Shown here: positions 1 through 53,377 of the stretch, one piece after another
Layout of the letters: every line of letters starts with the position of its first letter
Position numbering within the stretch: position 1 is the stretch's first letter
NCBI GenBank assembly: GCA_947167135.1
Contig: CAMVGV010000014.1
Coordinates: forward strand, 1-53,377
DNA length: 53,377 bases
Reading direction: 5' to 3'
Source: an uncultured Lachnospiraceae bacterium
Lineage (GTDB): Bacteria; Bacillota; Clostridia; Lachnospirales; Lachnospiraceae
Notes under the pieces: generated by a model
Told to the model about the DNA's origin: nothing
What the model saw: only the letters and a program-made list of their open reading frames with translations
The model's database searches: none
Position numbers and translations under genes: made by a program

Positions 1-160
1 CAGAATCTCGCTCCTCAGGATGACAGAATCTCGCTCCTCAGGATGACAGAATCTCACTCCTCAGGATGACAGCGAAGCTCTAAATTAGTCATCCTGAGCG
101 AAGCGAAGGATCTTTATAATAAAAGCATCAATTTTGGAGCGAAGCGAAGGATCTTTATCG
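1..160. repeat. GTCATCCTGAGCG-family repeat cluster, left edge
   Basis: Three head-to-tail 23-bp units lie at 1-23, 24-46 and 47-69, each ending CTCCTCAGGATGA. They differ at one base in the third unit. An oppositely oriented copy follows at 89-114 (GTCATCCTGAGCGAAGCGAA then GGATCT), and a partial copy (GAGCGAAGCGAAGGATC) near 137-153. The same family recurs throughout the window, always between genes. TATAAT at 115-120 could be a -10 box for the next gene, but no matching -35 was found. The array may extend left of the window. Confidence 0.9.
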
Positions 161-187
161 AAACAGCAATTTGGGAGAATAACATAA

Positions 188-982
188 ATGCTTGAAAGAA
201 TAAATGTCTTATTTACCGGGGGACTGGACTCCTCCTACACAATGATGTATTTTTCAAAGTTCCCTGTGGAGATACAGCCCTATTATCTGAAGGACAACAG
301 ACCTTCGGAGGGTTATGAGCTTAAGGCCATCAGGGACATCATCACGGATATAAGGAAGAATCAGGACACCAGAGCGAATATCAGGGAGGTCATCACAAAG
401 CCAACCTATGAGATAAAGCCGGACCGCGAGATACAGAATGCCTACCGCTATATGTTCAAGACAGCAGGCTTCGGGAAGCAGTACGGCTTTATCGCGAGAT
501 TCGCAAAGCAGGAAGGAATAAAGGGGCTTTTTGTATCCCTTGTGCATACTCCCTTCGGAAGGGGGAATATGGCCGTTCGTAACAGCGGCGGCGTTGAAAG
601 GGTAGAGGATGAGGATATGGAGTACTATCGCCTGGATCCGTCAAAAACGGAGAAAAACCTTTTCACCCTTTTTGAAAACGTACTTCTTCCGCCCTCTTTT
701 ATGAGAACCAAGGAAGAGGAGATGGAGGAAATGAAAAAGCTGGGCTTTGAGGACTCCATAAAAAAGACCTGGTTCTGCTACTGGCCCGTTGACGGTGAAC
801 CCTGCGGAACCTGCCCACCATGCAGGGATCTTATAAGGGACGGTATGACCTGGAGATTTACGAAAGAAGGGCTAAAGCGCTACGAGGAGGATCAGAAGGT
901 TCCCGCCTGGCGTCATAAGCTCAGGGATTATAAGCTCACACTTTCAGATAAGTGGTATGAGTTTAAGATGAGGATGGGATGA
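188..982 (+). CDS. QueC-like PP-loop ATP pyrophosphatase, copy 1
   Basis: This 264-residue protein has a PP-loop TGGLDS at residues 10-15, the ATP-binding signature of N-type ATP pyrophosphatases. A C-x8-C-x2-C-x2-C cluster at Cys197, 206, 209 and 212 matches the zinc site of QueC (7-cyano-7-deazaguanine synthase). Enzymes of this class adenylate a carboxylate before attack by ammonia or another nucleophile. The middle of the protein does not look like standard QueC, and no queD or queF is nearby, so a role in preQ0 synthesis is doubtful. It is a paralogue of the protein at 7431-8207: both share an EIQPYYL block and a TWRFT block. GGGAGA at 173-178 supports the ATG start. It sits at the head of a glycan gene block, so amidation or ligation of a sugar acid or amino acid is a possibility, by inference only. 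Confidence 0.75.
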   Translation: MLERINVLFTGGLDSSYTMMYFSKFPVEIQPYYLKDNRPSEGYELKAIRDIITDIRKNQDTRANIREVITKPTYEIKPDREIQNAYRYMFKTAGFGKQYGFIARFAKQEGIKGLFVSLVHTPFGRGNMAVRNSGGVERVEDEDMEYYRLDPSKTEKNLFTLFENVLLPPSFMRTKEEEMEEMKKLGFEDSIKKTWFCYWPVDGEPCGTCPPCRDLIRDGMTWRFTKEGLKRYEEDQKVPAWRHKLRDYKLTLSDKWYEFKMRMG

Positions 983-991
983 CGGAAAATA

Positions 992-1924
992 ATGGATGAT
1001 ACTAGGCCTCTGGTGACCTGTGTGATAACCAGTTATAAACGGGATAAGGAGACGGTGGGACGTGCCCTGAAAAGCGTCATTCAGCAGACCTATTCCCCTA
1101 TAGAGGTATTTATTATAGACGATAACAGGGGAGAGGGGGCAGAGGAGTATTCAAAGGCTCTGTCTGAGCTGTCCGATTTATCGGACAAGGTGCAGGTTAT
1201 AAAAACCGAGAGAGGGCACGGAGCCCAGAGAGCCAGAAATACCGGGATAGAGCACGCAAACGGAAAGTATGTGGCCTTCCTTGATGATGATGATGAGTGG
1301 CTCCCGGAGAAGCTTGAAACCCAGGTGCCGATCCTTGAAGGGGATCCTGAGGTGGGTTTATGCTACAGCAGGGGCTACCTTATTAACGAGGCCTTTGATC
1401 CGCCAAGGGTCACTGAATTTAAGTCGGTAAAAAATGCTTCTTATGAGGATCTTCTTAGGGATGACGGCATAGGCTCAACCACCCAGGCCGTGATACCGAG
1501 AAGTGTTTTCGATAAGGTTGGTATGTTTGACGAGAGCTTTCCCGCGAGGCAGGACTATGAAATGTGGATACGCATTTCAAAAAGCTATAAGACGGCGGGA
1601 AGCGATAAGTGCCTCTACAAATACCATAAAAATAAGGGAACCGGCCAGGTTTCCCATAAATGGAAGAACTGCCTTAAGGGGCATGAGCTAATTTATGAAA
1701 AATACAGAGAAGATATTGATAAGGACAGGGACGCAAAGTTTAACGTGGTCTTTCATGTAGCCCACTATCTTAATGAGGGCGCTAATGCAAAGAAGGATCC
1801 GGCATTAAAGCTCAAGGCGGTTCTTAAGTATATCGAAGCCTTTTTCACCTCTCCTTCGAAGTTTCTGCTTCAGGGAAAATACAGACTGCAGAAAATTAAA
1901 AGGAACAGGAGAAACGGATCATGA
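992..1924 (+). CDS. Glycosyltransferase family 2
   Basis: The 310-residue protein opens with a GT-A nucleotide-sugar binding segment (LVTCVITSYKR at about residues 7-17) and has an acidic metal-binding stretch (AFLDDDDEWLPEK) near residue 95-107, the DXD region of GT2 enzymes. No membrane segment is evident, so it probably acts at the cytoplasmic face of the membrane, adding a sugar to a lipid-linked glycan. It follows the PP-loop gene by 9 bp and overlaps the next gene by 4 bp (ATGA), which indicates one transcript and coupled translation. Donor and acceptor cannot be read from the sequence. Confidence 0.9.
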   Translation: MDDTRPLVTCVITSYKRDKETVGRALKSVIQQTYSPIEVFIIDDNRGEGAEEYSKALSELSDLSDKVQVIKTERGHGAQRARNTGIEHANGKYVAFLDDDDEWLPEKLETQVPILEGDPEVGLCYSRGYLINEAFDPPRVTEFKSVKNASYEDLLRDDGIGSTTQAVIPRSVFDKVGMFDESFPARQDYEMWIRISKSYKTAGSDKCLYKYHKNKGTGQVSHKWKNCLKGHELIYEKYREDIDKDRDAKFNVVFHVAHYLNEGANAKKDPALKLKAVLKYIEAFFTSPSKFLLQGKYRLQKIKRNRRNGS

Positions 1925-2958
1925 GGCTTCTGTTTTTCGGGGATTTTTCATATGATTTTGATCATGTGGCGGAGGATATCCTTTCTATCGGTGAATTTGC
2001 CCGGGGAAAGGAGGCTAAGGTCATCCTTAACCTGGAGGGGCCAATTACCGACGGAGCCGGTAAGGAGATAAGGAAGAGGGGAAAACACCTGCCGCAGAAG
2101 GGGAAATGCAGTGAAGCCCTGACAGCTCTCGGGGTTTCCGGAGTGACTCTGGCGAATAACCATATGATGGACTATTCCCTTAAGGGACTTACTGATACTT
2201 TAAGTGAACTGGATAAGTTCGGGATAAAGCACACCGGAGCGGGAAGCGATCTGAAAAAAGCCCTTGAACCCATGGTCTTTAGCGAAGGAGAGGAGAGCGT
2301 GGCTGTCTTCAGCTTCGGATGGGATATAGAGGAAACGGTTTATGCAGGTTTACATAAATCGGGATGTGCTCCCCGAAAGGAAAAGGTGATCTTTGATACT
2401 ATCCGGGAGTATTCCGCGGAAAACCCCGGCAGAAGGATCATAGTGGCGCTCCACTGGGGCTTTGAATATAATCCCTATCCGCTGCCCTGTGATATAGAGC
2501 TTGCAGGGAAGCTTTGTAAAATGGATCCGGTCTGCGCTGTTATCGGCCACCATTCCCACTGCCCCCAGCCTTTTGAAATGATAAACGAGAAGCCTGTATT
2601 TTTTTCTCTCGGGAATTTCTACTACTCGTCAAGAAGGCATAAGTATTCTGCCAGAAGCTTTGATCTTGAGCCCTCAAATCTCTGCGATTACTGTATGGCA
2701 GCTCTTCTTGATACGGCAGATATGAGCGCGGAGCCTTTTGTCTTTTACTATAACCTGGAGAAGGACAGAACAGAATACCGGGAAGATCTGATGATCCCGG
2801 TCGCTATGCCTGACATTGACTATAAGACGCAAGAATACCGGCGCTTTGCATTAAGCAGGGCGCTTCATAAGAATCCCATCCCCGGCCCCGGAAGGCTTGA
2901 AAGCGGTTTGGCATTTTATATGTTCAACCTGAAAAGGGATCTGTCAAAATATCTGTGA
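1921..2958 (+). CDS. CapA/PgsA-like metallophosphatase family protein
   Basis: The 345-residue protein matches the CapA fold (calcineurin-like). It has FFGDFS at the N-terminus, ILNLEGPI near residue 37, TLANNHMMDY near 80, an ALHWGFEY block near 178 and a GHHSHCPQPFE block near 208. These are the metal-ligand motifs of poly-gamma-glutamate capsule proteins. CapA-type proteins are needed for poly-gamma-glutamate export or anchoring. This copy lacks an obvious signal peptide or N-terminal membrane helix, unlike CapA of Bacillus, so its location is unclear. It overlaps the GT2 gene by 4 bp and converges on the tupA-like gene 6 bp away. Its company suggests a role in an amino-acid-containing surface polymer. 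Confidence 0.85.
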   Translation: MRLLFFGDFSYDFDHVAEDILSIGEFARGKEAKVILNLEGPITDGAGKEIRKRGKHLPQKGKCSEALTALGVSGVTLANNHMMDYSLKGLTDTLSELDKFGIKHTGAGSDLKKALEPMVFSEGEESVAVFSFGWDIEETVYAGLHKSGCAPRKEKVIFDTIREYSAENPGRRIIVALHWGFEYNPYPLPCDIELAGKLCKMDPVCAVIGHHSHCPQPFEMINEKPVFFSLGNFYYSSRRHKYSARSFDLEPSNLCDYCMAALLDTADMSAEPFVFYYNLEKDRTEYREDLMIPVAMPDIDYKTQEYRRFALSRALHKNPIPGPGRLESGLAFYMFNLKRDLSKYL

Positions 2959-2963
2959 AAGAA

Positions 2964-2988
2964 GTCAACAAGAACCGTCCCAATTGAC
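2964..2988. repeat. REP-like GAACCGTCCC motif at a gene end
   Basis: A 25-bp segment starts GTCAACAAGAACCGTCCC and ends AATTGAC, with inverted 5-bp tips (GTCAA/TTGAC). Read on the minus strand it encodes the last residues (VNWDGSC) and the stop codon of the tupA-like gene. Related segments are at 3921-3938 (AGTCCCCATTGACTCCCC) and 7353-7373 (GAGAACCGTCTCCATTGACT), the latter covering the racemase stop. GGGACGGTTCT-type motifs are familiar extragenic palindromes in many bacteria. Assignment to that class is from memory, not from a search. Confidence 0.5.
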
Positions 2989-3879
2989 TCCCGGCAGACG
3001 GATCATTTTCCCCAGCATTTCATCAGTGCCTTCGGGAATCCAGGTACACTGGCCGCTGGAGGGGGTAAAGGTCATTTCACCGAACTTTATGCTCCCGTCA
3101 TTTAAGTGATAAAGATCCACCCTTACATAGGGGAATCCCTTTGAAAGCTCTGCTGCGAGCTCAGTCATTTTTTCATAGTTTGAAGGCTTTTCCGGAAGGA
3201 CTTCATACACCGGGTATGTGGCGGTTCTGTAGGGAAGGAGCTTCCAGTCCTTATCAAAAAAGGCTAAGCGGGCCTTGCCTGAGCGGCCTCCGATGTATTC
3301 ACAGCAAACAGGATCCCCGTTAAAACAGTGGAACTTATAGTCCATAAGATCCGATCCGTTATTATCGACGAATTCCTCGGCGATTATCTTTCTCTTTATC
3401 CCGTAGTACTGCATCTGGAAACCAAAGCGGAAAGCGAAGTCAAACATCATCCAGCGCCGGAATTCCTTAGCCGCGGCTTTTTTGTCAAAGGCAGACTTAT
3501 CAAGGACTATCATATTAGTATTGCAGGCGTGGTTTGTCTTTAATACAAAGCGGTCAGGAAGCGCATCAAAATCAATATCTTCAAATCTGTCCCAGGCGCC
3601 TAAAAGGGGGATCAGGTATTCTTCACCGATCCTTGTTTTTATCCAGTCCCGGACGGCAAATTTGTCGGAAAGCGTTTTCATTTCCGGAGTAACGCCAAAG
3701 AGCTTTATCCAGTTTATCTTGTCACACCAGGTTTTGGGAGGATCGAGATGAAGCTCCCGGCCGTTGCATTTCCTAAACCAGCGCTTTAATGCAAGGGGAC
3801 GCAGGGGAACCGGTGTAAGTGCCTCACCGTAATAGGAGAGGAGAATGATTATATTATTGATAAGGCTGCTTTTTCTCAT
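2965..3879 (-). CDS. TupA-like ATP-grasp protein
   Basis: The 304-residue protein resembles the TupA-like ATP-grasp family, named after the teichuronopeptide biosynthesis protein of alkaliphilic Bacillus. Recognisable blocks are KTWCDKINWIKLF, a FVLKTNHACNTN segment (probable ATP-binding strand), IIAEEFVDN and DYKFHCFNGDP, and near the C-terminus VRVDLYH followed by FGEMTFTPSSG, which carries the metal-binding acid. ATP-grasp enzymes join a carboxylate to an amine through an acyl phosphate. The start is uncertain: the reading frame is open to 3963, but homology begins at the ATG at 3879, and no clear ribosome binding site is visible. It is the only gene on the minus strand between 188 and 14985. 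The C-terminal residues lie in a repeat-like motif. Confidence 0.75.
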   Translation of the reverse strand: MRKSSLINNIIILLSYYGEALTPVPLRPLALKRWFRKCNGRELHLDPPKTWCDKINWIKLFGVTPEMKTLSDKFAVRDWIKTRIGEEYLIPLLGAWDRFEDIDFDALPDRFVLKTNHACNTNMIVLDKSAFDKKAAAKEFRRWMMFDFAFRFGFQMQYYGIKRKIIAEEFVDNNGSDLMDYKFHCFNGDPVCCEYIGGRSGKARLAFFDKDWKLLPYRTATYPVYEVLPEKPSNYEKMTELAAELSKGFPYVRVDLYHLNDGSIKFGEMTFTPSSGQCTWIPEGTDEMLGKMIRLPGVNWDGSC

Positions 3880-3946
3880 AATGCTGACATTATAGCTTTT
3901 TTGTCCCGGATTGCAAATGGAGTCCCCATTGACTCCCCGTTGCCAC

Positions 3947-3975
3947 TTGAATATATTGACCAAAATGTTTATAAT
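3947..3975 (+). promoter_or_regulatory. Sigma-A type promoter for the ABC transporter operon
   Basis: TTGAAT (3947-3952) and a perfect TATAAT (3970-3975) are separated by 17 bp. The first downstream gene starts at 4049, leaving a leader of about 65 nt ending in a GAGGAG ribosome binding site. No operator-like symmetry is evident. Confidence 0.75.
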
Positions 3976-4048
3976 AGCGGAGTTGTTTCAAAGAAAAATG
4001 CGATAAAATCATTTTTGTAAGTATGATTTGGAAAAGAGGAGTTTTATT

Positions 4049-5089
4049 ATGAAAAAAAGGATACTTTCGATCCTGCTTACTGCAGGATTTACCCTTGGAC
4101 TTTTGTCAGGCTGTGCCGGAGCGCAGAGTGCCCAAAGCCCTGCTGCTGAGCCTCAGGCGGAAAGCCAGGCTGAGGACGCGTCCGGCAGCAAGGATGAGGC
4201 AAAGGATATCACGGTAAATGTAGGCGATCAGGCAAACTTCTTTCTTGTAAAGGTTGCTGAGAAAAAGGGCTTTTTCGAAGAGGAATTCGGTCCGGACGGG
4301 ATCACCATCCATTCCGAGATCTTTGCAAAGATGGGCCCCGCCATCATCGAGGCAATGGCGGCGGGAGATGTGGACTTGAGCATCGTGGGAGTTTTCCCCG
4401 TGGTCAATGCAAATAATGCCGGAAATAAGATAATGATGCTTTCAAGCGGAAACTTTACCGAGGATGGATTCCGTCTCGTGGTCGGACCTGATTCAAAGGT
4501 AGAGAAGGTTGAGGACCTTAATAGCCTGAAGATCGGTGTTCCCTTCGGTGCTGCCGAGCACCAGATCACTCTGCAGATACTCGAAAATCACGGCCTTGAC
4601 GATACAAAGGTGGAGCTCGTAAATCTTCAGCAGGCTGACGCTCTTACGGCACTTCTCGGAGGAGAGATAGATGCGGCACTCTTCAACAGCGGGACCTTAA
4701 GCGCGGCAGAGGAAGCAGGGGCAAAGACCATAGCTACCAATAAGGAAGTGGGTCTTATCGTAAATCCCGTAATAGGCAGAAAAGACTTTGTGGAAGCAAA
4801 TCCCGAGATCACATCCCGCTTCTTAAAGGTACTTGACAAGACCGCGAAGTGGATAGACGAGAACGAGGACGAGACCGTTAAGATCGCCGCCGAGGTAAAC
4901 GGAGCCGATGAAGAGGGCATAAGGGTAAGCCTTCTTTCAAGAGGAAGGGCGATCTCAATAGATGATGAGCATTTTAAGGATCCCATCAATTCCACTCTGG
5001 AATTCGCGCGTGCCCAGGGGCTTATAGGTGACCTTAAGTATGAGGACGTGGTGGATACTTCTTACTTTGAGAATGCGGGGATCGAATAA
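4049..5089 (+). CDS. ABC transporter substrate-binding lipoprotein (SsuA/TauA/NMT1-like)
   Basis: The 346-residue protein starts with a lipoprotein signal: a basic tip (MKKR), a hydrophobic core and the lipobox LLSGC, so the mature protein is tethered by lipidated Cys. An Ala/Gln/Glu-rich linker follows. The body has the NMT1/SsuA pattern: FFLVKVAEKKGFFEEEFG, AIIEAMAAGDVDLSIVG, and LKIGVPFGAAEHQ. This family binds sulfonates, nitrate, taurine, pyrimidine precursors or similar small anions; the ligand cannot be told here. The ATG at 4049 is chosen because GAGGAG lies just upstream and the signal peptide begins there; an upstream in-frame codon at 4028 is less likely. It is the first gene of a four-gene operon ending with a racemase. 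Confidence 0.9.
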   Translation: MKKRILSILLTAGFTLGLLSGCAGAQSAQSPAAEPQAESQAEDASGSKDEAKDITVNVGDQANFFLVKVAEKKGFFEEEFGPDGITIHSEIFAKMGPAIIEAMAAGDVDLSIVGVFPVVNANNAGNKIMMLSSGNFTEDGFRLVVGPDSKVEKVEDLNSLKIGVPFGAAEHQITLQILENHGLDDTKVELVNLQQADALTALLGGEIDAALFNSGTLSAAEEAGAKTIATNKEVGLIVNPVIGRKDFVEANPEITSRFLKVLDKTAKWIDENEDETVKIAAEVNGADEEGIRVSLLSRGRAISIDDEHFKDPINSTLEFARAQGLIGDLKYEDVVDTSYFENAGIE

Positions 5090-5101
5090 AGCGTACAGCT
5101 G

Positions 5102-5887
5102 ATGAAAAAATGGATGCAGATGTCAAAAAAGCATAAGATCCTTAGCGTGTGCGGTGTACTGCTGATCATTCTTATCATACTGTACTGGCAGATAGGTTCT
5201 GAAAGAGGGTGGATAAATTCCATCCTCCTTTCGTCGCCTTCAGACATAGCGGCATCCTTCAGATCACTGTGGGGCAGCGGAAGCCTGCAGAAGCATATTC
5301 TGGTCAGCTTCAAGAGGGTTATGATAGGTTATGTTTCAGGAGCCGGATTGGGGATAATGTTTGGTTTTATCCTTTCCACCATGCCGTCTCTTGAGAAGCT
5401 CTTCAGCTTTTCTCTGGCCATTATCCGGCCGATACCCGCTCTTGCCCTGTTTCCCCTTTTTATTCTGTGGTTCGGTATAGGGGAAGGATCAAAGATCATG
5501 GTCATTGCCTTCATGTCATTCTGGCCAACCTTCCTGAATACGGAAGAAGGGGTGAGACAGGCGGACAAGAATCTTCTGGAGCTGGCAGATGCCCTTCAGA
5601 AGGGAAGAGTCACAAAGATGGCAACTGTGCTCCTTCCTTCCACGCTTCCCTATATCTTCGCAGGGCTCAGGCTTGCAATAAGCCGTGCCTGGGGAGGGGT
5701 CGTTGTGGCAGAAATGCTGGCAGCGAGTTCCGGAATAGGTTTTCTTATCGAATACTCGAGAGATATGTCCCAGACTGCGACCATGTTTACCGGTGTGATC
5801 ACGATAGCGATTATAGGCTTCACTGCGGATCTTCTGCTCAGGATCCTTCAGGACAGGATCTGCTACTGGCATACGGAGGTAAAGTGA
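5102..5887 (+). CDS. ABC transporter permease (SsuC/TauC-like)
   Basis: The 261-residue integral membrane protein has an N-terminal helix (ILSVCGVLLIILIILYW) and about five further membrane segments. The cytoplasmic EAA loop is visible as ELADALQKGRVTKMATVLLP near residue 160-178, which contacts the ATPase. The segment RPIPALALFPLFILWFGIG is typical of the SsuC/NrtB type. It lies 12 bp after the substrate-binding gene and 1 bp before the ATPase gene. The ribosome binding site is weak, so translation may depend on the preceding gene. Confidence 0.9.
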   Translation: MKKWMQMSKKHKILSVCGVLLIILIILYWQIGSERGWINSILLSSPSDIAASFRSLWGSGSLQKHILVSFKRVMIGYVSGAGLGIMFGFILSTMPSLEKLFSFSLAIIRPIPALALFPLFILWFGIGEGSKIMVIAFMSFWPTFLNTEEGVRQADKNLLELADALQKGRVTKMATVLLPSTLPYIFAGLRLAISRAWGGVVVAEMLAASSGIGFLIEYSRDMSQTATMFTGVITIAIIGFTADLLLRILQDRICYWHTEVK

Positions 5888-5888
5888 T

Positions 5889-6674
5889 ATGGCAGGTATG
5901 AATGAAGTAAATATCAGTCATATCCGTCAGGATTTCCTTATGCCAACAGGGGGTCTGGAAGTATTAAGGGATATAAATATCGATCTCCGGGGAGGGGAAT
6001 TCGTTTCCATTGTAGGGGAGAGCGGCTGCGGAAAGAGTACGCTTTTACGTATCATTGCCGGGCTTGATAAACCTACGGACGGAGAGGTTCTGATAGGTGG
6101 AGAAAAGGTTAACGGAGTCTCCTCAAAGGTGGGAATCCTCTTTCAGGAGTCGAGACTTCTGCCCTGGTATTCTACCGAAAAGAACATTTCTTACGGCCTT
6201 CCCAGAGGGATGGACAGAAATGAAGGAAGAGAAAGGGTCAGATCCCTTATTGATACAGTTGGCTTAAATGGCTTTGAAAAGGCGCTTCCTTCCCAGCTTT
6301 CGGGCGGAATGCAGAAAAGAGTTGCCATTGCCCGTACTCTTGCCGGTCATCCGAAGGTTCTTTTACTGGACGAGCCCTTTGCAGCTCTTGATGCCTTTAC
6401 GAAAATGAACATGCAGGATGAGATTCTGCGTATCTGGGAGAGGGAGAAAATAACTACTCTTCTTGTCACCCATGATATAGATGAGGCGATCTATCTCGGG
6501 GAGCGTGTTGTGATGATGTCTCCGAAGCCCGGGGTCATAAAGAAGGTGATACCTATAGACCTTCCCGAGGATCACAGCCGTACCAGTGATGAATTTGACG
6601 CATACAGAAGGGAGATCTTTAAGGAATTCTTCGGGAGCGATAAGAGGATGTCCCAGTGGTTCAGTGATGATTAA
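5889..6674 (+). CDS. ABC transporter ATP-binding protein (SsuB/TauB-like)
   Basis: The 261-residue ATPase has Walker A GESGCGKST near residue 42-50, a Q-loop (LFQESRLLPW) near 90, the signature LSGGMQKR near 140, Walker B VLLLDEPFAALD near 160 and the H-loop THDIDEA near 194. It powers uptake through the neighbouring permease. GGAGG lies about 10 bp upstream of the ATG. The next gene, a racemase, overlaps its end by 8 bp, so all four genes should be co-translated. Confidence 0.93.
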   Translation: MAGMNEVNISHIRQDFLMPTGGLEVLRDINIDLRGGEFVSIVGESGCGKSTLLRIIAGLDKPTDGEVLIGGEKVNGVSSKVGILFQESRLLPWYSTEKNISYGLPRGMDRNEGRERVRSLIDTVGLNGFEKALPSQLSGGMQKRVAIARTLAGHPKVLLLDEPFAALDAFTKMNMQDEILRIWEREKITTLLVTHDIDEAIYLGERVVMMSPKPGVIKKVIPIDLPEDHSRTSDEFDAYRREIFKEFFGSDKRMSQWFSDD

Positions 6675-7371
6675 AGAAAAAAAGAAGCTTGGAATAATCG
6701 GCGGCATGGGACCTCTTGCCGCTGCTTTCTTTTACAGGGCAGTGGTGGAGCATACAGAAGCTCTGTCCGATCAGGAGCACATAATCACATATATGATAAG
6801 TGATCCCACCATACCTAAGAGGGTGGAATACATTCTTGGGGAAAACAGTGAGTCTCCCCTCGGCGCACTGATAGATACCGCGGTAAAGCTGGAGGAAATG
6901 GGAGCGGAGATAATAGCCATGCCCTGTGTCACGGCCCATTTTTTTTATGAGAAGATCTCGGCTTCTGTTTCCGTCCCTATGATAAATATGCTGGATGAGA
7001 CAGTCCGGTATCTTAAAATTAAGGGGATCAACAGCGCGGGGATACTTGCAACCAGAGCTACCATAAAAAGCGCCATAGTTCAGGCTGCCCTTGAAAAGGC
7101 CGGAATAGAAGCGGTTTTACCAAAGGAAGAAGAGAATGAGATCATTTCGAGGGTGATCTTTGAAGAGATAAAGAAAGGACAGAAGGCCGATACGGACAGC
7201 CTTTTAGGTGTGATGGATTCCCTTATCGAAAGGGGCGCAGGTAAGTGCCTTATCGCCTGCACCGATCTTTCCGTATGCTTTTATGAAAGGGAAGATGAGA
7301 GATATGTGGATATGATGAAGCTTCTCGCGGCGGCCTGTGTCAGGGAAGTCAGCGAGAACCGTCTCCATTGA
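6667..7371 (+). CDS. Aspartate/glutamate racemase family protein
   Basis: The 234-residue protein starts with GIIGGMGPLAAAFFYRAVVEHT, typical of the cofactor-independent Asp/Glu racemase family. The first catalytic Cys is in MPCVTAH and the second in LIACTDLS. The usual PCNTAH has Val in place of Asn here, and the second motif has CTD rather than CTE, so the substrate may differ from plain Asp. The ATG at 6667 overlaps the ATPase gene by 8 bp; a longer in-frame opening from 6586 lies inside that gene and is rejected. Sitting behind an ABC importer and inside a glycan locus with amino-acid activating enzymes, it may supply a D-amino acid for a surface polymer. That link is inference. The stop codon lies in a GAACCGTC repeat-like motif. 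Confidence 0.85.
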   Translation: MIKEKKKLGIIGGMGPLAAAFFYRAVVEHTEALSDQEHIITYMISDPTIPKRVEYILGENSESPLGALIDTAVKLEEMGAEIIAMPCVTAHFFYEKISASVSVPMINMLDETVRYLKIKGINSAGILATRATIKSAIVQAALEKAGIEAVLPKEEENEIISRVIFEEIKKGQKADTDSLLGVMDSLIERGAGKCLIACTDLSVCFYEREDERYVDMMKLLAAACVREVSENRLH

Positions 7372-7380
7372 CTTAAAAGG

Positions 7381-7389
7381 TGGTATAAT
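7381..7389 (+). promoter_or_regulatory. Extended -10 promoter for PP-loop copy 2
   Basis: TGGTATAAT is a perfect extended -10 (TGn plus TATAAT) at 7381-7389. The region 17 bp upstream is not a -35 match; TTGACT at 7368-7373 is too close. The next gene starts at 7431 with a TTG. Confidence 0.55.
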
Positions 7390-7430
7390 ACTAAGGATCT
7401 TAAGCAGAAAATATAAGGAAGTGACGGATT

Positions 7431-8207
7431 TTGGACAGATACAATATTATGTGGACGGGCGGTCTGGATTCCACATACACAATGATAGTTTATTCACACT
7501 ACGACATCGAGATACAGCCCTACTATCTAAGACATGGAAGGAAATCCGAAAAATATGAGTTCAAGGCCATGGAGGAGATCAGGGAGGAGCTCCTTAATAA
7601 TGAAAAGACAAAGGCTAAGATACTGCCGCTTATAGTGATAGGAGAGGAGGATATCCCTTCCGACAGCGAGGTAGAGGCAGCGTATTCGCGCTTAAAGGCC
7701 CAGGGGGGACTTGGCAGCCAGTATGACTGGATAGCAAGGTATGCGAGACACCATGATGTTGAAGGACTATTCTATTCTCCGGTTAAGCCAACGTCCTCGG
7801 CGTCAAAATTCAGGGGCTGCATAGAGGCAAACGGTGTGATAAAGGAATATGTGAATTCCGTGGGAAGAAAGGTTTTCACTGTCGATATGGAGAACAGCAG
7901 TCCGGATCTGAAGCTTGTATTCGGCGGCTTCAATCTCTCTGAAACCTTTGATATAACTAAGCTTGAGGAAGAAAAGAGGATGCGGGAGGAAGGTTATACC
8001 CGGATCCTGGAAAAAACCTGGTTCTGTCATACACCGGTACTGGGGAAAGCCTGCGGCTGCTGCCACCCCTGTGAGACCACGATCGAAGCGGGGCAGACCT
8101 GGAGATTTACGGAGAGCCGACTTAAGCGCTACAGGGAACTGAAGGCGGGAGCTTCTCCCGGAAAAGTCAGGCTTGAAACCTATCTGGATGTTCTGCTTGG
8201 AAGATGA
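7431..8207 (+). CDS. QueC-like PP-loop ATP pyrophosphatase, copy 2
   Basis: The 258-residue protein is a paralogue of the one at 188-982. The PP-loop TGGLDS is at residues 9-14. The zinc-type cluster is at Cys199, 208, 211 and 214 with the same C-x8-C-x2-C-x2-C spacing, and Cys210 is an extra one. The two differ strongly in the middle, so they probably act on different substrates or work as a pair. The TTG start at 7431 follows AAGGAAG. A promoter-like extended -10 precedes it. The next genes form the radical SAM operon, 138 bp away. True QueC function is unlikely because the queuosine genes are absent and the core sequence diverges; a carboxylate-activating role in glycan tailoring is the working idea. 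Confidence 0.75.
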   Translation: MDRYNIMWTGGLDSTYTMIVYSHYDIEIQPYYLRHGRKSEKYEFKAMEEIREELLNNEKTKAKILPLIVIGEEDIPSDSEVEAAYSRLKAQGGLGSQYDWIARYARHHDVEGLFYSPVKPTSSASKFRGCIEANGVIKEYVNSVGRKVFTVDMENSSPDLKLVFGGFNLSETFDITKLEEEKRMREEGYTRILEKTWFCHTPVLGKACGCCHPCETTIEAGQTWRFTESRLKRYRELKAGASPGKVRLETYLDVLLGR

Positions 8208-8214
8208 AGCAGCT

Positions 8215-8254
8215 ATTCAGAACAGTTGATCACGAAACCGCAGGTGACGTATGA
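8215..8254. repeat. Decayed CTATTCAGAACAG hairpin repeat
   Basis: The segment runs CTATTCAGAACAGTTGATCA then CGAAACCGCAGGTGACGTATGA. It matches 39983-40024 (CTATTCAGAACAGTCACTTG then CGGAACCGCAAGTGACGTATGA), where the second part forms a perfect 10-bp hairpin. Here the stem has decayed. It sits between the PP-loop stop and the promoter at 8268. Confidence 0.7.
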
Positions 8255-8267
8255 TGACCGGGGGAAT

Positions 8268-8296
8268 TTGAAAGGGACTGTATAATCCTGTATAAT
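8268..8296 (+). promoter_or_regulatory. Sigma-A type promoter for the radical SAM to GNAT operon
   Basis: TTGAAA (8268-8273) and TATAAT (8291-8296) are spaced by 17 bp. A second TATAAT at 8281-8286 lies too close to this -35. Six tightly coupled genes follow from 8346 to 14985 without an evident terminator, so this promoter may drive all of them. Confidence 0.75.
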
Positions 8297-8345
8297 CAGG
8301 TGGCCGGACTGCTCATTATTTTTGACAGAAAAACTGAGGTATATT

Positions 8346-9218
8346 ATGGCATCGTATTTTAAGAGAGTTTTCAAGCCCACATACAGGGAGTATCTGTACG
8401 CGATACCCGGGAAGAAGTCTATCGGAGGCTGTTTTAAGCTTCTCTGGAACCTGATAAAGCCCAATGCGGTAACCTACCCGGACGTGGTGGTGGTGCTTAC
8501 CACCCACTGCTCCTTACGCTGTGCCAAGTGCAATAATCTGATGCCCTGTTACAAGGAGCCTTACCATATTCCTGCGGAGGAGGTACTAAATGATATAAGA
8601 ACCCTTCTCTCCCACACAGATCTCTGTGTAAAGCTGGAGCTTCTCGGAGGCGAGCCCTTTATTTACCCGGAGATAGATAAGGTGATAGACGGGGTCAGGG
8701 ACTTTAAGAATGTAATGTGTGTGGCCTTCACCACAAATGCAACGGTCATACCTTCGGATGAAACCTTAAAAAAGATCGCAGCCCTTTCGAATAAAAAGAT
8801 AGTTATCAGCGACTATGGGGTAAAGACCCAGAAGGTTGAGGAATTTATGAAGGTCTGCAAGGAATACGGCATACCCTGCGGACGCTCCATCTCCAGATAC
8901 TGGGCGGATCCCGGAAATACGGAGTGCAGGAATAAGAGCATAGAACAGCTTGGTATTGAGTATAACAAGTGTTATAGTTCCCGCTACTGCCGTACAATGC
9001 TGAACGGCAGGGTTTATGCCTGTGCAAGAGCGGCATCCCTTGCAGATCTTGGTCTTATGGACGGAAGCCATGACAGCTTCAACGTGAGGGAAAAGGTCAG
9101 TGACAGGGAATTCAGGAAGGGCTTCAGGAAATTCCTGACACTGGATTATGCAGATGCCTGCAACTACTGCGATCACTTCTTAAACATACATATTCCTGCG
9201 GGAGAGCAGCTTCCATGA
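8346..9218 (+). CDS. Radical SAM protein with C-terminal cysteine region
   Basis: The 290-residue protein has the radical SAM cluster CX3CX2C at Cys55, 59 and 62 (THCSLRCAKC), then LLGGEPFIYPEI, the SAM-binding GGE motif. A second cysteine-rich region near the C-terminus (NKCYSSRYCRTML, VYACARA, ACNYCDH) suggests an auxiliary Fe-S cluster of SPASM or twitch type. The ATG at 8346 is preferred over a TTG at 8322 because CTGAGGT lies just upstream. Its stop overlaps the next gene by 4 bp (ATGA). Radical SAM enzymes in polysaccharide loci can epimerise, dehydrate or otherwise modify sugars or peptides; which one is not visible. It is not a good match for QueE because it is longer and carries the extra cysteines. 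Confidence 0.85.
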   Translation: MASYFKRVFKPTYREYLYAIPGKKSIGGCFKLLWNLIKPNAVTYPDVVVVLTTHCSLRCAKCNNLMPCYKEPYHIPAEEVLNDIRTLLSHTDLCVKLELLGGEPFIYPEIDKVIDGVRDFKNVMCVAFTTNATVIPSDETLKKIAALSNKKIVISDYGVKTQKVEEFMKVCKEYGIPCGRSISRYWADPGNTECRNKSIEQLGIEYNKCYSSRYCRTMLNGRVYACARAASLADLGLMDGSHDSFNVREKVSDREFRKGFRKFLTLDYADACNYCDHFLNIHIPAGEQLP

Positions 9219-10720
9219 CGAAGAGGTTGATAAACGGCCTGAAAAAACATACATGGATTTTGTATGTTTTTTTTGCGTTTATACAGCTCCTCTTTATGTT
9301 CTATCAGGGAGGAAAGCAGTCCATGTGGCTTGATGAAATGTCGCTTATCGGTACCATCACGAAGGACAAGGGGATAGGGGACATTTTATGGCAGTATCTG
9401 ACCGTGGATGTAACGAACCTTCCCCTCTTCCCGCTTATATCGGCTCTCTGGTACCGTGTTTTTCCCGCAAATGACAGGCTGATGCTACTTCTTACCGAGC
9501 TCTTTTCATCGGGGGCGCTGGTGGTCACAGCCTTTCTCGCGGAAAGGAATTTCGGGAAAAGAGAGGGGATTCTTTCGGCCGTACTTATGCTGATATCCCT
9601 CCGTCCCGTCATAAACTGCGGATTTGAATTCCGCTCATATGCCTTTATGCTGTTTTTCTCAGCACTCTCACTATTTTTTTATTATGAAAAAAACAGGAGC
9701 CCGGGAAAAAGGGAGGAACTCCTCTTCGGAGCATCACTTCTCCTTCTTATTTTTACCCACTACTCCGGTATCATATTGACAGCGATACTCGGATTTTTGG
9801 ATCTTATTAAGGTAATATCGAAAAAACAGGGCTTTTCCAAACTTCTGCCCTATTTCGCTTCGGGCTTTCTGTTTTTGCCATGGTTCATTCTGATGCTCAG
9901 ATTCAAGGAAAAGAGTATAAGCTCCTTCTGGGTGGATCCTCCGACAATGCCGGAGATCGCAAGGACTCTGAAATATCTCCTGTCAAATAATGAGGCGGTA
10001 TATGTGATCTTTATTTTCGGGATACTGATAACTGCCGCAGAGCTCATAATGACGGCATATAAAGGAGAAGTAACGGATTGGGCTGCTTTTTTGTCACTGG
10101 AAATGCTGTGCACGGTCTTTATTATGATACTTTCAGTTTTCGTTTACAGCGCATATATCAATCCCGGCGGCGGCTTTTTCCTTAAAAGATATTTTATCGT
10201 GCTGCTGCCGCTTATGGTGTGTGTCACTTCCTATGCAGTGAGAAAGATGACGGACTTTTTTGCTTCCTGGAAAAACAGGGAGGAACTCAACGCTGCATTT
10301 TTCGTTATTTCCGGCTTTTTCCTCATTTATTTCGGCTTTATAAATCTTTCGGAGATCAGGGATAAAACAAAGAAAAGCGCTGAGACCTTCAGGGAGGCTG
10401 CTGCATATATTAAGGAGCAGGGCGTATTGAAGGAAGGAGAGGATGCGGCTCTTGTCTGCTCGGTAAACCCAAGGGCAGCCGCAGGCTTTTCTGAGTACTA
10501 TGTGCGCCGGGGAGGAAGGGAAAAAGAGATAGCCACCGTGAGTCTCCAGGGGGAGGAACCGGTAAAGGAGCTCTCGAAATATGACAGGCTGTATCTCGTA
10601 TATGTACACAGGGATTTAAAGGATCTGGATCCTCTTATAGAAAAGACTTTGAGGGAAGAATATGAGCTTACAGCGCAAAATGAAGAAGTAAAGGCAGCCG
10701 TATTTGAGAGAAGGCACTGA
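9215..10720 (+). CDS. GT-C type membrane glycosyltransferase (PMT/ArnT-like)
   Basis: The 501-residue protein has about ten hydrophobic segments, beginning with TWILYVFFAFIQLLFMFY. The first outer loop carries SMWLDEMS near residue 32-39, the acidic motif of GT-C enzymes that use polyprenyl-phosphate sugars. A soluble C-terminal part from about residue 390 is probably extracytoplasmic. It should transfer a sugar to a glycan or protein on the outer face. It is coupled to its neighbours at both ends: ATGA overlap with the radical SAM gene and a 1-bp TGATG overlap with the next gene. Confidence 0.8.
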   Translation: MTKRLINGLKKHTWILYVFFAFIQLLFMFYQGGKQSMWLDEMSLIGTITKDKGIGDILWQYLTVDVTNLPLFPLISALWYRVFPANDRLMLLLTELFSSGALVVTAFLAERNFGKREGILSAVLMLISLRPVINCGFEFRSYAFMLFFSALSLFFYYEKNRSPGKREELLFGASLLLLIFTHYSGIILTAILGFLDLIKVISKKQGFSKLLPYFASGFLFLPWFILMLRFKEKSISSFWVDPPTMPEIARTLKYLLSNNEAVYVIFIFGILITAAELIMTAYKGEVTDWAAFLSLEMLCTVFIMILSVFVYSAYINPGGGFFLKRYFIVLLPLMVCVTSYAVRKMTDFFASWKNREELNAAFFVISGFFLIYFGFINLSEIRDKTKKSAETFREAAAYIKEQGVLKEGEDAALVCSVNPRAAAGFSEYYVRRGGREKEIATVSLQGEEPVKELSKYDRLYLVYVHRDLKDLDPLIEKTLREEYELTAQNEEVKAAVFERRH

Positions 10721-12141
10721 TGGGAAAAAAACCATTTCATGAATGGGAAGAAAAGCACGGACTTATAAATAACAGATCCGTGGAGGGATTTCAGTACTGG
10801 AATTATATGCGCCGGGACATGAATATGTCCTTTAAGGACGAGTATGCCGATCTGGATCCTGTTTTTTTTAAGAATATGAAGGAAGCTTCAAAGAGCGGAA
10901 GGATCAATGATCTGAAAAGGATCCTTAAGGTTTTCACTCCCGACGGCTCTGATCCGGTGAAAAAGGCGGATGTACTTATACTATGTCACGGCAGAAGGCA
11001 GGAGATCGACGGAAAGCTCGTAAGCATTTATACGGACTATCTGGAGGACTATTTTCCGGATTCCGTAAGCGTGCAGAGAACAGGCGGCGGAAAGGGCTAC
11101 AGGGACAGTCTGAAAACAAGGCACATTGTATTTCTGGAAAAGCTGACTACAAAGAGCTATATTTATAAGTACCTTAACAGGCTCATCCATCCCGGGGAAT
11201 ATAACAGGATAAGAAGGACGGTCCTTGATGATATGCGGGAAGCCTTCGCGGACCTTAAAAAGAACTATTCCCTTAATGTGAACGAAGAAGATTTTGCCGG
11301 CAGAGCCGCGTCTCTCTTCTTTTATTACCGCTATAAAAAACCGAGGCTTGAAAAGCTTATAAAAAAGATATCTCCGAAGGTCATCGTCGAGGTCGTTGGC
11401 AGGAGCTTCGATGCAGAGATCATAAATGAGATCGCCTTTGAAAACGGAATAGAGACAGTGGAGCTCCAGCACGGCAGCGTGGGCTTCTGGTATCCTGACG
11501 GAGTAACGCTGCCGCAGGTGCCGAAATGGTACTATCTATTCGGAAACTACTGGAAAAAGGCAGTCAAGCTGCCGGTTCCGGAGGATCATGTCCTATCCAT
11601 GGGCTTTCCCTACCATGATATGATGATGGAGAAATATCCAGAGGAAAAGAGGCAGAGGGATGATAACACCATAATCTTCCTGTCCAGCAGGAAATACGGA
11701 AAAGAATTATCCGCTGTGGCGATGGAGTTAAAGGAGCTCAGGCCGGATATCCATATCATCTATAAGCTTCATCCAAGAGAATATCAGGATTATTCCGTGG
11801 TATATGCCCCCCTTGACAGGGCCGGAATTGAGGTGATAAAAGATGACAGCCTGCCCTTATACGGTCTGTTTTCAAGGAGTGGAATGCAGGTCGGGGTTGA
11901 ATCTACCGCAGTTTATGAGGGCATGGGCTTCTCTCTAAGGACCTTTATATGGGATATTCCCATGGCCGCAAGCTTAAAGGAGCTTGCAAGTCTGGGCTAC
12001 GCTTCGGTCTTTAAGGATGCCCGGGAGCTTTCAGAGCTTATAAAAGCCGACGATAATGATAACACTAGATATGATATTGATGATTTCTGGAAAAGGAACA
12101 GTTTAAATAATATAGTGTCCGGGATAAAAGGATTATTATGA
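10720..12141 (+). CDS. Putative capsule or teichoic-type glycosyl/glycerophosphotransferase (GT-B like)
   Basis: The 473-residue protein has no membrane segment. It shows VELQHGSVGFWYP near residue 245-257 and IIYKLHPREYQ near residue 346-356, the two histidine motifs seen in capsule glycosyltransferases, polysialyltransferase-like enzymes and CDP-glycerol glycerophosphotransferases. A GVESTAVYEG segment near the C-terminus fits the donor site of such enzymes. Which of these it is cannot be resolved by eye. With neuABC downstream, a sialyl-type transferase is possible; with the LtaS-like genes nearby, a polyol-phosphate transferase is also possible. Coupled to the genes on both sides. Confidence 0.65.
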   Translation: MGKKPFHEWEEKHGLINNRSVEGFQYWNYMRRDMNMSFKDEYADLDPVFFKNMKEASKSGRINDLKRILKVFTPDGSDPVKKADVLILCHGRRQEIDGKLVSIYTDYLEDYFPDSVSVQRTGGGKGYRDSLKTRHIVFLEKLTTKSYIYKYLNRLIHPGEYNRIRRTVLDDMREAFADLKKNYSLNVNEEDFAGRAASLFFYYRYKKPRLEKLIKKISPKVIVEVVGRSFDAEIINEIAFENGIETVELQHGSVGFWYPDGVTLPQVPKWYYLFGNYWKKAVKLPVPEDHVLSMGFPYHDMMMEKYPEEKRQRDDNTIIFLSSRKYGKELSAVAMELKELRPDIHIIYKLHPREYQDYSVVYAPLDRAGIEVIKDDSLPLYGLFSRSGMQVGVESTAVYEGMGFSLRTFIWDIPMAASLKELASLGYASVFKDARELSELIKADDNDNTRYDIDDFWKRNSLNNIVSGIKGLL

Positions 12142-13691
12142 ATAGAAAAGTCACGGTACTTGATTATCTGGAAGAAAACTACAGGAGCATAGCTGAAAAA
12201 ACAGCTGTTTCCGATGAGAGCGGAGAGATCAGCTGGGGAGAATTAAGGAATAGATCTCTGGCTCTTTCTGAAGGTATTTTAAGCAGACCGGATATGGAAG
12301 GCAGAAAAATACCTATCGTTATTTTTATGGAAAAATCAATAGCGCACGTTATTTCGATATACGGCTGTCTATACAGCGGGAATTTCTATGTGCCGGTTGA
12401 CATAAATACTCCTGAAGACAGATTAAAGAGTATACTTTCTACACTTAAGGATTACAGGGTGCTGACAGACGAAAAGAACCTGGAGCACCTGAAAAACATA
12501 GTAGATGATAAGGATATACTGCTTATCGGGGAGCTGCTTTCCGCCGTTTCAGAGGACTCAGACTTTTCCGCAACGAAAAAACGCTTAAAACTTTTGACCG
12601 ACTTTAGCCTTATGTATATCATCTTTACCTCGGGCTCCACGGGAACTCCCAAGGGAGTAGCCGTGCGCCACAGGAGCGTAATGGACTATATTGAGAGCTT
12701 TATGGATGAGATCGGTATGGAGAGAGAGGATGTGTGCGGGAATCAGACACCATTTTATGCCGATATGTCCCTTAAGGATCTTTATATGACTCTTGCATCC
12801 GGTGCAGAGCTGTGCATTATTCCCACAAGATTCTTTTCCTTTCCTTTGAAGCTTCTGCAGTACATGGAGGAAAAGAGGATAAGCTACTGTATGTGGGTTC
12901 CCACAGTTTACCGGATAGTTGCGCAGTTCAAGGCTCTTTCGAAGCTTAGACCATCGAAGCTGCGGACTGTATGCTTTTCAGGTGAGACCATGCCGCTATC
13001 TGTATTTGAGTACTGGAGGGAAAACTATCCGGATATAGACTTCTGGCAGCTATACGGTCCATCCGAGATAACGGGATCCTGTAGCTTTTATAAGGTGGAT
13101 AACAGGCGTATATATGAAGATATCATCCCCATAGGAAAGCCCTACAGGAATACGGGCATGATACTTATGGATAATGAGGAGATCATTCCCTTATCAGATA
13201 CAAACAGAAAGGGTGAGATATGTGTCTACGGAAGCTGCCTTGCTGCCGGCTACTATAATGATGACGAGAGAACAGAGTCTTCTTTTTCACCCCTTCCCGG
13301 AGAGCTTGGGTATAAAGAAAGGATGTATCATACCGGAGATCTCGCGTATTATGACAGTGAGGGAAATTTTGTTTTCGCGGGAAGAGCCGATTATCAGATA
13401 AAGCATATGGGCCGACGGATGGAGCCCGGGGAAATAGAGGCTGCAGCAGAGGCTCTTGATGATATTGACGCCTGCTGTCTTATCCATAATAAAGAAAAGG
13501 ATGACCTTATCCTTTATTACATAGGAGGGGCCTCTGCAAAGGATATTTCCAATGCTCTAAGGTCCAGGCTGCCATCCTACATGCTTCCCAATGGATACAG
13601 ACAAACGGAAACTCTGCCCCTTCTGCCAAACGGAAAGGTGAACCGGAAGGAGCTTGATGTAATTGAAAATGAGAAGGGAAAGGAAGAGTAA
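12138..13691 (+). CDS. Stand-alone amino-acid adenylation enzyme (DltA/NRPS A-domain like)
   Basis: The 517-residue protein has all core motifs of the adenylate-forming family: IIFTSGSTGTPKGVAVRH near residue 158-175 (A3), LYGPSEITGS near 312-321 (A5), GEICVYG (A6), YHTGDLAYYD (A7), a FAGRADYQIKHMGRRMEPGE block (A8) and LPNGKVNRKEL with the catalytic lysine (A10). It should activate an amino acid as AMP ester and load it onto the carrier protein encoded directly downstream. Length and partner resemble DltA/DltC, but no DltB or DltD is present in the window. The selected amino acid cannot be read with confidence. It overlaps the previous gene by 4 bp. Confidence 0.9.
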   Translation: MNRKVTVLDYLEENYRSIAEKTAVSDESGEISWGELRNRSLALSEGILSRPDMEGRKIPIVIFMEKSIAHVISIYGCLYSGNFYVPVDINTPEDRLKSILSTLKDYRVLTDEKNLEHLKNIVDDKDILLIGELLSAVSEDSDFSATKKRLKLLTDFSLMYIIFTSGSTGTPKGVAVRHRSVMDYIESFMDEIGMEREDVCGNQTPFYADMSLKDLYMTLASGAELCIIPTRFFSFPLKLLQYMEEKRISYCMWVPTVYRIVAQFKALSKLRPSKLRTVCFSGETMPLSVFEYWRENYPDIDFWQLYGPSEITGSCSFYKVDNRRIYEDIIPIGKPYRNTGMILMDNEEIIPLSDTNRKGEICVYGSCLAAGYYNDDERTESSFSPLPGELGYKERMYHTGDLAYYDSEGNFVFAGRADYQIKHMGRRMEPGEIEAAAEALDDIDACCLIHNKEKDDLILYYIGGASAKDISNALRSRLPSYMLPNGYRQTETLPLLPNGKVNRKELDVIENEKGKEE

Positions 13692-13940
13692 ATGCGGGAA
13701 GAACTAATAAAACTGCTTTCATCTATCTGCCCCGAGGTGGATTTTGAAAATGAAAAGGCACTTATCGATGACGCTATTCTGGATTCCCATGCCGTTCTTT
13801 CCATACTGGCGGCCATAAGCGAAACCTATGACGTGGAATTCGAGGCTGATGACGTAATGCCGGAAACCTTGAATGATATTGACAGTATATGCACCCTGGT
13901 GCAGACACTTCTTGACAGGAAGGCATCATCAAATGGGTAA
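13692..13940 (+). CDS. Acyl/aminoacyl carrier protein (DltC-like)
   Basis: The 82-residue acidic protein has the pattern of a phosphopantetheine carrier: the attachment site is LDSHAV with Ser32 (usual DSL/DSF, here DSH), followed by helix II and an FEADDVMPETLNDIDSI helix III region. It starts directly after the adenylation gene stop and overlaps the following gene by 8 bp. It probably carries the amino acid activated by the upstream enzyme. Confidence 0.9.
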   Translation: MREELIKLLSSICPEVDFENEKALIDDAILDSHAVLSILAAISETYDVEFEADDVMPETLNDIDSICTLVQTLLDRKASSNG

Positions 13941-14985
13941 GTTTGACGAGAAATATGACGTAAGGAGAGCAGAGGTTTACGATATAGCTTCCATTATGGA
14001 TTATATAGGGACCTATTGGTCTCCCGGTCATATCATGTCTGTTGACAGGGCCTATTTCGAATATGAATTCCTTACTGAGGAGGGCGTGAACTTTGTGATC
14101 GCCGTTGACCGTTTAACCGAAAGCATACAGGGGATACGGGGGCTACTCTTCAGCGCCGCCGACAAAGAAAAAAGGGATATGTGGGGAAGCATCTGGAAGG
14201 CAAATTCCGGGGGAGGGAATTTCCCGCTTCTCGGAACGGAGATAAGGAAGAGGACAGCCGCTTTATTTCCCTTCAGGTACAATCTCGGCGTGGGTCAGAA
14301 TATGAATACCACGAGGATCGCCGGAGGCTTTTTTGGGAAGAAGATAGTCAGACTAAAGCATTTCTACAGGCTGAATCCTGAAATCAGGGAATATAAGATA
14401 GCAGTTATAAATAAACCTCCGATCCTTAAGGCACCCGGACCGGGATATAAGGATCCCGCCTTCGCTGTAAGGCTCGGATCCATTGAGGAGGTAAGGGACA
14501 GGATAGATATAGAGGCTGTTGATTCTGTGCCCTATAAGGACTTTTGGTTTATAAAACACCGTTATTTTGACCATCCGCGATATGAGTACCGCCTGTATGC
14601 CCTGGGGAAAAAGGGTGAGAGAGCTTCAGCCCTAATGGTGATGAGGGAGGTTTCCATAGAGGGTTCAAGGGTACTCCGTGTGATAGACTATATCGGGGAT
14701 CAGGAGCCTCTGGCCGGACTGTACGGCTTTTTTGCCGAAATGCTTTCTGAGGGGCAATATGAGTACGTTGACTTCTATGAATACGGCTTTGATGAGAGTT
14801 TCTTAAAAAAGGCGGGTTTCAGTGAACGATATGAAGAGGGAGAGGAAAATATCATACCCAATTATTTTGAGCCCTTTGTCCGTGAGAATAAGGAGCTGTC
14901 CGGCTTTATGGATTCAGATATAAATGCAACCATCTTTAAGGGTGACGGTGATCAGGACCGTCCCAATATTCCGGAAAGGAAGTGA
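13933..14985 (+). CDS. GNAT-like acyltransferase, probable aminoacyl transfer partner
   Basis: The 350-residue protein begins YDVRRAEVYDIASIMDYI, a GNAT-like opening, and ends with DGDQDRPNIP, a tail I associate with uncharacterised proteins of surface-polysaccharide clusters. The fold assignment is tentative: no clean Q/RxxGxG/A acetyl-CoA loop is visible. That is compatible with an acyl donor other than acetyl-CoA. Because the gene overlaps the carrier-protein gene by 8 bp (ATGGGTAA), the likely role is moving the carrier-bound amino acid to a sugar amine. The ATG at 13933 is chosen over an upstream in-frame ATG at 13873 that lies inside the carrier gene. It is the last gene of the operon and converges on the flippase. 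Confidence 0.55.
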   Translation: MGKFDEKYDVRRAEVYDIASIMDYIGTYWSPGHIMSVDRAYFEYEFLTEEGVNFVIAVDRLTESIQGIRGLLFSAADKEKRDMWGSIWKANSGGGNFPLLGTEIRKRTAALFPFRYNLGVGQNMNTTRIAGGFFGKKIVRLKHFYRLNPEIREYKIAVINKPPILKAPGPGYKDPAFAVRLGSIEEVRDRIDIEAVDSVPYKDFWFIKHRYFDHPRYEYRLYALGKKGERASALMVMREVSIEGSRVLRVIDYIGDQEPLAGLYGFFAEMLSEGQYEYVDFYEYGFDESFLKKAGFSERYEEGEENIIPNYFEPFVRENKELSGFMDSDINATIFKGDGDQDRPNIPERK

Positions 14986-15023
14986 GAGGCTTTATCAGAG
15001 CCCAGGTCCGCTACTCACGGATC

Positions 15024-16424
15024 TCAGAAATACTTCTTCTTTATCCTGTACATTGCGTATAAGGACGAGAGTCCCATTATAAATGCAAGGATCCACCTTA
15101 TTATCATATAGGGGAAGAGGAGCTGGAGAGACAATCCGGCGATCATCATGATAAACATGACAATAAAGGTAAAGCGGTTATCATAGACCTTCGTAAAGCC
15201 GTATCTTCTGCTGATATAGTAATGAAGAAATAAGAGCATTATAAATCCCGCCATTGTGGTATAGGCGGCTGCCGCGTATCCGAAAATGGGAAGGAAGATA
15301 AGGTTCGTCACGATATTGAAGCCGGCGGCCAGAAGGGTACCCACCGATACAATGCCTGTCTTTTTGTAATACTGTTCCACATTTACATATCCCGTATATG
15401 CGAATTTAAAACCGTAGCCTATCATAACCGGCGGAACTATGTATTCCACGCCGGCGTATTTTTTGCCCCCGAGTATCAGCATAAGCTCGGGAGCCACAAG
15501 TATTGAGGCCATTACTATGACCACAAAGAGGGCAACATAGTAGCGGTTCACCTTTTTTATTGATTCCGTCTGCTCCGCATGGAGCTTCTGTGTGAGCCAG
15601 GGAGCCATGGCCTGATTAAAGGAGGTCATAAGGGTGGCCACGATGACACCGCATGAGTAGGCAAGCGAATAATTCCCGTTTGCCTCGGCACCGATCATAT
15701 TTCGTATCATTACCTTATCGGAGGACCCGAGAAGGATATTTGAAAGAAGATGGGGGATAATGGGTATGGAATATGCAGCGGCAAATTTCCAGTACTCTAT
15801 TGAGATGAATTTACGGCCCCTTATCATAAGTATGATGAATACCACCACATAGATCAGGATGTCAGGAACCTCTCCGCCGACTATCCTTGCAAAAAGCCTG
15901 TCCTTGCAGAAATAAACCATAAGAACGGAGCAGAAGGTACAGGCCAGGGACTCGAAAATGGATATCAATACCTGGATCTTATATTCCTGCATTATCCTGT
16001 GCTTCGCCTGAAGGATGCTTAAAGACGGGGCAAAGAGGAGCTCTATGAACATTACGTGGAGATAGAGGATGTCTATCTTCAGGAGATTTGAAAAGAAATC
16101 CGGGAATATTACAACAACCGCGTAAAAGGCTGCGGTGGACAGGGTTCCGAGGAATGTAATGGAAGAAAGATAACCGTCAAAGTCATCCTCAAAATCATAT
16201 CTTGCTCTGAATACGGAGCTCTTCAGATTCAATGTGCAGACGACGGCACAGATCGAAAGCCATACGGCAAAATTGCTGTAGGAGCCGAAATCCTCCTTCG
16301 TAAGCAGTCTTGCAAAGATGGGGGTGGTCGCAAAAGAAATTCCTTTTTTCAGGAAAGTTGCAAATGTATACCAGACTCCTGCTTTCAGGGCCTTAACCGA
16401 TGACTCATCCTGAATCTTACTCAT
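15024..16424 (-). CDS. Wzx-type polysaccharide flippase
   Basis: The 466-residue protein is almost entirely hydrophobic, with about 12 to 14 membrane segments. The N-terminal GVWYTFATFLKKGISF and RLLTKEDFGSYSNF are typical of the polysaccharide transport (PST/MOP) family. It should flip undecaprenyl-linked repeat units across the membrane. It is divergent from the NodB gene and convergent with the GNAT-like gene 38 bp away. On the minus strand TGTTATACT at 16436-16444 is a good extended -10 only about 11 bp before the ATG, so the leader is very short. Confidence 0.88.
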   Translation of the reverse strand: MSKIQDESSVKALKAGVWYTFATFLKKGISFATTPIFARLLTKEDFGSYSNFAVWLSICAVVCTLNLKSSVFRARYDFEDDFDGYLSSITFLGTLSTAAFYAVVVIFPDFFSNLLKIDILYLHVMFIELLFAPSLSILQAKHRIMQEYKIQVLISIFESLACTFCSVLMVYFCKDRLFARIVGGEVPDILIYVVVFIILMIRGRKFISIEYWKFAAAYSIPIIPHLLSNILLGSSDKVMIRNMIGAEANGNYSLAYSCGVIVATLMTSFNQAMAPWLTQKLHAEQTESIKKVNRYYVALFVVIVMASILVAPELMLILGGKKYAGVEYIVPPVMIGYGFKFAYTGYVNVEQYYKKTGIVSVGTLLAAGFNIVTNLIFLPIFGYAAAAYTTMAGFIMLLFLHYYISRRYGFTKVYDNRFTFIVMFIMMIAGLSLQLLFPYMIIRWILAFIMGLSSLYAMYRIKKKYF

Positions 16425-16467
16425 AATGACTTATAGTATAACACAGATTCTCCTTTTTCACGCGGGA

Positions 16468-16476
16468 TGTTATAAT
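16468..16476 (+). promoter_or_regulatory. Extended -10 promoter for the NodB gene
   Basis: TGTTATAAT at 16468-16476 is a perfect extended -10. No good -35 lies 17 bp upstream. The leader of about 55 nt carries an AAAGGAGCGG ribosome binding site before the ATG at 16536. This promoter lies back to back with the short flippase promoter. Confidence 0.6.
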
Positions 16477-16535
16477 GATCCGGGTCTTGTCCGGTATTAT
16501 TCCGGAAGAAGGAAAGGGCGAAAGGAGCGGAAGAA

Positions 16536-17498
16536 ATGAGCAAGGTTTACATAATTATGTATCATTATGTCAGGAGGATCCGCGGCAGCAGGTATCCGGG
16601 AATAAAGGGACTCGAAACCGAGGACTTTGTAAAACAGTTGGATTTCCTTAAGGAAAACGATTTCTCATTTATCCGCGCAGAGGATCTTATCGCCTCCTAT
16701 TATGAGGGATATAAGCTTCCCGAAAGGGCAGTGCTCCTTACCTTTGACGATGCCTATTCGGATCATTTTGATACTGTTTTTCCGATCCTGAAGGAAAGGG
16801 GGATACAGGGCTCGTTTTTTGTGCCAGGGGAGATTCTGGACCAAAGAAACGTTCTGCCTGTGAATAAGATACACTTTTTGCTGGCGGCGGAGGCGGATCA
16901 CCACATGCTTAAGCATAAGCTCCTTGATATTCTGGACTATTTCCGTGGACAAAACACGGATCTTCCGGCTGATGAGCTATTATTGGCAGAGTTCGAGAAG
17001 CCCGGGAAATACGATGATAAGGAAACCGTATTTATTAAGAAAATGCTGCAGTATGCACTGCCCGAGGCTTTGAGGGACATTATCCTTGCCCGGCTTTTCG
17101 AAGAATTTGTGGGTGTGAAGGAGGAAGCTCTGTGGGATGAGCTTTATCTTAAGGATTATCAGATGAGGCTTATGAAGCAAAGCGGTATGTTCATCGGAGC
17201 CCATGGCTATCATCATTACCATCTGGGCGAGGCTCCCGTAGAAGAAATGAGGAAGGATATAGAAAAGGGACTAAATATCCTCAGAGATTGCTTAGACAGG
17301 AATTCCTGGGTCATGAATTATCCCTACGGCTCATTTAATGAACAGGTTGAGGAGACCATACGCTCCCTTGGTGCGAAGTTGGCAGTGACAACCGCTGTGG
17401 GAATAAACGATACGGAGAGAAACGATGCCTTTCATATCAGCAGGCTGAATACAAACGATTTCCCTCCGAAAAGCCTCCGGTTCAGGGAATACCGGTAG
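16536..17498 (+). CDS. Polysaccharide deacetylase (NodB domain)
   Basis: The 320-residue protein has NodB motif 1 TFDDAYSDH near residue 69 (catalytic base and metal Asp), SFFVPGE near 91, a histidine motif GAHGYHHYHLG near 223 and NYPYGSFNE near 263 (motif 3). An insert of about 100 residues separates the first two and the later motifs. No signal peptide is seen, so a cytoplasmic substrate such as a lipid-linked or nucleotide sugar is more likely than cell wall. Deacetylation would expose an amine, which would suit later N-acylation by the adenylation/carrier/GNAT set. That link is inference. Confidence 0.88.
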   Translation: MSKVYIIMYHYVRRIRGSRYPGIKGLETEDFVKQLDFLKENDFSFIRAEDLIASYYEGYKLPERAVLLTFDDAYSDHFDTVFPILKERGIQGSFFVPGEILDQRNVLPVNKIHFLLAAEADHHMLKHKLLDILDYFRGQNTDLPADELLLAEFEKPGKYDDKETVFIKKMLQYALPEALRDIILARLFEEFVGVKEEALWDELYLKDYQMRLMKQSGMFIGAHGYHHYHLGEAPVEEMRKDIEKGLNILRDCLDRNSWVMNYPYGSFNEQVEETIRSLGAKLAVTTAVGINDTERNDAFHISRLNTNDFPPKSLRFREYR

Positions 17499-17524
17499 GA
17501 AAAGGAGACGGGGTCTTTTATCAT

Positions 17525-17552
17525 TTGACTATCCCCCTGATCTTGTTATAAG
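17525..17552 (+). promoter_or_regulatory. Promoter for the nonulosonate genes
   Basis: TTGACT (17525-17530) and TATAAG (17547-17552) are separated by 16 bp. A TG dinucleotide one base before the -10 makes it an extended type. The neuB start is at 17587 with GGGAGA as ribosome binding site. Confidence 0.7.
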
Positions 17553-17586
17553 CTATAGCAGATACTGCGGCTTGGGAGAAAAAAAT

Positions 17587-18618
17587 ATGGATTTTAATAA
17601 GAGAAAGATAATAGCGGAGCTCGGAATGACCCACGATGGGTCTTTAGGGCAGGCAAAATGCATGATCATAGCCGCAGCACGGTGCGGAGTTGACGCGGTT
17701 AAACTTCAGACCCATATCTCCGGGGCAGAGACTATAAAAAATGCCCCCAAACCCCCTTATTTTAAGGGAGAGGGAAGATATGAATTCTTTAAGCGTACGG
17801 CCTTTGATATGGATCAGTGGAAGGAGCTTAAGGAATGCGCAAGGGAAAATAAGGTGGAATTCATTTCATCTCCCTTTTCCATTGAAGCGATCGACTTCCT
17901 CCTGGAGCTTGGTATCGACTGCTTCAAGGTGCCGAGCGGTGAGATCACAAATATTCCCTATCTGGTCCACCTGGCGGAGGCGAAGGTTCCAGTCATAGTG
18001 TCAAGTGGCATGAGCTCTCTTAAGGAGCTTGATGAGTGTATGGAGATATTTTTGAAGAGAGGCTGCAATGCGGCTCTTATGCAGTGTACCTCAGAGTATC
18101 CCTGCGGTCCTGAGCATGTGGGATTAAATATAATCGATCTCTTTAAGGAAAGGTATCCCGGAGTGCCTTTGGGATTCTCCGACCATACAGGCGGGGAATG
18201 GGCTTCCATAGCCGCATTCCAGAAGGGGGCGCATTTAATAGAAAAGCACTTTACCCTAAGTAAGCTTATGTACGGACCCGATGCGAAGATGTCAATGGAA
18301 CCCGATGAAATGGCTGAGCTCTGTTCTTCCATAAAGAATTTGGAGATCGCTCTTTCCAATCCGGTAGATAAGTCAGGTGCCGATGCATTCAGCGAGATGA
18401 AGGTGATCTTTCAGAAGAGCATTGTGGCGATAACGGATATTCCGAAGGGCGCAGCCATCACCGAAGATATGATAGGCTATAAAAAGCCCGGAACGGGAAT
18501 CCCCACAAAGTACTATAAGGAGATCATCGGGAAAAAGACAAAGCGGGAGCTCCACTTTGACGATATTATTGGGTTTGATGATATCGAAGGCTTTGAAAAG
18601 CTGAGCGATCAGGAGTAA
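17587..18618 (+). CDS. neuB: N-acylneuraminate/nonulosonate synthase
   Basis: The 343-residue enzyme has the NeuB barrel: IIAELGMTHDGSLGQA at the start, DAVKLQTH near residue 36-43, FKVPSGEI near 115, SSGMSS near 137 and LGFSDHTGG near 195-203. A C-terminal SAF (antifreeze-like) domain follows from about residue 280 (KSIVAITDIPKGAAITEDMI). It condenses phosphoenolpyruvate with a C6 amino sugar to give a nonulosonic acid. With a hydrolysing 2-epimerase next to it, ManNAc is the simplest substrate (sialic acid). Legionaminic-type substrates are possible if the dehydratase and aminotransferase lie elsewhere. ATG 17587 is preferred over TTG 17572 because GGGAGA lies between them. Confidence 0.92.
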   Translation: MDFNKRKIIAELGMTHDGSLGQAKCMIIAAARCGVDAVKLQTHISGAETIKNAPKPPYFKGEGRYEFFKRTAFDMDQWKELKECARENKVEFISSPFSIEAIDFLLELGIDCFKVPSGEITNIPYLVHLAEAKVPVIVSSGMSSLKELDECMEIFLKRGCNAALMQCTSEYPCGPEHVGLNIIDLFKERYPGVPLGFSDHTGGEWASIAAFQKGAHLIEKHFTLSKLMYGPDAKMSMEPDEMAELCSSIKNLEIALSNPVDKSGADAFSEMKVIFQKSIVAITDIPKGAAITEDMIGYKKPGTGIPTKYYKEIIGKKTKRELHFDDIIGFDDIEGFEKLSDQE

Positions 18619-18625
18619 AGCCCGG

Positions 18626-18720
18626 TGTCATTCTGAGCGAAGCATCCTGTCATTCTGAGCGAAGCATCCTGTCATTCTGAGTGAAGCATCCTGTCATTCT
18701 GAGCGGAGCGAAGAATCTTA
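18626..18720. repeat. Four tandem TGTCATTCTGAGCG units between neuB and neuC
   Basis: Units of 22 bp (TGTCATTCTGAGCGAAGCAT plus CC) start at 18626, 18648, 18670 and 18692. The third has GTGAAG in place of GCGAAG. The fourth ends as the standard family member (GGAGCGAAGAATCTTA). The neuB stop lies 8 bp before and the neuC ribosome binding site just after, so the array sits inside what is probably one transcript. Confidence 0.92.
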
Positions 18721-18741
18721 TAAACAGAAGGTTAGGTAATA

Positions 18742-19896
18742 ATGAGAAAGATTTGCGTATTTTTAGGCGGGCGCGCCAATTACAGCTCAATAAAATCAGC
18801 TATGAGGGCTATAAAGGATCATCCTGATCTCACACTGCAGGTTATCCTCGCCGGACAGGGCCTGTCCGACAAGTTCGGTGATCTGGAGGGTATCCTTGAA
18901 AACGACGGCTTTTCCATAGATGAAAAGGTGCATATGCTGGTGGCGGGGGATAAGCCGATCTCCATGGTAAAGACTGCAGGTCTCGGGCTTCTGGGTATAT
19001 CGGACGCTCTTGATCATCTGCAGCCGGACTTCCTTATAGTCGTGGGGGACAGGTATGAGGTCATGGCAGCCACCATCGCCGCAGCCTATATGAATATAAG
19101 AGTTGCCCATACCATGGGAGGAGAGGTGACCGGAACCATAGATGAGAGTATCCGGCACGCCATCACCAAATTTGCCCATGTACACTTTCCTGCAAATAAG
19201 GAAGCGGGAGAACGGATAATTAAGCTCGGTGAGAGACCGGAGTATGTTTTTGTTGTGGGCTGTCCCAGAGTGGACCATGTGAAGGAGCTTCTTGACGGCG
19301 ACTCATCAATGCCGCTTGACCTCTATGATACCTTCGGAGGAGTAGGTCCGGTCTTTGATCTTAAGGAGCCATTTCTTTTAATATCGCAGCATTCCGTTAC
19401 GACCGAATACGGAGATGCAAAGGACAGGATAACAAATACCATTAAGGCCTGTGTCAGGACCGGATTAAATATAATCATCCTATGGCCCAATGCGGACGCG
19501 GGAACCGAGGGCATATCAACGGGGATACGACGCTACAGGGAAAAATATCCGGAGGCCCGTATACACGCCTTTAAGAATCTTCCGGCGGATATCTATACGA
19601 GGCTTATGAAGAATACCGCCTGTCTTGTGGGCAATTCCTCCAGCGGTATACGTGAGGGTGCATATATCGGTACACCCTGCGTTAATGTCGGTACAAGACA
19701 GAACGGCAGGGAAAGAGGACACAATGTTATCGATGTCTCACATGATGAAGACGGGATTTTCGAAGCCGTGAAAAAGCAGATAGAGCACGGTCCTTACCCA
19801 AGCGAGCCCATATACGGGGACGGGCATGCGGGAGTACAGATAGCAGAGATCCTTTCAAAGGTTGAAGTACCCGTCCAGAAGAGGATTGTTTATTAA
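18742..19896 (+). CDS. neuC: UDP-N-acetylglucosamine 2-epimerase, hydrolysing (NeuC/LegG type)
   Basis: The 384-residue enzyme has FLGGRANYSSIKSAM at the N-terminus, VVGDRYEVMAATIAA near residue 96-110, AHTMGGEVTGTIDESIRHAITK near 117-138 and VGNSSSGIREG near 297, the conserved blocks of the hydrolysing 2-epimerases. It releases UDP and forms ManNAc or a related 2-epimerised sugar for NeuB. It is separated from neuB by the tandem repeat array and from neuA by one base. Confidence 0.9.
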   Translation: MRKICVFLGGRANYSSIKSAMRAIKDHPDLTLQVILAGQGLSDKFGDLEGILENDGFSIDEKVHMLVAGDKPISMVKTAGLGLLGISDALDHLQPDFLIVVGDRYEVMAATIAAAYMNIRVAHTMGGEVTGTIDESIRHAITKFAHVHFPANKEAGERIIKLGERPEYVFVVGCPRVDHVKELLDGDSSMPLDLYDTFGGVGPVFDLKEPFLLISQHSVTTEYGDAKDRITNTIKACVRTGLNIIILWPNADAGTEGISTGIRRYREKYPEARIHAFKNLPADIYTRLMKNTACLVGNSSSGIREGAYIGTPCVNVGTRQNGRERGHNVIDVSHDEDGIFEAVKKQIEHGPYPSEPIYGDGHAGVQIAEILSKVEVPVQKRIVY

Positions 19897-19897
19897 T

Positions 19898-20611
19898 ATG
19901 GAGATACTTTCTATCATACCCGCAAGGGGCGGTTCAAAGGGGATACCGAAAAAAAATATGGTTGCGCTCTGCGGTCAGCCTCTTATAAAGTATACCTTTG
20001 ACGCAGCGAAGAAAAGCCGGCTTATAACGAGGAGTATACTGTCAACGGATGACGGGGACTTTGCCCGGTACGGGAAAGAAAACGGGATAGAGGCGCTGAT
20101 GAGGCCGGAGGAGCTTGCTGGAGACAGGACGCCGATGAAGGATGTGATAAACTATCACCTCGACGCTCTTAAAAAAAACGGTTACATACCCGATATCTTT
20201 ATCCTGCTGCAGCCCACCTCACCCTTAAGGACGGAGAGGCATATTGATGAAGCCCTTCAGGGGCTTATTGATGATAAGGAGGCTGACGCCACGGTAAGTG
20301 TGGTGGAGGTGCCCCATGAGTATCTTCCAATGAAGCTTATGGAGCTTAAGGAGGACGGAAGCCTTAAGTTTTTCCGTTCCGACGGTGAAAAATATACTAC
20401 GAGGCAGGAGCTTCCGCATCTTTACGCAAGGAACGGTGCGGCGGTATATGCGGTCTATACGGAGAGCTACCGGAAGACAGGGAGCCTTTACGGCACAAGG
20501 TGCATTCCTTACTTTATGAAGCCGGAGGAGTCGGTGGATATCGACACATCCTTTGACCTGTTTCTTGCAGAGAGTATATTGAGAGATTTTTCAAGATGGA
20601 AGTCATCCTGA
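19898..20611 (+). CDS. neuA: CMP-nonulosonate (acylneuraminate) cytidylyltransferase
   Basis: The 237-residue enzyme begins ILSIIPARGGSKGIPKKN, the CTP-binding loop of NeuA. LLQPTSPLRTERHIDEAL follows near residue 104-121, and VDIDTSFDLFLAE is near the C-terminus. It activates the NeuB product with CMP for a glycosyltransferase. The ATG at 19898 follows the neuC stop immediately; an upstream in-frame ATG at 19862 lies inside neuC and is rejected. The last two codons and the stop (TCA TCC TGA) lie inside the first unit of the tandem repeat array, so the present C-terminus (WKSS) may have been created by repeat insertion. Confidence 0.92.
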   Translation: MEILSIIPARGGSKGIPKKNMVALCGQPLIKYTFDAAKKSRLITRSILSTDDGDFARYGKENGIEALMRPEELAGDRTPMKDVINYHLDALKKNGYIPDIFILLQPTSPLRTERHIDEALQGLIDDKEADATVSVVEVPHEYLPMKLMELKEDGSLKFFRSDGEKYTTRQELPHLYARNGAAVYAVYTESYRKTGSLYGTRCIPYFMKPEESVDIDTSFDLFLAESILRDFSRWKSS

Positions 20612-20960
20612 GCGAATGAATGTCATCCTGAGCGAATGAATGTCATCCTGAGCAAATGAATGTCATCCTGAGCGAATGAATGTCATCCTGAGCGTCAGCG
20701 AAGGATCTTTCCAACAGGTTATCAAAGATTCTTCGTCGCTTCGCTCCTCAGAATGACAAAGATGACAGCTCCTCAGAATGACAAACGGGTTTGTTCCAAT
20801 GGCGTTAAGTTATTGTCATCCTGAGCGTCAGCGAAGGATCTTTCCAACAGGTTATCAAAGGTTCTTCGTCGCTTCGCTCCTCAGAATGACAAAGATGACA
20901 GCTCCTCAGAATGACAAACGGTAATGTTCCTCAGAATGACAAATGGGTTCGCTCAGAATG
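20602..20960. repeat. Tandem array and 107-bp duplication of the GTCATCCTGAGCG family
   Basis: Four 20-bp units (GTCATCCTGAGCGAATGAAT) run from 20602 to 20681, one with AGCAAATG. A composite segment at 20682-20788 is repeated at 20815-20921 with a single base difference (AAAGATT versus AAAGGTT). Inside each, a forward and an inverted family copy face each other. Extra CTCAGAATGACAAA ends follow to 20960. The gap from 20612 to 21021 has no gene and holds only these repeats plus the AGAGAGG ribosome binding site of the next gene. Confidence 0.93.
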
Positions 20961-21021
20961 ACAAAATGCTTAACTTAAGATCTTTCCCAACGGGTAAGGA
21001 ATAAAGAGAGGTTTACATAAA

Positions 21022-21996
21022 TTGGGATACAGTGAAGTTGAATTTGAGCACGATGCGGTATTTCTCGTGACCGGAGGAGCGGGCTTCATAGGCTCGAACC
21101 TCTGTGAAGCCCTGTTAAAAAAGGGCCATAGGGTTAAATGCCTTGACGACCTTTCCACGGGAAAGAAGGAAAACACCGATATTTTCGCCTCTGATCCGAA
21201 TTACGAATTCATAAAGGGCGACGTGAAGGATCTTGATACCTGTATGAGGGCCTGTGAAGGCGTAACGCATGTTTTGCATGAGGCGGCCTGGGGCTCTGTT
21301 CCGAGAAGCATTGAAATGCCCCTTTTTTACGAGGAGAATAATATCCGTGGCACCTTAAATATGATGGAGGCCGCAAGACAGCAGGGGGTAAAGAAATTTG
21401 TCTATGCCTCCAGCTCTTCCGTGTACGGGGATCATCCCGTGCTTCCCAAAAAAGAGGGACAGGAGGGTAACCTTCTTTCACCCTATGCCCTTACCAAAAG
21501 GGCGACGGAAGAATACGGGAAGCTTTACTATAAGCTCTATGGCCTCGATACCTACGGACTCCGCTACTTCAATGTTTTCGGGAGACGTCAGGATCCGGAG
21601 GGAGCATACGCCGCGGTTATACCGAAATTTATAAGGCAGCTTATAAATGATGAGCGCCCCACCATAAACGGGGACGGGAAACAGAGCAGGGATTTCACCT
21701 ATATCGAAAATGTGATAGAGGCGAACCTGAAGGCCTGCAAAGCTTCCCGCGAAGCAGCGGGGGAAGCCTACAACGTAGCATACGGCGGCAGGGAATATCT
21801 GATCGATATCTATTATCTCCTCTGTGAAGCGCTGGGCAAGGATATCGAGCCTGTATTTGGCCCGGAAAGGCCGGGAGATATCCGCCACAGTAATGCGGAC
21901 ATCAGTAAAGCAAAAGAAAAATTAGGCTATTCACCGGAATATGATTTTGAGCGGGGAATAAAGGAAGCAATAGAGTGGTACAGGGAAAATCTTTGA
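21022..21996 (+). CDS. NAD-dependent sugar-nucleotide epimerase (SDR, WbpP/Gne-like)
   Basis: The 324-residue enzyme has the Rossmann motif TGGAGFIGSN near residue 18-27, VLHEAAWGSVPRS near 88, the SSSSVYG segment near 135 and the YxxxK pair in YALTKRATEEYGK near 155. RYFNVFGRRQDPEGAYAAVI is typical of UDP-GlcNAc/UDP-GalNAc (or uronic acid) C4-epimerases of the WbpP group. The start is TTG at 21022, preceded by AGAGAGG. It probably supplies a GalNAc- or uronate-type precursor to the glycan. Its stop overlaps the following gene. Confidence 0.85.
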   Translation: MGYSEVEFEHDAVFLVTGGAGFIGSNLCEALLKKGHRVKCLDDLSTGKKENTDIFASDPNYEFIKGDVKDLDTCMRACEGVTHVLHEAAWGSVPRSIEMPLFYEENNIRGTLNMMEAARQQGVKKFVYASSSSVYGDHPVLPKKEGQEGNLLSPYALTKRATEEYGKLYYKLYGLDTYGLRYFNVFGRRQDPEGAYAAVIPKFIRQLINDERPTINGDGKQSRDFTYIENVIEANLKACKASREAAGEAYNVAYGGREYLIDIYYLLCEALGKDIEPVFGPERPGDIRHSNADISKAKEKLGYSPEYDFERGIKEAIEWYRENL

Positions 21997-23813
21997 ATAT
22001 AAAGGAAACAGGGCTTAAAAAAATCATCGGATACATAATCACTCTTTCGGCACCGGTGATAATGTTTTTTCTGCTCCAATGCTGTGTCCAGTTTCCGCCG
22101 ACCGGAATACAGGAGGAGAACGCTTTTTTTTCCTGTATCTGGATGGAGGCTCTGAGCCTTACCCTCATACTTTTTTCCGGAAGCATAAAGATACCACTGG
22201 CAGCCCTTTCATTTTTATTTTTACTGCTTGGAACCGCAGAACACTATGTCTACAGGTTCCGGGCCTCTTTTCTTACACCAATTGACTTTTTTTCTGCGGG
22301 TACGGCCTTTAACGTAGCGGCAAATTATGACTATACTCCGGATCCCGCCCTTATTTTTGTATTTGTCTCATTTATTATCCTGACAGCACTTATCATTTTT
22401 CTATGTCCTTCCGGAAGGGATGTAAAGTTTTTCGGGAACACCTCATTGCGTATTACCTATGCCTTTATTTTTCTGATAAGTCTTGTTGGAATGACGCAGT
22501 ATATCAGGCATTACGACCGTTATGAAAATAAGGCTCTGGATATCAGCGATAATGCCTTTCACTCGTACAGGAACAACAGAAGGGAAGGAGTGATCATCCG
22601 TCTTCTCTATGATTCGGGCTATATTTTTGTAAGGGAGCCGGAGGGATACTCGGCTTCCCGGGAGGAGGAGATCCTGGAGGAATACGGGAAAAAGGCGGCA
22701 GGAGCTGTTCCGGCAAAGGAGGAGCTCCCGGATATAGTCGTTGTCATGAACGAATCCTTTTCAGATCCCTCCCTTGTAGGCCCCATCGAAACAAATACGG
22801 ATTATATGCCCTTTGTACACTCTCTTCAGGAAGGAAGGGAGAATACGGTGACCGGAGTGATCAATGTTTCGGTACAGGGAGGAAATACCCCGAATACGGA
22901 ATTTGAGTTTCTGACAGGATGCTCCATGGCCTTTCTTCCCAGGGGTTCAATACCCTTCCAGCAGTACCTGACCCACGACATTCCTGCAATGCCGAGGTAT
23001 CTGTCCTCGGTTGGATATGAGACCGTCGCCATGCATCCCTATCTCTCAAACGGCTGGAACAGGACAAGAGCCTATCCGTATCTCGGTTTTTCAGATATGA
23101 AGTTCCTGGAGTATTTTGAGGAAATGGATCCGGAGTACGTAAGGGAATATATCTCGGATAAGTTCTTTTTATCGGCCATAAGGGATGAGGTTGACAGGAG
23201 AAATGATGACGGGCCGGTATTTTCATTTAATGTCACCATGCAGAATCACAGCTCCTATTCCAAGGATTATGATAATCTGAAAAAGGATATCAGGATCCTT
23301 TCGGATGAGGATACTCCCTATCTCCACGAGATGGAAAATTATCTGAACCTTGTAAAGCTTTCGGATGATGCCTTCAGGGAGATGGTGGAGTATTACGAGG
23401 ACTCCGACAGGAAGACCCTTCTCGTATTTTTCGGGGATCATCAGCCTCCGACCATAAACTACGAACCGGTATTTCATAATCTGGGAACAGACCGGAGAAA
23501 TCTGAGCCGGGAAACGGAATGGGATATTTACAGGGTTCCCTTTGTGATCTGGGCAAATTACGATATCGGGGAAGAAAAGGGTCTGGAAACCAGTGCGAAT
23601 TATCTCGGGAATCTGGTGATGAAAAAAGCGGGGATCCCTCTTTATGATTTCAGAAGCTATTTAGAGGAGCTTTACAAAGAGGTTCCGGTGGTCTCTGCCG
23701 TAAGAACCGTGGATAAAAACGGACAGAGCAGGAATACGGGTGAGGAGGAGCCGGATCTGAGCGAATACGGCAGGCTTCAATACTATGAGCTGTTTGACGG
23801 AAAAGCTGAATAA
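21993..23813 (+). CDS. LtaS-like phosphoglycerol transferase (alkaline phosphatase superfamily), copy 1
   Basis: The 606-residue protein has an N-terminal block of about five membrane helices, then a large extracytoplasmic enzyme domain. The LtaS-type metal and nucleophile residues are present: Glu254 in MNESFSD, the nucleophile Thr299 in GGNTPNTEFE, and Asp482-His483 in FGDHQP. Enzymes of this group move glycerol phosphate or similar groups onto lipid anchors or glycans outside the cell. TTG 21993 overlaps the epimerase stop (TTGA) and is preferred; GTG 21975 is an alternative. Its closest relative in the window is 24720-26540. It is coupled to the next gene by a 29-bp overlap. Confidence 0.85.
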   Translation: MNIKETGLKKIIGYIITLSAPVIMFFLLQCCVQFPPTGIQEENAFFSCIWMEALSLTLILFSGSIKIPLAALSFLFLLLGTAEHYVYRFRASFLTPIDFFSAGTAFNVAANYDYTPDPALIFVFVSFIILTALIIFLCPSGRDVKFFGNTSLRITYAFIFLISLVGMTQYIRHYDRYENKALDISDNAFHSYRNNRREGVIIRLLYDSGYIFVREPEGYSASREEEILEEYGKKAAGAVPAKEELPDIVVVMNESFSDPSLVGPIETNTDYMPFVHSLQEGRENTVTGVINVSVQGGNTPNTEFEFLTGCSMAFLPRGSIPFQQYLTHDIPAMPRYLSSVGYETVAMHPYLSNGWNRTRAYPYLGFSDMKFLEYFEEMDPEYVREYISDKFFLSAIRDEVDRRNDDGPVFSFNVTMQNHSSYSKDYDNLKKDIRILSDEDTPYLHEMENYLNLVKLSDDAFREMVEYYEDSDRKTLLVFFGDHQPPTINYEPVFHNLGTDRRNLSRETEWDIYRVPFVIWANYDIGEEKGLETSANYLGNLVMKKAGIPLYDFRSYLEELYKEVPVVSAVRTVDKNGQSRNTGEEEPDLSEYGRLQYYELFDGKAE

Positions 23814-24663
23814 GAAAATAAGAAAGCGGACGGCCGCGGGGGCTGTACTCTTTCTCCTGATACTCGTATTTGTCATTCTTTCCTTCATAAAACGGAGCAG
23901 GGGTGATGCCGGGTACTCCTGGGTAAAGGATACAAAATATATAGTCCATGCCCTCGGGGGGATAAACGGGGATCAATATACGAACAGCAGGGAGGCTCTT
24001 ATCAATTCATATGAAAGGGGAGGCAGGGTCATTGAGGCGGATATAGAATATACTTCCGATGGGGAGATGGTACTCATACATAACTGGAAAAGGAAAACCC
24101 TGAAAAACCTCTTCGGCTATGAGACCGAATCGGAAGAAGAGCCGCTCTCCTTAAGCACCTTTAAGGAAATGAAGGTTTACGGGAAGTACACTACAATGAC
24201 CTTCCGTGAGCTTATGGAGTTTATGAAGGAGCACAGGGATATGATGCTGGTGCTGGACGGAAAGTACGAGGAAGAGGCTGATGTCCGGAGGCAGTACGGT
24301 GATATCTATAAAACCGCTTCTCTTTATGATCCGGAGATCCCCGACAGAATGATACCCCAGATCTATAATGAAGAGATGTATTCCACTGTTATGGAGATAT
24401 ATGACTGGAAGAGCGTGATCTTTACCTGGTATCAGCTTGACGGGGATACGCTGGATCCGGAAAAGATCTTTACTTTCTGTGATGAAAACAATATAAGGGT
24501 ATGTACTATGGAGGATGAAAAGGAGAACCCTCTTATAGACAGAACGGCAGCAAAGTATGACATAAATATCTATGTCCATACCATTAACGATGAGAATGTA
24601 AGGGACAGGCTGTTTGATTCGGGAGTTGCAGGGATCTATACGGATTTCCTGTTTGATAAATGA
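23785..24663 (+). CDS. Membrane-anchored GDPD-like phosphodiesterase family protein
   Basis: The 292-residue protein has an N-terminal membrane anchor (AVLFLLILVFVILSFI at about residues 20-35). The outer domain resembles glycerophosphodiester phosphodiesterases: YIVHALGGINGDQYTNSREA with the first His, VIEADIEYTSDGEMVLIHNW with the paired acids and second His, and a C-terminal INIYVHTIND segment. It is coupled to the LtaS-like gene before it. It might trim or recycle glycerol-phosphate units of the polymer. The start within the upstream gene (ATG 23785) could instead be TTG 23794. Confidence 0.75.
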   Translation: MSCLTEKLNKKIRKRTAAGAVLFLLILVFVILSFIKRSRGDAGYSWVKDTKYIVHALGGINGDQYTNSREALINSYERGGRVIEADIEYTSDGEMVLIHNWKRKTLKNLFGYETESEEEPLSLSTFKEMKVYGKYTTMTFRELMEFMKEHRDMMLVLDGKYEEEADVRRQYGDIYKTASLYDPEIPDRMIPQIYNEEMYSTVMEIYDWKSVIFTWYQLDGDTLDPEKIFTFCDENNIRVCTMEDEKENPLIDRTAAKYDINIYVHTINDENVRDRLFDSGVAGIYTDFLFDK

Positions 24664-24674
24664 CGGAAAGGTAA

Positions 24675-24703
24675 CTATTCGAAATCCGAAGAGTTCTGAA
24701 TAG
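24675..24703. repeat. CTATTC...GAATAG hairpin repeat
   Basis: CTATTCGAA at 24675 pairs imperfectly with TTCTGAATAG ending at 24703. It belongs to the same hairpin family as 8215, 39983, 40153 and 42045 (GTTCTGAATAG or GTTCTGAACAG). It fills most of the 56-bp gap between the GDPD-like and second LtaS-like genes. Confidence 0.6.
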
Positions 24704-24719
24704 ATACACGGAAAAAGCA

Positions 24720-26540
24720 ATGGAAGAAAATATGCAGATAAACAGTAAGGCAGGAATAGCAGATACGGTTCTTTTCATCATATATCCCGTTCTTACGTAC
24801 TTCTTAAGTTCCTATGCCATGTATGAGAAGTTCTGGGGGGAAAACCCGAAAACGGCGGCTGCAAATATTCTTTTTTTTGAAATTCTTCTTTTCTTTCTGT
24901 TTTGCATAGTAAATAAGGCAAAAACCGCTATGCGGCTGGAAATAATCTTTTTCTGGCTGTTCGGAATAATAAACGCCTACCTTTACAGATTCAGGCGAAG
25001 CTACTTAAGACCCTGGGATATTACCTCTGTAGGGACTGCGGCGAATGTTGCGGGAAATTATGACTATACCCCTGAGATACGGATGACGGTATCACTACTG
25101 ATACTGATCCTTCTGGTATTTGCGGCACGTTTCTGCAGCCTTGAAGCCGATACATTATTCAAAAAAAGACGTCCCTTAAGGGCTGTGGGAGCCCTTCTTT
25201 CTCTCTGCCTGATCCTTTCTATGACCTTCCTCGCCCAGAGGAATACGGTTAAGGATATGCTTGGGATCTATACCACCTTCTTTGATTCAAAGGGCATGAT
25301 GAAAAAGAACGGAATAGCATTGAATTTTCTGTATCAGATGAAATATCTGAATGTGGAGAAGCCGAAGGGCTACAATAAGAAGGAACAGGAAGAGCTGCTT
25401 TCTTCCTACGTTGCTGACAGCGCCGCTCCGGAAAATCTGCCGGATATAATAGTTATCATGGATGAGGCTTTTTCGGATCCGGCTGTGGACGGGGATTTTT
25501 CCGTTAATGAGGACTATATGCCCTTTTTCCATTCCCTTCAGGAGGGGAGGGAAAATACGGTCACCGGATACATAAATGTGTCTGTGAACGGCGGTAATAC
25601 TCCCAATACGGAATTTGAATTTCTTACCGGAAACACCTTAGGCTTCCTTCCGGAGGGGAGCATTGCTTTTCAGCAGTTTGTCCGCCGTGCCATAGACTCG
25701 ATACCTCATTATCTGAAGGGCTATGGTTACAGGAGCTTTGCATCCCACCCTTACAAGGCAAGCGGCTGGGACAGACCAAGGGTATATCCGCTGCTTGGTT
25801 TTGATGAGATGTACTTTAAGGAATATTTTGAAGAGCTGGATCCGAAGCCTGTGAGGAATTATATTTCGGATGAGTCCCATTTTGAAGCGGTATCCGCTCT
25901 CATGGATGAATTCGGAAAAGAAGGACCGGTCTTTTCCTTTAATGTGACGATGCAGAACCATTCCGGCTATTCAAAGGAGGATTACGACAATTTTGAACGC
26001 CTGATAAATGTCCGGGTTCCGGAGGGGAAAGAGGAACAGGCCGTTACGATGGATAATTATCTCTCCCTTATGAAATACAGTGATGATGCATTGAGTAAGC
26101 TCATAAAGAAATATGAGGAGTGTGACCGGAAAACCATGATCGTTTTCTTCGGGGATCATCAGCCGGAGGCCTCCACCTTTGACGTTATGTGGGAAGAAAA
26201 CGGAAAGTACTGGGACGATCTTTCGGAAGAGGATCATGTCAATACCTACCGTGTTCCCTTTGCTATATGGGCGAATTTTGATATTGATGAAATGACCGGG
26301 ATCGAGACAAGTGCCGATTATCTGGGAAACCTGATGCTTAAAGAAGCAGGTTTTTCCCTTCCCTCCTACAGGGCTTTTCTTGAAGCCTTTTCAAAGGAGC
26401 ATCCGGTGGTATCCGCAGTCCGTTATGTGGACGATAAGGGAAATTCCGTGATGCATGACGACTGGGGAGATGCCCTTATCGAATATCAGAAAATGCAGTA
26501 TTATGAGCTGTTTGATGCGCCTGAACCGCAGGATCAGTGA
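24720..26540 (+). CDS. LtaS-like phosphoglycerol transferase, copy 2
   Basis: The 606-residue protein is a paralogue of 21993-23813 with the same plan: N-terminal membrane helices, then an outer sulfatase-like domain. Active-site residues are Glu249 (MDEAFSD), Thr294 (GGNTPNTEFE) and Asp479-His480 (FGDHQPE). Both end with a QYYELFD tail. The start may be ATG 24720 or ATG 24732, the second being preceded by GGAAG. The gene overlaps the CotH-like gene tail to tail by 7 bp. Confidence 0.85.
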   Translation: MEENMQINSKAGIADTVLFIIYPVLTYFLSSYAMYEKFWGENPKTAAANILFFEILLFFLFCIVNKAKTAMRLEIIFFWLFGIINAYLYRFRRSYLRPWDITSVGTAANVAGNYDYTPEIRMTVSLLILILLVFAARFCSLEADTLFKKRRPLRAVGALLSLCLILSMTFLAQRNTVKDMLGIYTTFFDSKGMMKKNGIALNFLYQMKYLNVEKPKGYNKKEQEELLSSYVADSAAPENLPDIIVIMDEAFSDPAVDGDFSVNEDYMPFFHSLQEGRENTVTGYINVSVNGGNTPNTEFEFLTGNTLGFLPEGSIAFQQFVRRAIDSIPHYLKGYGYRSFASHPYKASGWDRPRVYPLLGFDEMYFKEYFEELDPKPVRNYISDESHFEAVSALMDEFGKEGPVFSFNVTMQNHSGYSKEDYDNFERLINVRVPEGKEEQAVTMDNYLSLMKYSDDALSKLIKKYEECDRKTMIVFFGDHQPEASTFDVMWEENGKYWDDLSEEDHVNTYRVPFAIWANFDIDEMTGIETSADYLGNLMLKEAGFSLPSYRAFLEAFSKEHPVVSAVRYVDDKGNSVMHDDWGDALIEYQKMQYYELFDAPEPQDQ

Positions 26541-28072
26541 GCTGTTTCTTTCTTAAGCTCCTCCTCTATCCATTCCGCCCTCATCTTAAGCCACTCCGAA
26601 AGCCATTTTAAGTGGCTTTCATAGGAGGTGTCGCCGTAGACCTCGGCGATCTTATTATTCTCTTCACGGTTCAGTACATCCCAGCGGATGAAATTCATCT
26701 CCGCACTCTGTCTTATGTTTTCTATCCTTTCCGGAAGCTCCTCCGAAGCCTTCATAAAGATACTGCCAAGACCGTTTTTCCTGTAAATTATGTAAACCAT
26801 ATCCTTAAAGACCGGATTCTTAAAAAGGCTCTTATAGTAATCCTGCTCCCTGGCGGTCCAGCCGTTTGGCCAGAGATAATCCTCCTCCCTGAAAGGCATC
26901 TCTATTATGCCTGCGGTCCTGTCATAGTCCCAGGCCGGACCGAAGTACATAAGCTCCTCATCGCTCTTCCGGTACAGGTAAACGCTTCTGAGAGTGGGAT
27001 CCGTGGTTTTTGAGAACTCCTGCAGCCAGTAATAGCGGCAGAGGGAATCGAGGTCTATGCCGGACAGGTCTGACCCGGGATCGTAGAGCTCATTTACCGC
27101 AGTCTGAAGATAAGGCGCGGCTCTGTCTATGACGGCGCGGTCCCTGCAGTCACGTACTTCGCCGTATATCTTCGAGTATTCCTCCGTACCCTTTTTTGAC
27201 TCGTCATCATAGAGAAAAAATGAGTAGGAGTCCTTATCCATGCCGATCCGGTAGAGATAGTCATTATTATCGATATCAACTCTGTCCCTGCCCTTTTCAA
27301 CCCTGGTGCAGAGAGAGTAGCAGCCTCTGTATTCGCCGTTGATAAAGAGGTCGGTCTGCCTTAGCTCCGGTGTATATTTAAGTCCCATTTCACGGGCAAG
27401 GGACAGGAAGACTTCATTCCTAAGAAGCGAGTGGTCGGATGCATTGGCAAGAAGAACCCATTTTTCCGCCTTTCCCATAGACAGGATATCCTTCGGCTTT
27501 TCAAGCTCCGCCTGGTAGGATTTTTTGTCCTCGGTCCAGCTGGTGTTTCCCCTTCCCCGGAGAGTCACGGCTTCGCGTGTTACATTGCCGTCGGGCTCAT
27601 ACAATTCAAAGCTTCCCCGGGTACTGACCGAATGATCCTCCGATCCTTCTATCTCATCAAGGGAGGGCTGGGAGGAAGCGATGCTTATATTTACAGAGGG
27701 AAGTGATGATTTAAGGGCAAAGACCTCAGTGCCGTCAATATCAAAGCTGCCGTCCGTAAAATCGTGGGTGTAGCGCTGAAGGGGAAGGCCGCTTTCATCG
27801 GTGGAATAGAAGGTGAGTTCCCCGGTTTCTGCGGTACATGGAAGGAAGATATAGAATCCGCCGTCCCGTAAGAATCCCTTTACGTCGAAGAAGAGTCCGG
27901 GGTTTTCATTCTGCGGGACAAAGATGCCGGAGGGAGAGACAGAAGCCGTATTTTCCGGGGTCTTTAAGGGTCTGGAATAAAAATAAGCCGCTACAGTGAT
28001 CACGGATATAGACAGTATAACTGATAAAAGCAGCAGTATCTGGATATTTGGATTGTCTTTCCTGTCCTTCAT
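26534..28072 (-). CDS. CotH-family kinase-like protein, membrane anchored
   Basis: The 512-residue protein has an N-terminal membrane helix (ILLLLSVILSISVITVAAYF at about residues 12-31). The outer part shows CotH landmarks: LRGRGNTSWTEDKKSY, KWVLLANASDHSLLRN, LFINGEYRGCYSLCTRVE and FGPAWDYDRTAG, which holds the metal-binding acid. CotH proteins phosphorylate spore-coat proteins in Bacillus; in non-sporulating or gut bacteria related outer proteins are linked to cellulose binding or surface modification. Here it faces the second LtaS-like gene, so a role at the surface is likely, but the substrate is unknown. Confidence 0.85.
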   Translation of the reverse strand: MKDRKDNPNIQILLLLSVILSISVITVAAYFYSRPLKTPENTASVSPSGIFVPQNENPGLFFDVKGFLRDGGFYIFLPCTAETGELTFYSTDESGLPLQRYTHDFTDGSFDIDGTEVFALKSSLPSVNISIASSQPSLDEIEGSEDHSVSTRGSFELYEPDGNVTREAVTLRGRGNTSWTEDKKSYQAELEKPKDILSMGKAEKWVLLANASDHSLLRNEVFLSLAREMGLKYTPELRQTDLFINGEYRGCYSLCTRVEKGRDRVDIDNNDYLYRIGMDKDSYSFFLYDDESKKGTEEYSKIYGEVRDCRDRAVIDRAAPYLQTAVNELYDPGSDLSGIDLDSLCRYYWLQEFSKTTDPTLRSVYLYRKSDEELMYFGPAWDYDRTAGIIEMPFREEDYLWPNGWTAREQDYYKSLFKNPVFKDMVYIIYRKNGLGSIFMKASEELPERIENIRQSAEMNFIRWDVLNREENNKIAEVYGDTSYESHLKWLSEWLKMRAEWIEEELKKETAH

Positions 28073-28109
28073 GCCGGATATTTTATCATATCCGGGTCTT
28101 TGATGTCAT

Positions 28110-28213
28110 TATGAGGATGATAAGATCCTTCGCTGGCGCTCAGGATGACAAAGAAGGCTGTAATGTCATTCTGAGCGAAGCGAGAAAGATCCTTCGCTCC
28201 GCTCAGAATGACA
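28110..28213. repeat. Paired GTCATTCTGAGCG-family copies upstream of ppdK
   Basis: A copy reading AAGATCCTTCGCTGGCGCTC then AGGATGACA (28123-28150) is followed by a head-to-head pair: AATGTCATTCTGAGCGAAGC (from 28161) and AAGATCCTTCGCTCCGCTCA then GAATGACA (28186-28213). The pair could form a long hairpin. The TGACA end of the last copy forms the likely -35 box of the ppdK promoter. Confidence 0.88.
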
Positions 28214-28236
28214 AAGGTGTTCTTATGTGCTACAAT
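28208..28236 (+). promoter_or_regulatory. Promoter of ppdK, -35 within a repeat
   Basis: ATGACA (28208-28213) and TACAAT (28231-28236) are spaced by 17 bp; TGC before the -10 makes it extended. The -35 is the outer end of an intergenic repeat. A leader of about 107 nt follows, with a small hairpin (GCCGC/GCGGC, near 28249-28264) and a strong GGAGG site before the ATG. Confidence 0.7.
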
Positions 28237-28349
28237 TAGAAACAGTGAGCCGCGAAGGAGCGGCAGAAGGCAGGGCTGACCGGGTAGGAGAAAGGGAGTT
28301 AACCGGCGGTCCATAACAGGTCACATAAAAACATGGAGGAAGAAACAAA

Positions 28350-31178
28350 ATGGCAAAAAAGTGGGTCTATATGTTCAGCGAAGGCGACATGACGATGCGT
28401 AACCTTCTGGGAGGAAAGGGCGCAAATCTGGCGGAGATGTCCAGCATAGGACTTCCGGTTCCACAGGGCTTTACCATCACAACGGAAGCCTGCACCCAGT
28501 ACTACGAGGACGGCCGGAAGATCAATGATGAGATCATGGGTCAGGCAATGGAAGGCGTAAAGAAGATGGAAGAGCTGAACGGAAAGAAGTTCGGCGATCT
28601 TACAAATCCTCTCCTCGTTTCGGTCCGTTCAGGTGCCCGTGCATCGATGCCCGGAATGATGGATACCATCCTGAACCTGGGACTTAATGACGAAGTCGTT
28701 GCAGCAATGATCAAGGGAAATCCCGATCCCGCATTTGAGAGATTCGTATATGATTCATACCGCCGTTTCATTCAGATGTTCTCTGATGTGGTAATGGAGG
28801 TAGGAAAGAAGTATTTCGAGCAGCTTATCGATGCTATGAAAGAAAAGAAGGGCGTTAAGTTTGACGTTGACCTTACGGCTGCAGACCTTAAGGAGCTGGC
28901 GGAGCAGTTTAAGGAAGAGTACAAGAAGCAGCTCGGCAAGGACTTCCCCTCAGACCCCGTTGAACAGTTAAAGCTTGCCATTGAAGCGGTATTCCGTTCC
29001 TGGGATAACCCCAGAGCAAATGTTTACCGTCGCGATAACGATATACCCTACAGCTGGGGAACAGCCGTAAACGTAATGCCCATGGTATTCGGTAACTTAA
29101 ATGATGAGTCCGGAACAGGCGTTGCCTTTACCCGTGATCCCGCAACCGGTGAAAAGAAGCTTATGGGTGAGTTCCTGAAGAACGCCCAGGGTGAGGACGT
29201 GGTTGCCGGTGTCCGTACTCCCATGCCAATAGTACAGATGGAGCAGGAGTTCCCCGAAGCCTATAAGCAGTTTATCGAGGTTTGTGAGACTCTCGAGAAT
29301 CATTACCATGATATGCAGGATATGGAGTTTACCGTAGAGAATAAGAAGCTCTATATGCTCCAGTGCCGTAACGGAAAGAGGACGGCCCAGGCTGCATTGA
29401 AGATCGCCTGCGATCTCGTGGATGAAGGTCATAAGACCGAGGAAGAAGCGGTTGCGATGATCGATCCCAGAAACCTTGACACCCTCCTTCATCCCCAGTT
29501 TGACGCTGCAGCACTTAAGGCCGCAACTCCTATCGGAAAGGGCCTCGGTGCTTCTCCCGGAGCTGCCTGCGGAAAGATCGTATTTACCGCAGATGACGCG
29601 GTTGCCTGGGCTGACAGGGGAGAGAAGGTCGTTCTCGTTCGTCTCGAGACCTCTCCCGAAGATATCACCGGAATGAAGTCCGCAGAGGGTATCCTTACCG
29701 TCCGCGGGGGAATGACGAGCCACGCCGCCGTTGTTGCAAGAGGAATGGGCGAGTGCTGCGTATCCGGCTGCGGCGACATCATTATGGACGAGGAGAATAA
29801 GAAGTTCACACTTGCCGGGAAGGAATTCCACGAAGGCGACTTTATCTCAATAGACGGAACCACAGGTAATATCTATGACGGAGTGATCGAGACCGTTGAC
29901 GCCAGCATAGCAGGAGAATTCGGACGCATAATGGACTGGGCCGACAAGTACAGGAAGCTTAAGGTCCGCACCAATGCAGATACTCCCGCGGATGCAAAGA
30001 AGGCCAGAGAGCTTGGTGCAGAGGGAATAGGTCTCTGCCGTACGGAGCATATGTTCTTTGACGAGGAGAGGATAGCTGCCTTCCGCGAGATGATCTGCTC
30101 CGATACCGTTGAGGAGAGAAAGGCCGCTCTCGACAAGATCCTTCCTTATCAGCAGAGCGATTTTGAGGGCATATTCGAAGCAATGGAGGGTAACCCCGTT
30201 ACCATCCGTTTCCTGGATCCCCCTCTTCACGAGTTCGTTCCCAATACCGAGGAGGAGATAGAGAAGCTTGCTTCTGCCCAGGGTAAGAGCGTTCAGGAGA
30301 TCAAGGATATCATTTCCGGTCTCCATGAATTTAACCCTATGATGGGTCACAGAGGCTGCCGTCTTACCGTTACCTTCCCGGAGATCGCAGAAATGCAGAC
30401 CTCAGCGATCATAAGGGCTGCCATCGCAGTTTCAAAGAAGCATTCCGACTGGAAGATGGTTCCCGAGATCATGATCCCTCTTGTAGGAGACGTAAAGGAA
30501 TTCAAGTTTGTAAAGGATATAGTTGTAAAGACCGCCGATGAGGAAATAAAGAAGGCCGGTGCGAGCCTGGAGTACGAGGTTGGTACCATGATAGAGATCC
30601 CGAGAGCTGCCCTTACGGCAGACGAGATCGCTGCAGAAGCCGATTTCTTCTGCTTCGGTACCAATGACCTGACACAGATGACCTTCGGTTTCTCCAGAGA
30701 TGACGCAGGCAAGTTCCTGAATGCTTACTATGATACAAAGATCTATGAGGCTGATCCCTTCGCAAAGCTTGATCAGACCGGCGTAGGAAAGCTTATGGAT
30801 ATGTGTCTGACGCTGGGACGTCCCGTGAATCCCGCTCTTCACGCAGGTATCTGCGGAGAGCACGGCGGAGATCCCTCATCTGTTGAGTTCTGCCATAAGA
30901 TCGGTCTTGACTATGTTTCCTGCTCACCCTTCCGTGTGCCTGTAGCAAGGCTTGCCGCAGCACAGGCTGCCATTGCTGAAAAATCAGCAGCTGACGGAAA
31001 GAACGGATTTGTTGATGATGAGACAAAGAAGAGATTAAAAGAAGCGGCAGAGAAGGCAGAGGCTATCGCAAAGGAGCTTGCAGAGACAAGTGCTGATATT
31101 GCAAAGTCAGGCCTTGAAGCCCTGAAGGCAGGTGTAGAAGCCGCTGCAAAGACCTATAAGGAAAGCAGGAAGAGCTGA
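28350..31178 (+). CDS. ppdK: Pyruvate, phosphate dikinase
   Basis: This 942-residue enzyme interconverts pyruvate, ATP and phosphate with phosphoenolpyruvate, AMP and pyrophosphate. The N-terminal ATP domain shows LLGGKGANLAEMSSIGLPVP and SVRSGARASMPGMMDTILN. The swivelling phosphohistidine domain has TSHAAVVAR with His458. The C-terminal PEP barrel has ICGEHGGDP with Cys835. Typical PPDK ends near ...VARLAAAQAAI; this one continues with 66 residues (877-942) rich in Ala, Lys and Glu that look like amphipathic helices. It is monocistronic, with its own promoter and a strong terminator. In anaerobes it works in glycolysis with PPi or in gluconeogenesis. Confidence 0.97.
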   Translation: MAKKWVYMFSEGDMTMRNLLGGKGANLAEMSSIGLPVPQGFTITTEACTQYYEDGRKINDEIMGQAMEGVKKMEELNGKKFGDLTNPLLVSVRSGARASMPGMMDTILNLGLNDEVVAAMIKGNPDPAFERFVYDSYRRFIQMFSDVVMEVGKKYFEQLIDAMKEKKGVKFDVDLTAADLKELAEQFKEEYKKQLGKDFPSDPVEQLKLAIEAVFRSWDNPRANVYRRDNDIPYSWGTAVNVMPMVFGNLNDESGTGVAFTRDPATGEKKLMGEFLKNAQGEDVVAGVRTPMPIVQMEQEFPEAYKQFIEVCETLENHYHDMQDMEFTVENKKLYMLQCRNGKRTAQAALKIACDLVDEGHKTEEEAVAMIDPRNLDTLLHPQFDAAALKAATPIGKGLGASPGAACGKIVFTADDAVAWADRGEKVVLVRLETSPEDITGMKSAEGILTVRGGMTSHAAVVARGMGECCVSGCGDIIMDEENKKFTLAGKEFHEGDFISIDGTTGNIYDGVIETVDASIAGEFGRIMDWADKYRKLKVRTNADTPADAKKARELGAEGIGLCRTEHMFFDEERIAAFREMICSDTVEERKAALDKILPYQQSDFEGIFEAMEGNPVTIRFLDPPLHEFVPNTEEEIEKLASAQGKSVQEIKDIISGLHEFNPMMGHRGCRLTVTFPEIAEMQTSAIIRAAIAVSKKHSDWKMVPEIMIPLVGDVKEFKFVKDIVVKTADEEIKKAGASLEYEVGTMIEIPRAALTADEIAAEADFFCFGTNDLTQMTFGFSRDDAGKFLNAYYDTKIYEADPFAKLDQTGVGKLMDMCLTLGRPVNPALHAGICGEHGGDPSSVEFCHKIGLDYVSCSPFRVPVARLAAAQAAIAEKSAADGKNGFVDDETKKRLKEAAEKAEAIAKELAETSADIAKSGLEALKAGVEAAAKTYKESRKS

Positions 31179-31200
31179 AAAGTTTGATAAGTTATTATGG

Positions 31201-31236
31201 ACACCCTCTGCCGTTTATAGCGGCGGGGGTGTTTTT
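31201..31236 (+). terminator. Intrinsic terminator of ppdK
   Basis: ACACCCTCTGCCG pairs with CGGCGGGGGTGT across a short loop, with one bulge, followed by TTTTTAATTT. Confidence 0.9.
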
Positions 31237-31372
31237 AATTTAACGAAAAATCATTGAGTTTACAACAAGGAGAGTAAGCCGGAAGCCTTTTCCTCAAATT
31301 ACTTGAGGCTGCTGATTTGATGATCTAGAATAAAACAAATGGTCAAAAGAAATATGAAGGAAGGTGGATTAA

Positions 31373-31930
31373 TTGGAAGCAGCTGTTTTGGGAGAATATT
31401 TCACAAAAGAAGAATATTATGGTATGCCTGAGGATGTCCGGTCTGAGCTTATTGATGGCGTAATGTATGATATGGCTTCACAGGAAAGGATACATCAGGG
31501 GATTGTCGGTGAATTATATTACAGGATAAGAGATTATATCAGAAATAAAGGGGGAGACTGCAAGGTCTATCCGGCTCCTTTCGACGTAGAGCTTTTCGAA
31601 AATGAGGATACAGTGGTACAGCCTGATATCTCTGTGATATGTGACAAGGAAAAGCTTACGAAAAGAGGCTGCTTGGGAGCCCCGGACTGGGTGATCGAGG
31701 TAATAAGTCCCGGAAATCCCGGACACGATTATGTGAAAAAACTTAATCTGTACAAAAGAGCCGGTGTAAGGGAGTACTGGATAGTGGATCCCGCGAATGA
31801 ATCTGTTACGGTTTTTATCAATTCAGAAGACAAAGAAGAACCGGATTATTATACTTTCTCGGATGAGGTAAAGGCGGGTATTTACGATGATCTGAGCATA
31901 AGCTTTCCCGAAATGGTGAAGGAACTCTAA
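31373..31930 (+). CDS. Uma2-family (DUF820) putative nuclease
   Basis: The 185-residue protein matches the Uma2 family, which has a PD-(D/E)XK restriction-like fold. FTKEEYYGMPEDVRSELIDG opens the domain. The acids are in VVQPDISVICD (Asp of PD) and in DWVIEVISPGN (E-x-S/I). It ends with YKRAGVREYWIVDPANES, another family hallmark. The start is TTG at 31373 with AAGGAAGGTGG upstream. Uma2 genes are abundant in bacteria and their cellular role is mostly unknown. It stands alone here, with its own upstream gap of about 140 bp. Confidence 0.85.
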   Translation: MEAAVLGEYFTKEEYYGMPEDVRSELIDGVMYDMASQERIHQGIVGELYYRIRDYIRNKGGDCKVYPAPFDVELFENEDTVVQPDISVICDKEKLTKRGCLGAPDWVIEVISPGNPGHDYVKKLNLYKRAGVREYWIVDPANESVTVFINSEDKEEPDYYTFSDEVKAGIYDDLSISFPEMVKEL

Positions 31931-31958
31931 GGCCGTATCAATGACACTAAATCAATGT

Positions 31959-31985
31959 CATTCTGAGCGAAGCGAAGAATCTTAA
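31959..31985. repeat. Single GTCATTCTGAGCG-family copy
   Basis: One copy (GTCATTCTGAGCGAAGCGAA then GAATCTT) lies about 30 bp after the Uma2 stop. Confidence 0.85.
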
Positions 31986-32049
31986 TTTTACCGGTATGAA
32001 AGATCCTTACTGTTGCTTCTCATCTTCCGGCTCGGTCCGCGATAAACGT

Positions 32050-32083
32050 GTGCCACTGGCACCGTCGCAGGGGTGTTCACCCC
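32050..32083. repeat. Two perfect palindromes at the end of the 32077 gene
   Basis: GTGCCACTGGCAC (32050-32062) and GGGGTGTTCACCCC (32070-32083) are near-perfect hairpins. The stop codon of the minus-strand gene (TCA on the plus strand at 32077-32079) lies inside the second one. There is no T-run on either side, so a simple intrinsic terminator is not obvious. The CACTGG core also appears in the hairpins at 40081 and 53299. Confidence 0.75.
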
Positions 32084-32715
32084 CGGAGCCTAACCTTAAG
32101 ACCCTCGAGGTCAACATCGAATATCTCATTCTGGAAGCCCAGGATAAAATGGCCGTATACCATCCCGGGGTTTCTGCAGAGGGTTCCTATCTCCCAGCGG
32201 TTCATATAGAAGAATTCCAGAAGCTGGCCCTCAATAATCTGCTTTTCATTTAGATAATAGAAACCGTTTTCCTCCTTGTGAAGAGTGCCTTCCAGGGTCA
32301 CATCCTTTGCCGTGTGGTTCAGGTAGCGGATGACCCGAAGGGTGCTTGTCTCCATATTGAGGAGCATACGGTGCATGAATTCCTCATCCGGATTTGAGGG
32401 ATCTATGGGGTAATCCCTGTCCAGGTGCTTTGCATTATTCTTTTCAACGAAGCGTTCCAGTATGCTCATGGCATTATGGAAGCTGTTTATGAGATCCCTG
32501 TATTCCTTCAGGGTCTTTTCACTATTCTTTTTTTCTTTATTCTCTGCGACGGGTGTTTTGCCGGTGCTTCCGCCGGAGGATCCTCCGATTGTTGCTTCAT
32601 ATTCCCTGTGCAGATCCTCCTTCTCGGCGTCTGTAAGCTGTGAATAGATGACCTGTGACATCTCATAGCTCTGGGCGAGTTGCTTTATTGCAAATAACCA
32701 AAGTTCAAATTCCAT
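32077..32715 (-). CDS. Uncharacterised protein (possible DUF5348-like C-terminus)
   Basis: The 212-residue soluble protein was not recognised. The N-terminal part (to about 110) looks helical: MEFELWLFAIKQLAQSYEM, a Gly/Ser-rich patch GGSSGGSTG near 44-52, then a charged helix. From about residue 143 the sequence ties to a small beta domain (GTLHKEENGFYYLNEKQI and LEFFYMNRWEIGTLCRN) that resembles DUF5348, a guess from pattern memory. GGGAAGG precedes the ATG. The gene is alone on its strand and ends in a hairpin. Confidence 0.6.
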   Translation of the reverse strand: MEFELWLFAIKQLAQSYEMSQVIYSQLTDAEKEDLHREYEATIGGSSGGSTGKTPVAENKEKKNSEKTLKEYRDLINSFHNAMSILERFVEKNNAKHLDRDYPIDPSNPDEEFMHRMLLNMETSTLRVIRYLNHTAKDVTLEGTLHKEENGFYYLNEKQIIEGQLLEFFYMNRWEIGTLCRNPGMVYGHFILGFQNEIFDVDLEGLKVRLRG

Positions 32716-32807
32716 TACACTACCTTCCCGGCAGAAATACGGTACGATGAACAGCTTCTTTCCTTACCGCCTGCCTTTGTTTCTGCCATTAGCTTATCAA
32801 AATCCTG

Positions 32808-32836
32808 CTGAAAATAAAAGGAAATTGTGATAAAAT
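32808..32836 (+). promoter_or_regulatory. Promoter for the 32910 gene
   Basis: CTGAAA (32808-32813) and TAAAAT (32831-32836) are spaced by 17 bp, with TGA before the -10 (extended type). A leader of about 70 nt follows and ends in AAGGAG. Confidence 0.6.
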
Positions 32837-32909
32837 CAAAAAAAACCATTCCGGTGCTGATAGCTATGTCACAGTTTCCAGTCAGGACGCCGGCGTAAGG
32901 AGAAGCGTA

Positions 32910-33533
32910 ATGAAAAATGAAAAGATCATGATTAGCAGCAAGGATATCGATCTCAATGAAGCATTAAAGGATATTGACGAGCATATCACAGCGCTGGGGC
33001 TCGGCAGGAAGGACAGTCTGCATCTTAGGCTCATTGCCGAAGAGATCCTCGGGATGATGAATGCCATGACCGGTGATTATAAGGCAATGATGTGGTTTGA
33101 AAGAAATGTGAAGGAAGCGTCAGTGAACCTTACCGCCCGCACCGGAAGCATGAATATCGATATGAAGGAAGGTCTCCTCTCGGTTTCCTCCAGCGGAAAA
33201 AATGCCAGCAGGAAAGGCTTTATGGCAAAGATAGGAGATATCATAGAAAACGGGATCCTGAATTTTGAGAATGTGATGAAGCTGGAGCAGCAGTACGGAA
33301 TGGGTTATGTGGGCTACGGAGCGGTGAGTGAGATGTCCGCAGACTTTGCAATGTCCTGGTCCCTTGCACAGTACAGAAATACCTTAAGCACAGCGAAAAA
33401 TGACGATTCCGAAGCCGAGGAAGCCTGGGATGAGCTGGAAAAATCCATAGTGGCAAGCCTTGCAAAGGATGTTACGGTGGGAGTGAAGAAGGATACCGTT
33501 GAAATGAAGGCATTAATGAATCTTAGCGTTTAA
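32910..33533 (+). CDS. Uncharacterised protein with an RsbW-like N-terminal region
   Basis: The 207-residue protein has no signal peptide. LHLRLIAEEILGMMNAMTGD near residue 31-50 resembles the N-box helix of HATPase proteins of the RsbW/SpoIIAB group (the Glu binds Mg-ATP in that fold). A G-box is not clear, and the rest (LSVSSSGKNASRKGFMAKI, then EQQYGMGYVGYGAVSEMSA) was not recognised. It may be an anti-sigma-like ATPase or a degenerate form. The ATG follows AAGGAGAAG. It has its own promoter and no obvious partner gene. Confidence 0.55.
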   Translation: MKNEKIMISSKDIDLNEALKDIDEHITALGLGRKDSLHLRLIAEEILGMMNAMTGDYKAMMWFERNVKEASVNLTARTGSMNIDMKEGLLSVSSSGKNASRKGFMAKIGDIIENGILNFENVMKLEQQYGMGYVGYGAVSEMSADFAMSWSLAQYRNTLSTAKNDDSEAEEAWDELEKSIVASLAKDVTVGVKKDTVEMKALMNLSV

Positions 33534-33636
33534 CGGAATCAGCTGTGATTTTATTCGATTTAAGAGAGAATTAACAATTAGAAAGGCGTTAAATATTGAT
33601 TTTTCCCGAAAAGTATGTTAGCATTTGTTACGGGTT

Positions 33637-33653
33637 TTAACAAATTCGTAACA
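33637..33653 (-). promoter_or_regulatory. Candidate WalR (YycF) box upstream of the NlpC/P60 gene
   Basis: On the minus strand the sequence reads TGTTAC-GAATT-TGTTAA, which fits the WalR consensus TGTWAH-N5-TGTWAH. WalR controls peptidoglycan hydrolases in low-G+C Gram-positive bacteria. A wider inverted repeat TTTGTTACG...CGTAACAAA (33624-33655) covers it. A possible -10 (TAAATA, 33663-33668) lies just downstream. Confidence 0.5.
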
Positions 33654-33697
33654 AAATTGTTCTAAATAAAACACAAGATTTTGGGGTTTTTTTATAT

Positions 33698-35239
33698 ATG
33701 CACCGATTGAAAGCACAAATTATAGCGGGTGTTCTTGCTGCGGGACTTGTCGTTTCGGGAAGTCCTTTTGCTGTGTCTGCAAGTTCAGTCACCGAGGAGC
33801 TTCCTGCAGCAGGAGCTGCCAGGATACTCAATGAAGGAAAATCCGCCACTGTTATAAGAGCCGAAAAGATAAAGGCCACAGGAAAGGTTGATGCCACGGA
33901 TGTTATGACGGTCACCACGGCCGCCATGGAAGCTACCGAGAAGGCTACGGATTCCGGAGTCATCACCATTTCCGATACTGAAGAGAGCACGCAGGAGGAG
34001 ACTGATATCGAAACCTCCACCGAGACTCCTTCAGCGGGAGCAGGGGATTATGCCGTGGAGACCGACGGTGACCAGAGTCACAAGACAAGCTCCCATATTG
34101 CTGCTCCGGAGACTGAAAAGGAGGAAAGCACTGTTTCTGCAGATGATCTCTCCATGCTTTCCGCAGGAGCCGGAAGTGAAGAGACTGCTTCCGAAAAGGA
34201 TGAAGGGGAGATGGATCTGGTAAAGGCCGTGACCGAGGCTGAGAGTGATGAAACAGAGGATTTCAGCAATCTGGTCGTTGCCAATGTTTCCGATTTTGTT
34301 TATGTGAGGACCGAGCCCTCCGAGGATGCGGAGCCGGCCGGAAAGCTTTATAAGGATTCTGTGGGTGAAGCGCTGGAAGAGGCACAGGACGGCTGGATCA
34401 AGATAAAGTCCGGAAATACCGAGGGCTATGTGAATCTGGAATATGTATTTACCGGGGATCAGGCAGTCTCAAAGGCTAAAGAGGTAGGCAGGAGAAGCGC
34501 AAAGGTTATCACCACCACGCTTTATGTCCGTCAGAGTCCCAGTACCGAGGCGGAAGTTGTCGGACTGGTTCCCATGGATGATATCCTTACCGTAGAGGAA
34601 GAAACAGACTTAGACTGGGTCAAGGTTTCCATAGAAGAAGGTGACGGCTATGTAAGTACGGATTACGTAAAGGTGTATACCGAATTCGTACACGCAGAGT
34701 CAAAGTCCGAAGAGGAAGCCAGACTTAAGAAGGAAGAAGAAGAGAGACGTGCGGCTGCAAGAGCTGCCGAGGAAGCCGCTGCAAGGAACAGAAGGAATAA
34801 TTCCGGAAAGAACAACGGAAAAGGCAACGGCGGCGGAGGCGGCGGAAAGGGTAATTCCGGCGGAGGCGGCGGTTATGTCGCCAGAGGAAGCGGAAACGGC
34901 TCGTCTGTTGCAAACTACGCACTGCAGTTTGTCGGTAACCCGTACGTATACGGTGGATCGTCACTGACAAACGGAACGGACTGCTCCGGATTCGTAATGA
35001 GTGTATACAGGAACTTCGGTGTATCCCTGCCTCATTCCTCCGGTGGAGACAGAGGTGTAGGATATGCGGTATCCGGAGGACTTGCAAATGCGCAGGCAGG
35101 TGATATCGTCTGCTATTCCGGACACGTAGGAATCTACATCGGCGGTGGACAGATAGTACACGCATCCACAGCGAAGACAGGTATCAAGGTTTCAAATGCG
35201 AACTACAGAACACCTGTTGCGGTACGAAGGATCTTCTAA
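33698..35239 (+). CDS. Secreted NlpC/P60 peptidoglycan hydrolase with two SH3b domains
   Basis: The 513-residue protein has a signal peptide (AQIIAGVLAAGLVVSG core, SVSA-type cleavage near AVSA), a Ser/Thr/Glu-rich spacer to about residue 185, two bacterial SH3 domains (about 190-250 and 265-328), a charged Ala/Glu/Arg helix, a Gly/Asn-rich linker and a C-terminal NlpC/P60 domain. The catalytic triad is Cys429 (TDCSGF), His476 (SGHVGIY) and His488 (VHAS). It should cut D-gamma-Glu-diaminopimelate type bonds in peptide stems. The ribosome binding site is weak (GGGG about 11 bp upstream). A terminator follows at 35310. Confidence 0.93.
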   Translation: MHRLKAQIIAGVLAAGLVVSGSPFAVSASSVTEELPAAGAARILNEGKSATVIRAEKIKATGKVDATDVMTVTTAAMEATEKATDSGVITISDTEESTQEETDIETSTETPSAGAGDYAVETDGDQSHKTSSHIAAPETEKEESTVSADDLSMLSAGAGSEETASEKDEGEMDLVKAVTEAESDETEDFSNLVVANVSDFVYVRTEPSEDAEPAGKLYKDSVGEALEEAQDGWIKIKSGNTEGYVNLEYVFTGDQAVSKAKEVGRRSAKVITTTLYVRQSPSTEAEVVGLVPMDDILTVEEETDLDWVKVSIEEGDGYVSTDYVKVYTEFVHAESKSEEEARLKKEEEERRAAARAAEEAAARNRRNNSGKNNGKGNGGGGGGKGNSGGGGGYVARGSGNGSSVANYALQFVGNPYVYGGSSLTNGTDCSGFVMSVYRNFGVSLPHSSGGDRGVGYAVSGGLANAQAGDIVCYSGHVGIYIGGGQIVHASTAKTGIKVSNANYRTPVAVRRIF

Positions 35240-35309
35240 ATCCGGGGAGCGGGCCGGAGCTGAAGGAAGAATTGGAGCGAAGAACGTAAGTCCTATATAT
35301 GCAGGAAAT

Positions 35310-35341
35310 AAGCGGAATCGGTTTTTACCGGTTCCGCTTTT
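35310..35341 (+). terminator. Intrinsic terminator of the NlpC/P60 gene
   Basis: AAGCGGAATCGG pairs with CCGGTTCCGCTT across TTTTTA, giving a 12-bp stem with one G-U type mismatch, followed by TTCAATTT. Confidence 0.8.
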
Positions 35342-35344
35342 CAA

Positions 35345-35371
35345 TTTACATAATGTCTGTTATCATGTAAA
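35345..35371. promoter_or_regulatory. Inverted repeat upstream of the M6 protease gene
   Basis: TTTACAT (35345-35351) and ATGTAAA (35365-35371) are perfect 7-bp arms 13 bp apart. This may be an operator or coincide with a weak promoter (TTTACA-17-TAAACA). It lies 144 bp before the protease ATG. Confidence 0.35.
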
Positions 35372-35394
35372 CATGATTGCGTTTCATTATTAGT

Positions 35395-35452
35395 AAAGGA
35401 TCTTTCCTGACCGGTAAGAAGATTCTTCGGGCTACGCCCTCAGAATGACATA
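35395..35452. repeat. GTCATTCTGAGCG-family remnant copies
   Basis: AAAGGATCTTTCC near 35395 and an inverted GAAGATTCTTCGGGCTACGC then CCTCAGAATGACA (ending 35452) are members of the family that precede the M6 protease gene. Confidence 0.75.
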
Positions 35453-35514
35453 GACGAAGGATGCTTTTGTTGGAAGATAATTGGGAGGAGAAAGGATTTT
35501 CTGGAGGATTCATT

Positions 35515-38271
35515 ATGATCAAAATGAAAAAGAGAATGAAACAATGGCTGGCGTTCGCACTGACACTCAGTTTACTGCTGCCGGTGAACGCTTTTGCTCT
35601 GCCCTCAGAGGAAGCCGGAGAGCAGGGCGGTATTGCGGAAATTGAGTATTCTGAGGACCAAACCAGTGCTTCGGAAACCGGGGATAGTGAGGATCAAAGC
35701 AGTGCACCGGAAACCGGGAATAGTGAGGACACCCATGAGTTCAGGATAAAGCATCCGGATAAACCTGTGACACCGGACAGTATCCGTGGAGACTACGCCG
35801 GCGGTTTAAGGATACAGGGGGCTGCAGCAGAGAAGACGCTGCCTCTTGTGATGATTGTTGTGAGCTACAATAATATCGGATATGACAAGAGCCATGAATG
35901 GTATGATGATTTCTTTGGCGATAAGGACAGTCTGCAGGACTACTATTCCATTATGTCAAACAGGAAATTTACCTGGGTGCCCGCGGAAGAGAACTGCAGC
36001 ACTCATGACCCTCAGGAGAAGGATACAGTCAAGGAAAGCTTCGACAGGATAAATGATGGTATTATCCATGTGACACTTAACGAAGATCATGGAGAGTGGG
36101 GGGATACTAATAACGATGATAAGATGGGCACGATCGATCAAAGTCTGATTGCCGCCCTTGATAAAGCTGACGAATATATTGATTTCAGTAAATATGACAG
36201 AAATGATAATAAGAAAATAGAGAATAACGAGCTCGGAGTAGGCTTTATCCTGGCCGGTTATGAAGCTGCCGGAGCCGGTTCGGGTACAGAATTCTATAAT
36301 GCACATAAGAATATGATGCTATGGTCCCATCAAAGCGAAATGAGTTATGAAGATGATAGCGAAGGATATTTTGACGGGGTCCGCATAGCTTCTTATATTG
36401 CCGTTCCCGATTTTGCGGTTATAGACAGCGAAAAAGAGGATGTCTCTGATGCAAACGTGAAGAAAGAGGATCTGGGTGTCGTATATCATGAGCTGGGACA
36501 CTATCTCGGACTTCCGGATTTTTATGATACGGAATATCTGGAAAGTACAAAGCCTGATAAAGCAGTATGGATGGGATACGACTCATTTATTTTAAGCCTT
36601 ATGGATGAAGGAGGCAATGCGAAGGATCTGAAGGGAAACAAACGTCCCTCGGCCCTTGATGCCTGGAGCAGGGCTTTTCTAGAATGGGAGGAGCCGGAAA
36701 TCGCCGAAGGAGACGGAGAGTATACATTATATAGCCAGGAGAGTGGCAATTACAATATACTGAAGATCCCCACGGAAATAGATAGCGAGTATTATCTTCT
36801 GGAAAACAGGAGAACAGAGGGGATCGACATCGGACTTCGCGAGTATAAAACTGATCTTGGAAACGGAAGGATAGCGTCATCAAACGGTCTGGTGCTATGG
36901 CATATTGATGAAGATGTGTATAACGATTACAAGTCTAACAATAAGGTGAACAACACTGACCACCGTCTTGCCATTGTTCCGCTGTTTGCCGAAAGCCTGA
37001 AGGACAACAGGGATTCTTTTACACTTGATTTTAAGGGCTCCAAACCCTATACAGCTGAAGATGATAACAAAGGACTTCTTCCCTTCTACAGTAAGTCCAA
37101 TTTTGAGGCGATATTCGGTGATATTAAAGATTATGAAGAAGGTCTGTATCTGCCGGTCTATGGAGAAGGTGACAAGGCCGATGATCCGGACAGCCGTATT
37201 TTAAGCAGCATCCGGCTGGAATTCATAGATGATGATTCACGGGAAATGAAGGTAAGGATAAGCGGAGTTCCCGAGCCCGCGCCGGAGCCGGAGCCGGAAG
37301 ATAAGAAGGATAAATACAGCAGTGGAGAAGCACTGAGTTCGATTCTCACGGAAAAAGATCTTTCGGTACTTAATGACCCTTCTGTCTCTGTAGCTTCCAA
37401 AAACGGTGTTCTCTTAAAGATCGATAAAGCGATAGAGAGCAGGGTAAAGGGAAAGAAAACGATCTCCTTTAATTCTGCCGTAAGAGGTAATAATACTTCA
37501 AGAGAGTACTGGGTCAGGATAATAAGAAACCGTGCGCTCCGTTACGACGGAAGGAATCATTCCGCTGTGGGGAACGGAAGCGGAAAATCTAAAAATTCGG
37601 ATATCGAAATAAAGCTGTATTACTGTGAAAAAGAGGGGAAGTACGCATTTAATGCTCCCTCGGAGAATACCATAGCTTCTGCAAACGGAGACTGGAAGGA
37701 AGCAAAGGTAAAAAAGATCACGATCAAAAATTCCAATAAGGCTACCTTTGATTATACCGGAAACAGGAATGAAGGGATAAAGGGCTACAAAGGAGCTGCA
37801 TATATCACTAAGATAGTCCTTTCGGACAAGGAGCTGAACAGAACCCTCGGAAAGGGACTGAACCAGATCCTGAAGGGTTATTCGAAGAGGTTTAGGTCTG
37901 ATAAGACAAGCAGGTACACAGACGGAGATCTGGAGAAGACAGGTGCGGATGAGGAAAAGCAGTTTATCATCCCGGTTTATCCTCTGTTCATCGGAATCGG
38001 CAGTGATTACGGACAGTATACGGACGGACAGGGAAACCCGAATAAGTATACAGTCGAAAAGGGCAGTTTAAATCCGCAGGAGACCAGGCTGACGGGATCC
38101 TGTGTGAGATTTAATTACTCTGCGGGCAATTCAAAGACTGTCAAGCTTCGCTTCAGCAGTAAAAAAACCAGGGACTTTTTATCCGCAATAGCAAAGTCCA
38201 CGGATAATCAGAATGGTTCAAAAAGACTGCTCACTGCCACGGGCAATTATTACGGGATTCTGGAATATTGA
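35515..38271 (+). CDS. Secreted M6-type (immune inhibitor A-like) metalloprotease
   Basis: The 918-residue protein has a signal peptide (KRMKQWLAFALTLSLLLPVNAFA), so it is exported. The zinc motif is HELGHYLGLPD at residues 325-335 (HExxHxxGxxD). VWMGYDSFILSLMDEGG and RPSALDAWSRAFLEWEEPE follow, typical of M6 peptidases. EF-hand-like runs (DTNNDDKMGTIDQSL, DRNDNKKIENNELG) before the zinc motif may bind calcium. The last 300 residues, after a Pro/Glu spacer near 600-615, show no family I recognise and may bind the cell surface or a substrate. ATG 35515 is chosen because GGAGG lies 7 bp upstream; earlier in-frame codons are without one. Confidence 0.85.
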   Translation: MIKMKKRMKQWLAFALTLSLLLPVNAFALPSEEAGEQGGIAEIEYSEDQTSASETGDSEDQSSAPETGNSEDTHEFRIKHPDKPVTPDSIRGDYAGGLRIQGAAAEKTLPLVMIVVSYNNIGYDKSHEWYDDFFGDKDSLQDYYSIMSNRKFTWVPAEENCSTHDPQEKDTVKESFDRINDGIIHVTLNEDHGEWGDTNNDDKMGTIDQSLIAALDKADEYIDFSKYDRNDNKKIENNELGVGFILAGYEAAGAGSGTEFYNAHKNMMLWSHQSEMSYEDDSEGYFDGVRIASYIAVPDFAVIDSEKEDVSDANVKKEDLGVVYHELGHYLGLPDFYDTEYLESTKPDKAVWMGYDSFILSLMDEGGNAKDLKGNKRPSALDAWSRAFLEWEEPEIAEGDGEYTLYSQESGNYNILKIPTEIDSEYYLLENRRTEGIDIGLREYKTDLGNGRIASSNGLVLWHIDEDVYNDYKSNNKVNNTDHRLAIVPLFAESLKDNRDSFTLDFKGSKPYTAEDDNKGLLPFYSKSNFEAIFGDIKDYEEGLYLPVYGEGDKADDPDSRILSSIRLEFIDDDSREMKVRISGVPEPAPEPEPEDKKDKYSSGEALSSILTEKDLSVLNDPSVSVASKNGVLLKIDKAIESRVKGKKTISFNSAVRGNNTSREYWVRIIRNRALRYDGRNHSAVGNGSGKSKNSDIEIKLYYCEKEGKYAFNAPSENTIASANGDWKEAKVKKITIKNSNKATFDYTGNRNEGIKGYKGAAYITKIVLSDKELNRTLGKGLNQILKGYSKRFRSDKTSRYTDGDLEKTGADEEKQFIIPVYPLFIGIGSDYGQYTDGQGNPNKYTVEKGSLNPQETRLTGSCVRFNYSAGNSKTVKLRFSSKKTRDFLSAIAKSTDNQNGSKRLLTATGNYYGILEY

Positions 38272-38420
38272 CCGGGTGAAAGCTGTGATCAAAGAGCTGC
38301 TGCCGGGACAGGGTAGGTTCTACGGGGAATAAGTGTCCATACAATAAACTGAGGGTATGATTGTACACATAAAAAAATTGCACAAAGAATTAGCTGTTAT
38401 TTTCCTCAAATAAAAAATCA

Positions 38421-38490
38421 GCATAAGTGTTTTGGAAAGTTATCCACCAAATCCATTACGATTAAACACTTATGCACGGACTTATCCACA
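38421..38490. promoter_or_regulatory. DnaA-box cluster within an inverted repeat
   Basis: TTATCCACA at 38482-38490 is a perfect DnaA box. TTATCCACC (38440-38448) and TTATGCACG (38470-38478) are one mismatch away. A perfect 12-bp inverted repeat, GCATAAGTGTTT (38421-38432) and AAACACTTATGC (38464-38475), surrounds the first box. AT-rich sequence lies to the left. The stretch from 38272 to 38799 has no gene; it holds this cluster, the rpsT promoter and leader, and otherwise nothing recognised. Confidence 0.6.
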
Positions 38491-38642
38491 CTGTCCACCG
38501 AAAAATAACCACTTTTACCCTATTTTTATCGGGAGAGGAGCGCACCTGTCTTTTGTTAAAAACATACAAATAACATTCGAAATCACATAAAAACAGGATT
38601 CGGTATTGACTTTTTTATTGTAAATACAATGGATGATAACCC

Positions 38643-38671
38643 TTGACAAGAGCAGAGTGCGTTTGTAGAAT
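38643..38671 (+). promoter_or_regulatory. Promoter of rpsT
   Basis: TTGACA (38643-38648) and TAGAAT (38666-38671) are spaced by 17 bp. Upstream, a palindrome ATTGTA-AA-TACAAT lies at 38617-38630 after TTGACT at 38606-38611. The leader of about 120 nt has small hairpins (AGCAT/ATGCT near 38718-38734, CCGC/GCGG near 38738-38748) and ends in AAGGAGG. Confidence 0.8.
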
Positions 38672-38799
38672 ATCGTAGTATGCATAAACCCAGTGCCCAC
38701 GTGTCAGGCCTCGGAAAAAGCATAATGACCATGCTCCCGCAAAGCGGAGGTGTAGAATTGATTTTCATTGAAAAACTGAGGATAAGGAGGTAAGGAAGA

Positions 38800-39063
38800 T
38801 TGGCAAATATCAAATCTGCTAAGAAGCGGGTTATTACCAGCGCCAAGAGAGCGGAGAGAAATAAATCCCGTAAATCAGCCGTAAAGACTTCCATTAAGAA
38901 GGTTTATGCGGCCATAGATGCTAACGACAAGGCAGCAGCTTCCGAAGCGCTTAAGGCAGCTATCGGAGAGATGGAAAAGGCCGGATCAAAGGGGCTGTTC
39001 CATAAAGGAACCGTTTCCAGAAAGGTTTCCCGTCTTTCAAAGGCTGTTAACAGGTTAGGATAA
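38800..39063 (+). CDS. rpsT: 30S ribosomal protein S20
   Basis: The 87-residue basic protein starts ANIKSAKKRVITSAKRAERNKS... and has the S20 helical pattern (KTSIKKVYAAIDA, FHKGTVSRKVSRLSKAVN). It binds 16S rRNA in the small subunit. The start codon is TTG, preceded by AAGGAGG. A long structured leader between promoter and start would suit feedback control, which is known for S20 in E. coli; here this is inference. It is followed by an intrinsic terminator. Confidence 0.97.
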   Translation: MANIKSAKKRVITSAKRAERNKSRKSAVKTSIKKVYAAIDANDKAAASEALKAAIGEMEKAGSKGLFHKGTVSRKVSRLSKAVNRLG

Positions 39064-39089
39064 CAGCTTATATTACAAAAGGACTTTGG

Positions 39090-39125
39090 CCCCTGCGGTA
39101 TCCCTCTATGCTGCAGGGGTTTTTT
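39090..39125 (+). terminator. Intrinsic terminator of rpsT
   Basis: CCCCTGC (39090-39096) pairs with GCAGGGG (39113-39119), followed by a run of six T (39120-39125). Confidence 0.88.
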
Positions 39126-39194
39126 GCGATCATCATTTCCGGCGGAAAAATGGCAAATTCTTCCTCCATCGGGTATAATTACGGAATGAGAGAA

Positions 39195-39425
39195 ATGGAT
39201 TTCAAAATGGAAATTAAATATGAGCATATCGTTCCCGGTGCGGAGGTGGAGGTAGAGGAATCGGAGCTGCAGGGCGGACTCGTAGTCTACTATACCATAA
39301 TACCCGCTATTGCTATGTCCGGAAACTTTAAGAGACAGGACGCACTAACCTCCCTGAGAGGAAAAGTGAAATCTGTGAGAGAGGGAAACGGCGGAGGATG
39401 GTATGTCACGGTCGGGTTTCCGTAA
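39195..39425 (+). CDS. Small uncharacterised protein
   Basis: A 76-residue frame lies right after the rpsT terminator. The sequence begins MDFKMEIKYEHIVPGAEVEV and includes ALTSLRGKVKSV and GGGWYVTVGFP, a pattern that looks like a compact beta protein. Family not recognised. A TATAAT at 39174-39179 may serve as -10, giving a very short leader. ATG 39186 and 39207 are alternative starts. A frame open from 39108 runs through the terminator and is rejected. Confidence 0.6.
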   Translation: MDFKMEIKYEHIVPGAEVEVEESELQGGLVVYYTIIPAIAMSGNFKRQDALTSLRGKVKSVREGNGGGWYVTVGFP

Positions 39426-39600
39426 AGGGTGTGTTTGTACCTGACCCTGATGCGCTTGTCCCGTCAATAGACGTGTTTTACTGAACCGTGCGTAGATCGG
39501 GGGATTCAGGCCGATTATGAAAGAATAACGGTCATCCTGCTCCGGAATGAATTAATATTTGCAACCATCTGAAACAAATGCGTAAATACGGGGATATTTT

Positions 39601-39772
39601 GTCATCCTGAGCGTCAGCGACGCTTATCCCACATCGCAGATGTGGGATGCCGCCCCGGCGAGGTTTATCCCACATCGGAGATGTGGGATGCCCCCCGGCG
39701 AGGGGTTGCGAAGCAACAGGAAGGATCTTCCCCTCGGGTAATGAAGATTCTTCGCTTCGCTCAGAATGACAA
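39601..39772. repeat. Composite repeat with ATCCCACATC hairpins
   Basis: A GTCATCCTGAGCGTCAGCGA copy starts at 39601. Two hairpins follow, each ATCCCACATC-nnn-GATGTGGGAT with perfect 10-bp arms, at 39626-39648 and 39667-39689, with CCGGCGAGG between and after. An inverted family copy (GAAGATTCTTCGCTTCGCTC then AGAATGACA) ends at 39772. The same combination occurs at the right edge of the window (53323-53377). No gene lies between 39426 and 40233; bases 39426-39600 show nothing recognised. Confidence 0.85.
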
Positions 39773-39776
39773 ATAG

Positions 39777-39915
39777 AGCCGGAATGACAAAAATAGCCGG
39801 GAGAGCAAAAATAGACGGGAGAACAAAGATAGCCGGGAGAGCAAAGATAGCCGGGAGAGCAAAAATAGCCGGGAGAGCAAAGATAGTCGGAAGAGCAAAG
39901 ATAGCCGGGAGAACA
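39777..39915. repeat. 18-bp minisatellite
   Basis: About eight imperfect units of AGCCGGGAGAGCAAAGAT run head to tail, with variants AGACGGGAGAACAAAGAT and AGTCGGAAGAGCAAAGAT. The first unit is AGCCGGAATGACAAAAAT, which merges with the end of the upstream repeat (GAATGACA), as if the array grew from that end. Because the unit is a multiple of three, a frame stays open in it (six-residue repeat IFALPA on the minus strand), but this is not judged to be a gene. Confidence 0.9.
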
Positions 39916-39982
39916 AGGCGGAGCAACGCGTCGTTACTGCAGTAAGGAACTGTTCATAAATAACTTTTGAAGAATTATTGTA

Positions 39983-40198
39983 ACTATTCAGAACAGTCAC
40001 TTGCGGAACCGCAAGTGACGTATGAAAACCTCGGCATTTTGTACGGGGCACTGACGCGCTTAGCGCGTCAATACGTGCCCGTGAAATGTCCACTGGACAT
40101 TTCACCTTTCGGTCCATCGTGCGTAGCACGATTTAATTGACCGAATGCGCTGTATCTGTTCAGAAGCCAAAGGGTTCTGAACAGATAAGATTTTTTTT
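39983..40198. repeat. Five consecutive hairpins upstream of lepA
   Basis: In order: TCACTTGCGG/CCGCAAGTGA (39997-40018, 10-bp stem); GGGCAC...GTGCCC enclosing TGACGCGC/GCGCGTCA (40046-40080); GTGAAATGTCCA/TGGACATTTCAC (40081-40105, 12-bp arms); TTCGGTC...GACCGAA enclosing TCGTGC/GCACGA (40108-40145); TATCTGTTCAGAA/TTCTGAACAGATA (40153-40187, 13-bp arms). The last is followed by AGATTTTTTTT, so it may act as a terminator. lepA starts 36 bp later. Confidence 0.88.
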
Positions 40199-40233
40199 GA
40201 ACAGATCCTAAGTTGTAAAAGAGAGACAGAAAA

Positions 40234-42042
40234 ATGGATCAGCAGCATATCAGGAATTTCAGCATAATAGCACATATAGATCATGGAAAGTCCACACTGG
40301 CGGACAGGGTCATAGAAGCCACCGGGCTTTTGACAGAGAGGGAAATGCAGGAGCAGATCCTTGACAATATGGAGCTGGAACGGGAACGCGGCATCACGAT
40401 AAAGAGCCAGGCCGTCCGCACGGTATACAAGGCAAAAAATAACGAGGAATATATTTTCAATATGATAGACACCCCGGGGCACGTGGACTTTACCTATGAG
40501 GTAAGCAGAAGCTTAAAGGCCTGTGACGGGGCAGTGCTGGTGGTGGATGCTTCACAGGGAATAGAAGCCCAGACCCTGGCCAATGTGTATCTCGCATTGG
40601 ATAACGACCTGGATGTTTTTCCGGTTTTGAATAAGATAGATCTTCCGAGTGCGGATCCCGACAGGGTGGCGGAGGAAATAGAGGATGTTATCGGTATTGA
40701 GGCTATGGATGCCCCGAGGATTTCCGCAAAGCAGGGTATCGGAATAGAGGATGTGCTTGAGGAGATCGTACATAAGATACCGGCGCCAAAGGGAGATCCG
40801 GATAAGCCCCTGAAGGCTCTTATTTTCGACTCCCTCTACGATTCCTATAAGGGGATCATAGTGTTTATAAGGGTTATGGACGGAACCGTGAAAAAGGGTG
40901 ACCGTGTCAGGTTTATGGCCACCGGAAAAAGCGATCTTGTTGTGGAGGTCGGATATTTCGGAGCGGGACAGTTTATTCCCTGTGATGAGCTTTCGGCAGG
41001 TGCAGTGGGTTATATCTGTGCCAGCATCAAGGATCTAAAGGAAACGAGGGTGGGAGATACGGTAACAAATGACCTTGATCCCTGCGATGAGGCTCTGCCG
41101 GGTTACAGAAAGGTGAATTCCATGGTCTACTGCGGAATTTATCCCGCAGATGCTGCCAAATATACGGATCTCAGGGAAGCACTCGAAAAGCTGCAGCTTA
41201 ATGACGCATCTCTTGTATATGAGCCTGAAACCAGCGCAGCTCTGGGCTTCGGCTTCCGCTGCGGTTTTCTGGGACTTCTCCATCTTGATATCATTGAGGA
41301 ACGGCTTGAAAGGGAGTACGATCTGGATCTTGTCACCACAGCCCCCGGAGTTGTCTATAAGGTTTACAAAAATGACGGAACCGTCATAGATATCACAAAT
41401 CCCGCCAATCTTCCGGATCCGACGGAGATAGAGCATATGGAGGAGCCCTTTGTGGCGGCGGAGATCATGGTGAATACTGAATTCCTCGGTGCGATCATAA
41501 AGCTCTGTCAGGAAAGACGGGGGATACAGACCGGAATGGACTATATAGAGACTACAAGGGTACTCCTGAAATACGATCTTCCATTAAATGAGATAATATA
41601 TGATTTCTTCGATGCCCTGAAGAGCAGATCCAAGGGCTATGCCTCCTTTGACTATGAACTGAAGGAATATGTGCCTTCAAGCCTTGTCAAGCTGGATATA
41701 CTCATAAACCGGGAGTATGTGGACGCCCTCTCCTTCATAGTGTTCAAGGACAGTGCCTATGAGAGAGGGAGAAAGATGTGCGAGAAGCTGAAGGCCGAGA
41801 TACCCAGACACTTATTTGAGATACCCATACAGGCAGCGGTGGGAGGCAAGGTCATCGCCCGTGAAACCGTAAAGGCCGTCCGGAAGGATGTGCTGGCAAA
41901 GTGCTACGGAGGAGATATCTCCAGAAAGAAGAAGCTCCTCGAAAAGCAGAAGGAGGGAAAGAAGAAGATGCGGCAGATCGGAAGCGTAGAGGTTCCGAAG
42001 GAAGCATTCTTAAGCGTATTGAAGCTGGACAGCGAAGACTGA
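40234..42042 (+). CDS. lepA: Elongation factor 4 (LepA)
   Basis: The 602-residue GTPase has the G1 motif [10 protein letters not shown]2 [10 protein letters not shown]3 DTPGHVDF, G4 LNKIDLP, domain II and III of the EF-G type, and the LepA-specific C-terminal domain ending [18 protein letters not shown]. It promotes ribosome back-translocation or assembly under stress. GAGAGACAG precedes the ATG. The hairpin at 40153-40187 may end transcription from upstream, but its own promoter was not found with confidence. Confidence 0.97.
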
Positions 42043-42044
42043 GA

Positions 42045-42081
42045 GTATCTTTTCAGATCCCAAAGGGCTCTGTACAGATAC
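42045..42081. repeat. TATCTTTTCAGA hairpin after lepA
   Basis: GTATCTTTTCAGA (42045-42057) pairs with TCTGTACAGATAC (42069-42081) with two mismatches. It is a relative of the hairpin before lepA. It fills the 53-bp gap between lepA and hemW. Confidence 0.7.
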
Positions 42082-42095
42082 GGATGAGGATGATA

Positions 42096-43220
42096 ATGGA
42101 AAGAAACATAAGTATTTACGTTCACATCCCCTTCTGTGTGAAAAAATGCAGATACTGCGACTTCCCTTCATTTGCCGGAGCGAATAATATCGATAGTTAT
42201 TTCAGCGCTCTGATAAGTGAGATAAAAAAGGAACGGGACACAAGGGGAAGAACGGCGGATACTGTGTATATTGGCGGCGGCACTCCATCCTGTGTGCCGC
42301 CTTTATTGATAGAAGCTGTGCTTGATGAGCTCAGAAGAACATACGTTATAAATAAAAACACGGAGATATCAATGGAGATGAATCCGGGGACTTACGCTAA
42401 GGCGCAGCCGGCGGTGTACAGGCGTGCCGGTATAAACCGCATAAGTCTCGGCTGCCAGTCCTTTAATGAAAAAAGTCTGAAAAGGCTGGGAAGGATCCAT
42501 TCGGCGGAGGATATCATAAAAACATATGATATTCTAAGAAATGAAGGTTTTGAAAACATTAATCTGGATCTGATCTCCTCACTTCCGGGTGAAGGGATCC
42601 GTGATACGGAGCGGAGTCTAAGGAAGGCAATTGCCCTGCAGCCTGAGCATATTTCGGTGTACTCCCTGATCATAGAGGAGGGAACGGAGTTCCACCGGCT
42701 TCTTGCAGCAGGGAAAATGAAGGATCTGCCGGATGAAGAGGAGCAGGCGGAGACGGATCTTCTGGTCAGAAGTATTCTCAGGGAAGAAAAATACAAACGT
42801 TATGAAATATCAAATTATGCCAGGGAAGGGCGGGAATGCAGGCATAACATTTGTTACTGGAAGCGAAGGGAGTATAGAGGCTTCGGTCTTGCTGCGGCAT
42901 CTCTTGTCGGGAACAGAAGATTTACCAACACGCGGGAAATGGTTTACATAAATGATCCGGGAGGAATACTGTCAGAGGACAGGATTTTGAATAGGGAGGA
43001 GGAGATGGCGGAGTTTATGTTCCTCGGGCTCAGACAGACGGAGGGCATATCGGCTTCGGATTTCAGCCTGTCCTTCGGTACCGCCATCGAAGAAGTCTAC
43101 GGGGAGCAGCTGGAAGATCAGATGAAAAAAGGCTTTATGGAGCATACAGGAGAAAGATACTGCTATAATGACCGGGGTCTCGAGGTTTCTAACATACTTT
43201 TGTCAGAATTTCTCCTTTAG
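42096..43220 (+). CDS. hemW: HemW radical SAM protein (heme chaperone-like)
   Basis: The 374-residue protein has the radical SAM motif HIPFCVKKCRYCDF with CX3CX2C plus a following Phe, typical of HemW rather than HemN. VYIGGGTPS, EMNPGT, RISLGCQSFN and LDLISSLPGE follow in the family order. HemW binds heme and assists its insertion into proteins. The ATG at 42096 follows GAGGATGAT; earlier in-frame ATGs at 42084 and 42090 are possible. An upstream opening back to 41901 overlaps lepA and is rejected. Gene order lepA-hemW is a common Firmicutes arrangement. Confidence 0.92.
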   Translation: MERNISIYVHIPFCVKKCRYCDFPSFAGANNIDSYFSALISEIKKERDTRGRTADTVYIGGGTPSCVPPLLIEAVLDELRRTYVINKNTEISMEMNPGTYAKAQPAVYRRAGINRISLGCQSFNEKSLKRLGRIHSAEDIIKTYDILRNEGFENINLDLISSLPGEGIRDTERSLRKAIALQPEHISVYSLIIEEGTEFHRLLAAGKMKDLPDEEEQAETDLLVRSILREEKYKRYEISNYAREGRECRHNICYWKRREYRGFGLAAASLVGNRRFTNTREMVYINDPGGILSEDRILNREEEMAEFMFLGLRQTEGISASDFSLSFGTAIEEVYGEQLEDQMKKGFMEHTGERYCYNDRGLEVSNILLSEFLL

Positions 43221-43294
43221 ACAGGCTGCTTAGTACATTTCCTGTTAATTCTGTTCTGCCGGAGGAATATGCCGGAGGAAAGCCAAGATTTTTT

Positions 43295-43323
43295 TTGACG
43301 ATTGTTCTAAAAATTGATACAAT
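43295..43323 (+). promoter_or_regulatory. Promoter of the EAL/HD/PilT-like operon
   Basis: TTGACG (43295-43300) and TACAAT (43318-43323) are spaced by 17 bp; TGA just before the -10 adds the extended motif. The first ATG is at 43366. Confidence 0.8.
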
Positions 43324-43365
43324 AAACTAGATTTTTTGTATTTATCGGAGAAGATCTGTCGGATA

Positions 43366-46300
43366 ATGGAAACTATTGTATTTGAATACGATATACAGTC
43401 TGATGTGATGAGTTTTTCCAGAAATGTGGCGAAATTCATTCCCTGTCAGGTCAAGATATCCAATTACAGCGAGTCACTTGAGATCGCCGGGAAGGTATGT
43501 CCCGACGATGTTAAGAGAGCAATAATGTTCTTCAGGCCAATGCGTTATGATTCCCCCGGGCGCAGGGAGTTTTTTCGTTTAATGGATTTCAACGGCTCTT
43601 TCCGCTGGTACAAGGTAAGCGGAAAGACCATTATGGACGAAAATAACAGGCCGGCACTTTTGTACGGTACCTATAAGCCTGTGGATATAAATGATGCTGC
43701 AGAAGGTCTGGAGATACGGAGTGTAGCTGATGAGCTTACCGGATTGGACAGTCCTGTGGAATTCTGCTCCAAGCTTAACAGTGCCTATGAAGAGAGGACG
43801 GTGGGGGAGATACCGAATCTGATCCTAGTGGAGCTTCCCGGCTACTTTAGGCTTATTAATGATGAGGGACGTGAGAGAGCAGACAGTCTTATCGTGGATA
43901 TTTCCAGGATCTTTAAGAGATCCCTCCGTACCAGCGATATCATAGGAAGGCTTAATGAAAACAGCTTCCTGATCTATATGAGGGATATCACGGATCCCGG
44001 TATCGTTGCAGACAAATCTACTTATTTTAACCGTGCCATAAAGAATATCTGGACCAATTCCTTCGTGGAAAATCCTGAGAATATAGTTGCTGTCGGTGTG
44101 GCTCTTATGACAGATGAGGGCGTTCCGGATTATGACGTTATGCTTAAAAAAGCACAGGCAGCAGCAGAGGAGGCCAAAAATCCGGACAGGGGAGGTCTCG
44201 TAATCTATGACAGGGAAATGAGGGGCAGGAATGATATTGCCGACAAGCACGAGGAATTAAGTGATATCAGGCTTATAAAGAGTGTTCTCGATCCTATTAT
44301 GTCCCTTGCCTATGCCATAGATGAGGACTATAACATCCTCTATATGAATAATGCACTGCGTGACAGATTTAGCGAACCTGTCTCCGGACATTGCTATGAG
44401 GTGATAAAGGGAAGGGAGGAACCCTGTAAGGACTGTCCCATAAGGATGCTTGAGGAAGGCCATTCATCGGCGGATACTGATGTCTACTCGCCCTATTTAA
44501 GGAGCAGTATCCGTACAAGGATCACCCGTATCTCAACCGGGGATAAGAAAAGGGCCTATGTGCTCCTTGATGTCAATGAGGATACGAAGACCGAGATGCA
44601 GAACATCCATAAGAGTATGGAGAGGTTTAATGATGCGATCTACCGGTCCTCGGATATCATATGGGAGATAAACTTAAGCAGGAATAAGTGCACCAGGGTC
44701 AGGGAAGAAAATATAATGTATGTCCTTGACAGCTATGTGGCGGATTATGAAAAGCTCAGGAAGCAGTACCTTGACCACGTGATCCATTATGATGACAGGG
44801 AGGATTTCCTCTATGTCACCGATCCCGGATATTTCAGGGAATCCAGAAAGAAGGGAGAGCTTGAGTTCCACAGGCAGGTACGCCTTCTTCATCAGGACGG
44901 GACATTCCACTGGTATGACATAAATACCGTATTCCTGCCGGTGAAGGATGAGAACGAGGACGAGCTGGTATTCATTACTGCCAAGGACATAAATGAGATA
45001 AAGAACGATATTGCCCGTAACGCCGCTATAGAGAATAAGTACAAGGCAATGCTTGACAATAATGTCTTCTTAAACGAGCTGGCGAGGGACAATGAAAGAT
45101 ACGAGCATGTCAATGAGCTTTCCGGGATCTATGTATTTGAATACAGTGCTCCGGAACAGAGCTATTATGTGTGCTCGAACTTTGAGGATATGTTTGTCCT
45201 GACTCCCGATATGAAGGACAATGCCTGGTCATTCCTGGAGAGCTTCAGGGTTGAAAGGGAAGACAAGAAGCGCTATGAGGAATTCATAGAAAATGTAAAG
45301 ACCGAGCCAAATACCCACAGGATAACGGTAAGGATCATTAATAAATTTGATGTTGCTATCTGGTTCACCGTTACGGTGCAGACCTTAAACGGCCTTAATA
45401 ACCAGCTTACCCGTGTTATCGGCGTCCTTCAGGACGTGAACAGCGAGATGGAGGTAAAGGCGGAGCTGGAGTTCAGGGCTGATTACGATTCCCTGACAAA
45501 GCTCTATAATGCAGAAGCCTTCTACAGGAACGTATCCGAAAAGATACACCTTATGAAGGATACCAATTTTGCCATCATCGCTACAGATATAGAGCATTTC
45601 CGCATCATAAATGACAGATTCGGAGTGGATACCGGAAACAGGTGTCTTTTAGCGATGGGTGATGCGATACGCGACAGCCTTTCAAAGAATGATATAGCCG
45701 GACGCTATGAGGCTGATATGTTCTCTATCCTTATAAGCTACAAGAGAGAAGAGGATATTTTGACCTTCATCAGAAAGCTGAACAGCCGCTTTGATTTTGA
45801 AGAAGCAAAGCTCTGCGGTTCCGTGCTTTGCTTCGGCATTTATAAGATCACAAACCGGGATGTTGCGATACGCCTTATGTGCGACAGGGCAAGGCTTGCG
45901 AAGAAGGACATCAAGGGCAATATGCTCACGAATTTCGCGATATATGATGACAGGATAAGGCTGATGCAGAGGAAGGTCTCCCAGATGGAGAGCGAGATGC
46001 AGACGGCTCTTGATAACGAGGAATTTGTGATGTATCTCCAGCCCAAGATCGATCTGCATAGCGAGAAGATCTGCGGGGCTGAAGCGCTGGTGCGCTGGAA
46101 CCATCCCACAGGAGGTTTAAGGCTTCCCGGTGAGTTCCTGCCATACTTTGAGAGTAACGGCTTTATAAAGAAGCTCGACGAATATATGTGGGTGGCGGCT
46201 GCAAAGTATCTGTCACACCTGAAGGAAAAGGATCTTACGGTTCCGATATCCGTAAATATCTCCAGGTATCATATCGGCAGTACGGATCTTATCAGTACCC

Positions 46301-46758
46301 TCCTGGATCTTACCAGAGAGTACGAGATCGACAACAGGAATCTGGAGCTTGAGATAACGGAGACCCTGTTTACGGAAGATGTGGATAAGCTTTACGAGCT
46401 CATGAATGCTCTGAAAACAGAGGGCTTTGTGGTTCAGATGGATGATTTCGGAACGGGATATTCATCATTAAATATGCTGAGAGAAGCTCCTGTTGATGTT
46501 ATAAAGATAGACAGATATTTTGTTGACGAGATAATGTCTACAAAGAGGGGAAGGATAATAATAGAGAATTCCGTCGCAATGTCAAAGCAGCTGGGCTTAA
46601 CCGTTGTTGCGGAGGGTGTGGAGACGAAGGAGCAGGTGGATTTCCTGAAATCCATAAACTGTGATGTGGCTCAGGGCTATTACTATTCAAAGCCTCTCGA
46701 TATGGAGGAATTTGAAAGGCTGCTTCTCAAAATCAATAAAGGAATGGAAAAGCTATGA
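43366..46758 (+). CDS. PAS / degenerate GGDEF / EAL cyclic-di-GMP phosphodiesterase
   Basis: The 1130-residue cytoplasmic protein has: an N-terminal PAS-like domain (about 1-110); a GGDEF-like domain (about 125-290) in which GGDEF has become NENSF; three PAS-like regions (about 300-400, 430-560, 590-710); a second GGDEF-like domain (about 725-885) with EADMF instead of GGDEF; and an intact EAL domain (about 890-1125). Key EAL residues are Glu906 (EAL), Asn964, Glu996, Asp1026-Asp1027 (DDFGTG), Lys1047 and Glu1083. It should cleave c-di-GMP; the inactive GGDEF domains may bind GTP to regulate this. A cysteine-rich stretch (CYEVIKGREEPCKDCPI) near residue 358 in the second PAS may hold a metal or Fe-S. 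ATG 43366 is chosen over TTG 43336. Its stop overlaps the HD gene by 4 bp. Confidence 0.92.
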   Translation: METIVFEYDIQSDVMSFSRNVAKFIPCQVKISNYSESLEIAGKVCPDDVKRAIMFFRPMRYDSPGRREFFRLMDFNGSFRWYKVSGKTIMDENNRPALLYGTYKPVDINDAAEGLEIRSVADELTGLDSPVEFCSKLNSAYEERTVGEIPNLILVELPGYFRLINDEGRERADSLIVDISRIFKRSLRTSDIIGRLNENSFLIYMRDITDPGIVADKSTYFNRAIKNIWTNSFVENPENIVAVGVALMTDEGVPDYDVMLKKAQAAAEEAKNPDRGGLVIYDREMRGRNDIADKHEELSDIRLIKSVLDPIMSLAYAIDEDYNILYMNNALRDRFSEPVSGHCYEVIKGREEPCKDCPIRMLEEGHSSADTDVYSPYLRSSIRTRITRISTGDKKRAYVLLDVNEDTKTEMQNIHKSMERFNDAIYRSSDIIWEINLSRNKCTRVREENIMYVLDSYVADYEKLRKQYLDHVIHYDDREDFLYVTDPGYFRESRKKGELEFHRQVRLLHQDGTFHWYDINTVFLPVKDENEDELVFITAKDINEIKNDIARNAAIENKYKAMLDNNVFLNELARDNERYEHVNELSGIYVFEYSAPEQSYYVCSNFEDMFVLTPDMKDNAWSFLESFRVEREDKKRYEEFIENVKTEPNTHRITVRIINKFDVAIWFTVTVQTLNGLNNQLTRVIGVLQDVNSEMEVKAELEFRADYDSLTKLYNAEAFYRNVSEKIHLMKDTNFAIIATDIEHFRIINDRFGVDTGNRCLLAMGDAIRDSLSKNDIAGRYEADMFSILISYKREEDILTFIRKLNSRFDFEEAKLCGSVLCFGIYKITNRDVAIRLMCDRARLAKKDIKGNMLTNFAIYDDRIRLMQRKVSQMESEMQTALDNEEFVMYLQPKIDLHSEKICGAEALVRWNHPTGGLRLPGEFLPYFESNGFIKKLDEYMWVAAAKYLSHLKEKDLTVPISVNISRYHIGSTDLISTLLDLTREYEIDNRNLELEITETLFTEDVDKLYELMNALKTEGFVVQMDDFGTGYSSLNMLREAPVDVIKIDRYFVDEIMSTKRGRIIIENSVAMSKQLGLTVVAEGVETKEQVDFLKSINCDVAQGYYYSKPLDMEEFERLLLKINKGMEKL

Positions 46759-47924
46759 TCTTTGTAAAGCATGACAAATTGAAAGAGGGGATGAGGCTTG
46801 CAAAGCCGATCTACGACAAAAAGGGAGTGCTTCTTTATGAACGGGACTCAAAGCTTACAAGGCAGGGTATTGAGTCTGTGCATAATTTCGGGATCATAGG
46901 TCTTTACATACTCGAACCCGCTGAACCCGTTCCACCGATAACGGAGGAGGATGTTGAATTTGAAAAGTTCCAGATGGTATCCACCTTTACCATCCAGGAC
47001 GAGTGGAAGAGCATCAGGGAAAAGGGTCAGGCTCCCGCAACTCCCACTTTGGTTTCACAGATAATAAAAAGATACGGAAGACTTGATCATAAGCTGAATT
47101 TTGTACAGTCCCTCAGATCGCAGGAGGATAAGTATTATAAGCATGCTCTTAATGTGGCTATCCTCTGTGCCCTTATCACCCACAAGATGAACGTGAAATT
47201 GAGTGAGCAGAATGATACGGTGACGGCGGCTCTTGTCCACGACATCGGGAAGCTCGACACTCCGCAGGAGATAGAGATAAAGACCGAAGGTCTTTCCGAT
47301 GCGGATAATGAATATATTTCAAAGTATGAGGCTCTGGGCTTCCAGTTTCTGGACAACGTATTTGACGGCACCCCGTCGGTAAAAAGGCTTATCATGCAGG
47401 CCTTCAGGTACAGGGAATCCTTCAGGAAGGGAAATCCCGATCTTAACGCAAAGCTATCCATAGGGGCGAAGATATTGACGGTTGCGGATAAATTTGATTC
47501 CATAACTGCCATGAACGAGCATGCAGAGCCGACCTCGGAAATCTCGGCGATAAGGTATCTTATGGATAATCCCGAGATCTATGATTCCACGGTTACGGAT
47601 GCTCTCGTGGACAGCATCAATATCCTTGTTCCGGGCTGCACTGTGGAGCTTACAAACGGAGACAAGGGTCTGGTGATCACGGAGAACCCGAGGAATGTAT
47701 TAAAGCCGGTTGTCCTTATGTTCTCGGACAATTCCATAATAGATCTGGGACAGGAGCTTATATACGGAAATCTTGATATTAAGGATGTTATGAAGACCAT
47801 GGACAACAGGGTTGCCATAGACAGGAGCGCCATGGAGTCCGGGTTCGGAATGGTCAAGGCGGATGAGCCCGCAGCCATAGATCCCGATATGCTGGATTTC
47901 GCAGCGGAGAGCAGCAATGCTTGA
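46755..47924 (+). CDS. HD-domain protein related to HD-GYP but lacking GYP
   Basis: The 389-residue protein has a DUF3391-like N-terminal part (LKEGMRLAKPIYDKKGVLLY) and an HD core: HALNVAILCALI, LVHDIGKLD with His162-Asp163, and ILTVADKFDSIT. The HHExxDGxGYP signature of c-di-GMP phosphodiesterases is replaced (FRYRESFRKGNPDL). The C-terminal part (CTVELTNGDKGLV) is like the tail of this family. It may have lost catalysis and bind a nucleotide, or use another substrate. It overlaps both neighbours (4 bp and 8 bp), so it is produced together with the EAL protein and the PilT-like protein. Confidence 0.85.
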   Translation: MIFVKHDKLKEGMRLAKPIYDKKGVLLYERDSKLTRQGIESVHNFGIIGLYILEPAEPVPPITEEDVEFEKFQMVSTFTIQDEWKSIREKGQAPATPTLVSQIIKRYGRLDHKLNFVQSLRSQEDKYYKHALNVAILCALITHKMNVKLSEQNDTVTAALVHDIGKLDTPQEIEIKTEGLSDADNEYISKYEALGFQFLDNVFDGTPSVKRLIMQAFRYRESFRKGNPDLNAKLSIGAKILTVADKFDSITAMNEHAEPTSEISAIRYLMDNPEIYDSTVTDALVDSINILVPGCTVELTNGDKGLVITENPRNVLKPVVLMFSDNSIIDLGQELIYGNLDIKDVMKTMDNRVAIDRSAMESGFGMVKADEPAAIDPDMLDFAAESSNA

Positions 47925-48990
47925 TCTTTCATTTCTTATCAGGGAAGCACTGAAAAAAGGTGCATCCGATATACATATCAGTGCGGGAGCGCCGCCTGCC
48001 TTCAGGATAAACGGAGAGCTGTTCTCGTCTGATCTTAAGGAGACGACCCCGGGCGATACGCTCGAGGTCCTTCTTCAATTTATGGATCCGAGTGAGAGGC
48101 AGATATTTGAGGAAAAGAAGGAGATCGACCTCTCGGTATCCATTCCCGAGGCCGGAAGGTTCCGGGTAAATGCATACAGGCAGAGAGGACATATCACCAT
48201 CACCTTAAGGATAGTGGACAGCACCATCCCGGAGGCGGAGTCCTTAGGCATCCCTCAGGAGATTATCAGTCTGTGCAGGGCGAGAAGAGGTCTTATCCTC
48301 ATCACAGGTCCCTCCGGCTCAGGACGATCCACGGTCACTGCATCCCTTGTAAACAGGATAAATACGGAAAGACCCTGCAATATCATTACCATTGAAAATC
48401 CCATCGAATATATCTACAAAAATGAAAAGGCTATAGTAAACCAGCGTGAGATAGGAATAGATGCCTTCGATACGCTGTCAGCCTTAAATTCCGCTTTGAG
48501 GCAGGATCCTGATGTCATAGCCTCGGGAATGATTAATACCGGGGAGGAGATCGAGGCCGCCATAAAGGCTGCGGAAACGGGGAGGCTGGTTTTTGCCTCT
48601 CTCTTTACAATGGGGGCGGTGCAGACCATAGAATTCCTTATTGATATGTTTCCGGCACAGAAGAGAAAGCAGGCGGCAAACAGGCTGGCAAACGTGCTTC
48701 GTGCAGTTTTTTCGAGACAGCTTCTCCGCTCTCTGGATAATGAGCTTGTAAGCGCGTGCGAGATACTTATTTCCGATAATTCCGTGAAGGAAATGATACG
48801 GGATAACCGCACTGCACAACTAAAGGAGTATATTGAACAAAATTCCTGTAAGGGTCTAATAACCATGGATGATTCCATTTTCGCCCTGTGCGAAAAAGCT
48901 GCCATCAGCCCGGAAGAGGCTGTAGAGGCAGCTTTTGACCAGGAAAAAATGGAGGAGAGATGTCAGCTTCTCCTTAGCCGCTCCGGATGA
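47917..48990 (+). CDS. PilT paralogue with replaced catalytic residues
   Basis: The 357-residue protein aligns without gaps over the first 230 or so residues with the intact PilT encoded at 48963-50009. Four ATPase positions are changed: the Walker A Lys137 is Arg (GPSGSGRST; codon CGA), Asp161 of the DPIEY box is Asn, the Walker B Glu205 is Met (GMINT instead of GEMRD) and the His-box His230 is Phe. The RFRVNAYRQRG and NQREIG blocks are kept. It should therefore bind partners but hardly hydrolyse ATP. It may form mixed hexamers with PilT or be a regulatory plug driven by the EAL/HD pair upstream (8-bp overlap with the HD gene). Alternatively it is a decaying copy, but its open frame and coupling argue against that. 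Confidence 0.85.
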   Translation: MLDLSFLIREALKKGASDIHISAGAPPAFRINGELFSSDLKETTPGDTLEVLLQFMDPSERQIFEEKKEIDLSVSIPEAGRFRVNAYRQRGHITITLRIVDSTIPEAESLGIPQEIISLCRARRGLILITGPSGSGRSTVTASLVNRINTERPCNIITIENPIEYIYKNEKAIVNQREIGIDAFDTLSALNSALRQDPDVIASGMINTGEEIEAAIKAAETGRLVFASLFTMGAVQTIEFLIDMFPAQKRKQAANRLANVLRAVFSRQLLRSLDNELVSACEILISDNSVKEMIRDNRTAQLKEYIEQNSCKGLITMDDSIFALCEKAAISPEEAVEAAFDQEKMEERCQLLLSRSG

Positions 48991-50009
48991 ACCGCGTAGC
49001 GCTCCGCTGTTTCCCTTGAAATGATGCCATCGCTTAAGAGCTTGTTTATACTCTCATCCATTGAGATCATGCTCTTGTCGGGGCTTGAATAAATAACGCC
49101 GTCTATCTGGTGGACCTTGCCGTCCCTTATCATATTTCTGATGGCGGGGGTCATGGTCATTATCTCAAATGCAGGGATAACACCGCCGTCTACCGTGGGA
49201 AGAAGCTGCTGGGAAACCACAGCGTGGAGTACGCTGGACAGCTGCACGGTTATCTGTCGCTGCTGGTTTGCCGGGAATACATCGATGATACGGTTTATAG
49301 TATTCGAAGCACCCATGGTGTGCAGGGTCGAGAGCAGGAGATGTCCCGTTTCAGCCGCGGTCATGGCAACGGATATGGTCTCAAAGTCACGCATTTCACC
49401 TAAAAGGATCACATGGGGACACTGACGGAGGGCGGCTCTTAAGCCCGCCACATAGCTTCTGGTGTCTACCCCGATCTCCCTCTGGCTCACAATGCTCTGA
49501 TCGTGCCTGTGAAGATACTCTATGGGATCCTCAAGGGTAATAACGTGGGATTCCTGTGTATGGTTTATATGGTCAATAATACAGGCAAGGGTCGAGGACT
49601 TTCCGGAGCCGGCAGGTCCTGTGACAAGCACCATGCCGTTTGGCTGGTTTCCGAGATTCACTATGTTTTCCGGTATGCTGTATTCCTTAGGATCAGGGAG
49701 CTTAAAGGAGATCACGCGGAGAACGGCGGAGGCAGTGCCACGCTGTTTATATGCACTCACCCTGAAGCGGGAAAGACCTGCAACGGAAAGTGAGAAATCG
49801 TCATCACCGACCTCAAGGAGCCTTGAATAGTCTCTTTTTGCGAGCTCATAGATGGCTCTCACGTTTTCATCCACATCATCGGGAGAAAGCGCCTCATTTC
49901 CCTCCTTGGTGATCACTCCGTTTTTGTAAAAGGATACCGGACGACCTGCAACAAGGAAAATATCCGAGACCTTCTGATCAACCGCTTCTTTTAAGATATC
50001 CTGTATCAT
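48963..50009 (-). CDS. pilT: Type IV pilus retraction ATPase
   Basis: The 348-residue protein has all PilT motifs: Walker A GPAGSGKSST with Lys137, Asp box LEDPIEYLH, SQREIGVDT, Walker B ILLGEMRD with Glu205, the His box STLHTMGAS with His230 and an AIRNMIRDG motif near residue 270. It powers pilus retraction or twitching at the inner face of the membrane. AAGGAG lies upstream of the ATG. It is the last gene of the pilC operon. Its 3' end overlaps the PilT-like gene on the other strand by 28 bp. Confidence 0.95.
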   Translation of the reverse strand: MIQDILKEAVDQKVSDIFLVAGRPVSFYKNGVITKEGNEALSPDDVDENVRAIYELAKRDYSRLLEVGDDDFSLSVAGLSRFRVSAYKQRGTASAVLRVISFKLPDPKEYSIPENIVNLGNQPNGMVLVTGPAGSGKSSTLACIIDHINHTQESHVITLEDPIEYLHRHDQSIVSQREIGVDTRSYVAGLRAALRQCPHVILLGEMRDFETISVAMTAAETGHLLLSTLHTMGASNTINRIIDVFPANQQRQITVQLSSVLHAVVSQQLLPTVDGGVIPAFEIMTMTPAIRNMIRDGKVHQIDGVIYSSPDKSMISMDESINKLLSDGIISRETAERYAVHPERLRRS

Positions 50010-50028
50010 TTGTGAAAATCTCCTTATA

Positions 50029-50448
50029 TTAGTTTGACGGCGGCTGGGGTCCGGATGCCTTTCCCGGAGCCTTTGGACCGTGCGTTTTATTACCGTTTTC
50101 CTCGGGTGCTTCCCAGCTTGCGGTATCAGATATGATCCAGCCGGTTATCTTATAATCCTGTCCGTTTCCGTCCGGCCTTATCTTTACCTGAAGCTCGTCC
50201 ATTCCCGTTCCGAAGGGAAATGAAAAGGTGGTTTCTCCCTCGGGTATCTCCGTTAAGGCGGACAGCTTTTCCTCAGCCTCATTACAGGCTCCATAGTAGT
50301 CCTTTGTCCGCTTTATGAGGGCGTTGCTCTGCTCCAGACTGTGTCTTGCCGTGGAATAGGCAATGCCGCTGAAGGAGAAGAGACAGATACTTACAAGCAC
50401 TACAATGAGCATGGGGAGGCCGATATTTCTTGGGGTAGTGTCTCCCAT
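50029..50448 (-). CDS. Pilin-like membrane protein with Pro-rich tail
   Basis: The 139-residue protein has one N-terminal membrane helix (LPMLIVVLVSICLFSFSGIAYS at about residues 11-32) with a short cytoplasmic tip. The outer part (FSFPFGTGMDELQVKIRPD) ends with a low-complexity tail rich in Pro, Gly and Lys (KTHGPKAPGKASGPQPPSN). No type IV prepilin cleavage site of GFTLIE type is present. It lies in the pilus operon, so it is probably a minor pilin-like assembly component. Family not recognised. It begins 2 bp after the preceding gene's stop. Confidence 0.6.
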   Translation of the reverse strand: MGDTTPRNIGLPMLIVVLVSICLFSFSGIAYSTARHSLEQSNALIKRTKDYYGACNEAEEKLSALTEIPEGETTFSFPFGTGMDELQVKIRPDGNGQDYKITGWIISDTASWEAPEENGNKTHGPKAPGKASGPQPPSN

Positions 50449-50450
50449 AA

Positions 50451-50885
50451 TCAGAGATCTCCTTTCAAGGCATGCTTTATGCTAAGGTTGTAAAATGGCT
50501 CTTCAGGCTCACTTTGGCTGCCGTCCTTGGCAGAATAGCAGAGCATATCAGCCTGTATAAGCTTTCCGCTTCCGGATAAGGAAATGGTGAGCCTGTACCT
50601 GTTGTCGCAAAAGAGCTTTTCATAGCCTGTTTCCATATTACCCGTAAAACCGGCGGCGGTAAGGAGGGAATCCATTTCTGCCTTTGTTTCCGAGGAACGG
50701 ATGATCTCCGCAGCTGAATCCGTCTCTCTTAAGGCCGCACCCTGATCCTCTGCCCGTGTGGACATTTCGTAGGCATTTCCGAATACGGACATGGATGCTG
50801 CCATAGCCAGGCAGAAGAAAATAATTGCAAATACCAGCTCCAGAAGCATGAGATTGCCGGATGAAAGCCTGCTTCCGATCTTCAT
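50451..50885 (-). CDS. Minor pseudopilin-like protein
   Basis: The 144-residue protein has a short basic leader, then SGNLMLLELVFAIIFF with a Glu at position +5 or +6 after the possible Gly/Asn cleavage point. This resembles a type IV prepilin (G-FTLIE-type), though not a textbook one. A helical spine and a small outer domain (YEKLFCDNRYRLTISLSG) follow, with two Cys (CDNR and LCYS) that might pair. It starts 1 bp after the next upstream gene's stop. Confidence 0.65.
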   Translation of the reverse strand: MKIGSRLSSGNLMLLELVFAIIFFCLAMAASMSVFGNAYEMSTRAEDQGAALRETDSAAEIIRSSETKAEMDSLLTAAGFTGNMETGYEKLFCDNRYRLTISLSGSGKLIQADMLCYSAKDGSQSEPEEPFYNLSIKHALKGDL

Positions 50886-51377
50886 CTAAGCATCACCTCC
50901 GCTTTTCACGGCGAGACAGGTTGTCAGGCTGTTTCCCGATCTGTCAGTAAATTTAAGGGAAATGAGCCTATCGGAAAGCTCCTCGGCGGAAAAGGAATCC
51001 ATTTCCATTATTTCCGTGCCGCTGTCCATTTCCGCTCCCTCAAGGAGCTGCTGTTCAAGATACAGTTCCCTTAAGTAACCGTCATATGCATAAATGCAGG
51101 TCACATAGATCTCATCCTTAACCGGACTTGTAATCAGAACGGCATCCTGCCCCTTAAACTGTCCAATCCGGATCTGTCCCTCTCTGTCATTTGCTCTGAA
51201 TTTTTCGGTTAGATACATAACGGCAGTCTTATTGTCATAATTTCCGTCCGATCTTACCAGTATCTTTCGGTAGATCTGGACCGACATCATCACGATCCCC
51301 AGAGCTGACAGCGTAAAGACCAGAAATAGCAGTATGGGGAAGATATCGTTTATCCTGTTTCTGCCCCGCTTATTCAT
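50886..51377 (-). CDS. Pilus-operon membrane protein (DUF4860-like)
   Basis: The 163-residue protein has one N-terminal membrane helix (IFPILLFLVFTLSALGIVMM at about residues 13-32), then an outer domain (KTAVMYLTEKFRAND; AVLITSPVKDEIYVTCIYAYDGYLRELY). This resembles DUF4860 proteins of clostridial pilus operons, as I remember them. It probably works in pilus assembly. It overlaps the upstream gene by 4 bp. Confidence 0.6.
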   Translation of the reverse strand: MNKRGRNRINDIFPILLFLVFTLSALGIVMMSVQIYRKILVRSDGNYDNKTAVMYLTEKFRANDREGQIRIGQFKGQDAVLITSPVKDEIYVTCIYAYDGYLRELYLEQQLLEGAEMDSGTEIMEMDSFSAEELSDRLISLKFTDRSGNSLTTCLAVKSGGDA

Positions 51378-51703
51378 TGGCTGCTTGAAGAAGCTCCTTT
51401 CACGGTGATAGTGATCTCCGGCGGTATCCTGCTGCCTGTGATCTTATAGTCCACAAGAAACAGATCCTTGTCATAGCTAAGGCCGTAGACTCTTTCCATA
51501 TAGTCAAGGTTCTTCGGATATCTGCCCGTTGTGGCGTAGCAATAGGTGACATCACGCTGCAGTGCCCGTAATAGGCTTTCCTTCTGTCTCTCGGTATTTC
51601 CTCTGGAAGCCAGATTCACGGAAAAGAGAAACAGCACCATGATAAGGGCAAAGCTTATGATAGTGAATACTGTTTTATTATCAGTGTTTTCGTTTTGCTT
51701 CAT
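51374..51703 (-). CDS. Small pilin-like membrane protein
   Basis: The 109-residue protein has one N-terminal membrane helix (VFTIISFALIMVLFLFSVNLAS) and an outer part with TYCYATTGRYPKNLDYMERVYG, which resembles the start of pseudopilin globular regions (a gap, tyrosine and proline before a LxxL turn). There is no clear prepilin leader. It overlaps pilC and the following gene by 4 bp each, so it is translated as part of the operon. Confidence 0.6.
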   Translation of the reverse strand: MKQNENTDNKTVFTIISFALIMVLFLFSVNLASRGNTERQKESLLRALQRDVTYCYATTGRYPKNLDYMERVYGLSYDKDLFLVDYKITGSRIPPEITITVKGASSSSQ

Positions 51704-52737
51704 ATAGACGATACCATTCCGAGGAAGGGTATGATGACCGACATAAGTATGGCACCGATTATGAGGGACAGCGATACAATAAGCACCGGTTCGATTGCCC
51801 CGAGGGCTCTGTCAATGCTGTTATCAATGCTTTTCTGTGAAAGATCGGATATCTGCTGCATTACCGTGTCCGAGGAGCCGGTGCGGTTCCCTATGGTCAT
51901 CATCCGCGCAGGCACGCCGGAAAGGATCCCGGCTTCCTTCAATGCCTCATCGAAGGGTGCTCCTGCATCCAGTTTTTTCTTACATTCATCGACCTTTTTT
52001 CTGAAAGCGTCATCATCTATTATCTCGGAGACCATTTCTATACCGAAGTCGGCGGAAAAGCCGGAACGGAGGGCAAGTGCCAGACCGTCCGAAAAACGGC
52101 TTAAGGAAATATCATTCCTTAGCTTCTTAAAGAACCTGAAATTGGATAGGAAGGAGAGTCCGCTCTTCCGTCCCTTTTCGGTGCGGAGACATACTATTAT
52201 CAATACAAGTATCAGGGCCAGGATCACAACCACAGCTATGGAATACTTCCTGATGGCGTCACCGGCATCAAACATTAAGCCCGCGAATCCTGTCATCTCA
52301 GTACCGAGCTGTCTGAATACCTGCCTGAATACCGGCATTACCTGCAGTAACAGAACGAGGATAACAACGAGGATCATACCTGCCATAACAATGGGATATG
52401 TTATTGCCTGTCTGATGGAACGGCTGATCTCCTCCTCCCTCGTATAGTGGATGCGGAGAGCTTCCATTACGTTATCAAGTGTTCCGGTTTCCTCACCGAT
52501 ACGTGTCATTTTCACCACATAGGAGGGAAAGACACCGGTACTTTCCATTGCATTATTTAGATAACCGCCTTCCTCCAGCTTTGCCTGAATATCATAATAC
52601 AGCTTCTTTTCCTCGGGAGTAGCCTCAGAATCCTCGCCCATCATATGTAGTCCTTCAATGGAGGAGATACCTGACTTTATTATCATGGCCATCTGGCCGC
52701 AGAAAAAAGATAGATCGGTGTTACTTAGCTTTTTCAT
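51700..52737 (-). CDS. pilC: Type IV pilus / type II secretion inner-membrane platform protein
   Basis: The 345-residue protein has two copies of the T2SSF domain: FFCGQMAMIIKSGISSIEGL at the start and FSDGLALALRSGFSADFGIE near residue 208. Membrane helices follow at about 120-140, 165-185 and 315-338. PilC is the rotating inner-membrane core of pilus machines. It is the first gene of a six-gene operon with pilT at the end. No pilB (assembly ATPase), pilD or major pilin is present in the window, so those must be elsewhere. Confidence 0.93.
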   Translation of the reverse strand: MKKLSNTDLSFFCGQMAMIIKSGISSIEGLHMMGEDSEATPEEKKLYYDIQAKLEEGGYLNNAMESTGVFPSYVVKMTRIGEETGTLDNVMEALRIHYTREEEISRSIRQAITYPIVMAGMILVVILVLLLQVMPVFRQVFRQLGTEMTGFAGLMFDAGDAIRKYSIAVVVILALILVLIIVCLRTEKGRKSGLSFLSNFRFFKKLRNDISLSRFSDGLALALRSGFSADFGIEMVSEIIDDDAFRKKVDECKKKLDAGAPFDEALKEAGILSGVPARMMTIGNRTGSSDTVMQQISDLSQKSIDNSIDRALGAIEPVLIVSLSLIIGAILMSVIIPFLGMVSSI

Positions 52738-52774
52738 GTTTTGAAGGATCCCTTCATTAATACTCGTATTCGTT

Positions 52775-52783
52775 ATTTTATCA
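52775..52783 (-). promoter_or_regulatory. Extended -10 promoter of the pilC operon
   Basis: Read on the minus strand, TGATAAAAT at 52783-52775 is an extended -10. The -35 (TTTCAA, 17 bp upstream) is weak. The transcript starts about 35 nt before the pilC ATG. Confidence 0.5.
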
Positions 52784-52823
52784 CGTTCGGGCTTTCTTTG
52801 AAAGGGGCAATGGGATGTTCAAA

Positions 52824-53005
52824 GTCATCCTGAGCGAAGCTTTTTGTCATCCTGAGGAGCGAATAGCGACGAAGGATCTTCTCGCACCGACTTCCGGCAA
52901 ATGTCATCCTGAGGAGCGAATAGCGACGAAGGATCTTTTTCCTCCAGTGCTCCAATGTCTTGCGGTAAATGTCATCCTGAGGAGCGAATAGCGACGAAGG
53001 ATCTT
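52824..53005. repeat. GTCATCCTGAGGAGCG repeats, three identical 35-bp copies
   Basis: Identical 35-bp copies (GTCATCCTGAGGAGCGAATA then GCGACGAAGGATCTT) lie at 52846-52880, 52903-52937 and 52971-53005, and a short partial copy at 52824-52839. All run in the same direction, separated by unique 22 to 33-bp spacers. The region from 52738 to the end of the window has no convincing gene. Confidence 0.93.
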
Positions 53006-53024
53006 CCCACCGGCTTCTTCATCC

Positions 53025-53252
53025 GTGTCCCGGCTTACTAACTGTTTTTTTCGCGCTACGATCCCGCTAAGCTCATCCATCGTCTTATGACAAAATTTTG
53101 CTCGGCGCTGTTCCGCTCTTGCGTTTATTTCTTTGTGTAACGGACATTTCATAAACGCAAGAGCGGCCTTCGCACTCACAAAATTTATAAGCCTCGGATT
53201 CGCTAAGCGGGACGTGCTGATTGCTCAAAAAACAGTTATCAATCCGGGACAC
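53025..53252. repeat. 228-bp imperfect palindrome
   Basis: Outer tips GTGTCCCGG (53025-53033) and CCGGGACAC (53244-53252) match. Next, TAACTGTTTTTT (53039-53050) matches AAAAAACAGTTA (53227-53238). Inner arms CCGCTCTTGCGTTTAT (53113-53128) and ATAAACGCAAGAGCGG (53151-53166) are perfect over 16 bp, with a 22-bp loop. Blocks between them match partially at equal distances from the centre (near 53138). It is flanked by other repeats. Confidence 0.8.
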
Positions 53253-53260
53253 TTTTTGTG

Positions 53261-53377
53261 CGGGGCACTGCCGCGCATGGCGCGTCAAAACGTGCCCGAA
53301 AAACATCCACTGGATGTTTTTCCATCCTGAGCGGCAGCGACGCATATCCCACATCGGAGATGTGGGATGCCGCCCCG
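53261..53377. repeat. Two-hairpin element and ATCCCACATC hairpin, right edge
   Basis: GGGCACTGCCGCGC...GTGCCC (53263-53297) matches 40046-40080. It is followed by AAAAACATCCA/TGGATGTTTTT (53299-53321). This hairpin is at the place of GTGAAATGTCCA/TGGACATTTCAC in the other copy, with other bases but pairing kept. Then come CATCCTGAGCGGCAGCGACG (from 53323) and ATCCCACATC/GATGTGGGAT (53346-53368). The element is cut off by the window end. Confidence 0.85.

Follow-up and report, generated by a model that had tools for sequence, protein, structure and literature searches.

In the window, by which we mean the whole stretch of 53,377 nucleotides analyzed here from an uncultured Lachnospiraceae bacterium, a stand-alone adenylation enzyme (A-domain), a carrier protein, a tandem-GNAT protein and a NodB-type deacetylase form a conserved module, often accompanied by NeuBCA genes, here at 17572-20611. 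Acting on an amino sugar, which may be a sialic acid, this portable gene set probably puts an amino acid in place of an acetyl group. The specific reading that we favor, and that we hold to be about evenly poised between right and wrong, is that an amino sugar of a nonulosonate-containing surface glycan, possibly a neuraminic one, is deacetylated in the cytosol and then N-aminoacylated by way of the carrier. The genes of the locus are as follows.

188..982, + strand, QueC-like PP-loop enzyme 1 (QueC, 27.5 bits)
992..1924, + strand, GT2 glycosyltransferase (107.9 bits)
1921..2958, + strand, CapA/PGA_cap-like protein (PF09587, 149.9 bits)
2965..3963, - strand, TupA-like ATP-grasp protein (PF14305, 167.6 bits)
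4028..6674, + strand, sulfonate/taurine-type ABC transporter, three genes (NMT1, BPD_transp_1, ABC_tran)
6661..7371, + strand, Asp/Glu-type racemase (122.8 bits)
7431..8207, + strand, QueC-like PP-loop enzyme 2 (QueC, 20.6 bits, below the cut-off of 22)
8322..9218, + strand, radical SAM protein (Radical_SAM, 40 bits)
9215..10720, + strand, PMT-like membrane glycosyltransferase (PMT_2, 19.9 bits, below the cut-off of 26.1)
10720..12141, + strand, putative surface-carbohydrate protein, CDP-glycerol-transferase-like by eye (matching no Pfam or NCBIfam family)
12138..13691, + strand, stand-alone amino-acid-type adenylation enzyme, putative carrier loader (AMP-binding, 203.3 bits)
13692..13940, + strand, acyl/peptidyl carrier protein with its serine in DSH (weak carrier-family matches)
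13933..14985, + strand, tandem-GNAT N-acyltransferase by predicted fold, of a family without a Pfam model
15024..16424, - strand, Wzx-type flippase (Polysacc_synt, 79.2 bits)
16536..17498, + strand, NodB-type polysaccharide deacetylase (Polysacc_deac_1, 78.9 bits)
17572..18618, + strand, NeuB nonulosonate synthase (NeuB, 239 bits, plus SAF)
18742..19896, + strand, NeuC hydrolysing UDP-GlcNAc 2-epimerase (Epimerase_2, 236.1 bits; TIGR03568 (NnaA), 382.5 bits, cut-off 235.9)
19862..20611, + strand, NeuA-type cytidylyltransferase (CTP_transf_3, 81.7 bits)
21022..21996, + strand, NAD-dependent sugar epimerase/dehydratase (TviC model, 296.5 bits, below the cut-off of 760)
21975..26540, + strand, two LtaS-like proteins flanking a GDPD-like protein (open reading frames; LtaS model on the first only)

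All genes named in the earlier note are open reading frames inside 188..24663, most of them with profile support. Missing from its list were the three-gene ABC transporter (4028-6674), the radical-SAM protein (8322-9218), the PMT-like and CDP-glycerol-transferase-like proteins (9215-12141), the epimerase (21022-21996), and the two LtaS-like proteins and the GDPD-like one (21975-26540). The first LtaS-like protein scores 50 bits on the LtaS model, under the cut-off, and the GDPD-like and second LtaS-like proteins were named by eye only. Homologues of the 10720..12141 protein occur in 7 of 88 loci, and gene maps place it next to the A-domain in the window and also in loci L023, L024 and L025; the radical SAM protein is present also in L023 and L025. 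The window begins at a contig end and the locus is thus cut upstream; in a relative, AD3010, which shares 85 to 92% DNA identity across the module, further glycan genes lie on the side corresponding to this cut end.

The adenylation enzyme scores 308 bits on the AA-adenyl-dom model, slightly below the cut-off of 317.4. Its pocket is DMKMCSLGSK, with Asp at the alpha-amine position, the pocket positions being assigned by GrsA numbering. Asp stands at that position also in L023, L024 and both A-domains of L025, and by this rule of thumb the window pocket reads as amino-acid type. A Lys or Arg at the third pocket place is conserved in the window, L023, L024, L025 and L044, but because 18 acid-type A-domains also carry Arg there, we give this residue little weight as a sign of an acidic side chain, and an activated amino acid of that kind is a weak guess. 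The carrier (best profile score about 23 bits) has its DSH motif at residue 31. For the GNAT gene, the ATG at 13933 appears from the sequence a more likely start than 13873, and the reading frame from 13933 overlaps the region of the carrier's stop codon by 8 bases. None of 70 members of the GNAT family matches Pfam, the window protein is without a match in NCBIfam, and a family profile found no matches among solved structures. Its AlphaFold2 model (pLDDT 92.2, pTM 0.89) has tandem GNATs and N-myristoyltransferases as its nearest folds, and the whole chain is modeled as a tandem N-acyltransferase fold. Within the genus only one further genome was searched, G079, and it lacks the gene, which counts against the favored reading. 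The window deacetylase reaches just 24 bits against a cut-off of 240 on the NodB model. It has the TFDD and HGYHH motifs and no N-terminal hydrophobic stretch, nor is such a stretch present in any of 57 NodB reading frames examined.

These genes travel together in other genomes. We compared 80 GNAT loci: the window, and 79 of the 80 top-ranked among 249 relatives, a set chosen by similarity in which near-copies remain. Neighbors were counted within 10 kb on either side of the GNAT gene, with filters on score, length and motif; in 30 of the 80, one flank is shorter than 8 kb. One locus whose GNAT gene is in pieces (L074) failed the filter and was left out; also left out, before the count, were duplicates of loci already in the set (L016, L017, L018 and L020), a 5.2-kb contig with the GNAT gene in two pieces (L019), and two loci not found through the GNAT gene (L021 and L022). 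A carrier was found in 68 loci, NodB in 56, an A-domain in 52 and NeuB in 35; NodB or NeuB lies in reach in 60, and NodB is within 300 bases of the GNAT gene in 31. Of the 50 loci whose flanks both reach 8 kb or more, 32 have NeuB and 39 have NodB. A looser NeuB count (44 of 88 loci) was set aside, as it included DAHP synthases (L029, PF00793 267.8 bits); the figures given over 88 loci belong to that looser count. For comparison, we hand-picked 22 NeuB loci from the family of the window, among the strongest NeuB matches in genomes without a GNAT match; 3 of them are shorter than 19.9 kb, and one, L175, fails the strict NeuB filter. These control loci contained no GNAT, no NodB, one A-domain and four carriers. 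The contrast is somewhat favored because a single family supplied the controls, whereas the GNAT loci are spread across phyla, and because the profiles were built on GNAT loci. The outcome that the earlier note had named as refuting its reading thus did not arise, as judged from the GNAT gene only: homologues of this gene lie mostly in glycan loci, not away from them, and keep company with a carrier and an A-domain far more commonly than control NeuB loci do.

The loader that accompanies the GNAT gene varies. The nearest one is an A-domain without the Asp in 34 of the 80 loci, FkbH in 18, an amino-acid type in 12 and KAS III in 8, with none in the remaining 8; that most relatives use loaders other than the amino-acid type weighs against the favored reading. 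On the GNAT tree the neighboring loader (A-domain, FkbH or KAS III) changes 15 times against a shuffled mean of 33.5, a value as low being reached in 0 of 200 shufflings. Where an amino-acid-type loader is nearest and both flanks reach at least 8 kb, NeuB and NodB are each present in 7 of 8 loci, a set that includes the window, L023 and L025, and in which L069 and L076 are near-copies. A bolder proposal, which we regard as rather doubtful, is that a portable cassette, based on this tandem-GNAT family and with exchangeable loaders (amino-acid A-domain, acid A-domain, FkbH, KAS III), puts other acyl groups in place of the N-acetyl group of sialic acids. Its product in this bacterium would then be an N-aminoacyl neuraminic acid, whose amino acid might be an acidic one.

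The nonulosonic acid of the locus is probably of neuraminic type. NeuC, NeuB and NeuA together complete the neuraminic acid pathway set, with only NeuC above its curated cut-off; NeuB scores 341.4 bits on the NnaB model (cut-off 399.65), and the best model for NeuA is PseF, at 138 bits (cut-off 205.7). Pseudaminic acid synthases are marked by Phe in the SFE motif, according to one report (PMC7371886). The window NeuB has SGE where PDB 8h2c has SFE, and by this mark it does not read as a pseudaminic synthase. No aminotransferase was found among 20 window proteins scanned with Pfam, and none of the LegC type above the cut-off in the genome. The epimerase at 21022 reaches 162 bits on the LegB model (cut-off 475). 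The best LegC match in the genome scores 279 bits (cut-off 420) and lies on a different contig from the window, so that a legionaminic route is still conceivable.

From the observed genes and their co-travel, together with the acyltransferase fold and the pocket type, we infer the reactions, their order, the sugar and the amino acid. NeuC would supply ManNAc, from which NeuB and then NeuA would make a nonulosonic acid, probably of neuraminic type. The A-domain would activate an amino acid in the cytosol and load it onto the carrier. The NodB-type deacetylase would remove the acetyl group of an N-acetylated sugar, and the tandem-GNAT enzyme would attach the aminoacyl group carried by the carrier protein to the amine so exposed. 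This modified sugar, which may be the nonulosonate itself, would be incorporated into the glycan and flipped out. Changes to the N-acyl group of sialic acid could affect how host lectins and sialidases recognize it. Because the cassette would be defined and widespread, and its loader pocket can be read, such sugars could be predicted from genomes, and there is a small set of proteins to assay.

Which sugar is modified is the point on which the closest alternative turns. The same module and chemistry could act on another amino sugar, for example a GlcNAc-derived lipid-linked unit, with the nonulosonate being separate and ordinary, a possibility that we consider unlikely but worth keeping in mind. 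Of the 56 NodB loci, 25 have GNAT but no NeuB in view (11 of the 39 whose flanks are full), so that the target may be a hexosamine and not necessarily a nonulosonate; the solved proteins nearest the window NodB act, by name, on GlcNAc polymers, chitin or peptidoglycan; and, when gene presence is mapped on the GNAT tree, NodB shows 13 changes where shuffling gives 20.8 on average, and NeuB shows 20 where it gives about 26. Against this, NeuB accompanies 31 of the 56 loci with NodB and 4 of the 24 without (p 0.0015, uncorrected for relatedness); when only loci whose flanks are full are compared, the figures are 28 of 39 against 4 of 11 (p 0.04, likewise uncorrected). The sialic-like glycan bearing amino acids that the earlier note had proposed is supported in part, by the co-occurrence and the amino-acid-type pocket; the nonulosonate need not be the target.

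Two further alternatives concern the loader and its partners. The first is that the acid loaded is not an amino acid but a hydroxy acid or some other carboxylic acid, giving an unusual N-acyl group on the glycan. This would fit the 34 loci whose nearest A-domain lacks the Asp, and the branching of the window clade among them on the GNAT tree; we consider it improbable, as Asp is present in the window, L023, L024 and both L025 A-domains, and the best-scoring models for the enzyme, AA-adenyl-dom and DltA, are amino-acid ones, although both fall below their cut-offs. The stand-alone amino-acid ligase and carrier recall Dlt systems, and aminoacyl groups might instead be exported and esterified to a teichoic-type polymer; an LtaS-like protein is nearby, and L025 seems by eye to hold a Dlt-like set with a membrane acyltransferase. 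However, the window ligase reaches only 253.1 and 233 bits on DltA models with cut-offs of 476 and 559.85, the partner gene is a GNAT in place of DltB/DltD-type genes, and neither an MBOAT DltB nor DltD was seen among the reading frames up to 28072 (by eye, with Pfam on 20), making esterification of this kind very improbable. N-aminoacylation of an amino sugar is the reading that we retain.

Among known systems, Nod factor synthesis is the nearest in outline: NodB and NodA act with the acyl carrier NodF, an N-acetyl sugar being deacetylated in the cytosol and then N-acylated from the carrier. The window resembles this in that its deacetylase lacks an export signal and has a carrier and an acyltransferase close by, with acyl transfer to the freed amine being predicted, and differs in its tandem GNAT, its probable amino acid delivered via an A-domain, and its nonulosonate genes. 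Nonulosonic acids bearing amino acids are known by mass spectrometry and NMR, and in the available parts of the literature found the adding enzymes are not named. Flagellin of C. botulinum carries Leg5GluNMe7Ac (PMC5207245), written Leg5Ac7NMeGlu elsewhere (PMC2674064), a nonulosonic acid with an amino acid as proposed here, but legionaminic and on flagellin, and the parts of these two articles available name no amino-acid-adding enzyme. V. vulnificus CMCP6 has Leg5Ac7AcAla, a nonulosonate with an alanyl group, again unlike the window in being legionaminic (PMC7371886); the main text of that article has no occurrence of "acyl carrier", "deacetylase" or "adenylation". In C. difficile, type B flagellin carries taurine-Ala-Gly on Fuc3N, a glycan without a nonulosonate and, in the available text, without a named carrier protein (PMC5207245). 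Among Aeromonas flagellar islands with pse genes, one combines these nonulosonate genes with genes for an AMP-dependent synthetase and an acyl carrier, much as in the window, and deacetylase or GNAT genes lie in others; the sugar is pseudaminic, the carrier-synthetase set, deacetylase and GNAT belong to three different island groups, and the authors, in the part available, read carrier and synthetase as fatty-acid genes (PMC7874193). In a search mostly outside the subscription literature we found no description of a gene set in which A-domain, carrier, GNAT and NodB accompany neuBCA, and the module is absent from the available portions of PMC5207245, PMC2674064, PMC7371886, PMC13317340, PMC4875605 and PMC7874193. 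The earlier note's remark that it knew of no described pathway with this set of genes agrees, for the module, with this search; nonulosonates bearing an amino acid were already described in C. botulinum and V. vulnificus.

Upstream of the module, PP-loop 1, GT2, CapA and TupA are more than 10 kb from the GNAT gene, outside the reach of the neighbor counts. The TupA family protein is a likeness to teichuronopeptide, a polymer of glutamate and glucuronate. Poly-gamma-glutamate systems (CapBCA) differ in that the window genome has no match to CapC, which a control search recovered in B. subtilis, so CapBCA-type poly-glutamate machinery is not evident. The racemase scores 196.6 bits on CuyB (cut-off 190), but this cut-off was also passed by all 7 other racemases tested, out of 28 listed relatives, and the cysteate-racemase label is not specific. 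The ABC binding protein scores 147.9 bits on SsuA_fam, below the cut-off of 163.5, and the solved proteins nearest to the transporter are SsuA and a taurine-binding protein. Of 88 loci, just 2 have the racemase, 2 the binding protein and 3 the permease, and the next relative with the same kind of A-domain (L025) has no ABC transporter, racemase or second PP-loop gene within 10 kb. The suggestion that the racemase and second PP-loop gene are parts of the pathway found no support in these counts and in L025. We also rejected a cysteate or taurine decoration, considered in view of CuyB, the sulfonate-type transporter and the C. difficile glycan, on the grounds of the unspecific CuyB match, the sub-cut-off SsuA_fam score and the L025 neighborhood; it is only a possibility. 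The PP-loop proteins match QueC in its C-terminal cysteine region only, and their relatives are scarce: one search of 150 genomes added three, with one strong match and two weak ones, and another, of 291, added a single one. The identity between the two proteins is 38%, and both retain TGGLDS and four Cys; PP-loop 1, CapA and TupA are common to the window and AD3010.

A surface-glycan region spans positions 188 to about 28000 of the window, which is an entire contig of a 2.91 Mb genome that is 99.8% complete, and every gene named for it in an earlier note is present as an ORF, most of them with profile support. The left end of the glycan locus is truncated at the contig end. The nearest by DNA among the loci compared, with 84.5 to 95.5% identity across the longer alignment blocks, is that of Lachnospiraceae bacterium AD3010; on the side missing from the window it carries additional glycosyltransferase genes, one for a nucleotide-sugar dehydrogenase and a set resembling O-acylation genes (names assigned by eye).

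The GNAT-like protein was aligned with four relatives of the same family and one genome per species was then scanned, yielding 249 relatives. The best 80 of these were taken together with flanks of at most 10 kb per side, and after filtering the count covered 80 loci, the window among them. A carrier was present within these flanks in 68/80 loci, a NodB-type deacetylase in 56/80 and an adenylation domain (A-domain) in 52/80, vs. 4, 0 and 1, respectively, of 22 NeuB loci used as controls, which belong to the window's family and come from genomes without a GNAT match (GNAT likewise 0). The co-occurrence that the earlier note proposed to check is therefore borne out for the module when followed from the GNAT gene: its genes keep company across genomes, and nonulosonate loci of the window's family do not ordinarily contain them. 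In 31/80 loci, no more than 300 bases separate NodB from the GNAT gene. NeuB, NeuC and NeuA occur in 35/80, 32/80 and 30/80 GNAT loci, and NeuB, NeuC, NodB, carrier and A-domain occur all together in 16/80, including Robertmurraya, Saccharibacillus, Cellulosilyticum, Vibrio tapetis and several Lachnospiraceae and Clostridiales. The racemase and ABC transporter, by contrast, did not prove to be kept partners: the racemase and the ABC binding protein were each found in 2/88 loci and the permease in 3/88 (generic ABC ATPase, 18/88; PP-loop type, 4/88), and in the next relative, L025, other genes occupy the stretch ahead of the module. CapA, TupA and PP-loop 1 are common to the window and AD3010, all more than 10 kb from the GNAT gene and so outside the counted flanks.

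Among 57 NodB ORFs, TFDD is kept in 56 and the histidine motif in 55, and all lack a hydrophobic stretch at the N-terminus, so the deacetylase probably acts in the cytosol, ahead of export. An N-acetylated sugar would be deacetylated there, an amino acid would be loaded onto the carrier and its aminoacyl group transferred to the freed amine, and the decorated sugar would be assembled into the glycan and flipped out. In Nod factor synthesis NodB deacetylates and NodA then acylates; the logic is the same, while the parts differ.

Asp at the first pocket place marks amino-acid A-domains, and the window pocket, mapped by GrsA numbering, reads DMKMCSLGSK; acids of other kinds are probably loaded by the relatives with Ser or Thr at this place. 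The third place is Lys or Arg in the window, L023, L024, both L025 A-domains and L044, which might indicate an amino acid with an acidic side chain, but 18 acid-type A-domains also have Arg in this position. The racemase, tied to the A-domain by nearness alone, could supply a D form; its cysteate-racemase label is also passed by 7/7 other racemases tested.

The nonulosonate of the locus is, from sequence, likeliest a neuraminic acid, because NeuC scores above its curated cut-off, NeuB carries a glycine that is reported to go with neuraminic and legionaminic but not pseudaminic substrates (PMC7371886), and no protein in the genome exceeds the LegC cut-off (best 279 vs. 420 bits). The nonulosonate itself is perhaps the acylated sugar. 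In favor of this, NeuB occurs in 31/56 GNAT loci with NodB vs. 4/24 without (p 0.0015, kinship among loci ignored), and in 28/39 vs. 4/11 loci with full flanks (p 0.04); against it, 25 NodB-bearing GNAT loci show no NeuB in view. A second neuB/neuC locus of the same genome (G000:C66) contains a flippase and a WbsX-type glycosyltransferase.

The comparison with Dlt drawn in the earlier note holds for the ligase-carrier pair and no further: no DltB- or DltD-type gene was seen by eye among the window ORFs up to 28072, and DltA-model scores fall far under their cut-offs. L025 holds a second A-domain and carrier with formyltransferase-like, membrane O-acyltransferase-like and DltD-like genes (2-3642 and 19936-21032, by eye), resembling a Dlt-type set that accompanies the N-acylation module. 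Nonulosonates bearing an amino acid are already known from C. botulinum (PMC5207245, PMC2674064) and V. vulnificus (PMC7371886), and C. difficile has an amino acid chain on Fuc3N (PMC5207245). Islands described in Aeromonas combine pse genes with a carrier and an AMP-dependent synthetase and were interpreted by the authors as fatty-acid genes (PMC7874193); in Enterobacteriaceae, carriers and acyl ligases are reported from flagellar islands. The literature searched, which left most subscription papers outside, held no description of an A-domain, carrier, GNAT and NodB cassette with neuBCA.

In L029 (11086-16089) and the like loci L030, L032, L033, L035 and L036, GNAT stands with an acid-type A-domain and carrier, accompanied by an oxidoreductase and DAHP synthase (demonstrated for L029); these loci perhaps load an aromatic acid. 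L044 of Succinivibrio (279-5369) combines an ornithine-cyclodeaminase-family protein, GNAT, Asp-type A-domain, PLP decarboxylase and carrier, a combination that brings to mind the gene for alanine dehydrogenase in the taurine-peptide locus of C. difficile (PMC5207245). FkbH-like, reductase, membrane O-acyltransferase-like and SGNH-like genes (by eye) on the AD3010 side cut off in the window (L135, 11628-17463) are possibly another acylation set.

A rare PP-loop family, QueC-like and marked by four conserved Cys, occurs at window 188-982 and 7431-8207 and in L022 and L166; it sits in glycan loci that also encode a TupA-like protein in three genomes (that of the window, G004 and G348, TupA in the last named by eye). 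Short intergenic repeats, tandem and dispersed, lie in the window and also in G000:C66 and AD3010, and those at the left end of the contig may have broken the assembly:

Window 1-72, 18626-18705, 20602-20943, 28122-28214, 35396-35457, 39600-39773 and 52824-53005: repeats of GTCATCCTGAGCGAAGCGAAGGATCT-like units

Between PP-loop 2 and the radical-SAM gene lie 112 bases (8209-8320) that are absent at the same place in AD3010, as judged from alignment ends, and that hold a promoter-like match (11/12).
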